Part shown: positions 1 to 64,000 of the stretch, one piece after another
Layout of the letters: every line of letters begins with the position of its first letter
Position numbering within the stretch: the first letter of the stretch is position 1
Assembly: GCF_026241335.1 (NCBI RefSeq)
Contig: NZ_JAPHAV010000017.1
Coordinates: 1-64,000, forward strand
Direction of reading: 5' to 3'
DNA from: Ochrobactrum chromiisoli
GTDB lineage: Bacteria; Pseudomonadota; Alphaproteobacteria; Rhizobiales; Rhizobiaceae
DNA: 64,000 nucleotides
Notes under the pieces: model-generated
Told to the model about the DNA's origin: nothing
The model's database searches: none
Seen by the model: the letters and a program-made list of their open reading frames with translations, nothing else
Position numbers and translations under genes: made by a program

Positions 1-57
1 CCAAAATCAGGAATCCCATAGGCATGAAATATCGATGCGAAACTCGCGATATGCACA

Positions 58-1893
58 GTGTTTGATATTTCTGACTTCGACTCAAAAACAAAATCAAAAG
101 AACTGCCAACAAATCTGCCCCGGTTACGTTTATCATCGATAGAAGAACCGAAGGCTAGGCTTGTGACGAACAATCATATCAAATCAGCGACATGTTCAGT
201 AATTGGCATAGCTATCGGTTTTTTTGTCGCGTCTTTCGTAGTTCGTTTCGTATCTTTAGAAACCCCGGTATATATGTGGGATTGGGGTTCATATTTTCGT
301 CTCTACCAGAAATTTATGTCTTTGGTCTCCAATGGAGGAGATTGGATGACATGGCTAGTACAGTCTATCATTAACGACGACTACAATCTCTCTACACTAC
401 CTTTTCTATATCCATTCTATGTTTTCTTCGGCACGTCACGTATCGGCTATATCTTAGCTATCGTATTTACTTATATGCTTCCCGCAATTGGATTAGCATA
501 TATAATCTCGCGCTCATCAATTATCAAAACAGTTGAATTTCGACTACCATTGATAATCTCGTCATTCTCCATAGTGTTTTTTGCTCATCCACTTTGGTCG
601 GCCACATTGAGAGGATACCCGGATATTGCGGGACTGATACCACTAGGTCTTGCAACTCTGCTTTTCAATACTTGGTTGCAACGCGGAGGACGTAATGCTG
701 TCCTTTACGGTATTTTATACGGCCTTTTAGTTTGGCTCGCGTTTATGTTTCGTCGCTGGTACGCTTTCTCGTGTGTCGGGATTGGAGTGGCTACTTTTCT
801 TATTCTCTGCCTTGAAATCTACTCATCACAAGAAAACAGAGCAGAATTATTAAAGCGTTCAATCACATTTGTGATATCCTCTTCTGCTGTTACTATAACT
901 ATCCTTTATTTTTTGCAGTTCGATATCGCGATCAGGTCAATAAGTACACCGCACGGACAGATGTTCTCTGCTTATCAAAGACCATTCTTGTTTCAGGCTC
1001 ATCAGCTTATCATGACTCTTGGGTATCCGTTGTTTTTTGCGTTCATTGCTGGTGTAGCATTGGCACTGAAAAACAAGAACAAGACAATTTTATTTACTTC
1101 GATATGCAGCATATCAACTTATCTGATATTTTCTAGAACCCAAGCTCCTGGCTATCAGCACATATTACCTATCATTTTTTGGTCGTTGCCAGCAATGGCG
1201 TACAGCGTTGCCATATTGCTGTCTTGGGTTTGGCTAAGAACATCTTACGCCATTGCATCCGCACTATTGATCTATTGCGCCATCAATTTTTTTTCCGTCT
1301 TCATGCCGACTGTTAAAAAACACGTGGCTCCAATCTCCATACTCTTCAGCGCATCGGAAACGGCTCCTTTGGTTATGCCTGGATACAAAAACTTTCAGGC
1401 CATGATCAATGACCTAAAAGAAATCATACGTAACGATGACAAGGTTGGTATATTTGCGTCGAATGAAACATTATCTGATGCATTGGTTGAAGCTGCTGAC
1501 TACAGTTTCCGTGACCATATTGCATGGGTCGCACAGATTGACCAACGAGACGGCTTCTGGCTGGACGGCATCATGGCAAAATACGCATTGACTACCAACG
1601 AGACGCTATACCACGTCAACCCAGATGGACAGCGTGTGATAGGACTTCCATCTGAACTATTACGAGGCGCAAAGGGGTTCGGGGCCAACTATACTAAGAT
1701 TAGAGAGTACGCCCTGCAAAACGGCATCGTAGCGTTTCTATATGAGCGTAAAGTTCCGTACTCTCCACGCGAAGCTGAGGAGCTTACAAAGGAGTTCCAA
1801 GAGTTTTATCCTGAATGGAAATGGGATGGATATCGCTTTATTCTCACAGAGGTAGGTCAAAAGTTAAAGCGTGAGAAAGAAGAGGGTGGCTAG
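58..1893 (+). CDS. Large polytopic membrane protein, GT-C/mannosyltransferase-like
   Basis: A 611-residue protein with about ten hydrophobic segments between residues 45 and 420, followed by a soluble C-terminal domain of roughly 180 residues. The layout (first membrane helix, then a loop with acidic residues around MWDWGSY, many helices, a soluble tail) resembles GT-C fold glycosyltransferases, but I see no decisive family motif. The start is a GTG; an in-frame stop lies just upstream at 25-27, so the gene is not cut by the window edge, although a later start (GTG at 163) is possible. Codon use is clearly more AT-rich than in the genes after 3.3 kb, suggesting horizontal origin, for example a surface-polysaccharide island. 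It converges with a truncated minus-strand gene and overlaps its end by 4 nt. Confidence 0.7.
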   Translation: MFDISDFDSKTKSKELPTNLPRLRLSSIEEPKARLVTNNHIKSATCSVIGIAIGFFVASFVVRFVSLETPVYMWDWGSYFRLYQKFMSLVSNGGDWMTWLVQSIINDDYNLSTLPFLYPFYVFFGTSRIGYILAIVFTYMLPAIGLAYIISRSSIIKTVEFRLPLIISSFSIVFFAHPLWSATLRGYPDIAGLIPLGLATLLFNTWLQRGGRNAVLYGILYGLLVWLAFMFRRWYAFSCVGIGVATFLILCLEIYSSQENRAELLKRSITFVISSSAVTITILYFLQFDIAIRSISTPHGQMFSAYQRPFLFQAHQLIMTLGYPLFFAFIAGVALALKNKNKTILFTSICSISTYLIFSRTQAPGYQHILPIIFWSLPAMAYSVAILLSWVWLRTSYAIASALLIYCAINFFSVFMPTVKKHVAPISILFSASETAPLVMPGYKNFQAMINDLKEIIRNDDKVGIFASNETLSDALVEAADYSFRDHIAWVAQIDQRDGFWLDGIMAKYALTTNETLYHVNPDGQRVIGLPSELLRGAKGFGANYTKIREYALQNGIVAFLYERKVPYSPREAEELTKEFQEFYPEWKWDGYRFILTEVGQKLKREKEEGG

Positions 1894-2250
1894 CAAACCA
1901 GCCATTCTTCTATTTCCTCAGAAACCTCGCGTAACAATAACCATCTATCAGCTTTCAACTGATCTTTGCGTATCCGCAATTTCCCGATTAGGCCAACAGG
2001 AGCCCCTTCTGGTCTTTTCTCACGCGGGACATATGGCGCACCCTCCCTGAATTCAGGGGGCATAACTCTCCTTTTGCCATTATTAATAATAGCATCTTTC
2101 GGAGGGGTGGCATCAACAGGGATGCTGTCCATATAGTAACTATGCTCAATTACTCGTTCCGCCTCAATCTCGCGATTTACCACAACGACCAGGTCTTTTG
2201 TTTGAGTGGTGAATTTCGCCGGAAGCTCTATTCGGCCAGGTAAAGCGTCT
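1890..2250 (-). pseudogene. 3' remnant of an unknown gene cut by the IS element
   Basis: A GTG-initiated 97-residue frame begins at 2183, but the same frame stays open upstream without a stop, through a plausible protein segment (about LPGRIELPAKF then KDLVVVVNREI), right up to the edge of the transposase region near 2255. This is what the C-terminal end of a longer gene would look like after an IS insertion removed its 5' part. The residue is rich in charged amino acids (EEIEEWLVC at the end) and I recognise no family. No convincing continuation of the protein was found on the far side of the IS. It may still be translated as a short protein from the internal GTG. Confidence 0.45.
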
Positions 2251-2254
2251 GATG

Positions 2255-3035
2255 CTAGGCCGTGTGGACGGGTTTGATTAAGATGAAAACCGCTGCGATT
2301 GGGACGATAGATCGGAAGTTTCTTCCTGTTTTCTCGCAGCGTAATGCGACACGTTTGAAGCGTTTGAGCTTCCCCATCATTTGTTCGATACGTGCGCGAC
2401 CTCGGTAAAGTGCAACGGCAAAATATTTCGGAATATTGCGCCTGTTTGATCTGTAAGGGATCACAGGGATAGCCCCAGTTTTTCGCGCAGTCTCTCTGTT
2501 AACGTCGCTATCATAGCCCTTGTCAGCAATGATAGCGCGGTGCCTGATTTGAGGTCCAGTTTCCATGAGGCTTTTAAACTGTTTGCGATCGGAAGCTTCA
2601 CCACCGGTCAGTTCAAACCCAAGGGGCTGACCATTTCGATCGGTTTTCAGATGGATTTTAGTTCCAAACCCTCCACGCGAACGCCCGAGCGCTTGACCTT
2701 TCTACCCCCTTTTGCACTGGCAGCAGAAACATGGGCGCGAATGACGGTGCTGTCAAACATAGCAATCAGATGAGCGCTTTCATCAAGCCCTGCCAAAATA
2801 GAAAACAGTCTTCGAAAGCACCCGCTTTACCCAAGCGATCAAAGCGCTTCCATATGCTGTTCCAATTACCATACCGTTCCGGCAGTGCTCGCCACGAGAT
2901 ATTGTGGAGGGTGAAATAATGTAGCGCTTCAAAGAATAGACAGTCATTTTTGGCTTTCGCGCCATCGGCTGGCAGACGGGCGCGGAAAACCTCCAGTGCC
3001 AGTTCATAGTCACTCTCTGTCATCTTGGTGCACAT
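2255..3035 (-). pseudogene. IS5-family transposase, orfA/orfB with an extra frameshift
   Basis: The first frame (3035 to 2766, 89 residues) is a typical IS427-group OrfA N-terminus with LHNISWRALPERYGNW and KRFDRLGKAG. A -1 shift at a TTTT run near 2808 gives the expected continuation LAGLDESAHLIAMFDST, compatible with the programmed frameshift used by this group. A second -1 shift is then needed near 2700 to reach GQALGRSRGGFGTKIH and the C-terminal part (2566-2255), which holds ADKGYDSD and the terminal R-x-RIEQMMGKLKRFKR segment of the DDE domain. Needing two shifts makes it likely that this copy is inactive, although one of the two may be functional recoding. Confidence 0.75.
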
Positions 3036-3060
3036 TGCCGACCTCCAAACACGTCGACAA
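2255..3060 (-). mobile_element. Degenerate IS5-family (IS427-group type) insertion sequence
   Basis: About 0.8 kb carrying a transposase in pieces. Imperfect terminal inverted repeats can be read at 2264-2276 (TGTGGACGGGTTT) and, in reverse complement, at 3047-3059 (TGTCGACGTGTTT), 11 of 13 matching, so the exact ends are a few bases outside these. I could not identify a target duplication with confidence. The element separates the AT-rich left-edge genes from the LysR locus. The 270 bases between it and the LysR gene hold nothing I recognise. Confidence 0.75.
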
Positions 3061-3327
3061 CATATGAATCACCTCAACTGATAATCTGGAACCCGAAAAC
3101 CTATACCTGAGTCAATTCGTCCACATGGCCTAAACATAATGCAAACGGCCTCGCATCTGAAATCGCATGTATATAAAACTGCAAAATTCTCCTCCTTAAT
3201 GTCCAATAGTCTATTCAAGGAGGCGGAAGAAAACCGTGACAAGTCCAGGACGTGCATATTCTTTTTTCCGCTTTGACTTGTGTAGGCGCCAATATTGCAG
3301 GAAGGCATAAACAGAGGCCGATGCCCA

Positions 3328-4236
3328 TTAAATCCTGCTCCATTCCTCCATTTTCTCACTAATAATTTTCTTAAGAGTGGGAAACATAGGCGGTTGGGAC
3401 CGGCCCGAGAGACGAACAATGCCAAATTGAGAACGATGTGAAACAGGTTTGATTGGAACCTCTACAAGCTGGCCCGAATCCATTAGCTCATGCGCTGGTG
3501 CAAGGACACCATAATAGACCGTTTCGCTATGTAATACAGTTTGCAGAAGCCCATCTATGGCATCTGAATGAAACGTTACACTCTCGTCCGGATGGGCTTG
3601 TGGTCCATACATAGCAACCATATTTCGTATCTGTTCAGGCGCGAGCATCGTGGTTGCCAACGGCCAAGGACCCAGATCAGAGAAGCTGACATTTTCACGT
3701 TTAGCAAGCGGGTGTTCCGAATTGGCAAGAAACCCGGCGCGCAATTCTGGCAGCAATTCTATGCTCAAATCTGCGGTAACCGGTACTCCTTTGATTTCAA
3801 CGACAAGCATATCAAGTGTTCTATCGCGCAAAGCCTGAACCTGTAGCGGGATGGAGCCGCGCATAAGTAAAATATGCAATGATGGATTTGTTGTCGAAAA
3901 CCGGCTGAGCAATGGAGCCGTCAGCAACGCGCTTGGCGTGGAGCCAAGACCAATTCTTATGCGTCCTGCGCTGCCTTCATGTTGTTGTTTGACAACGCGG
4001 TAAAGTTCTTCGGTTTCGAAAATCACTCTTCGTGCATGTTCAAGAACCACATGGCCGAAGGCGGTTACTTCGCAGCGTTTGCCAATGCGGTCGACAAGCT
4101 TCATGCCGAGTTCAGCTTCAAACTGCCCGATACTTCGAGAGAGGGCCGGTTGTGTCAGACTGATGTGCTCGGCCGCTCGCGTAAAGGAGCCTTTCTCCGC
4201 AAGAGCAATAAAATGTCGTAGCTGCTGGATGTTCAC
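3328..4236 (-). CDS. LysR-family transcriptional regulator
   Basis: 302 residues, normal for LysR regulators. The N-terminal winged helix (residues 1-60) has the standard pattern MNIQQLRHFIALAEKGSFTR, LTQPALSRSI and LGMKLVDR; the rest is the periplasmic-binding-like effector domain. It is divergently transcribed from the M20 amidohydrolase/MFS pair across a 117-bp gap containing a T-N11-A palindrome, the usual arrangement for a LysR activator of the neighbouring operon. The inducer cannot be read from the sequence, but a conjugated amino acid or its product is a reasonable guess from the target genes. Confidence 0.93.
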   Translation of the reverse strand: MNIQQLRHFIALAEKGSFTRAAEHISLTQPALSRSIGQFEAELGMKLVDRIGKRCEVTAFGHVVLEHARRVIFETEELYRVVKQQHEGSAGRIRIGLGSTPSALLTAPLLSRFSTTNPSLHILLMRGSIPLQVQALRDRTLDMLVVEIKGVPVTADLSIELLPELRAGFLANSEHPLAKRENVSFSDLGPWPLATTMLAPEQIRNMVAMYGPQAHPDESVTFHSDAIDGLLQTVLHSETVYYGVLAPAHELMDSGQLVEVPIKPVSHRSQFGIVRLSGRSQPPMFPTLKKIISEKMEEWSRI

Positions 4237-4261
4237 GTAATTTTCCTAAATTAACATGAGT

Positions 4262-4276
4262 ATTATGCATGATAAT
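4262..4276. promoter_or_regulatory. Candidate LysR box between regulator and amidohydrolase
   Basis: A palindrome ATTAT-GCATG-ATAAT that fits the T-N11-A LysR consensus. It sits in the 117-bp divergent intergenic region, upstream of both start codons. Assignment is by pattern and position only. Confidence 0.4.
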
Positions 4277-4353
4277 CAAATTTACTATGCATTGGACAAA
4301 TAGAAAAGCAACCCGTAGCTAGCGGAATAGAGAACAAAATCTATGGGGCAAAT

Positions 4354-5556
4354 ATGCAGGATATCAGAGAGCTGATCGAACGCGACGCTGGTGAATTTAT
4401 TGCGATCAGGCGTGATCTGCATCAGCACCCGGAACTTGCTTTTAAAGAAACCCGAACTGCGGGCATTGTTGCTTCCCTTTTGGAAGGGTGGGGCTACACA
4501 GTTGAGCGCAATATCGGCACAACGGGGGTTGTCGGGCGGCTGCGTCATGGTGGTTCAACGGCGTCAATTGGACTGCGTGCTGATATGGACGCCTTGCCAA
4601 TCTTTGAAGAAACCAATCTGCCCTATGCCAGTGTGAATGCCGGTGTGATGCATGCCTGTGGTCACGATGGTCATACAACAATGTTGCTTGCTGCCGCTAA
4701 AGCAATTGCTGAGCGTCGTAACTTCAATGGCACCGTGAATCTCATTTTCCAGCCGGCAGAAGAATATGGCCGCCCCGACAGTGGTGCAGCACGCATGGTT
4801 GCCGATGGGCTATTTCAAAAATATCCGTGTGATGCCGTTTTTGGTATTCACAATATGCCGGGCGTCCCACAGGGACAGTTGCAGTTTTACGATGGCGCGA
4901 TGATGGCGTCTTCGGACAGCGTTTTTATTACCATCGAAGGCCGCGGAGGGCATGGCGCTCTGCCAAATAGAACAGCCGATCCGATTGTCGCGACGGCATC
5001 AATCGTTATGGCATTACAGACGATTGTGGCACGCAATGTTAATCCGCTTGATACGGCTGTGGTAACAGTCGGTGTTATGCAGGCCGGTGTAGCGAACAAT
5101 GTAATTCCTGAGACGTCGAGAATAGAACTGACGGTGCGCTGTTTCAAACCAGATGTCCGGGATCTTCTTGAACAGCGGATCACCGATCTTGTAACATCAC
5201 AAGCGCAGAGTTTCGGCGTGAAAGCCACCATTGATTATTGTCGCGGTTATCCTGCGCTGCTGAATTCTCCGAACGAGACGGAGTTTGCTCGTGACGTTGG
5301 AGAAAGCTTTGCTGCTGAAGGCAATTTCGTTCGTCAAACGACGCCGATGACCGGCAGTGAAGACTTTGCTTTTATGCTCGAAGAATGCCCCGGCTCCTAT
5401 CTTTTCCTGGGCAACGGTGATCAGGCAGGCCCACAAAGTTGCGCTCTGCATAACCCCCACTTTGATTTTAATGATGCAAATATCGTCGAAGGTGCCGCTT
5501 ATTGGGTCACGCTCGCAGAAGCGTTCCTGAATCGCAAAGCAGGCCACGAAATCTGA
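4354..5556 (+). CDS. M20-family amidohydrolase (hippurate hydrolase-like)
   Basis: 400 residues, matching the M20D aminoacylase/hippuricase group. Visible metal-site motifs are GLRADMDALP (about residue 73), MHACGHDGH (99-107), QPAEE (about 133-137) and GSEDFAFMLEECPG near the C-terminus, so both metal sites look intact. Such enzymes hydrolyse N-acyl amino acids or similar amides in the cytoplasm; the exact acyl group cannot be told. It is followed 27 bp later by an MFS importer, and both are divergent from the LysR gene, so uptake and hydrolysis of one conjugated amino acid is the likely job. The glutaminase further downstream fits nitrogen salvage. Confidence 0.9.
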   Translation: MQDIRELIERDAGEFIAIRRDLHQHPELAFKETRTAGIVASLLEGWGYTVERNIGTTGVVGRLRHGGSTASIGLRADMDALPIFEETNLPYASVNAGVMHACGHDGHTTMLLAAAKAIAERRNFNGTVNLIFQPAEEYGRPDSGAARMVADGLFQKYPCDAVFGIHNMPGVPQGQLQFYDGAMMASSDSVFITIEGRGGHGALPNRTADPIVATASIVMALQTIVARNVNPLDTAVVTVGVMQAGVANNVIPETSRIELTVRCFKPDVRDLLEQRITDLVTSQAQSFGVKATIDYCRGYPALLNSPNETEFARDVGESFAAEGNFVRQTTPMTGSEDFAFMLEECPGSYLFLGNGDQAGPQSCALHNPHFDFNDANIVEGAAYWVTLAEAFLNRKAGHEI

Positions 5557-5583
5557 GTAGATTACTACATCCATTGGAGGACA

Positions 5584-6897
5584 ATGATGAGCGCTTCTGC
5601 AATACACAGAGCGACCCCTGGGGCAGTCAATTCGATTGATCAGGAGTATAAGCCGCCGGTTAAGGCAATAGCTGCGGCAGTCGCAGGGAATGCACTCGAG
5701 TTTTACGATTTCATCGTCTATTCGTTTTTCGCAGTCTATATCGGGCAGACATTTTTCCCGTTGGGCAGTGAAACAGCCAGCCTGCTTGCCTCTGTCGCCG
5801 TGTTTGGCGTTGGCTTTTTTACGCGCCCGCTGGGCGGCGTTTTGATTGGTGCATTTGCTGATAAAGCAGGACGTCGTGCAGCCATGATTTTGACTGTGAC
5901 CCTGATCACGGTGGGCACGCTTGGACTTGCGGCAACGCCGGGATATGAAGCCATCGGGATGGCGGCGCCAATCATCGTTTTGATGTGCCGCCTGTTACAG
6001 GGGTTGGCTTTGGGCGGTGAAGTAGGCCCTGCCTCGGCAATGCTGATTGAGGCTGCCCCACGCGAAAAACGTGGCCTTTACGCAAGCTGGCAGATCGCAA
6101 GCCAAGGCATCGCTGTTGTCGCTGGTGGTCTTATGGGCGTTCTGGTTTCGTGGTATCTGCCACATGAAGATCTGGTGTCCTGGGGCTGGCGTATTCCATT
6201 TCTGGTATCTCTCGCTCTGATCCCATTGGCAATCTATATCCGCCGTGCATTGCCTGAAACTCTGGAAAAGCCGAGCGAAAAAAGCGGGACACAGATCGTT
6301 ACATCGGTCTTTTCTGATCATGGGCGTTACCTCGTTCTCGGCGTTCTGGCGATTATTTCGACCACCGTATCAACCCAGGTCGGTAACTTCATGACGACCT
6401 ATGCGATTCAGACGTTGAAATTGCCTGCAATCCTTGCTCAGGCCGGAACTGTTCTCGGCGGAACGATGACATTTCTGTTTGCGCTGGTTGCTGGCTATCT
6501 GGCTGACAAATATGGTCGCAAGGGTGTCATGATCTGGCCCCGTATCATTTTGATGCTGGCAATCATCCCGTTGTTTTTCTGGCTCTCTGTATCCAAAGAT
6601 GCGACAGTTCTGCTGATCGTGACCGCCTCTGTTACTTTGCTGACTGCAATGAGCGGTGCCGCGAGTTTGGTGGCTATTCCTGAGATGATGCCGATCGCCT
6701 TGCGTGCAACGGGTGTTTCCCTGATCTATGCGATTGGCGCGACGCTTTTCGGCGGAACAACACAGTTCATTATAACCTGGCTGATCGGTATTTTTGGTGC
6801 CGTTGCGCCTGCATATTATGTGGTTGCAACCAGTATCATATCGCTTATCGCAATGTTTATGATGCCGGAAACCCGTGACTTTGACGTAAAGCGGTAA
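5584..6897 (+). CDS. MFS transporter, metabolite:H+ symporter (ProP/ShiA-like)
   Basis: 437 residues with twelve hydrophobic segments. The N-terminal NALEFYDFIVYSFFAVYIG and GADKAGRR-type loop (FADKAGRRAAM) are characteristic of the metabolite:H+ symporter branch of the major facilitator superfamily, which imports organic acids, betaines and the like. There is a Shine-Dalgarno GGAGG at 5576-5580; the second ATG at 5587 has the better spacing. It lies directly after the M20 amidohydrolase and probably imports its substrate. A hairpin at 6919-6950 closes the transcription unit. Confidence 0.88.
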   Translation: MMSASAIHRATPGAVNSIDQEYKPPVKAIAAAVAGNALEFYDFIVYSFFAVYIGQTFFPLGSETASLLASVAVFGVGFFTRPLGGVLIGAFADKAGRRAAMILTVTLITVGTLGLAATPGYEAIGMAAPIIVLMCRLLQGLALGGEVGPASAMLIEAAPREKRGLYASWQIASQGIAVVAGGLMGVLVSWYLPHEDLVSWGWRIPFLVSLALIPLAIYIRRALPETLEKPSEKSGTQIVTSVFSDHGRYLVLGVLAIISTTVSTQVGNFMTTYAIQTLKLPAILAQAGTVLGGTMTFLFALVAGYLADKYGRKGVMIWPRIILMLAIIPLFFWLSVSKDATVLLIVTASVTLLTAMSGAASLVAIPEMMPIALRATGVSLIYAIGATLFGGTTQFIITWLIGIFGAVAPAYYVVATSIISLIAMFMMPETRDFDVKR

Positions 6898-6918
6898 GGC
6901 AACAACATCTAAAAATGG

Positions 6919-6950
6919 ACAGAATGGCTTAGTTGGTTTAGCCATTCTGT
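6919..6950 (+). terminator. Hairpin after the MFS gene
   Basis: Perfect 11-bp stem ACAGAATGGCT / AGCCATTCTGT with a 10-nt loop, 21 bp past the stop codon of the MFS gene. It is followed only by a short T stretch, so termination strength is uncertain. Confidence 0.5.
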
Positions 6951-7033
6951 TTCATGTGCTGTGATTATTCGTATGAGAAACGTCATCGCAGTTTTCCGAT
7001 AGATATTCGTTATGCGATGCGACCTTCAAAGGT

Positions 7034-7975
7034 GTGGATTTGAAACAGCGTCTGCGCGCCGTTCTCTGCGAAATCGAGGCTGACCTTAAAACGGCGGGGG
7101 ATCGTGGTAAGGTCGCCGACTATATCCCGCCTCTTGCACGGGTTGATCCTTCAAAGTTTGGCATAGCGATTATGCTGCATGATGGCACATTGATTTCTGC
7201 CGGAGATGCTAAAGAAAAATTCTCAATTCAGAGTATTTCCAAGGTCTTTGCGCTCACACTGGCACTTGGAAAACTAGGTGACAGTATCTGGAGGCGTGTC
7301 AGCCGTGAGCCATCCGGCGATCCCTTTAACTCAAGTATCCTGCTCGAACTGGAAAAGGGAATTCCGCGCAATCCGTTTATCAATGCCGGTGCAATTGTTA
7401 TTGCCGATCTGTTGCTCAGCACGCATAAGCCCCGTGAAACCATTGGCGAGATCGTTCGTTTTGTTCAGTCAGCAGCAGACGATCATGACATCTATATTGA
7501 TGAAAATGTAGCCAAGGCGGAAGACCTTACTGGCTTCAATAATGCTGCACTTGCCAATATGCTAAAGGCCAATAACAATCTCGATAATATACCGTCTCAT
7601 GTGCTGGGTGTTTATCATCACCAATGTGCACTGGCGATGTCGTGTGAACAGCTCGTCCGTTCTGCGCTTTTCCTTTCCAGCTCCGGTCGAGACCCGATCA
7701 GCAAACACCGCATTGTCAGCGTCGAGCGTGCACGCCGCATAAATGCCCTTATGATGACCTGTGGCCATTATGACGGCTCTGGTGATTTCGCATTCCGGGT
7801 TGGCGTGCCGGCAAAAAGTGGCGTGGGTGGGGGGATTCTGGCGGTTGTGCCCGGTATCGCTTCAATAGCTGTTTGGTCTCCGGGACTCAACCAACATGGC
7901 AATTCATTATTGGGAACGCGTGCTTTGGAAATCTTGTGCTGGGACATGAATTGGTCGGTGTTTGGCGGTGTTTAA
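7034..7975 (+). CDS. glsA: Glutaminase
   Basis: 313 residues of the serine-dependent beta-lactamase-like glutaminase family (L-glutamine to L-glutamate plus ammonia). The catalytic Ser-x-x-Lys is SISK at residues 67-70 in [10 protein letters not shown], and the conserved [10 protein letters not shown] and SGVGGG-type segments ([15 protein letters not shown]) are present. The start is a GTG; no ATG lies nearby, and the protein begins at the usual place for the family. It follows the amidohydrolase/MFS pair by 136 bp, behind a hairpin, so it may be separately expressed. In Brucella-group bacteria glutaminase contributes to acid resistance, a known role that the sequence itself does not show. 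Confidence 0.93.
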
Positions 7976-8337
7976 ACGATTGTGATGGCAAGCACCCGAT
8001 CTCGCCATCAACGTTCCGGACGATTATGTTGTGCGCGATATGCACTGACGCTTAGGTGAAAGTCATGCAGCGAAGGCGAACAACGGCGGCTTTCCCCTGT
8101 CTGAGCGTCCTGGCGCAGCAGATCGCCTGTTCACTTTGGTGTCCGAAGGATGTGGCCCATCCGCTCGCGTATAAATCGCTGGTCCAGTTCGAGATGATGA
8201 ACCGAAAATTAGTGCCAAAAGCTCTTCACTAAACAGGGGCAAGCCCACAGAAATGCTCTGCACTTTTGCTGAAAATATTGCATATAAAAACAGCCGCCCT
8301 TGCGAGGCGGCTGTCATTCTGAAAATTCAAATTGCTA
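7976..8337. other. Intergenic stretch without a recognised gene
   Basis: The 362 bases between the glutaminase and the BA14K gene contain several short open frames but none with a family resemblance or a good ribosome binding site. The last 50 bases hold the BA14K terminator. Decayed gene remnants are possible. Confidence 0.5.
8290..8314 (-). terminator. Rho-independent terminator of the BA14K gene
   Basis: On the minus strand, stem CAGCCGCC/GGCGGCTG with a 7-nt loop followed by a run of five T residues, 24 bp after the stop codon. Confidence 0.85.
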
Positions 8338-8871
8338 TCATCGGTACGGCGAATAGCACTGCTGGCGAGGCCCATTATATGGCTGGAACGTGTTGTCCGA
8401 AGCGCGATAGGACTTATAGCGATTATAGCACCACTGAACATGGTTGTTGCTGTAACGATATACCGGCTGCGGTGCCGGCTGGTTCGCAATTGCGCCGCCA
8501 ATGATTGCACCAGCGCCGAACGCTGCCAGCGGATACCACCAGCCATCATTGTGACGGCGGTAGCCGTTACGATAATGGTTATAGCCACGATGGCCGTTCC
8601 AATAACCCGGACGCGGGCGATGATTGTCATTCCAGCCGGGACGTGGGCCAGGACGGTGACCATTCCAGCCCGGACGTGGACCGGGGCGGTGGCTATTCCA
8701 GTTGCCGTTACCGTGGCGCCGCCAGCGATCATCCCGAACATTGGCAATGTTATCGCTACTGGCGATTTGTGCAGTGGGCAGGACCGGCGATGCGGAAACA
8801 GGAGCAATCGCCCCCACTAAAAATGTTGCGCCAATCAAGCCGACCATCATTTTTTTCAGTGAATTAATCAT
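8338..8871 (-). CDS. BA14K-family secreted protein with Pro/Gly/His repeats
   Basis: 177 residues from the ATG at 8871, chosen because it opens a clear signal peptide ([20 protein letters not shown], cleavage near ASA-S) behind a GGAG Shine-Dalgarno; a longer frame upstream lacks this. The mature protein has a low-complexity middle with repeated [10 protein letters not shown] units, one short hydrophobic segment, and the BA14K signature at the C-terminus ([19 protein letters not shown], then a final Cys). BA14K proteins are immunoreactive, lectin-like surface proteins of Brucella needed for normal smooth LPS. The repeat region is longer and richer in His/Arg/Trp than in the short classic BA14K. 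Confidence 0.85.
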
Positions 8872-9099
8872 ATTCTTCTCCACTTCAACTGCAAACATCA
8901 TGATTGATGGTTGATGAACCTGCGCTGAATAGTAGGGATAAATATATAGCGGCCCAAAGGCCTGACAAGGAACCGCGAGAAATCTGCGCAAACCTTTTTG
9001 TGTAGATCTGCATAAGACGTTTTGATTGCAACAGGCTGTTGAGGCAGAGGCATTTTGACATCTGGCAGTATACCTACAAAAACGTCATATGCTGCGATC

Positions 9100-9852
9100 A
9101 TGAAAGAAAGCTCTGCATCCCCCCTTCCCGAAAAATCCGGCGACGGATACCGCCCAACGCATTTTCTGCCCATATCGTCAAACGATCAGCCTGTCGATTG
9201 GCTGATCACTGACGGTTTAACGGATTACGAAGAAGCGCTCGCCTTTATGGAAGCGCGTGTCGCAGCCATTCGCGAAGGGACAGCAAATGAGCTGATCTGG
9301 CTTGTTGAACACCCTTCACTCTATACCGCAGGCACCAGCGCAAATTCCGAGGACCTGCTGACACCGGATCGCTTTCCAGTGTTCAACACCGGGCGCGGTG
9401 GCGAATATACTTATCACGGTCCCGGCCAACGGGTGGCCTATGTCATGCTCGATCTGAAGCGTCGCCGCGAAGATGTGCGCGCATTTGTGACGGCGCTAGA
9501 GCAATGGATCGTCGAAACACTTGCACAATTCAATATCAAAGGCGAACGGCGCGCAGATCGCGTTGGCGTCTGGGTTGTTCGCCCGGAAAAGCCTCTGCTT
9601 GCCACTGGTGGCATGTGCGAAGACAAGATTGCCGCGATCGGCATCCGCCTGCGCCGCTGGGTGAGCTTCCACGGCATTGCCATCAATGTCGAGCCGGAGC
9701 TCGAACATTTCGGCGGCATCGTACCGTGCGGGATTGCTGATTACGGCGTGACAAGCCTCGTCGATCTGGGGCTACCGGTGACGATGGGCGATGTCGATGT
9801 GGCATTGGGCAAAGCTTTCGAAAGCGTCTTTGGCCCTCGTCAGACCAAATAA
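9100..9852 (+). CDS. lipB: Octanoyl-[acyl-carrier-protein]:protein transferase LipB
   Basis: 250 residues from ATG 9100; a longer TTG-initiated frame from 9055 exists but is less likely. LipB moves octanoate from ACP to lipoyl-domain lysines, the first step of lipoate synthesis. The family signature is [12 protein letters not shown], the conserved lysine lies in CEDKIAAIG, and the acyl-carrying cysteine is in GIVPCGI. The protein has a roughly 20-residue N-terminal extension common in alphaproteobacteria. It converges with the EamA transporter with no gap, so the two stop regions abut. Confidence 0.95.
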
Positions 9853-10773
9853 TCAGACGCTCTTCACGCGCCGCTCGCGCATAAACACATAGAAACCTGA
9901 TCCCACGATAATTGCGATTCCGAACCATTTGGAGGGCGTTGGGAAATCGCCGAAGACAATCAAACCGACCAGAACCGCATTGACGATCTCCAGATACTGG
10001 AACGGCGCGAGCATCGACGCCGGTGCAAGCTTGAATGCCTGCACCACCAGAAGGTGACTGACAGTGCCGATTGTACCCAGCAAAAGCAGAAGCAGCCAGG
10101 GCTGTAGACTATGCGGCAACGAAAAACCTAAGTCTTGCACGCCCATAGCCGTGCCGAAAACCATAAACAGCCCCGCAATCAGCGATCCACCGATACCGGC
10201 GTAAAACTGCATCACGACCGGGCCTTCTTTCGCACCATATTTCCGGTTCAGGATCAGATAGATCGCAAAAGTTACAGCCGTTGCGAGAGGCAACAAGGAT
10301 ACTGCGCCGAAAATCTCGAAGCTTGGCTGAATAACGATCATCGTCCCGATCAGGCCGATACCAACAGCGCTGAAACGACGCCAGCCGACTTTCTCCTTGA
10401 GAAATACCGCTGAAAGCAGCGTCAGGATCAACGGCTCGGCAAAAAACACCGCCATGGCATCCGCCAGAGGCATATATTTGACGGCAGTGAAGAAACACGT
10501 TCCGCCAAAGCCCATCAGTGCGCCGCGCACAAGATTGCCGACAAGATGCGTGGTCCGCAGCGCTGCGATCCCGCCCATCACAACAAGGATCAGGAACATT
10601 AGCCAGGATTGAATGAAAAAGCGCATAAAGGTGACGGTCGCCGGCGGCATATTATCCATCATCGCAAGCCATTTGCCGATGGCATCCATAAGCGGCAACA
10701 GCAATACCGAGAGCACCATGATCGCCATGCCCTTTACATGCGCTTCTAAGCCGCCTGCCGCCCTGCCCTGCAT
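9853..10773 (-). CDS. DMT superfamily (EamA) transporter
   Basis: 306 residues with ten hydrophobic segments forming two EamA repeats, as in the drug/metabolite transporter superfamily. The second repeat ends with APFQYLEIVNAVLVG and a positively charged tail. The substrate is not readable. An alternative start lies 15 codons in, at MAIMVLSVLLLPLMD, which would place the first helix at the N-terminus; I kept the longer frame. The 297 bases between this gene and parE show no other gene. Confidence 0.85.
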   Translation of the reverse strand: MQGRAAGGLEAHVKGMAIMVLSVLLLPLMDAIGKWLAMMDNMPPATVTFMRFFIQSWLMFLILVVMGGIAALRTTHLVGNLVRGALMGFGGTCFFTAVKYMPLADAMAVFFAEPLILTLLSAVFLKEKVGWRRFSAVGIGLIGTMIVIQPSFEIFGAVSLLPLATAVTFAIYLILNRKYGAKEGPVVMQFYAGIGGSLIAGLFMVFGTAMGVQDLGFSLPHSLQPWLLLLLLGTIGTVSHLLVVQAFKLAPASMLAPFQYLEIVNAVLVGLIVFGDFPTPSKWFGIAIIVGSGFYVFMRERRVKSV

Positions 10774-11070
10774 CTCGCTACTCGCAATTTTCTCAACTCC
10801 ATTGCGCTTACGCGAATGCCATGCCCGTTTCCATCCTAATTCGATTACGAAAAGCGCCCGGTTTGACTTTCGCCACGTTTCTGGTGCAAATCTGTTGCGC
10901 TGCGAGCAAAATCATTTGATAACTCCGGGCAAAAGCGGAACGTAAGGCGAACTTTGTTCGCATTGCGGGTATTCTCATGGCATTATCATTGTGATTCGCA
11001 GACAACTTATTTCGTGCCGTTCAGTGGGGACGGTTCTTTCGGTTTCAGACAGAAAGCTTTTCGGACAAAG

Positions 11071-13176
11071 ATGGACGACAGCAACGATCTCTTTTCCAGA
11101 GTAGTCAACAATGCCCGTGAACGGCAGATGGAGCAGCAGCCCAAAAAGGCGCCTGCATCGACGCCTGTTGCGCCAACGGCGACGCCATCATCTGCACCGA
11201 AGCCAGCACCTGCTGCAACCAAAGCTCCACCTGTTTCATCAGGCGGCGATGATTATAACGCCTCCTCCATTCGCGTTCTCGAAGGCCTTGAGCCGGTTCG
11301 TCTGCGCCCCGGCATGTATATTGGCGGCACCGACGAAAAAGCCCTGCATCACCTCTTCGCAGAAGTCATCGATAACTCGATGGACGAAGCCGTTGCAGGC
11401 CATGCCAATTTCATCGAAGTCAGTCTTGATGCCGAAGGCTTCCTGACTGTGAGCGATAATGGACGCGGCATTCCAGTGGACGAGCATCCACAGGTGCCGG
11501 GAAAATCGACGCTTGAAGTGATCATGACCAAGCTGCACGCAGGCGGCAAGTTTGACGGCAAGGCCTATGAAACCTCCGGCGGTCTGCATGGTGTCGGTGT
11601 CTCAGTGGTTAATGCGCTTTCCGATGTTCTGGAAGTTGAAGTCGCCCGCAATCGCCGTCTTTATCGCCAGCGCTTCTCGCGCGGCATTCCACAAGGCGGC
11701 CTTGAAGATGTCGGCGAAGTGCATAATCGTCGTGGCACGCGCGTCCGCTTTCATCCCGACCCGGATATTTTCGGAAAGGCTGCACATTTCGATCCGCACC
11801 GGCTTTACCGCATGGCGCGCTCGAAAGCCTATCTGTTTGGCGGTGTTGAAATCCGCTGGAACTGCGATCCATCTCTTCTTGATCCAAAAAAAGAAACACC
11901 CGAAAAGGCTGTTTTCCACTTTCCCGGCGGCCTGAAAGATTATCTCGCAGCCTCACTGGGTAAAGAGCATCAGGTGACGCGCGAGATTTTCTCGGGCCGC
12001 ACCGAAAAGCAGGGCGGGCATGGCGCCGTTGAATGGGCTGTGTCCTGGTATGGCGGCGATGGTTTTGTCAATTCCTACTGTAATACGATCCCAACCGGCG
12101 ATGGCGGCACGCATGAAGCAGGCCTTCGCATTGCATTGACGCGCGGCCTTAAGGCTTATGCAGAACTGACTAACAACAAGCGCGCCTCAATCATCACAAC
12201 GGATGACGTGATGACATCGGCTGCTGCCATGATGTCAGTTTTTATTCGCGAACCAGAATTTGTTGGCCAAACCAAAGACAAGCTTGCGACGGTTGAAGCG
12301 CAGCGCATTGTCGAAAATGTTATCCGCGACCCGTTTGACCACTGGCTGGCGGCTTCACCGCAGGAAGCTTCGCGCTTGCTCGACTGGGTTGTTGATCGCG
12401 CCGAAGAACGCCTGCGTCGCCGTCAGGAAAAGGAAACCGTCCGCAAGAGTGCGACACGAAAGCTGCGCCTTCCGGGCAAGCTTGCAGACTGTACGCAGAA
12501 TGCGGCGGCAGGTGCAGAACTTTTCATCGTCGAAGGTGACTCGGCCGGCGGCTCCGCCAAGCAGGCACGCAATCGTTCCAATCAGGCGATCCTGCCACTG
12601 CGTGGCAAGATTCTCAATGTGGCCAGTGCTGGCCGTGAAAAACTGACAGCCAACCAGCAGATTGCCGACCTCGTACAGGCACTGGGAGCAGGTACGCGCA
12701 AAAATTATCGCGAAGACGATCTGCGCTATGATCGCGTGATCGTCATGACTGATGCTGACGTTGACGGCGCGCATATCGCATCGCTGCTCATCACGTTCTT
12801 CTATCAGGAAATGCCGGACCTCATCCGCAACGGCCATCTTTATCTGGCAGTCCCGCCACTTTATCGTTTGAGCCAAGGCGGCAAAGTCGCCTATGCGCGC
12901 GACGATGCGCACAAGGATGAACTGCTTCGCACGATGTTCACCGGGCGCGGTAAAATCGAAATCGGCCGTTTCAAAGGTCTTGGCGAAATGCGTGCCGATC
13001 AGCTGAAAGAAACGACCATGGACCCAAAGAAGCGCACGCTTCTGCGCGTTCATGTCGATGAAGATTACGTTGATGAAACGCGCAGCACTGTTGATGATCT
13101 GATGGGTACAAAGCCGGAAGCACGCTTCCGCTTCATTCAGGATCGCGCTGCATTTGTGGAAGAGCTTGATATTTAA
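11071..13176 (+). CDS. parE: DNA topoisomerase IV subunit B
   Basis: 701 residues from ATG 11071 (MDDSNDLFSRVVNNARERQ); the frame is open further upstream to 10954, but that part is not protein-like. Order of domains: an Ala/Pro-rich N-terminal tail (residues 20-55), GHKL ATPase with EVIDNSMDEAVAG and SGGLHGVGVSVVNALS, transducer, TOPRIM with IVEGDSAGGSAKQARNR and MTDADVDGAHI, and the C-terminal GRFKGLGEM segment. Together with ParC it decatenates chromosomes. The TOPRIM spacing and lack of a long insert indicate ParE rather than GyrB. It is a single-gene unit ended by a strong hairpin. Confidence 0.95.
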   Translation: MDDSNDLFSRVVNNARERQMEQQPKKAPASTPVAPTATPSSAPKPAPAATKAPPVSSGGDDYNASSIRVLEGLEPVRLRPGMYIGGTDEKALHHLFAEVIDNSMDEAVAGHANFIEVSLDAEGFLTVSDNGRGIPVDEHPQVPGKSTLEVIMTKLHAGGKFDGKAYETSGGLHGVGVSVVNALSDVLEVEVARNRRLYRQRFSRGIPQGGLEDVGEVHNRRGTRVRFHPDPDIFGKAAHFDPHRLYRMARSKAYLFGGVEIRWNCDPSLLDPKKETPEKAVFHFPGGLKDYLAASLGKEHQVTREIFSGRTEKQGGHGAVEWAVSWYGGDGFVNSYCNTIPTGDGGTHEAGLRIALTRGLKAYAELTNNKRASIITTDDVMTSAAAMMSVFIREPEFVGQTKDKLATVEAQRIVENVIRDPFDHWLAASPQEASRLLDWVVDRAEERLRRRQEKETVRKSATRKLRLPGKLADCTQNAAAGAELFIVEGDSAGGSAKQARNRSNQAILPLRGKILNVASAGREKLTANQQIADLVQALGAGTRKNYREDDLRYDRVIVMTDADVDGAHIASLLITFFYQEMPDLIRNGHLYLAVPPLYRLSQGGKVAYARDDAHKDELLRTMFTGRGKIEIGRFKGLGEMRADQLKETTMDPKKRTLLRVHVDEDYVDETRSTVDDLMGTKPEARFRFIQDRAAFVEELDI

Positions 13177-13205
13177 GCTTTTCGCCAGCCAGATCACAAA
13201 AGATA

Positions 13206-13238
13206 AACGTCAGCGTGTTATGCACGCTGACGTTTTTT
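13206..13238 (+). terminator. Strong terminator between parE and the small minus-strand gene
   Basis: Perfect 12-bp stem AACGTCAGCGTG/CACGCTGACGTT with a 5-nt loop and six T residues. It can serve both converging genes. Confidence 0.9.
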
Positions 13239-13247
13239 CTATATGTT

Positions 13248-13430
13248 TCAGCTTTTCACATCGATGCCGAGCTTGGTTTGAATGTCATCGATCGACTCTT
13301 TAACGAAGAATGTCAGATCAGTGCTCAGCGTCACAATACGCGTTCCGGTGCCATATGCATTGTAAGACAGGACGTGATTGAAGTTGACGGCAACACGCTC
13401 GCCACTGACATCCGTAAGCATAATCCACAT
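13248..13430 (-). CDS. Small conserved-looking protein, FlbD-like
   Basis: 60 residues starting MWIMLTDVSGERVAVNF and ending VKESIDDIQTKLGIDVKS. The pattern of a short beta-rich start, a central T-x-x-x-TLSTDLTFFVKES and a helical end resembles the small FlbD/YlzI-like proteins, which are known from flagellar loci but also occur alone. It is flanked by a good terminator on its 3' side. Calling it a gene rests on its protein-like sequence and clean placement; its function is unknown. Confidence 0.6.
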   Translation of the reverse strand: MWIMLTDVSGERVAVNFNHVLSYNAYGTGTRIVTLSTDLTFFVKESIDDIQTKLGIDVKS

Positions 13431-13498
13431 AAGCCCCTCCTGCTGAAAAATGATTCCTTACAGAGGATAGGCGCATATGCCCAAATGACAATGAAACT

Positions 13499-13951
13499 TT
13501 ACAAGACGATCCGCATACGGACTTTTTCAACCGTTCGGCCAAAGCACTCCGACCATTCTTCGCTGCGGTGATAGATCCTGAACCCTGCTTTTTCATAAAG
13601 CCCGATTGCTGGAAAATTATCGGCATGGGTGCCAATTTCGGCTTCCACAAAACCATCAAGAACAATCTGTGCCATCAGTGCGTCAAGCAGGGCGCCGCCC
13701 ACTCCCTGACCGTGAAAGGCAGGGGCAATCCAAAGATCAGAAACATAGTTTGTTTTCGGGACGGGAGCGCCCCAGCCGCAAATCTCGCCGCTTCGCTCCG
13801 CCAACAGAACACCATCGGTATTTTCGCGCAAATCGCGAAGGAATTTGGACTGAAGTTCTGACCGTCTTTCATCCGTCAGAACAATCTCACGCGCTGCGGT
13901 TTGCCATGCGCGCACCGCAATTTCAGCCATCAAAACAAATTCGCCAGACAT
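13499..13951 (-). CDS. GNAT-family N-acetyltransferase
   Basis: 150 residues from ATG 13951; the frame is open upstream to 14089, but that part runs through a palindromic repeat and is unlikely to be coding. The acetyl-CoA binding motif A reads VSDLWIAPAFHGQGVGGALL and motif B AIGLYEKAGF, both intact. The substrate is unknown. It lies between the small FlbD-like gene and gatA, in the same direction as gatA but separated by the inverted repeat region, so it is probably expressed separately. Confidence 0.88.
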   Translation of the reverse strand: MSGEFVLMAEIAVRAWQTAAREIVLTDERRSELQSKFLRDLRENTDGVLLAERSGEICGWGAPVPKTNYVSDLWIAPAFHGQGVGGALLDALMAQIVLDGFVEAEIGTHADNFPAIGLYEKAGFRIYHRSEEWSECFGRTVEKVRMRIVL

Positions 13952-13970
13952 AGAGCGCTGTGCGTCCACT

Positions 13971-14049
13971 TGGACGCACAAAGGTCGCTCTAATTTTTTA
14001 TATTCTGGCTTCGATCCTCTTGAAAATCGATCCCGATTTTCGGATCGAA
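13971..14049. repeat. Two nested inverted repeats upstream of the GNAT gene
   Basis: GTGCGTCC-ACTT-GGACGCAC at 13971-13990, then a larger structure whose outer arms are CTTCGATCC (14012-14020) and GGATCGAAG (14041-14049), with inner arms GAAAATC/GATTTTC. The second resembles small dispersed palindromes of Rhizobiales genomes and may act as a transcription barrier after gatA. Confidence 0.5.
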
Positions 14050-14079
14050 GCCGGGCACGGCGAATAAGAGTTTCAGATT

Positions 14080-15561
14080 TTACCACCACTTCTTTGGCGT
14101 AAAGCGTCCCGCAGCCTGCTCGATTGCACTTGCTGCCTGGAACAATGTTTCTTCCTCAAACGGACGGCCAATCAGCTGAAGCCCAAGCGGCAGGCCCTGA
14201 TCGTTGAGACCCGCAGGGACTGCGATGCCCGGCAGACCAGCCATGTTGAGCGTGATAGTGAAGATGTCGTTGAGATACATCTTGACCGGATCGTTTGCGA
14301 GTTCCTTATCGCCAATGCTGAATGCAGCAGAAGGCGTAACCGGCGTCAGGATTGCATGAACGCCGCTTGCAAAGACATTTTCAAAGTCTTTCTTGATCAG
14401 CGTGCGAACCTTCTGCGCGCGCAGATAATAAGCATCGTAATAGCCAGCTGACAGAACATAGGTACCAGTCAGAATGCGGCGCTTTACTTCCTTGCCAAAG
14501 CCAGCGGCGCGGCTCTGTTCGTACATGTCGGCAATATCCTTGCCCGGTACGCGCAGCCCGTAACGCACACCATCATAACGTGCGAGGTTAGACGAAGCCT
14601 CTGCAGGTGCCACAATATAATAGGCAGCAAGCGCATATTTGGTGTGCGGCAGCGATACATCAACGACTTCCGCACCCGCATCCTTGAGATACTGAACGCC
14701 CTGCTGCCAAAGCTTTTCGATTTCTTCTGGCATGCCATCCATACGATATTCTTTTGGAATACCGATTTTGAGACCTTTCAGCGATTTGCCGATCGCTGCT
14801 TCATAATCCGGCACAGGCAGATCAACAGATGTCGTATCTTTGAGATCAAGCGATGCCATGGATTTCAGCAGGATCGCAGCATCACGTACATCGCGAGCAA
14901 TCGGACCAGCCTGATCAAGCGACGATGCATAAGCAACGACACCCCAACGCGAAACACGGCCATAAGTCGGCTTGATACCCACTGTGCCTGTGAAGGCTGC
15001 TGGCTGGCGGATCGAACCGCCGGTATCGGTCGCCGTAGCGCCTGCACAAAGATGTGCAGCAACAGCCGCCGCTGAACCACCCGAAGAGCCACCCGGCACC
15101 AGATCAACATCTGAGCCGTTTGCGCGCCAAGGGTTTTTCACAGGGCCATAATAGGAGCTTTCGTTGGACGAGCCCATGGCAAATTCGTCCATATTGAGCT
15201 TGCCCAGCATGACCGCGCCATCAGCCCAGAGATTGGCGGTGACGGTCGATTCGTATTCCGGCTTGAAACCATCAAGAATATGCGAGCAGGCCTGCGTGTG
15301 CACGCCTTTGGTCGCGAACAGGTCTTTCACACCAAGCGGAATACCTTCGAGAGCACCGGCCTTGCCTTCGGCAATGCGTGCATCCGATGCTTTTGCCATT
15401 TCGCGCGCCTTTTCAGGCGTCAAAGCGACATAGGCATTGAGCTTGTCATTGGCGGAATCAATAGCCGCAATATAGGCTTCTGTCAGTTCGGTCGCGGTGA
15501 AGGCTTTAGCCTTCAGCTTATCGCGCGCTTCGGCAATAGTCAGTGCGGTCAGTTCGCTCAT
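14080..15561 (-). CDS. gatA: Asp-tRNA(Asn)/Glu-tRNA(Gln) amidotransferase subunit A
   Basis: 493 residues from [16 protein letters not shown]; the preceding ATG (15564) is adjacent. This is the amidase subunit that releases ammonia from glutamine for transamidation of misacylated Glu-tRNA(Gln) and Asp-tRNA(Asn). The Ser-cisSer-Lys triad is visible: Lys in [13 protein letters not shown], the serines in [12 protein letters not shown] and [11 protein letters not shown]. The typical C-terminal end ERAAG-type segment reads [13 protein letters not shown]. It follows gatC and a GNAT gene in one direction, with 17 bp between the GNAT stop and this start. gatB is not in the window. Confidence 0.96.
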
Positions 15562-15578
15562 CATCAAATCCTGTAAAG

Positions 15579-16052
15579 TCACGCCTCAGCAAGACGCTTT
15601 TCAAAAAAGGCGCTGTATTCGGAGTCAGGATAATCCAGAACCACTCCGCAACGCGCAAAACCCGAATTTTCATAAAGCCGCCAGGCCGGATCAAAGCCGG
15701 GGCCGGTACCCGTTTCAAGCACCAGCCGCGAAACACCCTTGGCTCTTGCCAGCTCGACAATTGCAGCGACAAGATGCGAGCCGATACGCTTGCCCCGGAC
15801 TTCCGGGCGGGTGAACATGCGTTTGAGTTCTCCCACACCGTTATCGTGCATCTTCAGCGCACCACAGCCGACGGCCTTGCCATCTTCATCCCGTGCGACG
15901 AAAACCGTCGTATCCGGCTCAGCCATCTGTTCAACAGTCATCTTGAACTGGAACTCGAGAGGCGAAAGCGGCAGCATATGCGCGTTCAATGCTCTAACAA
16001 GATCACGCACATCATCCTGCAATGGGGTCTCGACGGAAACCCGAACAGCCAT
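15579..16052 (-). CDS. GNAT-family N-acetyltransferase inside the gatC-gatA operon
   Basis: 157 residues with an intact GNAT fold signature: [20 protein letters not shown] for motif A, then [23 protein letters not shown]. It starts 4 bp after the gatC stop and ends 17 bp before gatA, so all three are surely cotranscribed. The sequence resembles the small amino-acid or amine acetyltransferases; the substrate is unknown. A link to aminoacylation is suggested only by position. Confidence 0.88.
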
Positions 16053-16056
16053 CGAC

Positions 16057-16344
16057 TTACTCCACGACCTTTGGCACCACGAAGAAATTGTCTTCGGTCA
16101 CAGGCGCGTTGGCAACAATGGCATTGGCGATATTGCCGTCCGTCACTGCATCTTCACGCAGACGCATCTTCATCGGCGTTACAGAAGTCATGGGTTCAAC
16201 GCCCTCAATATCGACTTCGTTCAATTGCTCGACAAAGCCCAGAATTGCATTGAGTTCACCGGTCATGCGCTCGGCTTCGTCTTCATTGACGGCGATGCGC
16301 GCAAGATTCGCAACGCGCTTGACGGTGGAAATATCGACGGACAT
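16057..16344 (-). CDS. gatC: Amidotransferase subunit C
   Basis: 95 residues from ATG 16344 ([19 protein letters not shown]), the normal GatC length; the open frame further upstream is not protein-like. GatC is the small scaffold that clamps GatA to GatB. The conserved end [14 protein letters not shown] is present. First gene of the gatC-GNAT-gatA unit. Confidence 0.94.
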
Positions 16345-16461
16345 CCTGTTCTCCGCAAATTTATAATTTAGGGCAGCGAACCGCCACCCTGAAAAGGTTC
16401 TTTTACCGGCTATAGCGGTGCAGGTTGGGAAGCGCAACATTTCTTGCGCTTCCATCCGCAG

Positions 16462-17169
16462 TTAGAACGTGTGGACAGTGCCGGCGTCAGCGACAAGCAC
16501 CTTCGTTTCTTTATAGTCAGACATTGCCGCAACAAACTTGTCTGCGGTCTTTTCAATGAATGGGAACGAGGCGTAATGGCATGGCAGAACGGTTTTGAAA
16601 TTGAAATAGCGCTGGCACGCAAGCGCTGCCACAGCACCACCCATCGTAAAACGATCTCCGATAGGCACAATGCCGATTTCTGGCTGGTGCAGTTCATTGA
16701 TCAGCGCCATATCGGAGAAAATGTCCGTGTCACCCATATGGTAGAGTGTCGGCGCATCCTCAAAATGGAATACCAGACCGTTCGGATTACCCATTGATTG
16801 CGTGATGCCATCTTCAGTCATCATGGCGGAAGAATGCAGCGCATTCACAAACGTTACGCTGAACCCCTCGCGAACAATGGTTCCCCCTGTATTACCCATG
16901 CTGAATTTTTCCAAACCTTGGCGGCCAAGCCAACCGGTAATTTCGGGGTTCGCAATCACAGTCGCACCGGTTTCTTTGGCAATCTCAACAGTGTCACCAA
17001 TATGATCGCCATGACCGTGGGTGAGCGCGATATGCGTGACGCCCTTGGTCGCTTCTTTGAAATCAATGCCTTTAGCGCCTGGGTTTCCATGAATGAACGG
17101 GTCGATCAGAATGACCGCCTTATCTGTCTCAACGCGAAAGGCAGCGTGGCCCAACCAGGTGATTTTCAT
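16462..17169 (-). CDS. Metal-dependent hydrolase, UPF0173 (metallo-beta-lactamase fold)
   Basis: 235 residues from ATG 17169 ([20 protein letters not shown]), behind an AAGGAG-type Shine-Dalgarno. The metal-binding motif is [11 protein letters not shown], with further ligands in MGDTDIF and PCHYASFP, the set typical of the UPF0173/UlaG-like group. It is a cytoplasmic hydrolase of unknown substrate. It points away from ruvX across a 99-bp gap. Confidence 0.9.
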
Positions 17170-17268
17170 TGTGTTTCTCCTTGCGGCTCGATTTTCAGTT
17201 TCAAAACAGATATTACGGCTCAATTCCATCAGGCAATATGAAGCCTGATCAAAATACTATGAGGACCT

Positions 17269-17772
17269 ATGGCCGTCGTTGAGATCGAAGACATTTTGGA
17301 AATTCTGCAACCCGGCCAGACAATTGCCGGGCTTGATCTTGGCACCAAAACGATTGGCCTTGCTGTTTCCGATCTTGGCTTGTCATTCTCCCATCCCCGC
17401 CCCGTTATAAAACGCACAAAGTTCACAATCGATGCACAGGTGCTGTTAAAAGCGCTCGAAGCAGACAAAGTCGGCGTCATTATTATTGGCCTGCCGATGA
17501 ATATGGATGGCTCAGCCGGGCCCCGCGTTCAGGCAACCCGCGCCTTTGTGCGGACCATGCAGCCGCTGACCGATCTGCCCTTCGTGTTCTGGGACGAGCG
17601 CCTGTCGACGGTCGCCGCTGAACGCGTGTTAATCGGTATGGATGTCTCTCGCGGGAAACGGGCCGAACGCATCGATTCGGCCGCGGCTTCCTTCATTCTG
17701 CAAGGCGCGCTTGATCGTCTGCACCTGCTTCGCTCATCGCCTTATGATGATGACGATCACGACGCCGGATAA
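17269..17772 (+). CDS. ruvX: RuvX/YqgF family pre-16S rRNA nuclease
   Basis: 167 residues with an RNase H-like fold. Acidic active-site residues lie in [15 protein letters not shown], in [15 protein letters not shown] and in [10 protein letters not shown]. Family members process the 5' end of 16S rRNA and were once called Holliday junction resolvases. The last 16 bases overlap the end of the convergent acyl-CoA dehydrogenase gene. Confidence 0.92.
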
Positions 17773-19385
17773 AGCTGATCAAGGATCCGATTGGCGTCGT
17801 GGCGCGCATCCAGCATGCCATAGGTTGAGCGCCATTGTCCGCCCAGACGGGTTTCAATAAAGGCGTCTGCAATATCATCAGCCCCGAGATTTCGCAGTTC
17901 GGCTGCAGCTGCGGCATAGGCAAGCTGCTCTGTCAGAAGACGCGCAACACCCTGATCGGATTCGGTCAATTGCAAAGCAGCCTGAAGCACATCAATGGTA
18001 CCCTGCCCGCGCACGCCAAGCTTTTCGCTAATCCAGTCCAGCACTTCATCAAATAAAGATGGGGCACGCGACAGCACGCGCGCCACATCAAGCGCCATGA
18101 CATTGCCCGAGCCTTCCCATATTGCGTTGACTGGGGCCTCGCGATAGGCGCGCGCAAGATTGCCATCCTCAATATAGCCATTGCCGCCGAGGCACTCCAT
18201 CGCTTCGTAAAGCAGTGACGGGGCAATCTTGCAGACCCAATATTTAACAACCGGTGTCATGCAGCGTGCAAAAGCCGCTTCCGCACGGTCCGTTGCAGCC
18301 ATATCGAATGCGCGCGCAAGGCGCATGGAAAGTGCTGTCGCACCTGCAACATCCAGCGCCATATCAGCAAGAACCCGGCTCATCAGCGGCTGTTCGATCA
18401 GAGGCTTATCGAAAACAATGCGATGGCGGGCATGGTGAATAGCCTCCGCCAACCCCGAACGCATCAGACCGGCAGAGGCAACCGCACAATCCAGCCGCGT
18501 CAGCGTCACCATATCCATAATGGTTTTAACGCCTTCGCCGGGATTACCGACCAGATGACCGATAGCGCCATCAAATTCGACTTCTGCCGAAGCATTGGAC
18601 TTATTGCCGAGCTTGTCTTTGAGACGCTGGAAGAAAAAGCCGTTGCCAGCCGCCCCATTGGTCAATCGCGGCAGCAGGAAGCATGAAAGCCCCTCCTCCG
18701 CCTGCGCAAGCACCAAAAATGCATCGGACATGGGCGCGGACATAAACCACTTATGTCCGCTCAATGTATAAGTGCCATCCTCATTGCGTTCGGCGCGGGT
18801 CGTGTTGGCGCGAACATCGGTACCGCCCTGCTTTTCGGTCATGCCCATGCCAAGCGTGATACCCTGCTTGTTGAATGCAGGCTTTTGCGAGGAATCATAT
18901 TTGCGCGACAAAATCTGCGGCGACCATAGCTTGTAAAGATCAGGCGAAGCCATGACAGCCGCAAGCGACGCATTGGTCATCGTCAGCGGACAAAGATGCC
19001 CGGCTTCAAGCTGAGCAGTCAGAAAGAAACGGGCAGCGCGCGCCTGATGGCGGCGTCCGGCTTCTGCAGGATTGGCCTCCCAGATCGAGCAATGCAGGCC
19101 CTGCGCAATCGAACGACGCATCAGCGCATGATAGGCCGGATGATATTCCACCAGATCAATGCGACGCCCCTGACGGTCATGACTGCGCAGCTTTGGCAGT
19201 TCCGTATTGGCAAGACGCGCAAGATCCTGCGCTTCTGCCGACATGACAAAACGACCGTTGCTCTCCAGATCGGAATGCAGTTCTTTTGGGAAACGTGCTG
19301 CAATCTGCATGAGAAGCGGATCGCCCAGATATGCATTCGTGCCCGTCATAAACGGGGTCTGGTTGGTAACTTCATGCGTTTTCAC
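17757..19385 (-). CDS. Acyl-CoA dehydrogenase, AidB-like
   Basis: 542 residues, longer than ordinary acyl-CoA dehydrogenases (about 380) and matching the AidB group. Visible features are [18 protein letters not shown] in the flavin/substrate region, [19 protein letters not shown], the [20 protein letters not shown] segment and [17 protein letters not shown]. AidB binds FAD and DNA and is linked to the alkylation response; whether this copy has true dehydrogenase activity cannot be told. It is a single-gene unit on the minus strand. Confidence 0.88.
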
Positions 19386-19590
19386 AGGCTGATCCGTTTG
19401 GTTTGTTCAATTCAATGATCTCAATACAAGCATTTTAATGCCTGCTGATTTAACATTCTATGCTTTCTTGCGTTCCAATTTCCTAACATTTTCGCACACA
19501 CATGCAATTTCTGCGCAAAACAACACAGGTTTTTCTTTGTGAATCGGCCAAAGCCATTATAAGGGCGGTTACTGTCCAGCTTTCGCGGCT

Positions 19591-19624
19591 CTAAACGCCG
19601 GTTCTAAACGCCGGTTCTAAACGG
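19591..19624. repeat. 13-nt tandem repeat in the pyrB leader
   Basis: CTAAACGCCGGTT occurs at 19591 and 19604, with a third partial copy at 19617, ending 10 bases before the pyrB start codon. Copy number could vary by slippage and alter the leader. Confidence 0.8.
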
Positions 19625-19634
19625 ATGACTTGCC

Positions 19635-20603
19635 ATGACCCAACAACCGGCCTCTCCGATTTTTCCTCATCGCCATCTGCTTGGCATCAAGGGGCTATCG
19701 CCCCTGGACATTAATTGTCTTCTTGACCTTGCAGATCAGGAAGTGGCTGTTTCCCGACAGTCCGAGAAGAAAAAATCCGTGCTGCGTGGTCGCACCCAGA
19801 TCAACCTGTTCTTTGAAGCATCGACGCGAACGCAATCATCGTTCGAACTCGCCGGAAAACGGCTGGGCGCAGACGTGATGAACATGTCGGTCGGCAATTC
19901 GTCGGTCAAGAAGGGCGAAACGCTCATCGACACAGCCATGACGCTGAACGCCATGCAGCCGGATATTCTGGTCATACGCCATGCATCTGCGGGTGCAGCC
20001 GCACTTCTTGCGCAAAAAGTCGGCTGTGCTGTGGTCAATGCAGGCGATGGCGCGCACGAGCACCCGACACAGGCACTGCTTGATGCGCTGACAATCCGCC
20101 GTGCCAAGGGTGACATTGGCAATCTTATCGTTGCCATTTGCGGTGACGTACTGCATTCGCGCGTTGCGCGCTCAAACATCCTGCTGCTCAATGCGCTTGG
20201 CGCACGCGTCCGCGTTGTTGCCCCGTCAACCCTGCTGCCTGCTGGCATCGCTGACATGAGTGTTGAAGTTTACAACACGATGGAAGAGGGTCTCAAAGAC
20301 GCCGATGTCGTGATGATGTTGCGTCTGCAACGCGAACGTATGGCGGGTTCATTCGTGCCTTCAGTGCGCGAATATTTCCACTTTTATGGCCTCGATAATG
20401 AAAAGCTCAAATATGCCAAGCCTGACGCTCTGGTTATGCATCCCGGTCCGATGAACCGCGGCGTCGAGATTGCATCCGATGTGGCAGATGGACCGCAGAG
20501 CATGATCCAGCAACAGGTTGAAATGGGCGTGGCTGTGCGCATGGCAGTGATGGAAGCTCTGCTTGATCCGCGTCGCGCAGAAACCGCAGGAGAACGCGCA
20601 TGA
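19635..20603 (+). CDS. pyrB: Aspartate carbamoyltransferase catalytic subunit
   Basis: 322 residues. It catalyses carbamoyl phosphate plus aspartate to carbamoylaspartate in pyrimidine synthesis. The carbamoyl phosphate loop [16 protein letters not shown], the [14 protein letters not shown] segment and the aspartate-site [11 protein letters not shown] are all present. Its last 4 bases overlap the start of the dihydroorotase-like gene, so the two are translationally coupled. There is no pyrI regulatory subunit, consistent with the class in which PyrB assembles with a dihydroorotase-like partner. Confidence 0.96.
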
Positions 20604-21886
20604 GTGCGATCCTTTTTGAAAATGCCCGCATTGTTGATCCATCGCGCGGGCTGGATGAACACGGCAGCTTGCTCATTCAAGATGGCAAGATCACCGCAAG
20701 TGGTGCTGATGCCCGCAATCAGGGCGCACCGGAAGGTGCGGAGGTCGTCGATCTGAACGGCATGGCAATCCTGCCCGGCCTGGTCGATTCGCGCGTCTTT
20801 ATCGGCGAACCGGGCGCTGAACATCGCGAAACGATTGCTTCTGCCAGCCGTGCCGCCGCAGCGGGTGGTGTAACCTCCATCATCATGATGCCGGATACCG
20901 ATCCGGTGATCGATGATGTAGCGCTGGTCGAGTTCGTCAAGCGCACGGCGCGCGATACCGCGATCGTCAATGTGCATCCGGCAGCCGCCATCACCAAAGG
21001 CTTGCATGGCGAGGAAATGACGGAAATCGGCCTGCTGCGTGATGCCGGTGCGGTTGCCTTCACGGAAGGCCGCAACACGCTTATCAATACACAATTGATG
21101 CGCCGCGCTCTGACCTATGCGCGCGATTTTGATGCGGTGATTGCCTGCGAAACCCGTGACCCCTATCTCGGCGCCAATGGCGTGATGAATGAAGGCCTTT
21201 TTGCAAGCTGGCTCGGCCTTTCGGGTAGCCCACGCGAAGCAGAAGTCATCCCGCTGGAGCGTGACCTGCGTTTGGCCGCTCTCACCCGCAGCAAATATCA
21301 CGCAGCCCAGCTCTCCTGCGCCATGTCTGCGGATGCGCTTCGTCGTGCGAAAGACCTTGGCACCAAGGTAACAGCCGGTGTTTCAATCAATCACCTGTCG
21401 CTGAATGAAAACGACATTGGTGAGTTCCGCACCTTCTTCCGTCTGTCACCGCCTCTGCGCAGCGAAGAAGATCGTCTGGCGATGGTTGAAGCAGTCAAAA
21501 ATGGCACAATCGACATTGTCGTTTCGGCACATGATCCGCAGGACGTTGACACCAAACGCCTGCCTTTTGCCGATGCTGAAGCTGGCGCGATTGGTCTGGA
21601 AACACTACTGGCGGCGGCGCTTCGCCTGCACCACAACGACAGCATTCCGCTGCTGCGTCTGGTAGAAGTGCTCTCAACCGCTCCTGCACGTATTTTCGGG
21701 CTGGATGCCGGCACATTGATGCCCGGCGCAAAAGCCGATCTTGCAATCGTCGATCTTGACGAACCATGGGTGGTTCGCGAAGAAGACCTGCATTCGCGCT
21801 CGAAGAACAGCTGCTTTGAAGGTGCCCGCTTCCAGGGACGCGTGAACCGCACTATAGTCGGCGGCAAAACAGTTTATTCAGTTTAA
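20600..21886 (+). CDS. Dihydroorotase-like protein PyrC' (metal ligands lost)
   Basis: 428 residues, clearly homologous to class I dihydroorotase, but the key active-site residues are replaced. The HxH metal motif expected after GLVD reads [13 protein letters not shown], the FSDDG segment reads FTEGRN, and the later His/Asp sites read IACETRD and VSAHDPQDV. This matches the non-catalytic PyrC' (PyrX) found with PyrB in pseudomonads, where it is needed structurally for the transcarbamoylase complex. It is coupled to pyrB by an ATGA overlap. Automatic annotation would call it active pyrC; I expect an active dihydroorotase gene elsewhere in the genome. Confidence 0.88.
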
Positions 21887-21898
21887 AAATTTCAGATC

Positions 21899-21925
21899 AG
21901 CCGTCTTGATTTCAGGCGGCTTTTC
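21899..21925 (+). terminator. Probable terminator after the pyrB-pyrC' unit
   Basis: Stem AGCCGTC/GGCGGCT (one G-T pair) with a 9-nt loop, followed by TTTTC. It lies 12 bases after the pyrC' stop. Confidence 0.6.
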
Positions 21926-21964
21926 TTCTCAACTGGTTTTAATAAAGTGCATATGGGGAACTTC

Positions 21965-22570
21965 ATGACCGAAACAGGTCTGTTCAGTCTGGTGTCGCTG
22001 GGGACACTGATTTTCGGTTACATTCTCGGCTCCATTCCTTTCGGGCTTGTTCTGACCCGGCTTGCGGGTCTGGGCGATGTGCGTGCAATCGGGTCCGGCA
22101 ATATTGGTGCAACCAATGTTTTGCGCACCGGCAACAAAAAGCTCGCAGCCGCAACACTCATTCTTGATGCGCTCAAAGGCACCGTTGCGGTGCTGATCGC
22201 ATGGCGGTTTGGCGAAGCGGCTGCAATTGCCGCGGGTTTTGGTGCCTTCATCGGCCATCTTTTCCCGGTGTGGATTGGTTTTAAGGGCGGCAAAGGTGTC
22301 GCAACCTATCTCGGCATTCTGATCGGTCTCGCATGGCCCAGCGCACTGGTTTTTATCGCGGCATGGATCATCACCGCCCTTCTCACCCGCTATTCTTCGC
22401 TGTCAGCACTGGTGGCAAGTCTTATTGTTCCGATTGTGCTTTATATGCGTGGTGATCCGGCAATTGCCGGCTTGTTTGCCGTCATGACATTGATCATCTT
22501 TATCAAGCATCACACCAACATCTCGCGGCTTTTAAGCGGCACCGAGAGCAAGATCGGCAAAAAGGGATGA
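21965..22570 (+). CDS. plsY: Glycerol-3-phosphate acyltransferase PlsY
   Basis: 201 residues from ATG 21965 ([20 protein letters not shown]), with GGGG 5 bases upstream; a GTG at 21947 is possible. PlsY is the membrane enzyme that transfers acyl groups from acyl phosphate to glycerol 3-phosphate. Five membrane segments and the three conserved motifs are visible: [32 protein letters not shown] and the third near [17 protein letters not shown]. It overlaps dprA by 4 bp (ATGA). Confidence 0.95.
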
Positions 22571-23727
22571 CAGAAAGCGCGAATTCGAAAAATGGAATTC
22601 GCCTCTCAGATCGGCAGCGGCTCAACTGGCTGCGTCTTATCCGCACTGACAATATCGGATCGGTGACGTTCCGTGATCTGATTTTGTTTTGCGGATCAGC
22701 CGCCAACGCGATTGAACGGCTGCCAAGCCTCAACATTCGTGGCGGCGGCTCGCGAACTATACGCGTCACACCGCTCGAAGATGCCGAGCGTGAGCTTGAA
22801 GCCATTGAGCGCATCGGCGCGCGTCTTGTTGGCATGGGCGAACCCGACTATCCGCAACAATTGAAAAACTGCGAAGCGCCTCCTCCGCTGGTCATCATCA
22901 AGGGTGATGTCAATGTGTTTCGCAAACCGCCCATAGCGATCGTTGGCTCACGCAATGCGTCAGTCGTCGGCGCACGTTTTACCGAAAAAATTGCACGTGA
23001 TCTGGGTGATGCAGGTTTCGCTATTGTCTCCGGCCTTGCACGCGGCATTGATGCCGCAGCGCATAAGGCAAGCATGCAAAGCGGAACGGTGGCTGTGCTG
23101 GCTGGCGGCCTTGATAAGCCCTATCCACCCGAAAACCTGCCGATTTATCGTGCCATTCCTGAACATAGCGGCGCGCTGATCACCGAAATGCCCATGGGGG
23201 CTGAACCACGCTCGCGTGATTTCCCGCGCCGTAACCGCATTATTGCAGGCCTTTCACTCGGTCTCATCGTGGTTGAAGCAGCGGAGCGTTCGGGTTCGCT
23301 CATCAGTGCCCGTATGGCTGGTGAAATGGGCCGCACAGTCTTTGCCGTGCCCGGCTCACCGCTTGATCCGCGTGCACGCGGCACCAATGCGCTTTTGAAG
23401 CAAGGGGCAACACTGGTAACGCATGCCGATGATGTCATTGAAGCCCTTGCTCCGCTGACAGGCGGCGAAACTATGCGCAACAAGACGGATCAACCTGATC
23501 TTCTCAAACAGTTTGAGGAACCACCAGAGCACCGTCAGGCAGCAACCACGGATGAAGAGCGAGACATTCTTATGAATGCGCTCGGACCGGTCCCTGTCGA
23601 TATTGACACGCTTGTCAGACACACGGGCCTGGAATCGGGCAATGTACAATTCATTCTGCTGGAACTCGATCTTGCCGGGAGGCTATTACGGTATCCCGGC
23701 AATCAGGTGGCGCTTATGCCTCAATAA
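22567..23727 (+). CDS. dprA: DNA-processing protein DprA (Smf)
   Basis: 386 residues. DprA loads RecA on incoming single-stranded DNA during transformation. A SAM-like N-terminal domain (residues 15-75), the Rossmann-type DprA core with [28 protein letters not shown] and [11 protein letters not shown], and a C-terminal winged helix (last 60 residues, [19 protein letters not shown]) can be seen. It is translationally coupled to plsY, a common arrangement. Confidence 0.95.
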
Positions 23728-23741
23728 AAATAAACGGATAA

Positions 23742-23876
23742 TTATTGAGCATTCTCGCAAAGGCGGCGCTCGTCCCGCGCTTCCTGCAATGCCATATCCA
23801 TCATATATGCCAGCATATGCTGATTATTTTTTTTGGCCATAATGATCAGTTCTTCAAGCATCTGTTCAATATACAT
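23742..23876 (-). CDS. Small helical protein of unknown function
   Basis: 44 residues from ATG 23876 (MYIEQMLEELIIMAKKNNQH), behind a GGGGAGA Shine-Dalgarno (a longer frame runs to 23924). The peptide is amphipathic, Met-rich and acid/base balanced, with a stop shortly after RRLCENAQ. It converges with dprA, 14 bp apart. I do not recognise the family; the strong ribosome binding site and protein-like composition are the reasons to keep it. The remaining 284 bases up to topA contain no other gene. Confidence 0.5.
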   Translation of the reverse strand: MYIEQMLEELIIMAKKNNQHMLAYMMDMALQEARDERRLCENAQ

Positions 23877-24160
23877 GATTATCTCCCCGCGCGTTGCTAT
23901 CCGTTGAACCATTCTTGCCCCCAAGATCGTTCGGTTTCATGCTTATGAAAACCACCCTTCTGGCGCTTGCCCGTTGGATATACCCCAACGCAATACTATC
24001 ATTTGGTTTATAATTAACAAAAGCAATTTTAAGTTGTATTTATCGATTTTTCGCTCGTCGCTCTTGACCAAACGCAAACCGCTGTTCATGTGAAAGGCAA
24101 ATATTTGAACGCGATAAAAGGATAATCCATCCGTAAGCATCGCGAATCTGGGCAGTTTTA

Positions 24161-26803
24161 ATGAACGTCGTCGTAGTCGAATCGCCTGCCAAGGCAAAAA
24201 CCATCAATAAATATCTAGGCTCGAACTATAAGGTTCTGGCCTCGTTTGGTCACGTGCGAGATCTACCAGCTAAGGACGGATCGGTCCGTCCGGATGAAGA
24301 TTTTGCAATGTCATGGGAGGTAGACAGCAATTCCTCCAAGCGTCTGGCAGACATTGTCAAAGCGCTCAAAGACAGCGATGCATTGTTTCTTGCAACTGAC
24401 CCTGATCGCGAAGGGGAAGCCATTTCGTGGCACGTGCTGGAAGTTCTTAATCAGAAGAAAGCGCTCAAGGGCAAAACGGTCAAGCGTGTTGCATTCAATG
24501 CGATCACCAAAAAGGCCGTTCTGGATGCTATCGCCAATCCACGCGATATTGATGAGCCGCTGGTCGATGCCTATCTAGCGCGCCGTGCCCTCGACTATCT
24601 GGTTGGCTTCAACCTCTCTCCGGTTTTGTGGCGCAAGTTGCCCGGCGCGCGTTCTGCGGGCCGTGTGCAGTCTGTGGCGCTGCGTCTGGTCTGTGATCGC
24701 GAATCCGAGATTGAACGCTTCATTCGTGAAGAATACTGGAATATCGCTGCTGCGCTTAAAACCCCGCGCAACGATGCTTTCACTGCGCGGCTGACCGTTC
24801 TTGACGGCAAAAAAGTCGGCAAGCTCGACATCAAGAATGAAGAGCAGGCAACTGCCATCCGTACCATGCTGGAAGGCGCAAGCTTCAAGGCCATCTCTGT
24901 CGAGGCCAAGCCAACCAAGCGCAATCCCGGTCCTCCATTCACCACTTCAACACTTCAGCAGGCCGCATCCGGCCAGCTTGGCTTCTCGGCATCGCGCACC
25001 ATGCAGGTTGCACAGCGCCTTTATGAAGGTGTGGATATTGGCGGCGAAACTGCGGGTCTCATCACCTATATGCGTACCGACGGCGTACAGATGGCTCCAG
25101 AGGCGATCAGTGCCGCCCGTGATGCTATTGGCAACAATTTCGGTGCAAAATACGTTCCCGAAAAACCGCGCTATTACTCCAGCAAGGCCAAGAACGCACA
25201 GGAAGCGCACGAAGCAATCCGTCCAACGGATTTCTCGCGTCATCCAAAGGAAGTCCGCCGCTATCTCGACGAAGATCAGGCACGCCTTTATGAACTGATC
25301 TGGAAGCGCGCCATTGCCAGCCAGATGCAGGCTGCCGACATTGAACGCACGACCGCCGATATTGAAGCCATTAACGGCGCAAAATCGGCGATGCTGCGAG
25401 CCAATGGTTCGGTTACGAAGTTTGACGGCTTCCTTGCTGCTTATACAGACCATCGCGAGGAAGAAGACGAGGACGAAGATAGCGCAAAGCTGCCTGAAAT
25501 CCGTTCTGGTGAGGCCATTTCACGAGAAAAAATCGATGCGACCCAGCATTCGACCGAACCGCCGCCACGCTATTCGGAAGCTTCGCTTATCAAGAAGATG
25601 GAAGAGCTTGGCATCGGCCGTCCATCGACCTATGCCGCCACGCTCGCAACGCTGCGCGACCGCGAATATATCACCATCGACAAGCGCAAGCTTATACCGG
25701 AACCCAAAGGCCGTCTGGTAACATCGTTTCTTGAAAGCTTTTTCAAACGCTATGTCGAATATGATTTCACGGCGGATCTCGAAGAAAAGCTCGATCTGAT
25801 TTCCGACGGTAAGCTTTCCTGGAAAGACGTGCTGCGCGATTTCTGGCGCGATTTTTCCGGCTCTATTGATGACATCAAGGAACTGCGCGTTACCAACGTG
25901 CTTGATGCACTCAATGAAGAACTCGCGCCGCTCGCCTTCCCTGATCGCGGCGATGGCAGCGATCCACGCACATGCCCAACCTGTGGCACCGGCCAACTTT
26001 CGCTCAAACTTGGCAAATATGGTGCATTCGTTGGTTGCTCAAACTATCCTGAATGCAAATTCACCCGCCAGCTCGGCGGTGACGGCAATGGCGAAGCAGC
26101 AGCTTCTGATGAACCGAAGTCGCTCGGCAAAGACCCGTTTACCGGTGAGGAAATTACGGCACGCACAGGACGTTTTGGCCCCTATATCCAGCGCGGTGAA
26201 GGCAAGGAAGCCAAGCGTGCCAGCCTGCCTAAAGGCTGGTCAGTTGATACAATCGATCATGAAAAGGCCGTGGCACTGTTGTCGCTTCCACGCGATGTTG
26301 GCCAGCACCCAGAAACCGGCAAGATGATTTCAGCAGGCATCGGGCGCTATGGGCCTTATGTCAGCCATGACGGCACCTTCGCCAATCTCGAAAACGCCGA
26401 AGAGGTATTTTCAGTTGGTCTTAATCGCGCCGTTGCGGTTCTTGCAGACAAGCAATCCAAAGGCCCCGGTCGCGGACGCTCGACACCGGCAGCCCTTGCA
26501 ACGCTTGGCGATCACCCCGATGGCGGTCCCATCACCGTGCGCGATGGCCGTTATGGCCCTTATGTCAATTGGGGCAAGGTCAATGCCACACTGCCAAAAG
26601 GCCAGGAGCCGACCAGTGTGACACTGGAAGAAGCGCTCGCTTTGATTGCCGCCAAGGCTGGCAGCACCAAGACCAAGAAGGCGCCGGCCCGCAAAACCGC
26701 CGCAAAAACTGCGACCGCTGAAAAAAAGACAGCAACGAAAAAGACCGCCGCAAAAAAGCCTGCTGCAAAATCAAAAAGCAAGGCGAAAGCGGCAGAGGAG
26801 TAA
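24161..26803 (+). CDS. topA: DNA topoisomerase I
   Basis: 880 residues, type IA topoisomerase that relaxes negative supercoils. N-terminal TOPRIM MNVVVVESPAKAKTINKYLG and DPDREGEAISWHVL; the active-site tyrosine in GLITYMRTDGVQ; KLPGARSAGRVQSVALRL; and one Cys4 zinc ribbon from CPTCGTG to CSNYPEC (about residues 605-630), followed by several GRYGPYV-type repeat modules and a Lys/Ala-rich tail as in alphaproteobacterial enzymes. The rnr gene starts 3 bp after the stop, so both are in one operon. Confidence 0.97.
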   Translation: MNVVVVESPAKAKTINKYLGSNYKVLASFGHVRDLPAKDGSVRPDEDFAMSWEVDSNSSKRLADIVKALKDSDALFLATDPDREGEAISWHVLEVLNQKKALKGKTVKRVAFNAITKKAVLDAIANPRDIDEPLVDAYLARRALDYLVGFNLSPVLWRKLPGARSAGRVQSVALRLVCDRESEIERFIREEYWNIAAALKTPRNDAFTARLTVLDGKKVGKLDIKNEEQATAIRTMLEGASFKAISVEAKPTKRNPGPPFTTSTLQQAASGQLGFSASRTMQVAQRLYEGVDIGGETAGLITYMRTDGVQMAPEAISAARDAIGNNFGAKYVPEKPRYYSSKAKNAQEAHEAIRPTDFSRHPKEVRRYLDEDQARLYELIWKRAIASQMQAADIERTTADIEAINGAKSAMLRANGSVTKFDGFLAAYTDHREEEDEDEDSAKLPEIRSGEAISREKIDATQHSTEPPPRYSEASLIKKMEELGIGRPSTYAATLATLRDREYITIDKRKLIPEPKGRLVTSFLESFFKRYVEYDFTADLEEKLDLISDGKLSWKDVLRDFWRDFSGSIDDIKELRVTNVLDALNEELAPLAFPDRGDGSDPRTCPTCGTGQLSLKLGKYGAFVGCSNYPECKFTRQLGGDGNGEAAASDEPKSLGKDPFTGEEITARTGRFGPYIQRGEGKEAKRASLPKGWSVDTIDHEKAVALLSLPRDVGQHPETGKMISAGIGRYGPYVSHDGTFANLENAEEVFSVGLNRAVAVLADKQSKGPGRGRSTPAALATLGDHPDGGPITVRDGRYGPYVNWGKVNATLPKGQEPTSVTLEEALALIAAKAGSTKTKKAPARKTAAKTATAEKKTATKKTAAKKPAAKSKSKAKAAEE

Positions 26804-26806
26804 GAC

Positions 26807-29173
26807 TTGGCACGCCGTTTCCCCAAATCCGATACCGGACGATCCGCACGGACCGAACGGCGTGCAGCAACAGCAAAACGCAACGAGGCAAAGTCGGCTG
26901 ATCCCATTGCTCATTTGCCGACGCGTCAGGACGTCCTCAAATTCATTGAAGAAAACCCGGACCGCGCTGGCAAGCGTGAACTTGCCAAGGCGTTCAATAT
27001 CAAGGGCGATGCACGGGTTTATCTTAAAAACCTGCTGCGAGAACTTGCAGACGATGGATTGCTCGAAAAGCGCGCACGCCGATTGTCCCGCCCCGGTTCT
27101 CTCCCCCCGATCGCCACGCTCCACATCACCGGCCGCGACAATGATGGCGGCCTCGTTGCCCGTCCGAGCGACTGGGATGAGGCCGAATATGGCAAGCCGC
27201 CTGTCGTTCTGATCCGCCGCACACGCCTTAACAAATCATCCGATGGACCGACGGTTGGTGTTGGTGACCGCGTCTTGGCGAAGATTTTCCGCAACAAGGA
27301 AAATGAAGGTCCGGAATATTCGGCCCGCGTCATCAAGGTTATAGACCAGAGCAGCAATGCGGTTCTCGGCGTTTTGCGCCGGCTGAGCAGCGGCGAGTGG
27401 CGGCTTGAACCCGTTAACCGCAAGCAGCCGGAAGTGCAGCTTGACCCGCAATCGCTGCTCGACGCCAAAAGCGGCGATCTGGTCGAAGTCGAACTTCAGT
27501 CTTCACGCCGCTACGGTCTACCGAGTGGGAAGGTGCGTCAGGTCGTAGGCTCTGTCGATAGTGAAAAAGCGCTTTCGATGATCGCGATCCATGAACACGA
27601 AATTCCGCATATCTTCCCAGAAGACGTGATCCGCGAAGCCGAAAATGCCAAGCCTGCAACGCTGGAAGGCCGCGAAGACTGGCGCAAAATTCCGCTCGTC
27701 ACTATTGATCCGGCCGATGCAAAGGATCACGATGATGCGGTCTATGCCGAGCCGGATACCGACCCGACCAATCTGGGCGGCCACGTCGTCATCGTGGCGA
27801 TTGCCGATGTTGCAGCCTATGTGCGTCCCAATTCAGCACTCGACCGTGAAGCATTGAAGCGCGGCAACTCAGTCTATTTTCCCGACCGCGTTGTGCCGAT
27901 GCTTCCAGAGCGCATTTCCAATGATCTGTGCTCACTGCGTGAACTGGAAGATCGCCCAGCACTTGCTGTGCGCATGGTTTTCGACGCCAATGGTCACAAG
28001 AAGTCTCACAAGTTCCATCGCATCCTGATGCGTTCGGCTGCAAAACTCGCCTATGCGCAGGCACAGGCCGCGATTGATGGCGCAACCGACGAGAAGACCG
28101 CACCGATACTCGACATGATCCTCAAGCCGTTGTGGGCTGCATATGGCGCTCTCAAACGCGGTCGCGATGCGCGTGAACCGCTTGAGCTGGATTTGCCTGA
28201 GAAAAAAATCATTCTGGCACCCGATGGCAAGGTGGACAAAGTGGTCGTGCCTGAACGGCTTGATGCGCATAAGCTCATCGAGGAGTTCATGATTCAGGCC
28301 AATGTTGCAGCGGCAGAAGTGCTTGAAGCGCATCGCCAGCCACTGATCTTCCGCATTCACGATGAACCCGCCCTTGCGAAGCAGGAATCCTTGCGCGAGT
28401 TTCTGCGCACGCTTGATATGAACCTGGCCAAAGGCGCCGCTCTCAAGCCGGCACAGTTCAACCGCATTTTAGAGGCTGTTGAAGGCACGGATCATCAGGA
28501 TCTGGTCAATCAGGTTGTGCTGCGCACGCAAAGTCAGGCGATTTACAGCCCTGATAATATTGGTCATTTTGGCCTGCATTTGCATAAATATGCGCATTTC
28601 ACTTCGCCCATCCGCCGTTATGCCGATCTGATCGTGCATCGGGCTTTGATCAAGGCTCTGAATCTTGGCAAGGATGGCCTGACCACCGATGAAGAAGCCC
28701 AGCTTGAAGAAACAGCAGCACTGATTTCATCCACGGAACGCCGCGCGATGCTTGCCGAGCGCGAAACCGTGGACCGTCTGATCGCACATTTCCTCGCCGC
28801 CCATCTGGGCGATGATTATGAAGCCCGTGTTACCGGAGTGACGAGGGCCGGATTGTTTGTGTCTCTTGCGACATATGGCGCAGATGGGCTTGTGCCTATT
28901 TCAACTTTGGGTGATGAATACTATCTTTACGATGAAGCCAATCATGCAATTGCCGGTGAAAGAAGCGGAAAAGGCTTCCGTCTCGGTGATACGGTGACGG
29001 TAAGGCTTGTGGAAGCGCTCCCTGTTGCGGGGGCACTTCGTTTTGAGATGGTTTCGGAACCGCATTCCCTGCCGATGTCGACGCGTTCGCATCATAAGGC
29101 AAGCAAAGGAATGCGCGGGCGCAAAGGAAAACCTTCGGGCGTTTCGCGCTCTAAGAGCAGAGGTCGCAGATGA
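26807..29173 (+). CDS. rnr: Ribonuclease R
   Basis: 788 residues of the RNB exoribonuclease family, which degrades structured RNA 3' to 5'. An N-terminal winged-helix region, cold-shock domains, the RNB catalytic core with DPADAKDHDDAVYAE (the four-Asp cluster) and FTSPIRRYADLIVHR, an S1 domain near residues 660-745 (YEARVTGVTRAGLFVSL) and a basic GRKGKPSG tail are present. The start is a TTG behind GGAG in the topA tail. The last 4 bases overlap the following DUF983 gene. Confidence 0.95.
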   Translation: MARRFPKSDTGRSARTERRAATAKRNEAKSADPIAHLPTRQDVLKFIEENPDRAGKRELAKAFNIKGDARVYLKNLLRELADDGLLEKRARRLSRPGSLPPIATLHITGRDNDGGLVARPSDWDEAEYGKPPVVLIRRTRLNKSSDGPTVGVGDRVLAKIFRNKENEGPEYSARVIKVIDQSSNAVLGVLRRLSSGEWRLEPVNRKQPEVQLDPQSLLDAKSGDLVEVELQSSRRYGLPSGKVRQVVGSVDSEKALSMIAIHEHEIPHIFPEDVIREAENAKPATLEGREDWRKIPLVTIDPADAKDHDDAVYAEPDTDPTNLGGHVVIVAIADVAAYVRPNSALDREALKRGNSVYFPDRVVPMLPERISNDLCSLRELEDRPALAVRMVFDANGHKKSHKFHRILMRSAAKLAYAQAQAAIDGATDEKTAPILDMILKPLWAAYGALKRGRDAREPLELDLPEKKIILAPDGKVDKVVVPERLDAHKLIEEFMIQANVAAAEVLEAHRQPLIFRIHDEPALAKQESLREFLRTLDMNLAKGAALKPAQFNRILEAVEGTDHQDLVNQVVLRTQSQAIYSPDNIGHFGLHLHKYAHFTSPIRRYADLIVHRALIKALNLGKDGLTTDEEAQLEETAALISSTERRAMLAERETVDRLIAHFLAAHLGDDYEARVTGVTRAGLFVSLATYGADGLVPISTLGDEYYLYDEANHAIAGERSGKGFRLGDTVTVRLVEALPVAGALRFEMVSEPHSLPMSTRSHHKASKGMRGRKGKPSGVSRSKSRGRR

Positions 29174-29634
29174 GCATGCTAGAGGCCAGTTCCACAGACA
29201 GTCCAGTTCAGGTTTTCGGTGGCGAAAGCCCGAAAGCCGCACGACCGAGCCGTGATTTGAAGCAAGCCATGTGGCGTGGCTTCAAATCCCGCTGCCCGCA
29301 TTGCGGCGAAGGAAAGCTGTTTCGTGCGTTTGTGAAACCGGTCGACCATTGCTCCGTCTGCGGTGAAGATTACACAGAACAGCGCGCCGATGATCTGCCG
29401 GCCTATCTGACGATCCTCATCGTCGGCCATATCGTGGTTGCGGCTTTCATGGGCGTGGAAGCCACCACCAATCTATCGCTGTTGACCCATATGGCCATAT
29501 GGGGGCCGATGATCGTTCTGTTGAGCCTGCTCCTGCTACAGCCTGTCAAAGGCGCGACAATCGGGCTGCAATGGGCTTTGTTCATGCACGGATTCGGTGG
29601 ACACGGCGAAGGCGATTACAGCGACGTCACATAA
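29170..29634 (+). CDS. DUF983 family membrane protein
   Basis: 154 residues. The N-terminal half carries a Cys4 zinc-ribbon-like set, RCPHCGEGKLFRAF and HCSVCGEDY, typical of DUF983, followed by two hydrophobic segments (about residues 75-95 and 105-130). The family is widespread in alphaproteobacteria, often near rnr or cytochrome genes, and its role is unknown. It is coupled to rnr by a 4-bp overlap. Confidence 0.88.
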   Translation: MSMLEASSTDSPVQVFGGESPKAARPSRDLKQAMWRGFKSRCPHCGEGKLFRAFVKPVDHCSVCGEDYTEQRADDLPAYLTILIVGHIVVAAFMGVEATTNLSLLTHMAIWGPMIVLLSLLLLQPVKGATIGLQWALFMHGFGGHGEGDYSDVT

Positions 29635-29648
29635 CAAGCGGTTCTACC

Positions 29649-30428
29649 GTGACAGCCTGCGCCCCTTCAAAGCCGACCTCTCCCAAGCCAGCATTGCGGC
29701 CCTGCGATGCCGCATCCTTGGTGTTGATTGACCGCACAGGCAACACACCGCGTATTCTTATGGGGCGGCGCCACCCCAGTCTGGTTTTCATGCCGGGAAA
29801 ATTCGTCTTCCCCGGCGGCAGAGCCGATGCGGAAGATGGTGCCATCGCCGCCGCAAGCGAACTGACAGAGGATGACACACAGAAACTGCTTTCCGGCATG
29901 GGTGCTCGGGCAACATTGCGTCGGGCACGCGCGCTTGGGCTTTGTGCCATCCGCGAAACATTTGAGGAAACGGGGTTGCGGATTGCACGCCGCGTCACAG
30001 CCGAAGCCACAGCCGAAGCCTCGTCTCGCAAACAACTGTCATCAAACACCATAATAATGCCTGATAATAAGGATTGGTGTGCATTCCTTGAGCGTGGCGC
30101 ATTGCCTGCACTTGGCGATCTGCGCTATTTCGCCCGTGCTGTGACACCACCAGGCAATATTCGTCGATTCGATACGCGATTTTTCATCGCATTTCGCGAC
30201 AGTTTACCGGGACTGGAAAGCTCAGCACTTGTCCCAAGCGGAGAATTGGAAGATTTGGATTGGGTCGCCATTGATGATGTTGATAAACTCGACGTTGCCC
30301 GCATTACGCAAGCCATTCTGAAGGAAGCACGAATGCTGCTCTCGCAAAGCCGGTTTGACCTGCCCGTCACTCTTCCTGTGGCGCAATACAGCAAGCGGCA
30401 TGGCCGCTTTGTGCGTGAAGTGATCTGA
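29649..30428 (+). CDS. NUDIX hydrolase
   Basis: 259 residues from GTG 29649 (VTACAPSKPTSPKPALRPCD); longer frames run back into the DUF983 gene and are rejected. The core begins AASLVLID, with RRHPSLVFMPGKFVFPGGRAD, then an insertion before the Nudix helix AIRETFEETGLRIA. The Nudix box is therefore split by a larger loop than usual, as in the group of long bacterial Nudix proteins related to NUDT19. It follows DUF983 by 14 bp and precedes an MFS gene by 4 bp, so it belongs to the rnr operon. Confidence 0.85.
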   Translation: MTACAPSKPTSPKPALRPCDAASLVLIDRTGNTPRILMGRRHPSLVFMPGKFVFPGGRADAEDGAIAAASELTEDDTQKLLSGMGARATLRRARALGLCAIRETFEETGLRIARRVTAEATAEASSRKQLSSNTIIMPDNKDWCAFLERGALPALGDLRYFARAVTPPGNIRRFDTRFFIAFRDSLPGLESSALVPSGELEDLDWVAIDDVDKLDVARITQAILKEARMLLSQSRFDLPVTLPVAQYSKRHGRFVREVI

Positions 30429-30432
30429 CCTT

Positions 30433-31644
30433 ATGAATAAAGAAATCTATCCTGCTGAGAGCATTCCTCAGGAACCAAACGGCAGGAACCCTCAGGGGCA
30501 GTTGCATTGGCGCTCGCTTGCCGCAGCGATCGCTACGATCAGCGCTATGGGTGCCGCTATCGGGCTTGGCATTCCGCTTTTGAGCGTGCTGCTTGAAAGC
30601 CGCGGCTATTCCGCCAGCCTTATCGGGGCAAACACTGCTGTTGCGGGCCTTGCATCGATTGTTGCAGCGCCGCTTGCCGCACCGATTGCTGCCCGCCTTG
30701 GTGTGGCCAAGGCCATCGTGTTGATGCTGGTCATCGGCAGCATCGCTTTTGTCGGATTTCACTTTCTGCAACCGCTTTGGGCATGGTTTGCTCTGCGAAT
30801 CGTGCTGCATTTTGCGTTGACGGTGCTGTTCGTTCTGTCCGAATACTGGATCAATGCCTCCGCACCGCCCGAAAAACGGGGATTGGTGCTCGGAATCTAT
30901 GCGACATCGCTCTCGCTCGGTTTCGCATTTGGCCCCTGGCTGTTCTCGAAAATTGGCAGCGCCGGTGGCCTGCCCTTCTATGTCGGCTTCGCAATCATCC
31001 TGATTGCTACAATTCCGGTGCTTATTGCATGGCGCGACAGCCCGGATTTTGAGGAAGGTGAGCACGTTCCCTTCCTGCCCTTCATTTTTGCTGTTCCCAC
31101 GGCAACAATGGCCGTGTTTGTGTTTGGCGCCGTTGAAACGGGCGGCTTTGCGCTGTTTCCGGTGTTCGGCGCAAAGGTCGGCTATACGGAGGGTGATGCA
31201 GCGCTCTTATTGACCATGATCGGGCTTGGCAATGTGCTTATGCAAATTCCGCTTGGCATCGTCAGCGACCGTATTTCCGACCGCCGTAAACTGCTGCTGT
31301 TTTGTGCCGTAACCGGGCTCTTGGGCATGATCGCGCTGCCTTATCTTATGAGCAACTGGTATCTGATGGCAGGGGTTTTGTTTCTATGGGGCGGCGTTGT
31401 CGCCGGACTCTATACTGTTGGCCTCGCCCATCTCGGCTCTGAACTCACCGGACGCGAACTCGCATCCGCCAACGCCGCCTTCATCTTTTGCTATGCCATC
31501 GGCATGTTGGCAGGGCCACAAGTGGTCGGTGTGGGCATGGATGCCATGGGTACAAAGGGTTTTCCGCTCACTCTTGGCATGTTTTTTGCGGCTTTCGCAC
31601 TCTTTGCTGCGATTAGGCTTGTTCAAAGAAAGAAGCGGGGTTGA
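30433..31644 (+). CDS. MFS transporter
   Basis: 403 residues with twelve hydrophobic segments and a Lys/Arg-rich C-terminus (RLVQRKKRG). The sugar/drug exporter type loop between helices is short, and LGIYATSLSLGFAFGPWLF is typical of the YcaD-like MFS branch. It starts 4 bp after the Nudix gene, so it is probably cotranscribed. Substrate unknown. Confidence 0.87.
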   Translation: MNKEIYPAESIPQEPNGRNPQGQLHWRSLAAAIATISAMGAAIGLGIPLLSVLLESRGYSASLIGANTAVAGLASIVAAPLAAPIAARLGVAKAIVLMLVIGSIAFVGFHFLQPLWAWFALRIVLHFALTVLFVLSEYWINASAPPEKRGLVLGIYATSLSLGFAFGPWLFSKIGSAGGLPFYVGFAIILIATIPVLIAWRDSPDFEEGEHVPFLPFIFAVPTATMAVFVFGAVETGGFALFPVFGAKVGYTEGDAALLLTMIGLGNVLMQIPLGIVSDRISDRRKLLLFCAVTGLLGMIALPYLMSNWYLMAGVLFLWGGVVAGLYTVGLAHLGSELTGRELASANAAFIFCYAIGMLAGPQVVGVGMDAMGTKGFPLTLGMFFAAFALFAAIRLVQRKKRG

Positions 31645-31742
31645 CTTTTCCCCCTTAATCCGTAGTGTCGCGCCGAATTTCCGCTTCTGGCCAACTGGCG
31701 AGACTCGCAGCGGTTTAATCATGAAAGAGCAGGTATTTCGAT

Positions 31743-31910
31743 ATGGCCAAGGCTACGACCATCAAGATCAAGCTTTTGTCGACCGCTGACACCGGCTTCT
31801 TCTACGTAACGAAGAAGAACAGCCGCACGATGACGGATAAGATGACAAAGACAAAATACGACCCGATTGCGCGCAAGCACGTCGAGTTCAAGGAAACGAA
31901 GATCAAGTAA
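31743..31910 (+). CDS. rpmG: 50S ribosomal protein L33
   Basis: 55 residues: [20 protein letters not shown] followed by the conserved [10 protein letters not shown] segment and a C-terminal [11 protein letters not shown]. It is the cysteine-free form of L33. A good terminator follows 36 bases after the stop. Confidence 0.97.
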
Positions 31911-31946
31911 TTCGTTTCCGACGCCAGTCCACTGGCAGGAATCAAA

Positions 31947-31975
31947 AAGCCGTCTCTTTCGAGGCGGCTTTTTTG
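31947..31975 (+). terminator. Terminator after rpmG, shared with convergent pleD
   Basis: Stem AAGCCGTCTC/GAGGCGGCTT (one G-T pair), tetraloop TTTC, then a T run on the plus strand and A/T-rich sequence on the other side, so it can end both rpmG and pleD. Confidence 0.88.
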
Positions 31976-31992
31976 TTGGCTTTTATTCAATA

Positions 31993-33381
31993 TCATGCAG
32001 CCGACAGGACAACCCTGTTGCGGCCTTTTTTCTTGGCCTCATAAAGAGCTGCATCGGTGCGTGCGAAAAGCGCTTCAACACTATCCCCCCCCATCAGCCG
32101 CAAGGCTGCAATCCCGATGCTGATCGTCATGGTGATCTCATGCTTGCCGCGCGCAATCACAAAAGGCTTCGCAGCGATTGCCTCACGCAGACGCTCCGCG
32201 ACGGCCGCAGCAGATGCAAGATCCGTATCGGGAAGCACCACAGCAAACTCTTCGCCGCCATAGCGACACATTACATCCATGCCGCGAATTTGCGTGCGCA
32301 ACCGCGATGAGAATTCACGCAGTACATCATCACCGCCATCATGACCGTATTTGTCATTGACGCGCTTGAAATGGTCGAAGTCCACCATGATGACTGATAA
32401 TGGCCGCTCACGCCCCATAGCGCGAGACAATAGCACCGGCATGTGGGTATCCAGATAACGGCGGTTATGCAGCCCAGTGAGGCTGTCCGTGACCGCCATG
32501 GTGATTGTACGGTTCAAGCTCTGCCGCAAAAGATCATTATAACATTTACGTTTGATCTGCGTCCGCAGCCGCGCATAAAGCTCAAGCTTCTCCAGCGGAC
32601 GCATCACATAATCATTCACCCCCAGTTCAAGCGCACGCACCACCAGAGAGCCTTCTTCTTCATTCACAATAAGAATGATGGGAACAAGCCGCGTGCGTTC
32701 AATGGTGCGCATCTGAGAGCAGAGCCGCAAAGGATCGTAATAGATGAAGTCTGCCGAAATGACGATGCTGTCATAGTCGTTCTCGATCGCCTTGATGAGA
32801 GCGTCATTGGCATCATGCGCAACATCAACAAAATAATCTTCGCCCAGAATCAAGCGCAGCCGAGCGGCTGCCAGCTCGTTCTCATCGACCACGAGAATGC
32901 GCGCTGCGTCCTCACCGGCCCCAAAGCGACCGGAAAGTTTCGCCGCAAGCAGAGCTTCCACTTCCGTATCCGCCACAGTGCCGGTGCGCTGAAACAACTC
33001 GTCAGACACCATTTTAAGCCGGGCAAGGCTTTTCACACGTGAAAGAAGTTGGGAATCCTTGACCGGCTTGGACATGAAATCGTCCGCTCCCGCCTCAAGC
33101 CCCATGATCTTGTCTTCCGCACTGCTGAGCGCGGTCAGGATGATAACAGGAATATTGGTCGTTCGCGGATCATCCTTCAAACGACGACAAACCTCAAACC
33201 CCTCAATACCCGGAATCAAAACATCGAGAATGATCACATCAATCTGACCACCAAGACAGATTTCAATCGCCTCAGCACCATTATTGGCTGTAATAACTTC
33301 GTAATACTCGCTCAGCAGCAGCGCTTCGAGCAGCTTTACGTGTGTTTCCTCAGCGTCAACGACGAGAATTCTTGCTGTCAT
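31993..33381 (-). CDS. pleD: Diguanylate cyclase response regulator PleD
   Basis: 462 residues, arranged REC (1-120), REC-like adaptor (155-275), GGDEF (290-462). It makes cyclic di-GMP from GTP when phosphorylated in the polar cell-cycle pathway. The active site is RYGGEEF and the inhibitory I-site RGMD lies five residues before it, so product inhibition is likely. The first receiver keeps the phosphate-accepting Asp in IILDVLIPG, but its acidic pocket reads VVDAEE, with Ala where a second Asp or Glu is usual. The second receiver lacks the phosphoacceptor region (VISADFIYYDP), as in Caulobacter PleD. It follows divK by 53 bp in the same direction. Confidence 0.93.
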   Translation of the reverse strand: MTARILVVDAEETHVKLLEALLLSEYYEVITANNGAEAIEICLGGQIDVIILDVLIPGIEGFEVCRRLKDDPRTTNIPVIILTALSSAEDKIMGLEAGADDFMSKPVKDSQLLSRVKSLARLKMVSDELFQRTGTVADTEVEALLAAKLSGRFGAGEDAARILVVDENELAAARLRLILGEDYFVDVAHDANDALIKAIENDYDSIVISADFIYYDPLRLCSQMRTIERTRLVPIILIVNEEEGSLVVRALELGVNDYVMRPLEKLELYARLRTQIKRKCYNDLLRQSLNRTITMAVTDSLTGLHNRRYLDTHMPVLLSRAMGRERPLSVIMVDFDHFKRVNDKYGHDGGDDVLREFSSRLRTQIRGMDVMCRYGGEEFAVVLPDTDLASAAAVAERLREAIAAKPFVIARGKHEITMTISIGIAALRLMGGDSVEALFARTDAALYEAKKKGRNRVVLSAA

Positions 33382-33434
33382 AATACACTGCCCCCAATTC
33401 CCGCCCCCTCTGTGCCCTTATAATAAAGACCGCT

Positions 33435-33806
33435 CTAAGCGTCTCCCAAATATGATTTTATGGTTTCGATAAAACGCGGAACCGAAATAGGTTTTGATAT
33501 ATAAGCCTCGCAGCCGCCCTGCCGGATGCGCTCCTCATCTCCCTTCATCGCAAATGCCGTGACCGCAATCACCGGAATATGCTTGAGTTCGTCATCATCC
33601 TTAAGCCACTTGGTGACTTCCAGACCGGAGACTTCAGGAAGCTGAATATCCATCAAAATGAGATCGGGCCTATGCTCGCGGGCAAGATCAAGCGCTTCAA
33701 GACCATTCCGGGTCCTGATGGTTTCATATCCGCTGGCTTCGATAAGATCGCGAAACAACTTCATATTGAGTTCGTTGTCCTCGACGATCATCACAGTTTT
33801 AGTCAT
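33435..33806 (-). CDS. divK: Single-domain response regulator DivK
   Basis: 123 residues, a stand-alone receiver. The acidic pocket is [11 protein letters not shown], the phosphoacceptor Asp is in [13 protein letters not shown], and [14 protein letters not shown] and the Lys in CEAYISKPI complete the site. DivK signals through DivJ/PleC to control CtrA and cell polarity. It is the first gene of the divK-pleD operon. Confidence 0.95.
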
Positions 33807-33989
33807 CGAATATTCCCTGGCCTAATTCTTATCCGTCGCAAGACAGGTTGATCTGCCCATTACACCCCTATGGAATTCCTGAGTTTAAGCGCATTTCATT
33901 GACGAAAGGCAAATATTCCTTCCATCTTGCATTGAAGCACTGAAGCGTGGGGGATAAAAGCAAGCATATTCGAAGAATGGAGACAGCCC

Positions 33990-34277
33990 ATGAAGACGCT
34001 CATGAGCAAGACGGATGCGGAAAACGTTGCAGTTGAAGCGCTGATGTGGCTCGCACAAGACAAGGAACTGATGTCCCGCTTTCTCGCTTTGACCGGTATA
34101 GAGGCTTCTTCAATCCGCTCCGCGGCCCAGGAGCCCGGCTTTTTGGCTGGCGTTCTGCAATTTTATCTTGGACACGAACCCACACTGATGCGTTTTTGCC
34201 AGGAAACCGCGCGTGACCCGGTGACAATTGAAAAAGCAGCGGTACTTCTGCCGGGCGGACTAAACCAACATTTTTAA
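33990..34277 (+). CDS. DUF3572 family protein
   Basis: 95 residues, probably fully helical, containing ALMWLAQDKELMSRFLALTG and GFLAGVLQFYLGHEPTL, the recognisable core of DUF3572, a small family of alphaproteobacteria without known function. It points away from divK. An internal Met at codon 5 is an alternative start. Confidence 0.8.
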   Translation: MKTLMSKTDAENVAVEALMWLAQDKELMSRFLALTGIEASSIRSAAQEPGFLAGVLQFYLGHEPTLMRFCQETARDPVTIEKAAVLLPGGLNQHF

Positions 34278-34318
34278 TAAAAAGCCCCGCAAAAACAGGG
34301 CCTTATCAGTTCTATCGC

Positions 34319-34424
34319 TTAGAGCGCGTTTCGATCTGATTGAATCAGATCAACGCTCTGATCCCTTATTTTAACGCGCATCTTTGTCCGAAAACTGTTT
34401 CACAGTTTCCGGGATGCGCTCTAA
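34319..34424. repeat. 106-bp palindromic element of the Bru-RS type
   Basis: Begins TTAGAGCGCG and ends GCGCTCTAA, so the ends are inverted repeats, with internal inverted segments (GATCTGATT/AATCAGATC near 34333-34351 and GAAAACTGTTTCACAGTTTC). Length and sequence style match the dispersed Bru-RS palindromes described in Brucella. It sits between DUF3572 and rnk, 8 bases from the rnk stop, and may affect transcript stability of both. Confidence 0.7.
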
Positions 34425-34431
34425 AAGAAAA

Positions 34432-34842
34432 TCAGGCGCTTGCAGCTTCGGTGTGCGACACGCTGAGAACACTCAGCTCATGCGTCTTTCCGTCACGTGC
34501 AACCCAAGACATGGACTGTCCCGGCGTAAGACCAATCAATGCTGTACCAATTGGTGTCAGGATAGAGATTCGACCCTGCGCAATATCGGCCTCGCCCGGA
34601 TAAACCAGCGTGACTTTACGCTCATGTCCATCATTGGAGCGGAACTCGACCGTCGACCCCATGTGAACGACATCTGCCGGCAATTTCTTGAACGGAACCA
34701 CCTTGGCGCGGTCCAGTTCCTGCAGTAACTCCTCAGCAACCTCCTCCAGTTTTTCGGAGACGTTGCCGGCCAGAATTGTCAGCCGTTCGTGATCAAGATC
34801 ACTGACGACGATCTTTGGCTTTTTGCGATTCTTTGCATTCAT
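34432..34842 (-). CDS. rnk: Rnk-type nucleoside diphosphate kinase regulator
   Basis: 136 residues. An N-terminal coiled-coil-like helix pair (VSDLDHERLTILA through EELLQELDRAKVV) is followed by a GreA/GreB C-terminal FKBP-like domain with VHMGSTVEFRSNDG and VYPGEADIAQGRISILTPIG. This is the Rnk arrangement: a GreA-like RNA polymerase secondary-channel protein with a short coiled coil. It is a monocistronic unit. Confidence 0.87.
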   Translation of the reverse strand: MNAKNRKKPKIVVSDLDHERLTILAGNVSEKLEEVAEELLQELDRAKVVPFKKLPADVVHMGSTVEFRSNDGHERKVTLVYPGEADIAQGRISILTPIGTALIGLTPGQSMSWVARDGKTHELSVLSVSHTEAASA

Positions 34843-35189
34843 GACGATAGCTCACTGCTGCCTAATGATGATTGTCCTCCGTAACTCGACTGGCCCGGAG
34901 CAACTGTTTGAATTTTTAAAGAAAGCGCTTTTAGTAATTCCGCTTGAAGGTGAGCGGCAAACCGTCCCCCAGAATCCTCTGCGCTAAGCAGGACTCGAGG
35001 GTTGCTATCCCGTGATCGGCTGAACCCGATGGAGTATGGAAGCAAAACGATTGTTCATACTGCTAAACTTGGTGATATCTTTGCCAATGTCAAGTGCAGA
35101 GCGAACAGGATAGCAGAGTGACGATAGCATTATCGTACATTGGTGCTATAAACGATGTTCCTTTTATGTTCATCAAACCGCACACAGCC

Positions 35190-36527
35190 ATGACCGAGCC
35201 ATTTGCCGTTAACAGTCCAGAGTTCGGCTTCTGCCGCGATTGTCTATCGCTGCAAAAGGCTGAGTCTGCGCGGCGTTGCCGTAGTTGTGGCAGCCCGCGT
35301 CTGGTGCGGCATACCGAACTTTACAAACTCTCACTCGCCCACGTGGATTGCGATGCGTTTTATGCTTCGGTTGAAAAGCGCGACAATCCCGACCTTCGCG
35401 ATAAGCCGCTCATTATCGGTGGCGGCAAGCGCGGTGTTGTTTCCACGGCCTGCTACATAGCCCGCATTCATGGCGTACGCTCTGCCATGCCGATGTATAA
35501 AGCTCTGGAAGCCTGCCCACAGGCTGTCGTCGTCACACCGAATATGGAAAAATATGCACGTGTCGGACGTGAAGTTCGCCAGCTGATGCATGATCTCACG
35601 CCGCTCGTCGAACCCATATCCATTGATGAAGCATTCCTTGATCTTGGCGGCACAGAAAGACTGCACCGTGCGCCTGCGGCGATCATACTGGCGCGCTTTG
35701 CCAAGCGAGTCGAAGACGAGATCGGCATCACGATCTCTGTGGGGCTGTCCTATTGCAAATATCTGGCCAAAGTCGCATCAGATCTTGAAAAGCCCCGTGG
35801 GTTTTCTGTCATAGGCGAGGCAGAGGCACTTGAATTTCTGCGCGACAAGCCAACAAGCATGATCTGGGGGGTTGGAAAATCCTTCAATGCGAAGCTTGAG
35901 AGCGACGGTATTCGCACCATAGGCCAGCTTCAAACCATGGATGAGGGCACACTTATGAAAGCCTATGGCACAATGGGCCAGCGGCTTTTCAGACTGTCGC
36001 GTGGACAGGATAGCCGCAAAGTTGAACCTGAACATGATATGAAAAGCGTTTCGGCTGAAACAACGTTCAACAAAGACCTTTCTGAAGCGAGCGACCTCGT
36101 GCCTGTGCTACGAGCGCTGTCGGAAAAAGTATCTCGACGCCTGAAGTCCGGCAATATTGCGGGGCGCACGATCGTGCTTAAACTCAAAACTCAGGACTTC
36201 AAACTGCGCACGCGAAATCGACAGCTGGCGGACCCGACAAAGCTTGCCGACCGTATTTTCCGCACAGGTCTGCAGCTTCTCGAAAAAGAACTGGATGGGA
36301 CCAAATTCAGATTGCTCGGCATTGGCGTTGGTGAGCTCTCCACGGATGACCGTGCCGATCCGCCAGACCTTGTCGATACGCAGGCTACAAAGCGTGCTGT
36401 CACGGAAGGCGCTATTGACCGTCTGCGCAACAAGTTTGGAAATAATGCGGTGGAAACAGGCTACACGTTTTCCAAAGGCAGCCTTGCACGTCCACAGACT
36501 CCGCCGGATCGCGATCCAGAAGATTAG
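35190..36527 (+). CDS. dinB: DNA polymerase IV with N-terminal Cys4 motif
   Basis: 445 residues from ATG 35190 ([20 protein letters not shown]); a GTG frame runs back to 35094 and an ATG lies at 35166, none with a strong ribosome binding site. The Y-family core begins [19 protein letters not shown] and has [15 protein letters not shown], so the catalytic Asp and Asp-Glu are intact; helix-hairpin-helix and little-finger regions follow. It lacks a beta-clamp motif at the C-terminal end that I can recognise with certainty. The unusual feature is a zinc-ribbon-like CxxC...CxxC before the polymerase core, a variant I associate with rhizobial DinB proteins. Confidence 0.92.
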
Positions 36528-36664
36528 CCCCTTTTCACAATACCTTTAGGAAAGTGCTGGAGAAAAGTCTCTCACGCGCCGGTAACGCCTTGACGAAGCG
36601 CATCTCTATCAATATTGGAACTTCTCAAGAGAGCATTTGCTGATTTGACATGCCTCTTACGGAT

Positions 36665-36738
36665 GGCCTCATGGCGGAGTGGTTACGCAGAGGACTGCAA
36701 ATCCTTGCACCCCGGTTCGATTCCGGGTGAGGCCTCCA
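36665..36738 (+). tRNA. tRNA-Cys(GCA)
   Basis: Acceptor stem GGCCTCA/TGAGGCC closes perfectly, the anticodon loop CTGCAAA carries GCA, the T arm is CCCCGGTTCGATTCCGGG, the discriminator base is T (a cysteine identity element) and CCA is encoded at 36736-36738. Confidence 0.97.
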
Positions 36739-37251
36739 ACCTTTTCTCAATTTCATTATAAGACATTGAAAGTGCTTTGATATTTCTCAAGGTGTGGCAA
36801 TGCGTTCACCTTGCACCCCTCAATTCTCCTTCTTCTGCCCTGCTTCGAACCTCTGCAATATCTCCACCACAAGGCGTATGTCATCGCCAAAAACTCACAC
36901 TGTAATTAATCTTATTCTCACATGATAAAACAGTTTATATTTTTTAAATAAAATTTCGCTCGACATTGAAGGCAATGAAACAACTATTTTGATCAGCTTC
37001 GTATATGATTGGCGCGAGCACAGCCATAAGTGCAGCATCTATTTGTAATTAAAGCCGGACATCAAGTAACGGCCGCTAAATTGGTTACTCTGAACCGCCT
37101 CTGATTTGCTGGATACCTAAAATTTTGAGAATTAGGGTCTATGAAAAGGAAAAGGATATGGTGCTCGCCTGTGAACTCGTCATCGGTTTACCTGCAGGCA
37201 AAGTTCTTGCTGATTGGGCTTGTGACGCCGACGTGGCCTCACATATACCGC
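36739..37251. other. AT-rich gap next to tRNA-Cys, no recognised gene
   Basis: 513 bases, the AT-richest intergenic stretch in the window (for example around 36900-36960). One short frame at 37158-37271 (37 codons, MVLACELVIGLPAGKVLADW) has an AAGGAAAAGG-like leader but no family resemblance, and I do not call it. No integrase remnant or second copy of the tRNA 3' end is visible. Confidence 0.55.
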
Positions 37252-38040
37252 CTAATCGAAAAGGCGCGTGATAAATCTAACCTGCTCTGAACATAACGCT
37301 TGAGAAATAATTCTTCCGTCACTCGTTATTTGGGCGACAAATTCAGAATCTAAAAGCGTGTTCTTCAAAATATACCATCCACCACGGGGACGAATGAGCC
37401 CCTCCGCCAAATAAAGACTTCCATTGCGTGAAATCACATTGGCTTCCCAAGCCCTCCCCAAGCATCGTTGCGCGGAACTGAGATCGCCCGCACCTAATGC
37501 TGCGCGAACCCGCGTAGACGAAAATTCTGACTGCAACAGAATAACATCGACACTCATGTTATACTTTGCCGCCAATTCCTTTAGCGCGGCACAATCTCCC
37601 CTCCTGCCCGCGCCGAAGCGGAAATTCTCGCCCACAATCACATGAGAAACATCAAGCTTTTTATGAAGCACGTCGTAAACGAAAGCCTCGGGCGTCAGTG
37701 AAGCAAACTCTTTATCAAATGTTGGCTCGAAAATATAATCAACACCCAACATTTCAGCTCTTTGGTGCTTCTGCTCGGGAAGCGCCAGTCTTCCTATGGC
37801 CATATCAGGATTGAAGAACTGGCGCGGATGCGGTTCCACCGACATGATTGCCACCGGGCATGTTTGCCCTGCAATTTGCCTTGCCTTTCGGATGAGGAGT
37901 TGATGGCCTAAATGAAAGCCATCAAAATTTCCCAAAGCAATCACACCTCGCGCCAGACAACTGCCTGTCAGATTGCCACTCCGCACAATCTCAATTGGCT
38001 TTATGACAGACTTAGAAACAACGGCGCTTTCAGTACCCAT
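37252..38040 (-). CDS. RibF-like FAD synthetase without a normal riboflavin kinase domain
   Basis: 262 residues. The N-terminal nucleotidyltransferase half matches RibF FAD synthetase: ALGNFDGFHLGHQLLI with the GxFDGxHxGH motif, SVEPHPRQFF, VIVGENFRFGAGRRGD and the FSSTRVRAAL end. RibF proteins are about 310 residues, with a kinase domain carrying a PTAN motif; here the C-terminal 75 residues are short and lack it, so FMN adenylylation is plausible but kinase activity is not. It is the last gene of the BMP-type ABC importer operon, 16 bp after the permease, which hints that the importer brings in a flavin or that the pathway needs extra FAD. This is a second, not housekeeping, RibF. Confidence 0.8.
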   Translation of the reverse strand: MGTESAVVSKSVIKPIEIVRSGNLTGSCLARGVIALGNFDGFHLGHQLLIRKARQIAGQTCPVAIMSVEPHPRQFFNPDMAIGRLALPEQKHQRAEMLGVDYIFEPTFDKEFASLTPEAFVYDVLHKKLDVSHVIVGENFRFGAGRRGDCAALKELAAKYNMSVDVILLQSEFSSTRVRAALGAGDLSSAQRCLGRAWEANVISRNGSLYLAEGLIRPRGGWYILKNTLLDSEFVAQITSDGRIISQALCSEQVRFITRLFD

Positions 38041-38056
38041 ATTTCAGCCCCAATGC

Positions 38057-38989
38057 CTAGCGTGCCCCGCGCACGAAGCTTTCGCCCAATGCCTGCGGAA
38101 GACTGGCCTTTCGCCCTGCAATTAACAGCACCAACATCACCATAACGAATGGCAGCATCTGAATAATATCGGTCGGCACATTGACGCCTGCGACCTGCAA
38201 AGCTGTCGTCAGAGAAAGGCTCGCACCAAAGAGAAGCGCCCCGCCCAACACCCACAATGGCCTGCCTCGTGCCAGCATTGCTAAAACGATCGCAATGAAG
38301 CCATTGCCGTGGCTCATAAACGGAATGAATACACCTGCAACTGCTACCGACATAAAAGCACCGCCAAGACCGGCAAGCGCTCCCGTTATCAATACGGCGG
38401 TGCTGCGGGTCCGTACCACATCTACGCCTGTTGCATCCAATGCCGCAGGCTTGTCACCAGCCGCCTGCAACGCCGTACCCCAATGAGTCATTCTATAAAT
38501 CCAGGCAAAAACAGCGACCAGCGCAACAGCCAGATACACAATCGGGTTATGGTTAAACAGGATAGGGCCCAGCACCGGAATTTCAGAAAGTGGCCATATC
38601 GGCCATTTGGCAGCACCGTCCAGACGAGGATAACTACGCGAAAACTGCACAAAATGCAGAAGAGCAGTCAGCCCTTGCACTGCAAGGGTTAGCGCAATGC
38701 CTATAACAATCTGATTGAGGCCTAAGCGCACACAAAGCAAAGCCATGAATGCAGCAACAAAGGCACCAGCTGCAGCGCCGCCGATAAACCCCAGCCCCAT
38801 ATTGCCTGTGCTCCAAGCAACAAGAAACCCTGCATAAGCACCCGCAAGTATCATGCCTTCAAGACCAATATTAAGCACGCCTGCCTTCTCGGAAAGCTGT
38901 TCCCCAAGTCCGGCCAGCAACAGTGGCGTTCCCGCAGCGATCGCCCCAAGAAACAAAGTGATGATGAAACTTTCAGTAAAAAGTGACAT
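38057..38989 (-). CDS. ABC importer permease, BMP/nucleoside type (second permease)
   Basis: 310 residues with about nine hydrophobic segments of the BPD_transp_2 (RbsC/BmpC) family. EKAGVLNIGLEGMILAGAY near residue 35 and LNQIVIGIALTLAVQGLTA are characteristic of the YufQ-like partner in nucleoside-type importers. It starts 9 bp after the stop of the first permease. Confidence 0.9.
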   Translation of the reverse strand: MSLFTESFIITLFLGAIAAGTPLLLAGLGEQLSEKAGVLNIGLEGMILAGAYAGFLVAWSTGNMGLGFIGGAAAGAFVAAFMALLCVRLGLNQIVIGIALTLAVQGLTALLHFVQFSRSYPRLDGAAKWPIWPLSEIPVLGPILFNHNPIVYLAVALVAVFAWIYRMTHWGTALQAAGDKPAALDATGVDVVRTRSTAVLITGALAGLGGAFMSVAVAGVFIPFMSHGNGFIAIVLAMLARGRPLWVLGGALLFGASLSLTTALQVAGVNVPTDIIQMLPFVMVMLVLLIAGRKASLPQALGESFVRGAR

Positions 38990-38998
38990 ATTCTTTCC

Positions 38999-40090
38999 TT
39001 AGATCTTCGCACGGTACTGACGGCGTTTGTCGATATATTCAGCAAGTGCCAGCGTAATCAGCAAAAGAGCAACGATAACCAGCGAGAAGAAACTGGGCAC
39101 GCCCAAACGACGAGCGGCACTCTCACCGCCAATTGTCAGTGCTGAAAACAGAAAGACATAAGCGATTGAGCCGAAACCATTCAGGCGAGCGAGGAAAACC
39201 AGCGGCACGACAGTGAGACTATAAGCCGGGTTCCAGTCTGCACGCACATTCCCCTGCGTTCCCAAAATATCGACAGCACCCGAAAGGCCGGCAAGACCAG
39301 CAGAGATGGCGAAAACCGCAATGGTCAGTTTAGGCACAGAGAGGCCGGCATGAACAGCCGCGCGCGGATTGGCACCCACCAGACGCAACTTCATACCAAA
39401 AGAAGTGCGCGTCATCATCAGATGCATCGCAATGATGACAACCAGGCCAATGATCAATCCTGTCGATATGGTCGTGTCAAACAGCTTAGGCAGTCGTGCA
39501 TCAACCGGCAATGTGCGGGTTTGTGGCGTTGTGGTTGCCGGGTCAAGAAATGCCAGTTTGACCAGAACATTGGCAAGCGAAACACCCAGAAAGCTCATCA
39601 TCAAGGTTGTGATGATTTCATTGATACCATGCCAAGCCTTGAGCATGGCAGGCAAAAGCCCCCAAAGAGCACCAATCACCAGACCTATAATCAGACCCAC
39701 AGCCAGATTAAGCCAGATCGGAAGCCCCGCCGCATGCATCAAAGGCGTTGTTGCTGCAACAATAACGGCCGCGAGCAAAAACTGCCCGTCACCACCCAAA
39801 TTCCAGATGCCAGCACGAAAAGCGACTATCAGACTCGCAGCAATCAGGAGAAATGGTCCCATACGGGTAAGCGTCGCCGACAGGCCTGAGGGAGACAATA
39901 TGGCTCGCTCGACAACATAGGCGTAATAACTTAACGGATTGACGCCCATGGCAAGAAGGATAAGCCCGCCAAGAACCAGTGCGGCAATCAGCGGGCCAAT
40001 GCTGACAGCCAGTATTTTCCCCAAGCCTGCGAAGGGCGAACGTAGAGTTGGGCTTACCATTCCAACCGTGCCAGCCTGTTGATCGCTCAT
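38999..40090 (-). CDS. ABC importer permease, BMP/nucleoside type (first permease)
   Basis: 363 residues, YufP-like, with ten hydrophobic segments and the conserved FRAGIWNLGGDGQFLLAAV and GINEIITTLMMSFLGVSLA. The start overlaps the ATPase stop by 4 bp. With the following permease it forms the heterodimeric membrane channel of the importer. Confidence 0.9.
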   Translation of the reverse strand: MSDQQAGTVGMVSPTLRSPFAGLGKILAVSIGPLIAALVLGGLILLAMGVNPLSYYAYVVERAILSPSGLSATLTRMGPFLLIAASLIVAFRAGIWNLGGDGQFLLAAVIVAATTPLMHAAGLPIWLNLAVGLIIGLVIGALWGLLPAMLKAWHGINEIITTLMMSFLGVSLANVLVKLAFLDPATTTPQTRTLPVDARLPKLFDTTISTGLIIGLVVIIAMHLMMTRTSFGMKLRLVGANPRAAVHAGLSVPKLTIAVFAISAGLAGLSGAVDILGTQGNVRADWNPAYSLTVVPLVFLARLNGFGSIAYVFLFSALTIGGESAARRLGVPSFFSLVIVALLLITLALAEYIDKRRQYRAKI

Positions 40091-41673
40091 TCTTCTTCTC
40101 CGGTACTCATCAGGCGACCGATTGCGTCGCGCGCGCCCACACCATTCTGAACCGTGCCAACAAGCCTGCCCTGATCAATAACGGCAACGCGATCAGCAAG
40201 CTCAAGAAGCTCGTCGAGGTCTGTCGAGATAAGCAAAACTGCTTTGCCAGCATCTGCTGCATCGCGGATGCGCTGGCGTGTGGCACGTATATTTTTCACA
40301 TCAAGCCCATAGGTCGGCTTTGCAAAGATAACCGCATCGGCAGATCCGGTCAGTTCGCGTGCCAGCAGGACTTTTTGAATATTGCCACCCGACAATGTTC
40401 CAACAGGCGTAAGAACATCCGGTGTGCGAATATCAAAGTTACGCACGTGCTCCTGAGCCTGTGACCGAATGGATTGCGGCTTTTCAACACCCTTTTTCCA
40501 AAAAGGAGAGGCGCCAATATCCTTGAGCAGAAAGTTGGTTGCGACAGCGAATGCCCCAACGGTCCCCTCACCCAGCCGGTCATCCGTCACATAACGCAAA
40601 CCGGCTGCACGGCGTTCTCCCACTGTAAGCGCGCCGATTTCTGCACCATGCAGCATTACGCTTCCTGAAGAAGCTATTTGTCCGGCCAAAGCTTCCGCCA
40701 ATTCTTTCTGACCATTGCCATCGATGCCGGCAATACCCAGGATCTCCTTCGATCTGAGCACGATTGAAACGTCGCGAACCGGAATACGGCCCGCGTTTGA
40801 ATTCAGCTTTGAAACCTCCAACACCACAGAACCCAATTCTCGGACAGCACGATCGTTGATGGCGCTATCATCGGTTGCAGACTGGCCAAACATCAGACGG
40901 ATGATATTGGCCGTATTCTGCCGATCACTATTGGCATTGAGTTCCTCAGGCGTAATGGAACCGGCATTTTTACCAAGGCGCAAGACCGAAATCCTGTCGC
41001 CATAGGCAAGCGCTTCATTGAGCTTATGCGTAATGAATATCACCGCCAGCCCTTCGGCAACCAATCGCCGCATCAACTGCCCGAGAGAAACGGCTTCGTT
41101 GGGCGTTAGCATGGCAGTTGCCTCGTCCAGGATGAGACAGCGACTGCCGCGCATTAAAGCGCGCAAAATCTCAACCTGCTGGCGCTCGCCAAGCGAAAGG
41201 CTGGAAACCAGTGCAAAAGGATCAACACGCAGACCGATACGGCTTGCTGTTTCATTGATACGCTTTGCAAAGCCGCTGCGATCAGGTTTCCGCCACCATT
41301 TACCACCAAGGGTAAAGTTATCAACGACAGTCAGACTTGGTACCAGCATGGAGTGCTGAAACACAGTTCCTATCCCCAGTGTAAGAGCGTGGCGGGGCGA
41401 TGTTATGTGAACTGCTGAGCCGTCAATTTCGATCACACCATCATCCGGCTGCTGAAGCCCCGACAACATACCGACCAGAGTCGATTTTCCAGCACCGTTT
41501 TCACCAAGCAAAACATGAACTTCGCCCGGCCATATATCTGTGCTCACATTATTATTGGCGATCACTCCGGGAAAGCGCTTGGTTATACCACGCAGCCCCA
41601 CAAATGGCTTCGCAGTCGAATTCGGTGGAAAGGCTACATTTTCTGCTGACGCCTGCATCTCACTATCCTTCAT
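40087..41673 (-). CDS. ABC importer ATPase, duplicated (RbsA/YufO type)
   Basis: About 528 residues from ATG 41673; 41658 is an alternative start with a good AAGGA leader. Two fused ATPase halves: the first has an intact Walker A (LLGENGAGKSTLVG), signature (SLSLGERQQVEIL) and Walker B (CLILDEATAML). The second has a degenerate Walker A (GIAGIDGNGQKELAE) with signature TLSGGNIQKVLLARE, the asymmetry normal for sugar/nucleoside-type importer ATPases. Third component of the operon, 143 bp after the binding protein gene. Confidence 0.92.
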   Translation of the reverse strand: MKDSEMQASAENVAFPPNSTAKPFVGLRGITKRFPGVIANNNVSTDIWPGEVHVLLGENGAGKSTLVGMLSGLQQPDDGVIEIDGSAVHITSPRHALTLGIGTVFQHSMLVPSLTVVDNFTLGGKWWRKPDRSGFAKRINETASRIGLRVDPFALVSSLSLGERQQVEILRALMRGSRCLILDEATAMLTPNEAVSLGQLMRRLVAEGLAVIFITHKLNEALAYGDRISVLRLGKNAGSITPEELNANSDRQNTANIIRLMFGQSATDDSAINDRAVRELGSVVLEVSKLNSNAGRIPVRDVSIVLRSKEILGIAGIDGNGQKELAEALAGQIASSGSVMLHGAEIGALTVGERRAAGLRYVTDDRLGEGTVGAFAVATNFLLKDIGASPFWKKGVEKPQSIRSQAQEHVRNFDIRTPDVLTPVGTLSGGNIQKVLLARELTGSADAVIFAKPTYGLDVKNIRATRQRIRDAADAGKAVLLISTDLDELLELADRVAVIDQGRLVGTVQNGVGARDAIGRLMSTGEEE

Positions 41674-41815
41674 GCAAATCCGTCCCATCACATCGTGCTG
41701 GATCGACTAAAAACGCGATCCAACACGGCTTTCGTGAACTGCTGACGTCATCAAACAACCCAGTTTAATGGCAGTATGACAAACGCTAGCAAGACGATTT
41801 TAAGAGCAGGCTGGC

Positions 41816-42859
41816 TCACTTGGAGGCGACAGTTTTTACCAGTGCATGAACACTGTCTGCGTCAAACTTCGGCTCTACCTTGATAGCACCCGAAACAACG
41901 TCAGCCTGAAGAGCTTCCATTTCTTTCCAGACATCATCCGGTATGTTTTTAGTCTTCAGAAGCCGAAGACTACCATCGCTGAGCTTGATATTGTAGTTGT
42001 GGCTACCGTATTTCCCGTCCTTAACGTCCTTGATCATCGCGGTATAAACCGGCGTCAGATCCCATATAACCGAAGAAAGAAGATTGCCTTTGTCAATCGA
42101 CGTTTTATCGCCGATCACATCGATAAAGTAAGCTTTTCCGCCATCGGTGGCTGGCGTCGTTTCAACAGCCTGCAACATACCGAAACTCGAACCATTACCT
42201 TGTCCAAAGATAATATCAGCGCCCGAAGCGATAACGGTTTCAGCCACGCGCTTACCACCGGCAGCATCAGCATAGGCAGCCGGTCCAATCACGGCATAGC
42301 GAACTTCAACGGCTGGATTTTCGGCCTTAACGCCCTGCGCAAATGCCACGGACATATTGTTCCACGATGGTGGTTCACCAGAGACAACAATACCAACAAC
42401 TTTGGTTCTGCTCATCTTGGCGGCCAGACGGCCCGCAAGATACGCGCCGTCACTGCCCGCTGCGGTATAATCGGCAATCTTGCCTTCAGCGAGCTTGTCC
42501 GGACTATCAACAATAGCGACTGGAATATTCATTTCAGCACCGATTTCCGGTGCGGCTGTATTATAACCGGATGCGTGCGCGATCAGCAGACCAGCGCCGT
42601 CTTCAGCAAGTTCGCGCAGTGTCGGACGAACATCACCATAACCCAGGTTTTCGGCAACAATCACCTTCACACCAGCGGCCTCCCCTGCTGCCTTCGCAGC
42701 ATCAACACCTTGCTGATTCCAACCCATATCGGTTCCCATCTCCGGGGCCAGGATAGCGATGGATGTAATTTCCTCGGCCAAAGCGCTGCCAGCCATCCAG
42801 CCACTCAAGGCGAGAGCCAGTGCAGCACTGCTGACTGTTCCTGCTATTATTTTTCTCAT
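41816..42859 (-). CDS. BMP-family substrate-binding lipoprotein-like protein
   Basis: 347 residues with a signal peptide (MRKIIAGTVSSAALALALSG, cleavage after ALA) and no lipobox Cys, so it is a free periplasmic protein. The mature part has the BMP (PF02608) pattern: ILAPEMGTDMGWNQQGVDAA near the start, DGAYLAGRLAAKMS and the ADIIFGQGNGSSFGMLQA segment. BMP proteins bind nucleosides, and some bind riboflavin (RfuA of spirochaetes) or thiamine-like compounds. Which applies here is open; the RibF-like gene and the nearby B6 cluster suggest flavin or pyridine vitamins. Confidence 0.9.
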   Translation of the reverse strand: MRKIIAGTVSSAALALALSGWMAGSALAEEITSIAILAPEMGTDMGWNQQGVDAAKAAGEAAGVKVIVAENLGYGDVRPTLRELAEDGAGLLIAHASGYNTAAPEIGAEMNIPVAIVDSPDKLAEGKIADYTAAGSDGAYLAGRLAAKMSRTKVVGIVVSGEPPSWNNMSVAFAQGVKAENPAVEVRYAVIGPAAYADAAGGKRVAETVIASGADIIFGQGNGSSFGMLQAVETTPATDGGKAYFIDVIGDKTSIDKGNLLSSVIWDLTPVYTAMIKDVKDGKYGSHNYNIKLSDGSLRLLKTKNIPDDVWKEMEALQADVVSGAIKVEPKFDADSVHALVKTVASK

Positions 42860-42945
42860 TTTATTGTTCCCACTTATAGATTTTTGTTGACTATTTCTTC
42901 AATCCCGGATGATTTTTGAAGTATAACCGGGAGAACTTTTTCAAA

Positions 42946-43350
42946 ATGAAAACTCACCTCACCTTTCTTGCTACAGCAATTCTTGGATTAAACGCGGCAT
43001 CTGCCACAGCCAACAGCCAATCGCTTGACATTACGGTTGAAAACAGTGGCAAATCCGCATTGGTCTGCTCTGCTTCCATCGCACATTGGTTTTCAGCCGA
43101 CCTTGGTGAAGTCGCCCCAGGCGCCAGCCGGTCATTCAGTTTTGGCGTCGATGTAAAAAACGGGAACGTTTTCCAGCTCAATACAGTCGGCAACGAAATG
43201 GCGGTGCAACGCATCTGGTGTGGCCATAAAGGGAACGACTGGGCAACACGGGCAGAAATTCCGATTGAGCGACATTCGGGCATTATCCCAAAACCAGTCC
43301 ATTTGCGCTGCGCAGCGGATACAGCGACGACCCGGTGCACGGCCTTGTAG
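42946..43350 (+). CDS. Small secreted protein of unknown function
   Basis: 134 residues from ATG 42946, preceded by GGGAGAAC. Signal peptide MKTHLTFLATAILGLNAASA, then a mature part of about 110 residues with four Cys (SALVCSASIAHW, RIWCGHKG, VHLRCAADTATTRCTAL), probably two disulfides, and a beta-rich pattern. It is divergent from the BMP importer operon. I do not recognise the family. Confidence 0.65.
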   Translation: MKTHLTFLATAILGLNAASATANSQSLDITVENSGKSALVCSASIAHWFSADLGEVAPGASRSFSFGVDVKNGNVFQLNTVGNEMAVQRIWCGHKGNDWATRAEIPIERHSGIIPKPVHLRCAADTATTRCTAL

Positions 43351-43624
43351 CAGACCGCATTCAAGCTGACTTTTAATTCACCACAGCCGTGCATCTGACG
43401 CCTCAGTTCCCGAAGGGAGGCTTTTGAGGCAGACTGATCAGATGATCTCAGTAGCTCAAAAGCTGCAACCCCGATTGACAGTGCGAGAATACGATAGCAT
43501 GATCATACCGTAATACAATAATGAAAAATCAACTGAGGGTGATTTTACGGTTTTTCTTTCATCTATCTGTATTTAAAAAGAAAAATCTGAAATGGCATCA
43601 GGAGCACTCACGAGAGAGTAAAAA

Positions 43625-44392
43625 ATGCGCACTGCAATTGTGACTGGAGCAAGCCGTGGATTGGGTAGAGCTTTTGCAATAGGCCTGGCAAAAGACGGAT
43701 TCGCACTGAGCCTTTGCGCTCGTGATCACGCAGCATTGGAAGAGACCGCGGAGCTTGTCCGCGCAGCTGGCTCGCCGCAGATTGTTATCATTGCTGCTGA
43801 TCTTTCGCAGGCAGGCGTAGCTGAAAAAGTCGTCACCGAAACGCTCGCAGCAACAGGACGAATTGATGCTCTGATCAACAATGCGGGCGCAACCAAGCGT
43901 GGCGATTTCTTATCGCTGACAGATGAAGATTTCCATGAGGGATTTGCTCTCAAATTCCATTCAACCGTTCGGTTTTGTCGTGCCGCATGGGATGCGCTGT
44001 CTCAGAGCAAGGGCAGTATCATAAACATATCAGGGGTTGGTGCACATACACCTGAACCGGATTTTACCATCGGCGGATCGGTCAATTCGGCGCTTATCAA
44101 CTTTACAAAGGCAATTTCCAAACGTGCGCAGGGAACAGGCATGCGCATCAACACGCTTTGTCCCGGCCACATCGTGACTGATCGTTTAAGCCAGCGGATC
44201 GAAGTATTGTCCAAAGAACGCGATATTTCCATTGAAGCAGCACGCGAAGAAATCCGCGAGGCACAGGGCATCCAGCGTTATGGCGAGGCAGATGAAGTGG
44301 CAAGCGTGGTGCGCTTCCTGTGCAGCCCAGCGGCTGCTTATGTGCATGGAACAGTCATCAATGTCGATGGCGGCGCAACACCGGGGATATAG
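43625..44392 (+). CDS. Short-chain dehydrogenase fold protein lacking the YxxxK pair
   Basis: 255 residues of SDR type: the cofactor motif TGASRGLGRAFAIG and NNAGATKRG are intact and Ser is present in INISGVGAH. However, aligning on ALINFTKAISK, where ordinary SDRs have YxxxK the sequence reads GGSVN, so both the catalytic Tyr and Lys are missing. It may be an isomerase, dehydratase or binding protein, or reduce by another mechanism. It is alone on the plus strand between the secreted protein and the GntR gene. Its placement near the catabolic operons suggests a shared role, not proven. Confidence 0.85.
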   Translation: MRTAIVTGASRGLGRAFAIGLAKDGFALSLCARDHAALEETAELVRAAGSPQIVIIAADLSQAGVAEKVVTETLAATGRIDALINNAGATKRGDFLSLTDEDFHEGFALKFHSTVRFCRAAWDALSQSKGSIINISGVGAHTPEPDFTIGGSVNSALINFTKAISKRAQGTGMRINTLCPGHIVTDRLSQRIEVLSKERDISIEAAREEIREAQGIQRYGEADEVASVVRFLCSPAAAYVHGTVINVDGGATPGI

Positions 44393-44406
44393 AGCGCAAA
44401 ATGAAA

Positions 44407-44429
44407 ATGCCGGGGCACAGCCCCGGCAT
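44407..44429. terminator. Hairpin between SDR and GntR genes
   Basis: Stem TGCCGGGGC/GCCCCGGCA with a 3-nt loop, between two convergent stop codons, so it probably ends both transcripts. Confidence 0.75.
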
Positions 44430-44435
44430 CGTATT

Positions 44436-45152
44436 TCAGGCATCAGCCTCTTCTGCAATGCGTTCCCGCAGAATAGCAATTGCAACCTTACCCGCGTTCA
44501 TAACGTGATAAGCCGCCGCCTTGCGCGCTTCCTTGCCACGTCTGGCCGCAAGATGGCCAACCACCTCTTCAAGTTCAGCCAGACTTTCGCGCGTCCGTCC
44601 CGGCGCGCCCAGCGATGTCGCCCGCAAAACCATAACACGTGCGTTCAACGATGACAGCGTATGACCAAGCGCTTCATTATGCGCGCCAAAAATCAGGCAA
44701 TCATAAAAAGCGTTCTTGGCTTGCAAGCGTTCTAGTGGATCGGTGATTTTGTCACCTTGCTTGAGCACTTCAAAAGCAGCTTTGAGCGCTTCTATATCCT
44801 CATCGGTTGCATTGCGAGCAAACAGCTCACAGGCAAGTCCTTCAAGTTCAACACGAACCTGATAGATACCTTCAGCCTGCTCTGGCTTCAAGCGTGCCAC
44901 AATCGGCCCGCGATGCGGTACGACCTCAACAAGGCCTTCGCTTTCAAGCTGACGAAGTGCCTCGCGCACAGCTGTACGGCTAACACCTGTCATCTCACAC
45001 AGATCGCGTTCGGTAATGCGCTGACCTGCCGTAAAATACCCCACTGCAATCGAATTGCGAATGCTTTCCGTCACACTATGACGAACTGGTGCAGCAGCCT
45101 TGACGACTTTAAAATCAATAGGCGGAGTTTTTCCGTTCATGGATATAGTCAT
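44436..45152 (-). CDS. GntR-family regulator, FCD (FadR) subfamily
   Basis: 238 residues from ATG 45152, chosen because AAAGGGG lies 9 bases upstream; the longer frame starts at 45176. The N-terminal winged helix reads GQRITERDLCEMTGVSRTAV then REALRQLESEGLVEVVPHRG, and the rest is the all-helical FCD ligand domain with metal-binding His residues. It is immediately downstream of the transaminase operon and is the only regulator in the catabolic region, so it is the likely repressor of the two divergent operons. An FCD-type palindrome in their shared promoter region supports this. Confidence 0.9.
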   Translation of the reverse strand: MTISMNGKTPPIDFKVVKAAAPVRHSVTESIRNSIAVGYFTAGQRITERDLCEMTGVSRTAVREALRQLESEGLVEVVPHRGPIVARLKPEQAEGIYQVRVELEGLACELFARNATDEDIEALKAAFEVLKQGDKITDPLERLQAKNAFYDCLIFGAHNEALGHTLSSLNARVMVLRATSLGAPGRTRESLAELEEVVGHLAARRGKEARKAAAYHVMNAGKVAIAILRERIAEEADA

Positions 45153-45264
45153 AAGTTTATACCCCTTTTGGTACATGGGGAGCGATATTACCGTATTACT
45201 ATACGCTAATTGCTTGTTTTGAAAGCATTAGATTTCCGACAATGCCTGTTTGGCGTGCAAAGCT

Positions 45265-46449
45265 TCAATTTTGTGCTGCTTCTATAACCGCCATCGCAGC
45301 CGCAACGCCCGCGCCCACATTAATCCCCTCGACACCCGCGGCCTTGAGACCTCCAGCAATTGCCGCAACGGATATAAGAGAATAAGTCGGTCGAGCAGTT
45401 GGTCCCATATGGCCGATCCGGGTCAGTTTTCCGAGTGTTTCACCACGACCGGATGAGAACACCACCCCATAAACATCACGGATCGAAGCGCGCAGCTTCG
45501 CTTCGTCAATGCCTTCAGGAATCGCCACGGCTGTGCAGGTTGCAGATGCTATCTCTTCACGAGCGGCCCAGAGTTTCAGCCCTGCCGCCTGCACCCCCGC
45601 CCGACAAGCCTTTGCTGTGAGTGCATGACGTGCCCACACATTTTCCTCGCCTTCATCCAAATAAATATCAAGCGCCGCACCAAGCCCATTGATCTCGGAA
45701 ACCGAAGGCGTAAAGGGAAATGAGCGCTCTGCCTTATATGCGTCTTTCCAATCAATAATCGAAAGAATTGAAGCACGGGGCACCTCAGGATTGGCTGCCA
45801 TTTTCTCCCATGCCGCATCGCTCACATGCAGCAGTGTCAATCCGGGCGGACAACCCAGACATTTATTTGGGCCAGTTACAAAAATATCGGCAAATGATGT
45901 CTCTGGCAAAACATCCATTCCGCCAAAAGCCGAAACGGAATCCACGATGAACAGTTTGCCTGCAGCTCTTACAACAGCACCAATTTCCGCAACCGGATTG
46001 ACCGTGCCAGAGGGAGTATCGTGATGACAAATCGAAACCACGGCAACATCTGGCCGCTTCTTTAAAAAATCCGCCACAGCATCTGCTGTCAGCACTTCAT
46101 TATAGGGTACAGTCAGTTCAACGACTTCCTTTGCATAACGTGCCGCCCAATAGCCAAAGCCTTTGCCATAAACACCCGAAACGAGATTAAGCACGACATC
46201 GTTCCGGGTAATCAGTGAGGCAGCAGCCGCTTCCAGTCCAAGCACCGGCTCGCCCTGAAGGATGACCGGCGGCGTATTCGTATGAAAGGCGCGTTGCACC
46301 TTTACATTCACCGATTCGTAAAATGCCAGAAACGCCGGATCATAATCATAAAGAACAGGCCGAGACAGCGCACGCAGCACTGCCGGATAGGCATCCACAG
46401 GGCCTGTTGTCAGCGTGAAGATTGGATCAGCAATTTTCCCTAAGCTCAT
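45265..46449 (-). CDS. Pyridoxamine-pyruvate transaminase
   Basis: 394 residues from ATG 46449 (MSLGKIADPIFTLTTGPVDA). PPAT (EC 2.6.1.30) converts pyridoxamine plus pyruvate to pyridoxal plus alanine, the pyridoxamine entry step of vitamin B6 degradation. It is a class V fold-type I aminotransferase, and from memory it matches the characterised Mesorhizobium loti enzyme (393 residues) along its whole length: VLYDYDPAF, GEPVLGLEAAAASLI, CHHDTPSGT and GRGETLGKLTRIGHMGPTA. The PPAT-specific residues fall in register: Glu67, Lys196 in VTGPNKCLG, Arg335 and Arg344. Serine-glyoxylate transaminase is the alternative but fits less well. It begins 1 bp after the MmgE/PrpD stop, last gene of the minus-strand operon. 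Confidence 0.85.
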   Translation of the reverse strand: MSLGKIADPIFTLTTGPVDAYPAVLRALSRPVLYDYDPAFLAFYESVNVKVQRAFHTNTPPVILQGEPVLGLEAAAASLITRNDVVLNLVSGVYGKGFGYWAARYAKEVVELTVPYNEVLTADAVADFLKKRPDVAVVSICHHDTPSGTVNPVAEIGAVVRAAGKLFIVDSVSAFGGMDVLPETSFADIFVTGPNKCLGCPPGLTLLHVSDAAWEKMAANPEVPRASILSIIDWKDAYKAERSFPFTPSVSEINGLGAALDIYLDEGEENVWARHALTAKACRAGVQAAGLKLWAAREEIASATCTAVAIPEGIDEAKLRASIRDVYGVVFSSGRGETLGKLTRIGHMGPTARPTYSLISVAAIAGGLKAAGVEGINVGAGVAAAMAVIEAAQN

Positions 46450-46450
46450 A

Positions 46451-47818
46451 TCACTCTCCCATTGATGTTTGTGATTTTCGTGTGTTTGCAAGAAAAGCCG
46501 CGCCATCAACAGCATCTTCGACCGTTTCAAGCGAAGCGATCAGCATATCGGCATCCAGATCGATACCGCGCCAGCTAATCTGCGCTCGAAGTTTTGCTGC
46601 AAGATCGGCATCCGTCATCGGATAATCCAACCCACCTTTGGCGGCATCAATCCTGTGCTGAATTTTGCGTCCGTCCTGCAACAGAAGACAAACTTCAGCA
46701 GCTTCGAATGTAAAAGAAGGATCATCCAAAAATGAAAGCTTTGACGCCAAATCCTTCAACTTCGGATGCTGCACCGCGTGATCGGAAAAGGCCTCAAGAT
46801 CGGCCCTGCCCCACAGCAAACTCACCGCAACAGCATGCTGCGCGCTCACCTGCGAAAGCCTTCCCGTGGTGACATTCGGGCGATCTGTGCGCTGCCGCAG
46901 CAGGGGATGACCGGTTAAAACTATCGAAGCAATATCGTCGGCGTGAAAATCTCCTTTCGCATGAAGTGTAAGGCACGCCTCAATAACCGGATTAAGAACA
47001 ACACCACATGGATAAGGCTTGAAAGAGTTTTTTAGAATCTCCCAGCGGCTTCCCAACCCATCTGTAAGAGCTGAAAAGTCCGGGGCATCTGCGTGCAGTG
47101 CGAGAAAGCCTCGCGGTCCCTCAAGCGGTGATGCGGGCCCAGTATAGCCGTTGGCGGCCAGCAACGCAGACATCAAACCAGCACGCGCGGCCTGCCCCAC
47201 CGAGAGGCTTTTTGACATCGTACCAAGTGTTTCGACAGAACCTGCCCCCTGTGCGAGTGCATGTCCTAAAGCATCGACAAGCTCCGCAGGAGAAAGCTCC
47301 AGGATACGACCAGCAGCAAGTGCTGCGCCAAATACACCGCACGTCGATGTGATATGCCAGCCACGCGCATAGTGAACGGGGTGCAAAGCATTCCCCAGCC
47401 GACAAGTGACTTCCGCTCCAAGAACGAAAGCTTCAATAAGCGCATGCCCTGATACCGGCTTTCCCTCCAAGGCCAGCGTCTCGGCTAATGCGAGGACAGC
47501 GGGTGCAACAGGGGCAGACGGGTGAATAACTGTCGGAACATGGGTATCGTCGAAATCAAAAATATTGGCTGATGCTGCATTAATATAAGCCGCCCAAAGC
47601 ATATCAGCGCGTTCTGAACGTCCGATAAGGCTTGCCGTTGCAAGCCCGGAAAAAGCTGGCAGCATTGCCACCAGCTTCTGGACTGCAACCTCATTTGAAC
47701 CGCCTATCGCCGTGCCCACCATATTAAGCAGCGAGCGCCGACCGGCGGCGCGCACGGCATCAGGCATTGCCGGTGGCGAATGAACAAACTCGGCTATTGT
47801 AGCGCTCAAATCCGCCAT
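46451..47818 (-). CDS. MmgE/PrpD family protein
   Basis: 455 residues of the MmgE/PrpD fold, which includes 2-methylcitrate dehydratase, cis-aconitate decarboxylase and iminodisuccinate epimerase. Conserved segments are NMVGTAIGGSNEVAV, FDFDDTHVPTVIHPSAPVAPA and GALAQGAGSVETLGTMSKSL-like (ALAQGAGSVETLGTMSKSL). The family acts on di- and tricarboxylates, so a role on the substituted maleate or fumarate produced after ring opening is plausible. It starts 1 bp after the dehydrogenase upstream and ends 1 bp before the transaminase. Confidence 0.87.
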   Translation of the reverse strand: MADLSATIAEFVHSPPAMPDAVRAAGRRSLLNMVGTAIGGSNEVAVQKLVAMLPAFSGLATASLIGRSERADMLWAAYINAASANIFDFDDTHVPTVIHPSAPVAPAVLALAETLALEGKPVSGHALIEAFVLGAEVTCRLGNALHPVHYARGWHITSTCGVFGAALAAGRILELSPAELVDALGHALAQGAGSVETLGTMSKSLSVGQAARAGLMSALLAANGYTGPASPLEGPRGFLALHADAPDFSALTDGLGSRWEILKNSFKPYPCGVVLNPVIEACLTLHAKGDFHADDIASIVLTGHPLLRQRTDRPNVTTGRLSQVSAQHAVAVSLLWGRADLEAFSDHAVQHPKLKDLASKLSFLDDPSFTFEAAEVCLLLQDGRKIQHRIDAAKGGLDYPMTDADLAAKLRAQISWRGIDLDADMLIASLETVEDAVDGAAFLANTRKSQTSMGE

Positions 47819-47819
47819 A

Positions 47820-48716
47820 TCAGATGCCAGCCGCTTTGCCGCGCACCTGCGTATCCGCCCACTGCTCCAGCGGACGAATAATCGCAGTCATATCTGCATC
47901 CGGCCCTAGATCAGCTTTGGTAATGGAAAACAGCATGCGCACGGCATTACCTACCAGCATAGGCACACCAAGACGTTCGGCTTCCTCAAGGCAAAGGCGA
48001 ATATCTTTAAGCGAAAGCGCGATTGCGAAGCCAAAATCAAAACTGCGTGGCAGCACAAAACGCGGAATTTTATCGACACTTGCCGATGTACGACCCGAAC
48101 CGGCATTGAGCACTTCGATCATAACATCAGCATCAAGTCCGGCTTTTGCCCCCATCACCATCGCCTCAGAAGTGATCGCAAGGGCTGCCGCAGAGCAAAT
48201 ATTGTTGATGAGTTTCATCACCTGCGCCTTGCCGGGCTCTTCGGCGACACGGATCACTTTACCAAGCGTCAAAAGCATCGGCTCAACAACGCCGAAATGT
48301 GCAGATGGACCAGCAGCCATCAAGGCAAGCGTTCCCTTCTTCGCACCTGCAACACCACCAGAAACAGGGCAGTCTACCAAGGCGATTCCAGTTTCAGACA
48401 GGATTTCGGCCAAATCCATTTCGGCCTTCGGCCCAGTCGTAGAAAGATCGACAACGCGTTTCACGCGCCCAGGATTTTCTGCAATGGAACGTCCGACAGC
48501 CAGAACAACTTCAGGTGTTGGAAGGGACAAAAAGACAGTTTCAACGCGGGCACAAAGCGCTTCAAGACTATTGGCAGCATCTGCACCGGCGTCGGTCAGA
48601 GCCGCAACCGCAGCCTCTGCACGATCATTGACCACAAGCTTATAGCCTGCACCAATAATACGCTCTGCCATTGGGCGCCCCATATTGCCTAGCCCAACAA
48701 AACCCACTTCAGACAT
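47820..48716 (-). CDS. 3-hydroxyisobutyrate dehydrogenase-family oxidoreductase
   Basis: 298 residues of the beta-hydroxyacid dehydrogenase family. N-terminal NAD motif VGFVGLGNMGRPMAERI, substrate motif DCPVSGGVAGAKKG, and the catalytic Lys in GKAQVMKLINNI are intact. The family oxidises hydroxymethyl groups next to a carboxylate, for example 2-(hydroxymethyl)glutarate in nicotinate fermentation. That is the kind of group a B6 ring fragment (CH2OH from C5) would carry, so it is a good candidate for a late step of the pathway. Confidence 0.9.
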   Translation of the reverse strand: MSEVGFVGLGNMGRPMAERIIGAGYKLVVNDRAEAAVAALTDAGADAANSLEALCARVETVFLSLPTPEVVLAVGRSIAENPGRVKRVVDLSTTGPKAEMDLAEILSETGIALVDCPVSGGVAGAKKGTLALMAAGPSAHFGVVEPMLLTLGKVIRVAEEPGKAQVMKLINNICSAAALAITSEAMVMGAKAGLDADVMIEVLNAGSGRTSASVDKIPRFVLPRSFDFGFAIALSLKDIRLCLEEAERLGVPMLVGNAVRMLFSITKADLGPDADMTAIIRPLEQWADTQVRGKAAGI

Positions 48717-48745
48717 TCCACTCTCCTGTTATCGTGGTCCCGCTG

Positions 48746-49528
48746 TCACGCAAAAGACCAGCCATTATCTACCGGTATTGCCGCACCATTGATGCCTTCG
48801 CTGGCAGAGCCACAAAGAAACAATGCAAGTGCGGTCACCGTGTTCATTGGAATAAACTTTCCACCCGGCTGGCGGGTTGAAAGAAAGAGGTCTGTTGCCT
48901 CTTCTTCGCTTAAGCCCTTTTCAACGGCCAGTGCACTGATCCGCGCACGGGCAGAATCTGTCGCCATCAGTCCTGGGCAAATAGCGTTGCAGGTGATTGC
49001 AGTTGAAGCCAGTTCAAGCGCCACAGTCCGCGTAAGCCCAATCATTGCATGTTTGGTGGTGACATAATCAGCACGCTCCGCAAGCGCGATCAGACTGTAA
49101 ACCGAGGCCATGTTGATGATCCTGCCCCAGCCGCGCTTTTGCATGTCCGGAAGACAAGCCCGGATCAACCGAAATGGAGCGGAAAGATTGACTTCCAGCG
49201 CCCGATCCCAATCAGCATCCGCAAGCGATTGAACCGGTGAAATTTTACGGATAACAGCATTGTTGATGAGAATATCGATGCTGCCTAAATGTTCTTTAGC
49301 ATGCACCACAAGCTCATCGGCAGTACCCTCTTGCGATAAATTTAGCGCTACAGCGCCGACTGGCTGGCCCGTCTCGTTGGATAAAGCCTGCGCAACATCA
49401 ACCACTTCCGGCCGAATATCCGTAAGAAAAACGCGGTTTTTTGCCTTTGCAAATACACGAGCAAGCTCAAGTCCCAACCCAAGCGCCGAACCTGTGATCA
49501 GCACACCGCATCCTGTATCCGAGCTCAT
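48746..49528 (-). CDS. Short-chain dehydrogenase/reductase
   Basis: 260 residues from ATG 49528, which overlaps the preceding lactonase stop as ATGA; an earlier Met at 49546 is less likely. Cofactor motif TGSALGLGLELARVF, NNAVIRK, and an intact catalytic Ser and Tyr-Lys (MASVYSLIALAERADYVTTK). By position it is the best candidate for a pyridoxal 4-dehydrogenase-like step (pyridoxal to 4-pyridoxolactone), although the sequence is not specifically close to the M. loti enzyme as I recall it. Confidence 0.88.
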   Translation of the reverse strand: MSSDTGCGVLITGSALGLGLELARVFAKAKNRVFLTDIRPEVVDVAQALSNETGQPVGAVALNLSQEGTADELVVHAKEHLGSIDILINNAVIRKISPVQSLADADWDRALEVNLSAPFRLIRACLPDMQKRGWGRIINMASVYSLIALAERADYVTTKHAMIGLTRTVALELASTAITCNAICPGLMATDSARARISALAVEKGLSEEEATDLFLSTRQPGGKFIPMNTVTALALFLCGSASEGINGAAIPVDNGWSFA

Positions 49529-50376
49529 TTTGCCAGCTCCTGCCACTTGAGAACTGGCTCTTCATCCAATCGAACCACAACGCCTTCAAGCGCATCTGAG
49601 GGCGCGCAATAAGCACGCATTACCGCTGGATCATGCCCGGGCACAATATGATCAAGGGTTGGCGCCAGCTCAATCAGCCGGGCATAGCCACGAATGAGTG
49701 CTGCCTCGTCAAATAGCACAGGAAACGGATTCTCACGCTCCATATTGGCATAAAAATGCGTCGCATCAGACGCCAGAACAACCCAGCCGCGTTTGGTATA
49801 AACGCGAACTGCCTGCAAACCTGCACTATGGCCCGGCACAGAATGCAGCCATATGCCCGATGCGAGTTCCTTATCCCCACGATGAAACTCAATTCTGCCA
49901 GCATAAAGAGTGCGGATATAGTCGACGATGTTTTCAACATCGAACGGCGCACGTGCTTTTGGATCGCACATACATGGGCCTGTCGCATGCCCTGCCTCAT
50001 TGACCTGAAGATGGAAGTGCGCTGACGGAAAATCGCCGAGCGTTCCGGCATGGTCGTAATGGAGATGCGTGAGTATCACCTCGCAGACCTGTTGAGCATC
50101 AACATCCATCAGCGCAAGTGCATCAACGGGACGACGCAAAAGCGTGCGCCCCCGCGCATCGGCTGCTTGCTGACCAAACCCCGTATCAATGACATAGACT
50201 TCGTCGCCCCGACGCGCCAACCAGATGAAATAATCCAGATTTTCGCCCGACTCATGCGGGTCGGCATGAAGAAAATTATCGTGTGCCATCCGCCCGCCAT
50301 GTGTGGCGTAACGAAGTGCGTAAAGCTCAAAAGGCACAGGTTTGCCGTTAAATTCTGCTGCTGGAGCCGCCATCAT
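49525..50376 (-). CDS. Metallo-beta-lactamase fold hydrolase, lactonase-like
   Basis: 283 residues of the N-acyl homoserine lactonase-like group. The zinc motif HxHxDH reads LTHLHYDHAGTLGDF, with further ligands in VPGHSAGLQAV, ASDATHFYAN and IVPGHDP. In M. loti B6 degradation the next enzyme after pyridoxal dehydrogenase is 4-pyridoxolactonase, also of this fold, and here the gene precedes and overlaps an SDR gene. I therefore suggest a lactonase making 4-pyridoxate, as inference. It is the first gene of the minus-strand operon. Confidence 0.85.
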   Translation of the reverse strand: MMAAPAAEFNGKPVPFELYALRYATHGGRMAHDNFLHADPHESGENLDYFIWLARRGDEVYVIDTGFGQQAADARGRTLLRRPVDALALMDVDAQQVCEVILTHLHYDHAGTLGDFPSAHFHLQVNEAGHATGPCMCDPKARAPFDVENIVDYIRTLYAGRIEFHRGDKELASGIWLHSVPGHSAGLQAVRVYTKRGWVVLASDATHFYANMERENPFPVLFDEAALIRGYARLIELAPTLDHIVPGHDPAVMRAYCAPSDALEGVVVRLDEEPVLKWQELAK

Positions 50377-50440
50377 TTGCCCGCTTTACGTTGATGTCTG
50401 CCAAAAACTGCCGAACTTTGTTTTCAGTATGACCGTAATC

Positions 50441-50467
50441 TTGTCATACAATCTATTGACAGGTCAA
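50441..50467. promoter_or_regulatory. Candidate GntR/FCD operator and promoter in the divergent region
   Basis: TTGTCATACAA (50441-50451) fits the FCD-type consensus TNGTNNNACNA and is a palindrome. Five bases on, TTGAC-AG-GTCAA (50456-50467) is another palindrome whose TTGACA, with TAACCT 18 bases later, could be the -35/-10 of the plus-strand operon. The region lies between the two divergent catabolic operons. Confidence 0.45.
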
Positions 50468-50569
50468 GCCCGGCATGTCTAACCTTGAGGAAATCAGGAC
50501 GGCAAAATCAATCTGACGGAAGACGACAAGAACGAAGCAGCCGTACTGTCCACCTTAACGGAGAGATGC

Positions 50570-50980
50570 ATGACTCGTCCCGAATTTAGCGGTGAACAAT
50601 TCCAGAAAGGGCTGAAGGTCAGACGTGAAGTGCTTGGTGACGGCTACGTAGCGCCTTCGCTTGCCAGTGCGGACGATCTGACTGCGCCATTGCAGAAGCT
50701 GGTCACTGAATGGTGCTGGGGTGAAATCTGGACCCGTCCGGGGCTGGAGCGCAAAACCCGCAGCTTTCTCAACCTCGCAATGCTGACCGCATTGAACCGT
50801 CCGCATGAAGTAAAGATTCATGTTCGCGGCGCTCTGAATAACGGCGTTACGGAAGAAGAAATCGTCGAAGTTATTCTTCAGGCTGCAATCTATTGTGGCG
50901 TACCAGCCGCCCTCGATTCTATGCGCGTTGCAACGGAAGTCATCCGTCAGATGCGCGAGGAAAAGGCGGCAGGCGCCTAA
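50570..50980 (+). CDS. Carboxymuconolactone decarboxylase family protein
   Basis: 136 residues resembling 4-carboxymuconolactone decarboxylase (PcaC), with GLERKTRSFLNLAMLTALNR, ELKIH-type region (HEVKIHVRGALNNGVTEEEI) and ILQAAIYCGVPAALDSM. There is no CxxC pair, so it is not an AhpD-like peroxidase reductant. It may decarboxylate a ring-opening product or act on a lactone. First gene of the plus-strand operon, behind a GGAGAG Shine-Dalgarno. Confidence 0.88.
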   Translation: MTRPEFSGEQFQKGLKVRREVLGDGYVAPSLASADDLTAPLQKLVTEWCWGEIWTRPGLERKTRSFLNLAMLTALNRPHEVKIHVRGALNNGVTEEEIVEVILQAAIYCGVPAALDSMRVATEVIRQMREEKAAGA

Positions 50981-51048
50981 TCGAAATACCGGAAACGCTC
51001 AATAAAAACGGGGAACACCCGCGATTCCAATTGTAATAGGAGGCCCAT

Positions 51049-52536
51049 GTGACACAGGGAACAGCAGCAAAAATCGCAACTCAGCCACATCGGTTGAAGA
51101 CCGGCGAAGAATACAAAGAATCGCTCAAAGACAATCGCCAGATCTGGGTTGGCGGTCAGAAACTGAATTCCGTTTATGACGAACCCGCACTCGCGAAAGG
51201 TATCGACCTTCTCGCATCGATGTTCGACGATCAGTTTACTGAAGAACATGCCGACGCCACCACCTATTATGATGAGAAGGCAGGCGCAGTCCTAAGCCGT
51301 TCATGGCAGATTCCACGCACCAAAGAAGATCTCGCTGCGCGTCGCCGAATGATCGAATACACGTCGCTCAAGACCGCAGGTACCTTTGGGCGCCCACCGG
51401 ATCTTGCACCATCGATTGTTGTTGGCCTTTATGCCTATCTGCCGACCTTCAAGAAAAAGAAATCGCTTATTGAAGGCATCGACCCGGACTTTGCAGAAAA
51501 TATCGAACGCTACATGGAATATGGTCAGAACAACAATCTGACCGCCTCGGAAAGCCTTGCAGGGCCACAAGCTGATCGCTCGTCACCAAAGGCTTCGGAA
51601 GCTTCGCTGCTCAAAGCCCGCAAAGTTACCAAAGATGGTGTTTATATCTATGGTGCAAAAACTGTAGGTTCGATTGCCGCACAGGCAAACGATATTTTCT
51701 TCACCAATCTAGGCGGCATTCAGGAAACGCCAGCAGATGCCTGCATATGGGGTTCGGTTCCAATCGACACGCCCGGGATTAAAATGATCTCGCGTGAAAT
51801 GGTCTCGCAGCCATTGTCCAACAAGTTCGACCATCCGGTTGCAAGCCTTGGCGAAGAAGCCGATCAGTTCATCGTGTTCGATAATGTCTTCGTGCCAAAA
51901 GAACGCCTGTTCAATCTCGGTGATCCAACGGCAATGAGCTATTACGGACCTGTCTGTGTGTTCGCTCACTGGCATGTCCTGACCCGTCTTGCGGTGAAGG
52001 CAGAGCTTTTTGTCGGCGCTGGTCAGATGGTTCTCGATTATCTTGGAACCGGCAAAATCCCTGCCGTCCAAATGATGCTCGGGCAGCTCGTTGAATATGC
52101 ACAGACACTTCGTGCATTTGTGACCGCTGCAGAAGCACTGGCAGTACCGACAGAAGGCGATGTCATGCGTCCGGACGTTGGCATGCTGACCGCCGGTCGT
52201 CTTTATTCAATCGAAAATTACCCGAAGATCATCCATATCCTTCAGGAAATGTGTGGTCAGGGACTGGTGATGCGCTTTGGCAAAAAAGCGTTTGACAACC
52301 CGGAAGTTGGTCACTTCCTGCATGAGCTACTGCCCGGACACGGTGTTTCAGCCATGGTCAAGGAGCAGTTGATGAACTTCATCTGGGATATGACATCCGG
52401 TTCTCTTGCCGGCCGCGTTGCGCTGTTTGAAAATGTCAATGCAACGCCTGCACCTGCTCTTCGCGCAAGGCTCTATAACGAAGTCAAACGCGATGGTTAT
52501 GTTGCTCAGGTGAAGAAAATCGCTGGCATCGAATAG
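51049..52536 (+). CDS. HpaB-type FADH2-dependent monooxygenase
   Basis: 495 residues from GTG 51049, behind AGGAGG. It belongs to the 4-hydroxyphenylacetate 3-monooxygenase (HpaB/PvcC) family of flavin hydroxylases with an acyl-CoA dehydrogenase-like fold: LKTGEEYKESLKDNRQIWVG at the N-terminus, NNLTASESLAGPQADRS, and the C-terminal acyl-CoA-dehydrogenase-like helices (EMCGQGLVMRFGKKAFDN). These enzymes hydroxylate phenols with FADH2 supplied by a separate reductase, and the operon carries one. On a 3-hydroxypyridine, hydroxylation para to the OH would create the 2,5-dihydroxypyridine pattern needed by the NicX-like enzyme downstream. The precise substrate is inferred. Confidence 0.9.
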   Translation: MTQGTAAKIATQPHRLKTGEEYKESLKDNRQIWVGGQKLNSVYDEPALAKGIDLLASMFDDQFTEEHADATTYYDEKAGAVLSRSWQIPRTKEDLAARRRMIEYTSLKTAGTFGRPPDLAPSIVVGLYAYLPTFKKKKSLIEGIDPDFAENIERYMEYGQNNNLTASESLAGPQADRSSPKASEASLLKARKVTKDGVYIYGAKTVGSIAAQANDIFFTNLGGIQETPADACIWGSVPIDTPGIKMISREMVSQPLSNKFDHPVASLGEEADQFIVFDNVFVPKERLFNLGDPTAMSYYGPVCVFAHWHVLTRLAVKAELFVGAGQMVLDYLGTGKIPAVQMMLGQLVEYAQTLRAFVTAAEALAVPTEGDVMRPDVGMLTAGRLYSIENYPKIIHILQEMCGQGLVMRFGKKAFDNPEVGHFLHELLPGHGVSAMVKEQLMNFIWDMTSGSLAGRVALFENVNATPAPALRARLYNEVKRDGYVAQVKKIAGIE

Positions 52537-52545
52537 GCCCCACAT

Positions 52546-52577
52546 GCCCCGTCCGTGAAAATCGGGCGGGGCTTTTT
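52546..52577 (+). terminator. Hairpin with T run inside the catabolic operon
   Basis: Stem GCCCCGTCCG/CGGGCGGGGC (one G-T pair), 7-nt loop, then TTTTT, 10 bases after the monooxygenase stop. It probably attenuates expression of the downstream genes relative to the first two. Confidence 0.75.
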
Positions 52578-52601
52578 CTTTCGGGAATATTGGAGATTGC
52601 G

Positions 52602-52991
52602 ATGGATCACGCCACGCTTGTCGACCAGTTTTATGAAGCCTATGCGTCACGCGATGCGGAAGGTGCTGCATCCCTTTATCATGCGGATGGCTGGCATGAA
52701 GAAGTTGCGATGGGAAAGCGTCGCGAAGGACACACAGCACTTTCAGAAGGATTGACCGGTTTTTGGCGTATGCTGCCAGATGTTGCATGGGAACGCCGCG
52801 GTTACATTCGTTCAGGCAATCAGATTGCTGTTCCTTACCACATGACCGGAACCTTCACGCCACGCGGAGAAGACACCACACCGCGTAAGATCGCCCTTGA
52901 TGGTCTGCATATTTTTGAAGTCAGCGACGGATTGCTGAGAGGCACAAAAGATATGTGGGATCTGGACCTCTTTAAAGCGCAGACGAGTTGA
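52602..52991 (+). CDS. SnoaL/NTF2-like fold protein
   Basis: About 129 residues from ATG 52602 (MDHATLVDQFYEAYASRDAE), behind GGAGATTG; a frame from 52590 is equivalent. The NTF2-like pattern is clear: a helical start, ASLYHADGWHEEVAMG, FWRMLPDVAWERRGYIRSGN, then LDGLHIFEVSDGLLRGTKDM. Members are small dimerising cyclases, isomerases or binding proteins. Role here unknown, but it is embedded 5 bp before the first amidase. Confidence 0.8.
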   Translation: MDHATLVDQFYEAYASRDAEGAASLYHADGWHEEVAMGKRREGHTALSEGLTGFWRMLPDVAWERRGYIRSGNQIAVPYHMTGTFTPRGEDTTPRKIALDGLHIFEVSDGLLRGTKDMWDLDLFKAQTS

Positions 52992-52995
52992 GACG

Positions 52996-54414
52996 ATGAA
53001 CGAGCTGGTAACAAAAGACGGCATCGCAATCGGCGAACTGATTTCAAAAGGTGACATCAGCGCAACCGAAGTACTTGAAGCGAGCATCGAACGAATAGAA
53101 CGCCTTAATCAGAAACTGAATGCCGTTGTTCATGCGCATTTTGACCTTGCCCGACAACAAATCAAAAACGGACTGGCAAAAAGCCCGCTTTCTGGCGTAC
53201 CGATGCTTCTCAAAAACACGGGCTTCGAGGCCGAAGGCATGCTCCTGTCGAGCGGTTCGGAGTTGCTGCGTAATGTGGTTAGCAAGCGCGATTCTACAAT
53301 TACGGCTCGTTACAAAGCTGCCGGAATGGTCATTCTGGGTAAATCCAACACGCCCGAATTCGCGCTGAGTTTCACGAGCGAGCCAGAGGCTTTCGGTCCA
53401 ACCCGAAATCCATGGGATTTAAACCGTACGGCTGGCGGATCATCTGGTGGTTCCACCGCGGCCGTTGCAAGTGGCATGGTGCCGCTTGCCAACAGTTCCG
53501 ACGGTGCAGGATCGACACGACTTCCCGCAAGTCATTGCGGCTTATTCGGGTTCAAACCATCACGGCTTGTTAATCCCATTGGCCCGGTTGCCGCAGAAGC
53601 CATCGGTGGCATGTCCACGCCCCATGCCGTCACATGGTCCGTGCGCGACAATGCGGCGATGCTGGATATTTCTGGCGGCGGTGATCTGGGCGATCCATGG
53701 GCGTCGCCCCAAACGTCCGGCAGCTATCTCTCAGCGCTGGACATGACGCCACCGCGCCTAAAAGTAGCAATGATTATCAATGCGCCTGACGGCAGTCCAA
53801 TTGCACCGGAAATGATCGAAAGCGTTCGCGAAACAGCAAAATTGCTGCAAGACCTTGGCCATAACGTAGAAGAAGTGGCAGATGCGCGCTATGATGCGGA
53901 GACTCTTAAAACCGCGTGGCGGATCGTTGTTGGCACCAATGTCGCGCTCGGCGTGACAGGTGGCGATGCCACATCAGCCAACATAGCCAAGCTAGAGCCA
54001 GTCAATCAGGAGTGGGTGCGTGAAGCACTGGCCATACCCGCTACGCGCTATCTTTGGGCGATTAATCAGCTTCATACCTCTTCACGCACACTGGCGAAAT
54101 TCTTCAATCAGTACGACATCATGCTAACCCCTGCCGCGGCCGAACCAGCTCCCCTTCTGGGTAAGCTTGCAGGTAAAGGCCAAAACATTGATGCGTTTTA
54201 CGATCAGTTCTGGTCCCACTCTCCCTTTACTGCTGTGTTCAACGCGTCCGGTTGTCCCGCAATGTCTGTTCCACTCGGCATGAGTCCATCAGGCCTGCCG
54301 ATTGGCTCGCATATCGGAGCGGGTTTTGGAAAAGACGCATTGCTCTTTTCACTGGCAGCAGAGTTGGAGCGTGCAGCTCCGTGGACTAACCGCCGTCCAG
54401 CGATTTTTGGCTAA
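52996..54414 (+). CDS. Amidase signature enzyme (first of two)
   Basis: 472 residues. The Ser-cisSer-Lys catalytic set is present: Lys in SGVPMLLKNTGFEAEG, serines in GGSSGGSTAAVASGM and NSSDGAGSTRLPAS. Such enzymes hydrolyse amides in the cytoplasm. As one of two amidases downstream of a ring-opening dioxygenase context, it could remove the N-acetyl group or the terminal amide of the ring-cleavage product. Confidence 0.9.
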   Translation: MNELVTKDGIAIGELISKGDISATEVLEASIERIERLNQKLNAVVHAHFDLARQQIKNGLAKSPLSGVPMLLKNTGFEAEGMLLSSGSELLRNVVSKRDSTITARYKAAGMVILGKSNTPEFALSFTSEPEAFGPTRNPWDLNRTAGGSSGGSTAAVASGMVPLANSSDGAGSTRLPASHCGLFGFKPSRLVNPIGPVAAEAIGGMSTPHAVTWSVRDNAAMLDISGGGDLGDPWASPQTSGSYLSALDMTPPRLKVAMIINAPDGSPIAPEMIESVRETAKLLQDLGHNVEEVADARYDAETLKTAWRIVVGTNVALGVTGGDATSANIAKLEPVNQEWVREALAIPATRYLWAINQLHTSSRTLAKFFNQYDIMLTPAAAEPAPLLGKLAGKGQNIDAFYDQFWSHSPFTAVFNASGCPAMSVPLGMSPSGLPIGSHIGAGFGKDALLFSLAAELERAAPWTNRRPAIFG

Positions 54415-54424
54415 GGAAAGCACT

Positions 54425-55723
54425 ATGAAAAATTCAGAAATCCTTGCCCTCAACGCACGCGAGATCGCTGCTGCCGTTAATGCCAGGGTACTTTCCGCCC
54501 GCGCGGTCACAGACGCCTGTCTCGAAGCAATCGCCGAGAAGGATGGCCCGATACAGGCCTGGGAATATCTCAATGCCGAACAGGCACGCGCTAACGCTGA
54601 CCATATTGACAGCAATAACATTACTGGAGTTCTCGCCGGCGTTCCGATTGGCGTAAAAGATGTGATCGACACGATCGACATGCCCACCGGCTATGGCACA
54701 CCAATCTATAAGGGTTTTCAACCGCCATGGGATGCGCCTGCGGTACAAATTGCGAAGAATTCCGGTGGCCTGATCCTGGGCAAGACAGTCAGCACCGAGC
54801 TTGCCATGGCAAGCCCAAACAAAACGCGCAACCCGCATAACCCGGCACACACGCCCGGCGGCTCGTCTTCCGGTTCGTGCGCCGCCGTCGCAGCAGGCAT
54901 GATACCACTGGCATTCGGCACGCAAACATCAGGCTCAGTTATCCGCCCGGCAAGTTTTTGCGGCGTGACTGCATTCAAACCAACCTTCGGCGCGATCAAT
55001 ACCGTTGGCATAAAGGTCTTGTGCCACGGGCTTGATACGCTGGGCATCATTGCACGTAATATTGGCGATGCATCGCATTGTGCAGCCGCACTGAGCGGGC
55101 GATCTGAACTCGCCGACCTCACGCCACCAACTCGCCCCCGTATCGGCGTACTGCTCGGAACACGCCTCGACAAAGCTGAAGACTGCGCAATTGAGACGGT
55201 TAACCGGCTCGCGCGCATGGCTGAAGCAGCAGGCGCTCAGTTGACAATCATTCCGGCACCCAGCTGGTTTGACGGTATTTTCGATCTGCATGAAGCCGTT
55301 ATGGGCTGGGAAGTCACACAGTCCCTTGCTTCCGAAATCAGCCACAACTGGAACGAGTTGACACCCGTTACACGTACAATGCTCGAGGATCAGGGGCGCA
55401 TCGATGAAGCACGCTACCGCTCAGCAATGAACGAAATTCCGGGCATCCGCAATATGATGGACGCTATTCTATCTCGCTTTGATGCTGTGCTTACACTGGC
55501 CGCTCCCGGCGAAGCCCCTGAAGGCATGCCAACCGGCAATCCTATATTCAATCGCCTCTGGAGCGTTTTGCAGGTGCCGCTCATCTGTCTTCCGGCATCC
55601 AAAGGACCAAAAGACATGCCAATCGGCGTTCAGCTCGTCGGCGCACGCGGCGCAGATCACCGTCTCGCCTCGGCAGCACTTTTCCTGGAAAACACTATCG
55701 CTGCAAAAGGAGGCACATTATGA
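54425..55723 (+). CDS. Amidase signature enzyme (second of two)
   Basis: 432 residues from ATG 54425, behind AAGGAAAG; an overlapping longer frame from 54302 is rejected. The Lys is in AGVPIGVKDVIDTIDM, the serines in GGSSSGSCAAVAAGM and GTQTSGSVIRPASF, closer to the GatA-like pattern than the first amidase. The two are clearly diverged (not a recent duplication), so they probably act on different amide bonds. Its last 4 bases overlap the flavin reductase. Confidence 0.9.
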   Translation: MKNSEILALNAREIAAAVNARVLSARAVTDACLEAIAEKDGPIQAWEYLNAEQARANADHIDSNNITGVLAGVPIGVKDVIDTIDMPTGYGTPIYKGFQPPWDAPAVQIAKNSGGLILGKTVSTELAMASPNKTRNPHNPAHTPGGSSSGSCAAVAAGMIPLAFGTQTSGSVIRPASFCGVTAFKPTFGAINTVGIKVLCHGLDTLGIIARNIGDASHCAAALSGRSELADLTPPTRPRIGVLLGTRLDKAEDCAIETVNRLARMAEAAGAQLTIIPAPSWFDGIFDLHEAVMGWEVTQSLASEISHNWNELTPVTRTMLEDQGRIDEARYRSAMNEIPGIRNMMDAILSRFDAVLTLAAPGEAPEGMPTGNPIFNRLWSVLQVPLICLPASKGPKDMPIGVQLVGARGADHRLASAALFLENTIAAKGGTL

Positions 55724-56235
55724 GCCATCCCCAGACTGATCCGTTAACTGATGATTTTCGCACGGCAATGCGGCAACTTGCAGCGACCGTTAACATCATT
55801 ACCGCAGGAGAGGGCGAAACCCGGCGTGGGCTCACGGCCACAGCTGTTTGTTCAATGTCGATCACACCACCCTCCATGCTCGTCTGCGTCAATCGCTTTG
55901 GCGAAGCACACAAGGCGATCACAATGGCTGGCAATTTCTGCGTCAATATCCTTGCCGATGCGCAGCGGGAAATTGCCATGCGCTTTGCCGGCCAGATCGG
56001 CGAAATAGGCGAAGACAAATTCGCACCTTATAGCTGGACCCGTCTAGCAACAGGTGCACCTGCACTTGATTTGGCCATGGTCAATCTTGATTGCGAAATT
56101 TCATCTGTATCTGAGACAGAAAGTCATTCAATTTTCATCGGAAAGGTGAAAGCCATTCGTTTTGGCCCAGAGACTTCGCCGCTGCTTCACTACAATCGCA
56201 ACTTCTTTACGCTGGCCAATCAGACAGCGCTGTAA
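55720..56235 (+). CDS. Flavin reductase (HpaC-like), monooxygenase partner
   Basis: 171 residues of the flavin reductase-like domain family: FRTAMRQLAATVNIITAGEG then GLTATAVCSMSITPPSMLVC, NRFGEAHKAI, NFCVNILADAQREIAMRFAG and a DCEISSVSETESHSIFIGKV end. It reduces FAD or FMN with NAD(P)H and passes it to an HpaB-type oxygenase. It is separated from the oxygenase gene by the NTF2-like and amidase genes, but in the same operon, and is coupled to the second amidase by a 4-bp overlap. Confidence 0.9.
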   Translation: MSHPQTDPLTDDFRTAMRQLAATVNIITAGEGETRRGLTATAVCSMSITPPSMLVCVNRFGEAHKAITMAGNFCVNILADAQREIAMRFAGQIGEIGEDKFAPYSWTRLATGAPALDLAMVNLDCEISSVSETESHSIFIGKVKAIRFGPETSPLLHYNRNFFTLANQTAL

Positions 56236-56360
56236 ACCATTCAACTAAGGGAACCAGCTGCAACCACAATAAAAAACAAGATGTAAGGTTTTCCCAAACC
56301 AAAGCACTTGTGGATGCAGCAATCAAACAAACGGGCAAATGCCCAACGGAGGTATCTAGC

Positions 56361-57404
56361 ATGTCTATCAGTGACGCACAGTTCTTGAAGGGCTGGAGAC
56401 AGGTGCTCGAAATGTGCAACCTGAAAGCTGGCGAGCAAGTTACAATCCTGACCAGCGACGATAGTAACAAACAGATTGCCTATATTGCCAAGCTCGCCGC
56501 TTCTGATCTTGGCGCTGTCGTCACCGAACTGAACCTTGCGCCCGTGAACAGCGAAAAAGCTATATCGCCCGATAAATCCGGTTATATCGGCAAGACCCCG
56601 TTGGATGGCAACATCGCAGCCCTTGCCTGTCTCAAGGCCTCTGATCTTGTCATCGACACTTTGCAACTGTTGTTCTCTAAGGAACAGGAGCAAGTGCTGA
56701 AGACCGGCACGCGCATGTTGCTCGCAGTCGAACCGCCTGCAATCATGATGCGTCAGATTCCCCGCCCGGAAGACAAGCTGCGCGTTCTTGCTGCCGCCAA
56801 GAAAATTGGTGCGGCCAAAGAAATGCATGTCACATCAAACGCTGGCACGGATTTCCGTTGCCGTCTTGGTCAATATCCGGTGCTGACACAATATGGCCTT
56901 GCCGACGAGCCGGGCCGTTGGGATCATTGGCCCAGCTGCTTCTCCGCACGTTGGCCGGATGAAGGCAGTGCCGAAGGCACAATCGTTATCGACGAAGGCG
57001 ACATTCTGCTACCATTCAAAAAATATGCGCGTGCTCCGATCACTGTCACCATTGAAAAAGGCTTCATTGTTGACATAAAGGGGGGCTATGATGCTGAATT
57101 CATGCGCAAATTCATGGAAAGCTTCGATGATCCGCGTGCTTACGCCATGGCTCATGTCGGCTGGGGACTTGAGAACCGCGCGAACTGGACTGTACTGGGT
57201 CTTTATAACCCCGAAGCACAGCTTGGTATGGACGCACGCTCTTTTGCCGGCAACTTCCTCTGGTCATCGGGACCAAACACGGAAGCAGGGGGAGATCGGG
57301 ATACGCCGTGCCATCTCGACATTCCGCTGCGCAATTGCTCCGTTTCGCTCGATGGTGAAGTGATGACGCTGGAAGGCGCTGTTATCCCTGAAGATCAGAA
57401 GTAA
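56361..57404 (+). CDS. NicX-like 2,5-dihydroxypyridine 5,6-dioxygenase
   Basis: 347 residues from ATG 56361, with CGGAGG upstream (a GTG frame runs to 56310). NicX opens the ring of 2,5-dihydroxypyridine between C5 and C6 with a non-heme Fe(II) centre, giving N-formylmaleamate. Long matching blocks to Pseudomonas putida NicX (350 residues, from memory): LKTGTRMLLAVEPP, GQYPVLTQYGLADEPGRWDH and DTPCHLDIPLRNC. The metal ligands fall at His265, His318 and Asp320 in this numbering, the positions reported for NicX. Ring cleavage of a 2-methyl substrate by the same chemistry would leave an N-acetyl instead of N-formyl amide, a link to the two amidases. The gene ends 4 bp before pyridoxine 4-oxidase. 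Confidence 0.88.
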   Translation: MSISDAQFLKGWRQVLEMCNLKAGEQVTILTSDDSNKQIAYIAKLAASDLGAVVTELNLAPVNSEKAISPDKSGYIGKTPLDGNIAALACLKASDLVIDTLQLLFSKEQEQVLKTGTRMLLAVEPPAIMMRQIPRPEDKLRVLAAAKKIGAAKEMHVTSNAGTDFRCRLGQYPVLTQYGLADEPGRWDHWPSCFSARWPDEGSAEGTIVIDEGDILLPFKKYARAPITVTIEKGFIVDIKGGYDAEFMRKFMESFDDPRAYAMAHVGWGLENRANWTVLGLYNPEAQLGMDARSFAGNFLWSSGPNTEAGGDRDTPCHLDIPLRNCSVSLDGEVMTLEGAVIPEDQK

Positions 57405-57408
57405 GACC

Positions 57409-58932
57409 ATGGCACAATATGATGTGGCAATTATCGGCGCAGGCTCTGCTGGCGCCCTGATTGCAGCGCGTTTAAGCGAAGATCCAGCACGCAATGTTCT
57501 GTTGGTGGAAGCAGGTGGAACACCGTCAGACCCGGATATTTTAAGGCCCTGTATGTGGCCAGCGATCCAGCATCGCAACTATGATTGGGACTACAAGACA
57601 ACACCGCAGAAATATGCCGCAGGCAGAAGCTTCGCATGGGCGCGTGGGAAAGGCCTCGGCGGCTCAAGCCTGCTTCACGCCATGGGCTATATGCGCGGGC
57701 ATCCAGCAGATTTTGAAGTTTGGGCAGAAGCGACAGGCGATCCGCGCTGGAGCTGGGAAGGTCTTCTGCCATCTTTCATGGCGAATGAAGATCATGTCTA
57801 CGGCGGTGATGGTATCCACGGCAAAGGTGGTCCAATGCCCGTTTGGATTCCTGATGAAGAAGTAAGCCCCCTCACACGCGCATTCATGTCAGCAGGCAAT
57901 GCACTCGGCCTGCCGCGCATTCCAGGTCATAATACTGGCCAAATGATTGGGGTCACACCCAATTCTCTCATGATCCGTGATGGCCGCCGTATAACAGTTG
58001 CAGAAGCATGGCTCACACCTGAAGCCTGCGCACGGTCAAACCTCACAATCAAAACTGGCACGCTGACACATTATCTCAAGCTGGAAAAATCAAAGGTTGC
58101 GGCACTTGAACTTTCCGGACCAGATGGCTTGGAAACAATAACAGCAACTCAAATCATTTTGTCAGCCGGTTCGCTTGAAAGTCCGGCACTTCTGATGCGC
58201 TCTGGCATCGGGCGCGAAGAAGTACTGCATGAAGCCGGTGTGACGTGCCGCATCAAGGCACCGGAACTAGGGCTTAATCTTATGGACCACCTACTTGGCG
58301 CAGGAAATCTTTATTCAACGAGTAAGACACTACCTCCATCACGCCTGCAACACTCGGAAAGCATGGCTTATATGCGCGCAGGAGATTTTTCGGCTGATGG
58401 TCAGCCGGAAATTGTTGTCGGATGTGGTGTGGCTCCGATCGTTTCAGAAAGCTTTACTGCGCCCGCACCGGGAAGCGCTTATTCGCTCCTTTTCGGAGTT
58501 ACACATCCCACAAGTCGCGGGGAAATACGCATAACCGGAGATAGCCCGGACAGTCCTCTGATAATTGATCCCCGATATCTGCAAACAGAAAACGACCGGA
58601 AGCTCTTTCGTATAGCATTAAACGCAGCTCGTGAAATCGGACGTCACACAGAACTGGCTGAATGGCGTAGCCACGAAATTTTACCCACTCCTCTGGGAAC
58701 AGCCGAAAACACTGATGCTTTTATCGCCAAGGCTGTGATCACACATCACCACCCCTCCGGCACATGTCGTATGGGCAAAGATGACGCCTCGGTTGTAGAT
58801 CCTGATCTGCGCCTGCGCGGAGTGGAAAACCTTTATGTTGTTGATGGATCGGTACTACCCGGCCTCACAGCGGGCCCGATCCATGCTGCTGTGCAGGCCA
58901 TAGCGGAAAACTTTGCAGCGCGGTTCAATTGA
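57409..58932 (+). CDS. Pyridoxine 4-oxidase (GMC oxidoreductase)
   Basis: 507 residues of the GMC oxidoreductase family. N-terminal FAD motif AIIGAGSAGALIAARLSEDP, GKGLGGSSLLHAMGYMRGHP, and the C-terminal HHHPSGTCRMG (His446-448) with Pro490 in LTAGPIHAAV. Most GMC enzymes have His or Asn where this one has Pro, a feature I recall of pyridoxine 4-oxidase, and the whole sequence is very close to the characterised M. loti enzyme as I remember it. It oxidises pyridoxine to pyridoxal with O2. It is the last gene of the plus-strand operon, 4 bp after the NicX-like gene. A choline dehydrogenase-like role is the main alternative, less well supported. Confidence 0.87.
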   Translation: MAQYDVAIIGAGSAGALIAARLSEDPARNVLLVEAGGTPSDPDILRPCMWPAIQHRNYDWDYKTTPQKYAAGRSFAWARGKGLGGSSLLHAMGYMRGHPADFEVWAEATGDPRWSWEGLLPSFMANEDHVYGGDGIHGKGGPMPVWIPDEEVSPLTRAFMSAGNALGLPRIPGHNTGQMIGVTPNSLMIRDGRRITVAEAWLTPEACARSNLTIKTGTLTHYLKLEKSKVAALELSGPDGLETITATQIILSAGSLESPALLMRSGIGREEVLHEAGVTCRIKAPELGLNLMDHLLGAGNLYSTSKTLPPSRLQHSESMAYMRAGDFSADGQPEIVVGCGVAPIVSESFTAPAPGSAYSLLFGVTHPTSRGEIRITGDSPDSPLIIDPRYLQTENDRKLFRIALNAAREIGRHTELAEWRSHEILPTPLGTAENTDAFIAKAVITHHHPSGTCRMGKDDASVVDPDLRLRGVENLYVVDGSVLPGLTAGPIHAAVQAIAENFAARFN

Positions 58933-59138
58933 TGCTGCATAATTAATTCCTCAATAAGCCATTTAAACATTTCAGGCACTCAAAGCATAACAGCAGTGGA
59001 ACGTTATCAAATAAGGGAGATTCTTGTTGGAAGTCCGGCCAGGAAGCGCGAAACCGCCAATCAGTGGCTATCGAGCTTCCGCGAAATTCGATGGAGTTGA
59101 TTGCCGTCGCTCAATTTCAGGCAATGCGCCTATCTGAT

Positions 59139-59552
59139 CTAACGTTGTTCCAAGGAAAACTTCTCAGCGCGCATCCGCATTGCCTGCTCAAGTGCGATTG
59201 AGTGTCGGGCAATCTTGTCGAAACAGACAGACGTTGCCTCATTAATGGCGCGCAGTTCTCCGTCAAGCGAACCCGTCATTATCTGACGAAAAGTGATCGA
59301 TGAACGCCCAACTTTCAACACCTGAGACCGGATCGTCAGTAAATCCCCGGCTGGCACTTCCTTTTTGTATTCCATTGTCGAGCGCACGTCCGCCCAACCG
59401 AAACTCTCATCCGGGATTTTTCCGGCAATATGGCCCAAAAGCTGAAAGCTCGCATCGTCGAACATCCCGGCGTAATGCCGGACATTCATATGCCCCACGA
59501 CGTCGCACATCCACGGATGCGCGACGCCTACAAAAGTCACAAGACCGCTCAT
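59139..59552 (-). CDS. Hotdog-fold thioesterase (4HBT type)
   Basis: 137 residues. The active-site region HPWMCDVVGHMNVRHYAGMF and a C-terminal beta-strand set are typical of 4-hydroxybenzoyl-CoA thioesterase-like enzymes. It overlaps the HDAC-like gene by 4 bp and is the last gene of the minus-strand operon. In carnitine-degradation operons such a thioesterase accompanies a BKACE enzyme and cleaves betainyl-CoA, which is relevant because a BKACE is present here. Confidence 0.86.
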   Translation of the reverse strand: MSGLVTFVGVAHPWMCDVVGHMNVRHYAGMFDDASFQLLGHIAGKIPDESFGWADVRSTMEYKKEVPAGDLLTIRSQVLKVGRSSITFRQIMTGSLDGELRAINEATSVCFDKIARHSIALEQAMRMRAEKFSLEQR

Positions 59553-60577
59553 CGCGCCACCGACTGATAACCGCCCAGAAAAGCGGTGAGATTATCACTC
59601 AGCGCATCACAAAGATAACCGCCTTCCTGCACGATGACAGTTGGCAGGCGAAGCTTTGCGATTGCTTCGGCAATGCGTCCAAAGCCACCCGTGGTGACCG
59701 ACAACCCGCCGAACGGATCACCCTCGAACGGGTCAAGACCAAGCGCTACAACCAGCGCATCCGGCGCAAAAGCTTCGATGCGACGGAAAGCGGTATCGAG
59801 TGACGCCAAAAACTCGGCATCGCCGGATTTGCGCGGCAGCGGCAAATTGAGGTTATAGCCAAGTCCCGCACCTTCACCGCGTTCATCGGCATGCCCCCAG
59901 AAGAACGGATAGAAACGCACCGGATCAGCGTGAATGGAGACGGTCAAAACATCGGGGCGCGCATAGAAAATGCCTTGCGTCCCGTTGCCATGATGAAGAT
60001 CGACATCAAGGATTGCAACGCGCTCGGCCTTCGAGCGTAGACGCTGCGCGGCAACCGCCGAATTGTTGATGAAGCAAAAGCCGCCAGCAACATCGGTAAA
60101 AGCGTGATGCCCCGGCGGACGACACAGCGCATAGGCCGCAATCTCGCCTGACAGCACCGCGTCGGCGGCGTCAACCGCGCTCCAGGCACTCCAGCAGACA
60201 CTTTCCCATGTGTGTTCAGCTATCGGACAAGCCGTATCCGCCATGTGATAACCAACCTGCCCGACGGCGGAGGCAGGATAGCGGCCATCACGTGCTAACG
60301 GATGAATGTTCGGGATGACCTCTTGCGAAGCCTCGTCAATGCGCCGCCAACGCGCATAGATATGCTGAAGAAACTCCAGATATTCCGGCGTATGCACAGC
60401 AGCAATTGGGCCGATGCCATGGCTTTTCGGACGGATAATCTCACACCCTGCGGCCTTTGCTCCAGCAAGCAGGCGCTCGACGCGTTCGGGCTGTTCGGGG
60501 TTCGGCTGCGGCGCACCGCTTGAAAGAAAAGCTTTCGGGTCGTGACGCTTTTGCTCAACAGCGTAAAAGGCTTTCAT
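59549..60577 (-). CDS. Histone deacetylase-family amidohydrolase (acetylpolyamine type)
   Basis: 342 residues of the arginase/deacetylase fold. Zinc and catalytic residues lie in RPPGHHAFTDVAGGFCFINN, DVDLHHGNGTQGIFY (the metal-binding Asp-x-His) and the later Asp in DALVVALGLDPFEGDP. Bacterial members deacetylate acetylpolyamines or related amides. It overlaps both neighbours by 4 bp, and an acetyltransferase lies immediately upstream, so an acetylation/deacetylation cycle on an amine is suggested. Confidence 0.9.
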   Translation of the reverse strand: MKAFYAVEQKRHDPKAFLSSGAPQPNPEQPERVERLLAGAKAAGCEIIRPKSHGIGPIAAVHTPEYLEFLQHIYARWRRIDEASQEVIPNIHPLARDGRYPASAVGQVGYHMADTACPIAEHTWESVCWSAWSAVDAADAVLSGEIAAYALCRPPGHHAFTDVAGGFCFINNSAVAAQRLRSKAERVAILDVDLHHGNGTQGIFYARPDVLTVSIHADPVRFYPFFWGHADERGEGAGLGYNLNLPLPRKSGDAEFLASLDTAFRRIEAFAPDALVVALGLDPFEGDPFGGLSVTTGGFGRIAEAIAKLRLPTVIVQEGGYLCDALSDNLTAFLGGYQSVAR

Positions 60578-61101
60578 GACTGCTCCCTAGTTACATTGAT
60601 ATCCGCCAGACGGGAAAAATCCTCGCCATAAGCGCCGTGATCGAGGTCGGCTTCGATCCAGCCAATACCCAACCGTTGATAAAAACGCTGCGCAGCCACA
60701 TTGTCCCGATCCACAGCCAGCCGCAAATAGACACCGCCGCGTACTGTCGACCAGGAAGCAACGTGGCGCAGCAGAAACGCACCAATAGCCCGACCGCGGA
60801 ACGCTTCATCAACGTAGAGGTCCTGCACAAAGACACCCGGCTTCCCAAGCCATGTCGAGAAGATTGGGAAGAACAGTGCCAGCCCTGCAAATACCTTATC
60901 CACCTCAGCGATCAGGCAGGTAAACGCAGCATGAGGACCAAAGCCGTGGCGGTGAAAATCTTCTACCGTGCTGGAGACTTTGTCAGCAGCGCCAAGCTCT
61001 AACCCCAGCGCACGGATCGCCTTGTGAATCTGTTCGGCATCGCCGGGCTCGGCAAGCCGGATCACAACGTCTTTTTTTCGATCCAACACAATCTTTGGCA
61101 T
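60574..61101 (-). CDS. GNAT-family acetyltransferase (diamine acetyltransferase-like)
   Basis: 175 residues. Motif A reads QDLYVDEAFRGRAIGAFLLR and motif B LAVDRDNVAAQRFYQRLGIGW, both intact; EDFHRHGFGPHAAFTCLIAE and GLALFFPIFSTWLGKPGVFV are strongly reminiscent of spermidine/spermine acetyltransferases. It overlaps the HDAC-like gene by 4 bp and the BKACE gene by 1 bp. Confidence 0.87.
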   Translation of the reverse strand: MPKIVLDRKKDVVIRLAEPGDAEQIHKAIRALGLELGAADKVSSTVEDFHRHGFGPHAAFTCLIAEVDKVFAGLALFFPIFSTWLGKPGVFVQDLYVDEAFRGRAIGAFLLRHVASWSTVRGGVYLRLAVDRDNVAAQRFYQRLGIGWIEADLDHGAYGEDFSRLADINVTREQS

Positions 61102-62048
61102 CAGAACGCCACCCTGTCTCCACCTTTCAGGCCCAGATAGTCGCGTGCCTCATCGGGCGTGGCAATTTCCAGCGACAAGCCATCAAGAATGCTACGGATA
61201 CGCCGCACCTGATCGGCATTGTTTTTGGCCAGCTTTCCACGTCCGTCATAGAGGCTGTCTTCCAGACCGACACGCACATTGCCGCCCATGGCGGCGGCCA
61301 TTGTGATCATCGGAATCTGGTGTCGCCCTGCCGCCAGAACCGAGAAGGAATAGTCGTCGCCGAACAGCTTGTCTGCAATACGCTTCATATGCATGAGGTT
61401 GTCCGGGTCTGCGCCAATCCCGCCCAGAATACCGAAGACAAACTGGATGAAAAGATGACCAGTCACCAGCCCACGATCACGGAAATGGGCCAGTGAGTAG
61501 AGATGACCGACATCATAACATTCGAATTCGAAACGCGTGCCGCAGCCCTGTCCGAGGCGTGTCAGAATACCTTCCATATCGGCAAAAGTGTTCTTGAAGA
61601 TTGAATGACGGGTCGCCTCCAACAGTTCCGGTTCCCACGCATGCTTCCACTCGCGCGGTTTGTCGAGAGCTGGAAACAGCGCGAAATTCATCGAGCCCAT
61701 ATTGAGCGAGCACATTTCCGGTTGCGCCTTAAGCGGCGCCGCCAGCCGGTCATCCAGCGTCATCAACGATGAGCCTCCGGTGGAAATATTCACCACCGCC
61801 GCCGTCGATTGTTTGATGCGCGGCAGGAACTGCATGAACAGGTCTGGATTGGCGGACGGCCTGCCGTCAAGCGGATCGCGGGCGTGCAGATGCAGAATGG
61901 ACGCGCCAGCTTCCGCCGCAGCGATCGCCTCGCTGGCGATTTCTTCCGGCGTAACCGGCAGATGCGGCGACATGGTCGGCGTATGCACGGAACCCGTCAC
62001 GGCGCAGGTGATAATCACCTTGCGCTGTGTTTTCTTCTTATCGGTCAT
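61101..62048 (-). CDS. BKACE (3-keto-5-aminohexanoate cleavage) family enzyme
   Basis: 315 residues of the BKACE (DUF849) family, which condenses a beta-keto acid with acetyl-CoA and releases acetoacetate plus a CoA ester. Metal-binding ILHLHARDP, the VNISTGGSSLMTLDDRL segment and AMGGNVRVGLEDSLYDGRG are clear. Known substrates include 3-keto-5-aminohexanoate (lysine fermentation) and dehydrocarnitine. The aminotransferase and amine-modifying neighbours suggest an amine-derived beta-keto acid. Confidence 0.92.
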   Translation of the reverse strand: MTDKKKTQRKVIITCAVTGSVHTPTMSPHLPVTPEEIASEAIAAAEAGASILHLHARDPLDGRPSANPDLFMQFLPRIKQSTAAVVNISTGGSSLMTLDDRLAAPLKAQPEMCSLNMGSMNFALFPALDKPREWKHAWEPELLEATRHSIFKNTFADMEGILTRLGQGCGTRFEFECYDVGHLYSLAHFRDRGLVTGHLFIQFVFGILGGIGADPDNLMHMKRIADKLFGDDYSFSVLAAGRHQIPMITMAAAMGGNVRVGLEDSLYDGRGKLAKNNADQVRRIRSILDGLSLEIATPDEARDYLGLKGGDRVAF

Positions 62049-62060
62049 GTTCCGGTTTCC

Positions 62061-63428
62061 TTATGCGTTGACGGGCAGATTCAATTCACGCGCCAGAACT
62101 TCCAGCGTGTCGCCGAGGATAGCGGTGATCTCGCCAACCTGTTCCTGGCTCACAATCATGGGCGGACAGACGAGGAAGTGATCCCCTTCGACACCGCCAC
62201 GCGTGCGGCGCGAATAGATGATCAGTCCGCGTTCATAGGCGAGATCAACCATGCGCTGATGTGCATTCAGTTCCTTCGGCAATGGCTTCATGGTTTCGGG
62301 GTCGGACACAAATTCGGCTGCCAGCAACAACCCCTTGCCGCGCACATCGCCAATGAAAGGAAACCGTTTTGCCAGTCCTTCCAATTCGCCCTTCAGCTCG
62401 TCCCCCATGCGGGCGGCATTACCGACAAGATCGAGGCGTTCAATCTCCTGCAGCACCGCCTTGCCTGCCGCGCAAGCCAGCGGATTGCCAGCATAGGTGA
62501 AGCCATGCAGAAAGCCGCCAGCATCCAGAACCGGCTGCACAATGCGGCCCGGTGCCGCCATTGCGCCGAGCGGGCAATAGCCGGAGGCGAAACCCTTTGA
62601 AAGCGCGATGAGATCGGGCTTGCAGTTCCAGTGGTCACCGCCCAGAAACTTGCCGGTACGCCCCGCACCGCTCATCACCTCGTCATGGATCAGCAAGATG
62701 CCATAACGGTCGCAGATTTCGCGAATGCGTGGATAGTAACTGTCGGGTGCGACCAGCGCGCCGGTGGAAGCTCCACCGATTGGCTCCATGATGAAGGCGA
62801 GTACGCTTTCGGGACCTTCTTCCTGAATTTTCTCCTCCAGCATATCGGCATATTTCTGCCCGCGCTGTTCCATCGTGAGATTATCACGGTCGAGATAGGC
62901 AGTCGGCGCCGGGACTTTCGGCATTTCGCGCATGATGGGCGCAAAAGGCTCGCTCAAGGCCGCATAACCGGTGACAGCCAGTGCTCCAAGCGTGCCGCCA
63001 TGGTACGATGGAAAGCGCGAAATTACTTTCCAGCGTGTGCCCTGCCCGGTCGCAACCGCCCATTGGCGGGCAAGCTTGATACAGGATTCCACCGCTTCCG
63101 AACCGCCGGACACAAAGAAAATCTTGTCCAGCCCCTCCGGCATACGCTCGGCAGCCATGCGCGCGAGATCTTCCGCAGGTTCGTTTTCGAAATGCAGACG
63201 ATAAGCGAAGGTAACGCGATCCATCTGCTCTTTCATGGCATCGAGCACATTGCGATTGCCGTGGCCGATATTGACCACCATCGCGCCACTCGACCCGTCG
63301 ATGACGCGACGCCCGTCCTGATCCCAGATGTAGATGCCTTCGGCACGATCCACCAGCGGCCTGCGCAGGCGCGATTGATAGAAAAGATGCGATGCCGGGC
63401 GTTCGTTGTGTGTTTTTGTGTTGAGCAT
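62061..63428 (-). CDS. Class III aminotransferase
   Basis: 455 residues of the PLP-dependent omega-amino acid transaminase family. The PLP pocket contains DEVMSGAGRTGKFLGGDHWN and the Schiff-base Lys in LIALSKGFASGYCPLGAM; FVSGGSEAVESCIKLARQ is also typical. The family acts on terminal amines and amino acids, including putrescine, taurine and beta-alanine. First gene after the DMFase-like fragment, 12 bp before the BKACE. Confidence 0.93.
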   Translation of the reverse strand: MLNTKTHNERPASHLFYQSRLRRPLVDRAEGIYIWDQDGRRVIDGSSGAMVVNIGHGNRNVLDAMKEQMDRVTFAYRLHFENEPAEDLARMAAERMPEGLDKIFFVSGGSEAVESCIKLARQWAVATGQGTRWKVISRFPSYHGGTLGALAVTGYAALSEPFAPIMREMPKVPAPTAYLDRDNLTMEQRGQKYADMLEEKIQEEGPESVLAFIMEPIGGASTGALVAPDSYYPRIREICDRYGILLIHDEVMSGAGRTGKFLGGDHWNCKPDLIALSKGFASGYCPLGAMAAPGRIVQPVLDAGGFLHGFTYAGNPLACAAGKAVLQEIERLDLVGNAARMGDELKGELEGLAKRFPFIGDVRGKGLLLAAEFVSDPETMKPLPKELNAHQRMVDLAYERGLIIYSRRTRGGVEGDHFLVCPPMIVSQEQVGEITAILGDTLEVLARELNLPVNA

Positions 63429-63440
63429 GATGTTACTCTG

Positions 63441-64000
63441 TCAGCGCTTGAGATATTGGTTGAGAACATTGGCGGTCACACGTTCGACCATAGGGTCGCC
63501 GCGTTTGAGAGCCGCGACCCACTCACAGCTGCCGGCGTGGAAAACCTCGCCCTTGCCGCGTGGGAAATTGACGATCATGCCGCAGCCGCGTTTGATGCGG
63601 TCGACGGCTGCATCTTCATTGTTGCCGATCAGCGTGTCGGCCACGAACTTGGCATCAGCATCGGAGAGGAACTGGTCGTCGGCAGGAATATCCGCGCTCT
63701 CTTCCTTGAGAGAAGACATACCGAGCGCCAGAATCTGCAATCCATCGGGCGCGCCGCTGCCCTCCTCTGGTTCAGGCAGGCCACCCCGGATCACATAATC
63801 GAGCCCATCGACTTCGTAGCCGAAAGCATGGCCGTCAGCGCCTAAGAGATCGCCGTAATAGATTCCGGTTCCGGCAAAGGCCCAATGTTCCGGGCGATAA
63901 ACAGGAAAGCCGCGCACGCCACGCGGGGCGCAACCGCCCCAGCCAACATAAAGGCCACGCAGCGCATTGAGGCCGAATGTCTCCGCTGCTGGCCGCCCGG
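63441..64000 (-). CDS. Dimethylformamidase beta-subunit-like protein, C-terminal part
   Basis: The frame stays open from 63441 to the window end without a stop, so the gene is cut: about 186 C-terminal residues are visible. They contain GLYVGWGGCAPRG, FPVYRPEHWAFAGTGIYYGD, IVNFPRGKGEVFHAGSCEWV and VTANVLNQYL, the usual end of the N,N-dimethylformamidase large-subunit-like family. Members are not all formamidases. It is separated by 12 bp from the aminotransferase, as the most upstream gene of the minus-strand operon seen here. Confidence 0.75.
   Translation of the reverse strand, partial: GRPAAETFGLNALRGLYVGWGGCAPRGVRGFPVYRPEHWAFAGTGIYYGDLLGADGHAFGYEVDGLDYVIRGGLPEPEEGSGAPDGLQILALGMSSLKEESADIPADDQFLSDADAKFVADTLIGNNEDAAVDRIKRGCGMIVNFPRGKGEVFHAGSCEWVAALKRGDPMVERVTANVLNQYLKR

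What the first reader, a model, noticed from the sequence alone, without database searches (positions are those of the whole stretch)
43625..58932. Putative new vitamin B6 / pyridine degradation pathway: PNO and PPAT joined to a NicX-type ring cleavage module
Two entry enzymes look like the M. loti vitamin B6 pathway (pyridoxine 4-oxidase at 57409-58932, pyridoxamine-pyruvate transaminase at 45265-46449). The canonical lower pathway (4-pyridoxate dehydrogenases, decarboxylase, the MHPCO-type oxygenase and its amide hydrolase) is not in the window. Instead there are an HpaB-type monooxygenase with reductase, a NicX-type dioxygenase, two amidases, a CMD-family protein, MmgE/PrpD, an HIBADH-family enzyme, a lactonase-type hydrolase and SDRs, all in two divergent operons. 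Proposed order: PN/PM to PL, PL to 4-pyridoxolactone (SDR), to 4-pyridoxate (lactonase), hydroxylation para to the 3-OH (HpaB/HpaC), ring cleavage (NicX-like) giving an N-acetyl amide, two amidase steps to acetate and ammonia, then decarboxylation and oxidation of the hydroxymethyl fragment. The family assignments are seen in sequence; the order is inference.
Basis: partly seen in the sequence, partly recalled or inferred. Interest (0 to 1): 0.93.

Follow-up and report, generated by a model that had tools for sequence, protein, structure and literature searches.

The report
Third route for vitamin B6 breakdown
A bacterial gene cluster appears to import vitamin B6 and open its ring with a pair of enzymes that neither of the two described B6-breakdown routes is known to use, which would make it a third way in which microbes eat this vitamin.

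Summary
PPAT and four subunits of a putative B6 ABC transporter pass curated cut-offs; PNO is far closer to solved pyridoxine 4-oxidase (729 bits) than to choline dehydrogenase (244). The ring-opening pair (HpaB/HpaC plus a NicX-family Fe(II) dioxygenase) and two amidases recur in 38 loci of seven named families: PNO in 38 of 38 loci, PPAT in 30 of 30 genomes tested against 8 of 385 in a class sample. Pyridoxal 4-dehydrogenase and 4-pyridoxolactonase pass the cut-off in none of those 30 genomes nor in the window's own, where no MHPCO was recognised. B6 catabolism by a HpaB-NicX route is well supported by comparative genomics, not shown biochemically. My committed reading: pyridoxal, or a C4-oxidised form, is hydroxylated at C6 and cleaved at C2-C3; the lower steps are guesses. 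A conserved secreted protein (42946-43350) had been missed.

The parts
37252..38040 (-). RibF-like FAD synthetase behind the transporter genes; possible FAD supply, membership uncertain
   Evidence: ribF TIGR00083 121 bits, below cut-off 184; homologues beside HpaB/NicX-type genes in Thioclava, Terrarubrum, Peribacillus and Neorhizobium; but none beside the transporter in R. daejeonense
38057..38989 (-). putative B6 ABC transporter permease 1
   Evidence: NF047928 481.3 bits, cut-off 465
38999..40090 (-). putative B6 ABC transporter permease 2
   Evidence: NF047929 518.2 bits, cut-off 400
40087..41691 (-). putative B6 ABC transporter ATPase
   Evidence: NF047930 740.5 bits, cut-off 670
41816..42859 (-). 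putative B6 ABC transporter substrate-binding protein (BMP family)
   Evidence: NF047927 471.5 bits, cut-off 400
42946..43350 (+). conserved, apparently secreted small protein of a family without a Pfam match over cut-off (4 invariant Cys, HW, CG)
   Evidence: homologues in 18 of 18 clade B loci; in the class sample 6 of 385 genomes, all six among the eight with PPAT over cut-off; all-beta model pLDDT 82.9
43625..44392 (+). SDR1, role unknown
   Evidence: PF13561 151 bits; 93.9 bits against the pyridoxal 4-dehydrogenase model, cut-off 325; adjacent orthologue (79%) in R. daejeonense
44436..45176 (-). GntR/FCD regulator
   Evidence: PF00392 60 bits, PF07729 78 bits
45265..46449 (-). pyridoxamine-pyruvate transaminase (PPAT)
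   Evidence: NF046070 642.7 bits, cut-off 600
46451..47818 (-). MmgE/PrpD family; proposed hydratase or isomerase of the lower pathway
   Evidence: PF03972 206.7, PF19305 92 bits; role inferred
47820..48716 (-). HIBADH-family beta-hydroxyacid dehydrogenase
   Evidence: PF14833 134, PF03446 129 bits; below the cut-off of every equivalog listed
48746..49528 (-). SDR2 (ORF opens at 49546, likely start 49528); proposed oxidation of the C4 aldehyde or hemiacetal
   Evidence: closest solved: 3-hydroxybutyrate dehydrogenase, 185 bits; clade A 18 of 20, clade B 0 of 18 loci; role inferred
49525..50376 (-). metallo-beta-lactamase-fold hydrolase, proposed lactonase
   Evidence: PF00753 58 bits; AiiA model 58 of 375, 4-pyridoxolactonase model 41.9 of 325; PDB 3aj3 25.6 bits
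50377..50569 (.). divergent promoter region; inverted repeat GTATGAC-N9-GTCATAC (50427-50449) beside TTGACA (50456)
   Evidence: of 18 clade A intergenic regions extracted, TGTCATACAATCT in 18, TATGACCGTA in 17, TTGACAGGTCAAG in 17, the full left arm GTATGAC in 13
50570..50980 (+). carboxymuconolactone-decarboxylase-family protein (CMD)
   Evidence: PF02627 87 bits; PcaC TIGR02425 148.8, cut-off 155.7
51049..52536 (+). HpaB-type FADH2-dependent hydroxylase, proposed ring C6 hydroxylation
   Evidence: PF11794 209, PF03241 135 bits; best PDB hits include chlorophenol 4-monooxygenases; substrate inferred
52602..52991 (+). SnoaL-like small protein, role unknown (ORF opens at 52590)
   Evidence: PF12680 62 bits; 35 of 38 loci
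52996..54414 (+). amidase-signature hydrolase 1
   Evidence: PF01425 284 bits; 37 of 38 loci
54425..55723 (+). amidase-signature hydrolase 2 (ORF opens at 54302, likely start 54425)
   Evidence: PF01425 206 bits; 38 of 38 loci
55720..56235 (+). flavin reductase (HpaC type)
   Evidence: PF01613 130 bits; HpaC TIGR02296 126, cut-off 206; 34 of 38 loci
56361..57404 (+). NicX-family Fe(II) ring-cleaving dioxygenase (ORF opens at 56310)
   Evidence: PDB 7cn3 396.6 bits; ligands H265, S302, H318, D320 conserved, contacts H105 to F and E177 to Q
57409..58932 (+). pyridoxine 4-oxidase (PNO)
   Evidence: PDB 4ha6 729 bits, next 244 bits; 38 of 38 loci

Best explanation
The locus encodes a third vitamin B6 catabolic route. 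Supported by homology and conserved context: B6 vitamers enter through the BMP-type ABC transporter; PNO oxidises pyridoxine and PPAT deaminates pyridoxamine, both to pyridoxal. Inferred from enzyme families and co-conservation: the two-component hydroxylase HpaB/HpaC adds a hydroxyl at ring C6, para to the 3-OH, of pyridoxal or of its C4-oxidised form; the NicX-family Fe(II) dioxygenase then cleaves C2-C3, giving an N-acetyl amide in place of the N-formyl amide that NicX makes; and the two amidase-signature hydrolases release acetate and ammonia. Weaker inference: in the window's clade the carbon skeleton passes through a lactone-type lower branch, in which SDR2 oxidises the C4 aldehyde or hemiacetal, CMD decarboxylates a carboxylactone, the MBL hydrolase opens it, MmgE/PrpD hydrates or isomerises, and the HIBADH-family enzyme oxidises the hydroxymethyl group. 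My odds: about 0.9 for 'B6 cluster with HpaB-NicX ring opening', about 0.45 for pyridoxal itself as the HpaB substrate, about 0.35 for the lower order. The number below is for uptake, PNO/PPAT, C6 hydroxylation, C2-C3 cleavage and the amidase steps taken together.
For: PPAT over cut-off, PNO nearest to solved pyridoxine 4-oxidase, four B6-transporter equivalogs over cut-off. PPAT over cut-off in 30 of 30 genomes that carry this NicX subfamily (30 of the 38 genomes were given) against 8 of 385 in an even class sample, own included. PNO 38 of 38, NicX 38 of 38, amidase 2 38 of 38, HpaB and amidase 1 37 of 38 loci. 4-Pyridoxolactonase over cut-off in 0 of 30; pyridoxal 4-dehydrogenase at E 1e-70 in 0 of 30, while the same search rang in 4 of the 7 other PPAT genomes of the class sample. 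Own genome: no NF047925, NF047923 or NF042925 over cut-off; its four full-length FAD_binding_3 proteins are PobA, a salicylate-hydroxylase-like protein and two UbiH-type. This NicX subfamily is one side of a branch, SH-aLRT 99, with all four iron ligands conserved and H105 to F, E177 to Q in the window and all 38 loci (residue roles from PMC7910607 passages). In the 19 other NicX-family loci fetched from the class sample no B6-cluster gene lies within the flanks, mostly about 1.5 kb.
Against: No biochemistry, growth or expression data. F105 is common among NicX relatives and F105 with Q177 also occurs in 6 of 22 more distant rows; an engineered H105F kept activity in P. putida NicX: the changes do not prove a new substrate. 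No HpaC relative was found in 4 of 38 loci. HpaB is far below the 4-HPA monooxygenase cut-offs, so its substrate is open. The class sample is phylogenetically broader than the related NicX-B6 genomes, so p = 2.5e-39 overstates independence, and it scored only the best few candidates per genome. Genomes other than the own were tested for the lactonase, pyridoxal 4-dehydrogenase and PPAT only. Generic SDR genes lie near some loci (L015, L029, L095), so a C4-oxidising enzyme nearby is not excluded everywhere.
Confidence: 0.72

Rival explanations
1. One reading: an SDR and the MBL lactonase first make 4-pyridoxate from pyridoxal, and HpaB/NicX then act on 4-pyridoxate.
For: SDRs and an MBL-fold hydrolase are encoded in the window's clade. 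Known pathway I passes through 4-pyridoxolactone and 4-pyridoxate (PMC6253932 passages). An unclustered pyridoxal-oxidising enzyme cannot be excluded; the same review also names a pyridoxal oxidase.
Against: Relatives of MBL and SDR2 in 0 of 18 clade B loci that keep PNO, PPAT, HpaB and NicX. They are far below the cut-offs for 4-pyridoxolactonase and pyridoxal 4-dehydrogenase, and neither of these two models passes its cut-off in any of 30 genomes.
Confidence: 0.28
2. Genetic basis of the classical second pathway (isopyridoxal, 5-pyridoxate; Pseudomonas IA and Arthrobacter Cr-7).
For: That route ends in 2-(hydroxymethyl)-4-oxobutanoate, so it keeps a hydroxymethyl group (PMC3538738 introduction passages). 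HIBADH-family enzymes act on such groups (recalled).
Against: PPAT and PNO act at C4' by homology, and no single-component FAD oxygenase was recognised in the cluster.
Confidence: 0.05
3. The HpaB-NicX module degrades another hydroxypyridine (nicotinate, 3-hydroxypyridine) and only neighbours B6 genes.
For: NicX of P. putida acts on 2,5-dihydroxypyridine. Related HpaB-NicX-type modules with other transporters exist in Terrarubrum and Peribacillus.
Against: PPAT in 30 of 30 genomes and PNO in 38 of 38 loci. In clade A PNO is the last gene of the HpaB-NicX operon, and in clade B the module is divergent from the B6 transporter genes. The substrate contact E177 is Q in all 38 loci.
Confidence: 0.04
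4. Nitrogen-scavenging version: the module takes acetate and ammonia off B6, and in clades without a lower module the carbon skeleton is exported.
For: An AbrB-family membrane protein is present in 9 of 18 clade B loci, exactly the nine that lack the CMD, HIBADH, PcaD-like and crotonase genes.
Against: The window's clade has a lower module and no AbrB gene was found in its loci. An exporter function for AbrB proteins is inference. Unclustered lower enzymes were sought only as CMD, which gave 34-40% family-level matches or none in those genomes.
Confidence: 0.15

Closest known systems
Vitamin B6 degradation pathway I (Pseudomonas MA-1, Mesorhizobium loti MAFF303099)
   Same: PNO and PPAT entry enzymes; acetate and ammonia as expected products
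   Different: no pyridoxal 4-dehydrogenase, 4-pyridoxolactonase or FHMPC dehydrogenase over cut-off and no MHPCO recognised in the genome; ring opening by a two-component hydroxylase plus a Fe(II) dioxygenase (inferred)
Vitamin B6 degradation pathway II (Pseudomonas IA, Arthrobacter Cr-7)
   Same: a hydroxymethyl group would survive ring opening (inference)
   Different: entry is at C4' here, by homology of PNO and PPAT; ring-opening enzymes differ (recalled for pathway II)
NicX and the nic pathway of Pseudomonas putida
   Same: NicX-family dioxygenase, 51% identical, all four iron ligands kept; para-dihydroxypyridine then amide hydrolysis logic
   Different: hydroxylation by HpaB/HpaC, amide hydrolysis by two amidase-signature enzymes rather than NicD and NicF (recalled); H105 to F and E177 to Q
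HpaB/HpaC and TftD/TcpA two-component phenol hydroxylases
   Same: HpaB_N and HpaB domains and a flavin reductase; chlorophenol 4-monooxygenases among the nearest solved structures
   Different: far below the 4-HPA monooxygenase equivalog cut-offs (222 of 480); pyridine substrate inferred

Membership tests
B6 degradation pathway I | pyridoxamine-pyruvate transaminase | tested here: met
   642.7 of 600 bits
B6 degradation pathway I | pyridoxine 4-oxidase | tested here: met
   4ha6 729 bits, next 244; activity not tested
B6 degradation pathway I | pyridoxal 4-dehydrogenase and 4-pyridoxolactonase | tested here: not met
   own genome best 188.9 and 38.7 bits, cut-offs 325 each
B6 degradation pathway I | FHMPC 5-dehydrogenase | tested here: not met
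   best 167.2 of 500 bits
B6 degradation pathway I | MHPCO (FAD_binding_3 ring-opening oxygenase) | tested here: inconclusive
   none recognised: 18 PF01494 matches, the 4 full-length ones named otherwise, one compared with PDB: MHPCO 56 bits, partial, against 164 for salicylate monooxygenase; the 14 partial matches were not identified and no MHPCO model was run
B6 degradation pathway I | 4-pyridoxate dehydrogenase, dicarboxylate decarboxylase, AAMS hydrolase | not tested
   no model used
B6 degradation pathway II | 5'-oxidation to isopyridoxal and 5-pyridoxate | not testable with these tools
   needs metabolites; entry enzymes by homology act at C4'
NicX family | Fe(II) ligands H265, S302, H318, D320 | tested here: met
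   identical in the window and all 38 loci
NicX as 2,5-dihydroxypyridine 5,6-dioxygenase | substrate contacts H105, E177, H189 | tested here: not met
   H189 kept, H105 to F, E177 to Q in the window and all 38 loci; H105F alone is tolerated in P. putida NicX
HpaB/HpaC two-component hydroxylases | HpaB_N and HpaB domains with a flavin reductase | tested here: met
   Pfam cut-offs passed
4-hydroxyphenylacetate 3-monooxygenase | NCBIfam equivalog cut-off | tested here: not met
   222 of 480 and 124 of 885 bits
putative B6 ABC transporter (NCBIfam) | four subunits over curated cut-offs | tested here: met
   471.5/400, 740.5/670, 518.2/400, 481.3/465
4-pyridoxolactonase (the MBL gene) | NF047925 cut-off | tested here: not met
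   41.9 of 325

The most novel reading that the evidence does not exclude
Pyridoxal itself is ring-hydroxylated at C6 by HpaB/HpaC and opened between C2 and C3 by the NicX-type enzyme before its C4 aldehyde or C5 hydroxymethyl group is oxidised, so 4-pyridoxate is never an intermediate. The core is transporter, PNO, PPAT, HpaB/C, NicX and two amidases. What happens to the carbon skeleton differs by clade: an MBL, MmgE/PrpD, SDR2 version, a PcaD-like plus crotonase version (both with CMD and HIBADH-family genes), or export through an AbrB-family membrane protein with B6 used mainly for nitrogen.
Probability: 0.4. Interest if true: 0.88.

Novelty: new variant of a known kind. Interest (0 to 1): 0.8.

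Why it matters
Bacterial B6 degradation was found in the late 1950s; two routes are described, and the genes of the first are known from M. loti (PMC3538738 introduction passages; whether genes of the second are known I did not establish). A third, gene-defined route with different ring-opening chemistry would extend NicX-type dioxygenases and HpaB-type hydroxylases to a vitamin, suggest that B6 catabolism evolves by swapping ring-opening modules onto one transporter-PNO-PPAT chassis, and give meaning to genes now annotated as 'amidase', '4-hydroxyphenylacetate 3-hydroxylase' and '2,5-dihydroxypyridine dioxygenase' (annotation of R. daejeonense). It can be tested directly in cultured strains of other genera. 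It also brings out a PPAT-linked secreted protein family.

Tried and rejected
Rejected: nicotinate or 3-hydroxypyridine cluster (B6 genes co-occur); choline dehydrogenase and serine-glyoxylate transaminase readings; MBL as 4-pyridoxolactonase orthologue and SDR1/SDR2 as pyridoxal 4-dehydrogenase (searches list only the best 60 solved relatives of the SDRs).

Against the lactone idea: CMD proteins at 57-58% identity to the window's also occur in genomes without this module (G379, G071, G340), so the 62-63% of Ancylobacter and Chthonobacter is only slightly above background, and their HIBADH genes are 36-39%, family level. The nine loci are eight Ancylobacter and one Chthonobacter.

Literature: eight answered searches of open PMC papers listed no HpaB-NicX B6 pathway. 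I saw listings and abstract starts, and passages of four papers (PMC7910607, PMC7356986, PMC6253932, PMC3538738). Subscription papers are not held.

Dropped or limited: 30 of the 38 genomes were given to (left out: L012, L013, L014, L016, L018, L023, L024, L027). One search scored at most about five candidates and at most ten per genome. The class search with NicX found 48 of 385 genomes; only its best places became loci, 19 besides the own. The NicX tree used 49 of 62 rows. L110 gave too short a match for the residue table. Clade A flanks of 10 kb do not reach the transporter and often not PPAT, so the counts 1 of 20 and 11 of 20 there are not absences. Identity thresholds were my own. PNO of L034 is in two ORFs and was counted as present.

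Full report
WHAT IS THERE. The window lies in a 4.65 Mb, 99.98%-complete genome whose nearest NicX relatives are Brucella (formerly Ochrobactrum) species: 99% identity to B. pituitosa. The system runs from about 37252 to 58932. On the minus strand are MBL, SDR2, HIBADH-family, MmgE/PrpD, PPAT and a GntR/FCD regulator, and further on a substrate-binding protein, ATPase, two permeases and a RibF-like gene. On the plus strand are CMD, HpaB, SnoaL-like, amidase 1, amidase 2, flavin reductase, NicX-like and PNO. SDR1 and a small protein (42946-43350) lie between the transporter and the regulator. Many neighbours overlap or are within 11 bases, as in operons (coordinates).

ENTRY TO B6. PPAT passes its curated model (642.7 of 600 bits). 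PNO gives 729 bits to a solved pyridoxine 4-oxidase (of M. loti, as I recall) and 244 bits to the next family. All four transporter genes pass NCBIfam's 'putative B6 ABC transporter' equivalogs. Homologous transporter genes also sit beside PPAT in differently built clusters that keep pyridoxal 4-dehydrogenase and 4-pyridoxolactonase (L083, L084, L089; models run on L084 only). The three lines agree that the substrate is a B6 vitamer.

RING OPENING. The NicX-like protein has no Pfam or NCBIfam hit but 396.6 bits to P. putida NicX in the PDB. Fe ligands H265, S302, H318 and D320, and also H189, R293 and E308, are conserved in the window and all 38 loci, whereas H105 is F and E177 is Q in all of them. 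In P. putida NicX, H105, E177 and H189 hold the substrate, H105A is dead and H105F is active (PMC7910607 passages). So fold and iron site look kept and the substrate pocket altered. The pair F105 with Q177 is not unique: it also occurs in 6 of 22 more distant rows (L080, L081, L109, L118, L119, L121). HpaB belongs to the HpaB family but not to 4-HPA monooxygenases by cut-off; chlorophenol 4-monooxygenases are among its nearest solved relatives. By the chemistry of the families (recalled), hydroxylation para to the 3-OH of pyridoxal is at C6, and NicX-type cleavage would then fall between C2 and C3, releasing an N-acetyl amide.

CONSERVATION. A scan of genome contigs with NicX gave 38 loci. Clade A (20 loci: Brucella/Ochrobactrum, Ciceribacter, Rhizobium, Paracoccus, Pseudogemmobacter, Metarhizobium, MAGs) has the window's arrangement. 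Clade B (18 loci: Rhizobium, Neorhizobium, Roseibium, Labrenzia, Chthonobacter, Ancylobacter, two MAG bins labelled Enterobacterales) has PPAT, PNO, the B6 transporter, the small secreted protein and HpaB to NicX; a regulator gene lies between PPAT and PNO in 12 of 12 extended loci, and the one scanned is GntR/FCD. Counts: PNO 38 of 38, NicX 38 of 38, amidase 2 38 of 38, HpaB 37 of 38, amidase 1 37 of 38, SnoaL 35 of 38, HpaC 34 of 38. MBL and SDR2: clade A 18 of 20, clade B 0 of 18. CMD: clade A 18 of 20, clade B 9 of 18. HIBADH: clade A 17 of 20, clade B 9 of 18. The same nine clade B loci hold a PcaD-like hydrolase and a crotonase-like gene; the other nine hold an AbrB-family membrane protein. 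Of the two clade A loci without MBL and SDR2, L024 is a short contig and L015 has lost a block from within MmgE to within amidase 2. The carriers fall into seven named families.

CONTROLS. PPAT passes its cut-off in 30 of 30 NicX-B6 genomes and in 8 of 385 genomes of an even class sample, own included; Fisher p = 2.5e-39 for 30 of 30 against 7 of 384, overstated because the 30 are related. In the class sample the own genome is the only one with this NicX subfamily (next best 57% identity), and in the 19 other NicX-family loci fetched there no B6-cluster gene lies in the flanks. The subfamily is one side of a branch with SH-aLRT 99. 4-Pyridoxolactonase over cut-off: 0 of 30. Pyridoxal 4-dehydrogenase at E 1e-70: 0 of 30, while the same search rang in 4 of 8 genomes of the control call, the own among the silent ones.

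OWN GENOME. No 4-pyridoxolactonase (best 38.7 of 325, the window's MBL), pyridoxal 4-dehydrogenase (188.9 of 325) or FHMPC dehydrogenase (167.2 of 500). Of 18 FAD_binding_3 matches the four full-length ones are PobA, a PRK06475 protein and two UbiH-type hydroxylases; the PRK06475 protein reaches MHPCO with only 56 partial bits. The 14 partial matches were not identified, and three canonical enzymes (4-pyridoxate dehydrogenase, the dicarboxylate decarboxylase, AAMS hydrolase) were not searched.

READING. The shared core is uptake, PNO, PPAT, HpaB/HpaC, NicX and two amidases. No oxidation of the C4 aldehyde of pyridoxal is encoded in that core, so the simplest order is pyridoxal, C6 hydroxylation, C2-C3 cleavage, loss of acetate and ammonia. 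In Ancylobacter and Chthonobacter CMD and an HIBADH-family gene stand instead with a PcaD-like hydrolase (155 of 256 bits) and a crotonase. One lactonase type in place of another beside a carboxymuconolactone-decarboxylase-family protein suggests a carboxylactone after ring opening: the hydroxymethyl group can close onto the neighbouring carboxyl (inference). This is weak support: only two genera, CMD identity hardly above that of CMD proteins in unrelated genomes (57-58%), and HIBADH at family level (36-39%). The exact lower order is a guess.

KNOWN OR NEW. Two bacterial B6 routes are described (PMC3538738 and PMC6253932 passages). This locus shares the entry of the first and lacks the tested rest of it. 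Eight answered searches of open papers showed no HpaB-NicX B6 pathway. I call it a new variant of a known kind: a new pathway for a known function, built from known enzyme families.

SECRETED PROTEIN. The ORF at 42946-43350 belongs to a family with invariant N33, C41, H47, W48, C92, G93, C122, C131 in 20 sequences and no Pfam match over cut-off (best 13.3 of 23.6 bits); secretion is judged from the N-terminus by eye. In the class sample it was found in 6 of 385 genomes, all six among the eight with PPAT; three of the six contributed rows to the search profile, and at most ten candidates per genome were scored. Its model is all-beta (pLDDT 82.9) without a decisive fold match.

Noticed in passing
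L083, L084, L089, L122, L123: PPAT, PNO, pyridoxal 4-dehydrogenase, 4-pyridoxolactonase-type and FHMPC-dehydrogenase-type genes (500.6 of 500 bits in L084) beside the B6 transporter, with a gentisate 1,2-dioxygenase-like cupin, a LVIVD-repeat protein, a RidA-type and a GST-type gene and no MHPCO seen in the fetched stretches: possibly yet another ring-opening version. The whole genomes were not searched for MHPCO.
   Followed up: partly
window 42946-43350; L029-L043, L045-L047, L078, L080, L083-L087: Conserved small secreted-looking protein family without a Pfam match over cut-off, found in the class sample only in PPAT genomes.
   Followed up: partly
clade B loci L029-L036, L047: AbrB-family membrane protein exactly where the CMD/HIBADH/PcaD-like/crotonase genes are missing: possible exporter of the carbon skeleton.
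   Followed up: partly
L080 (Thioclava), L081 (Terrarubrum), L082 (Peribacillus): More distant HpaB plus NicX-type ('leucyl aminopeptidase') modules with isochorismatase and FAD-synthetase-like genes, two of them with two amidases, one with a B6-type transporter, reaching Bacillota; substrates unknown.
   Followed up: partly
L015 (Brucella grignonensis): A block from within MmgE to within amidase 2 is missing (HIBADH, SDR2, MBL, CMD, HpaB, SnoaL, amidase 1) and transporter genes look fragmentary: a decayed copy or an assembly fault.
   Followed up: no
L092, L097 (Neorhizobium): Second set of amidases and an AbrB protein on the far side of PNO, with isochorismatase and solute-binding genes (both scanned in L092 only); no HpaC relative found in these loci.
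   Followed up: no
window 50427-50468: Inverted repeat GTATGAC-N9-GTCATAC beside TTGACA in the divergent promoter; in 18 clade A regions the right part TGTCATACAATCT is kept in 18 and the full left arm in 13: candidate operator of the GntR/FCD regulator.
   Followed up: partly
window 59549-63428: Next genes on the minus strand: histone-deacetylase-family protein, GNAT, 3,5-dioxohexanoate:acetyl-CoA acetone transferase (NF053538 522 of 430 bits) and an aminotransferase; not linked to B6 by any evidence here.
   Followed up: no
L034 13465-15000: PNO lies in two ORFs in this MAG contig.
   Followed up: no
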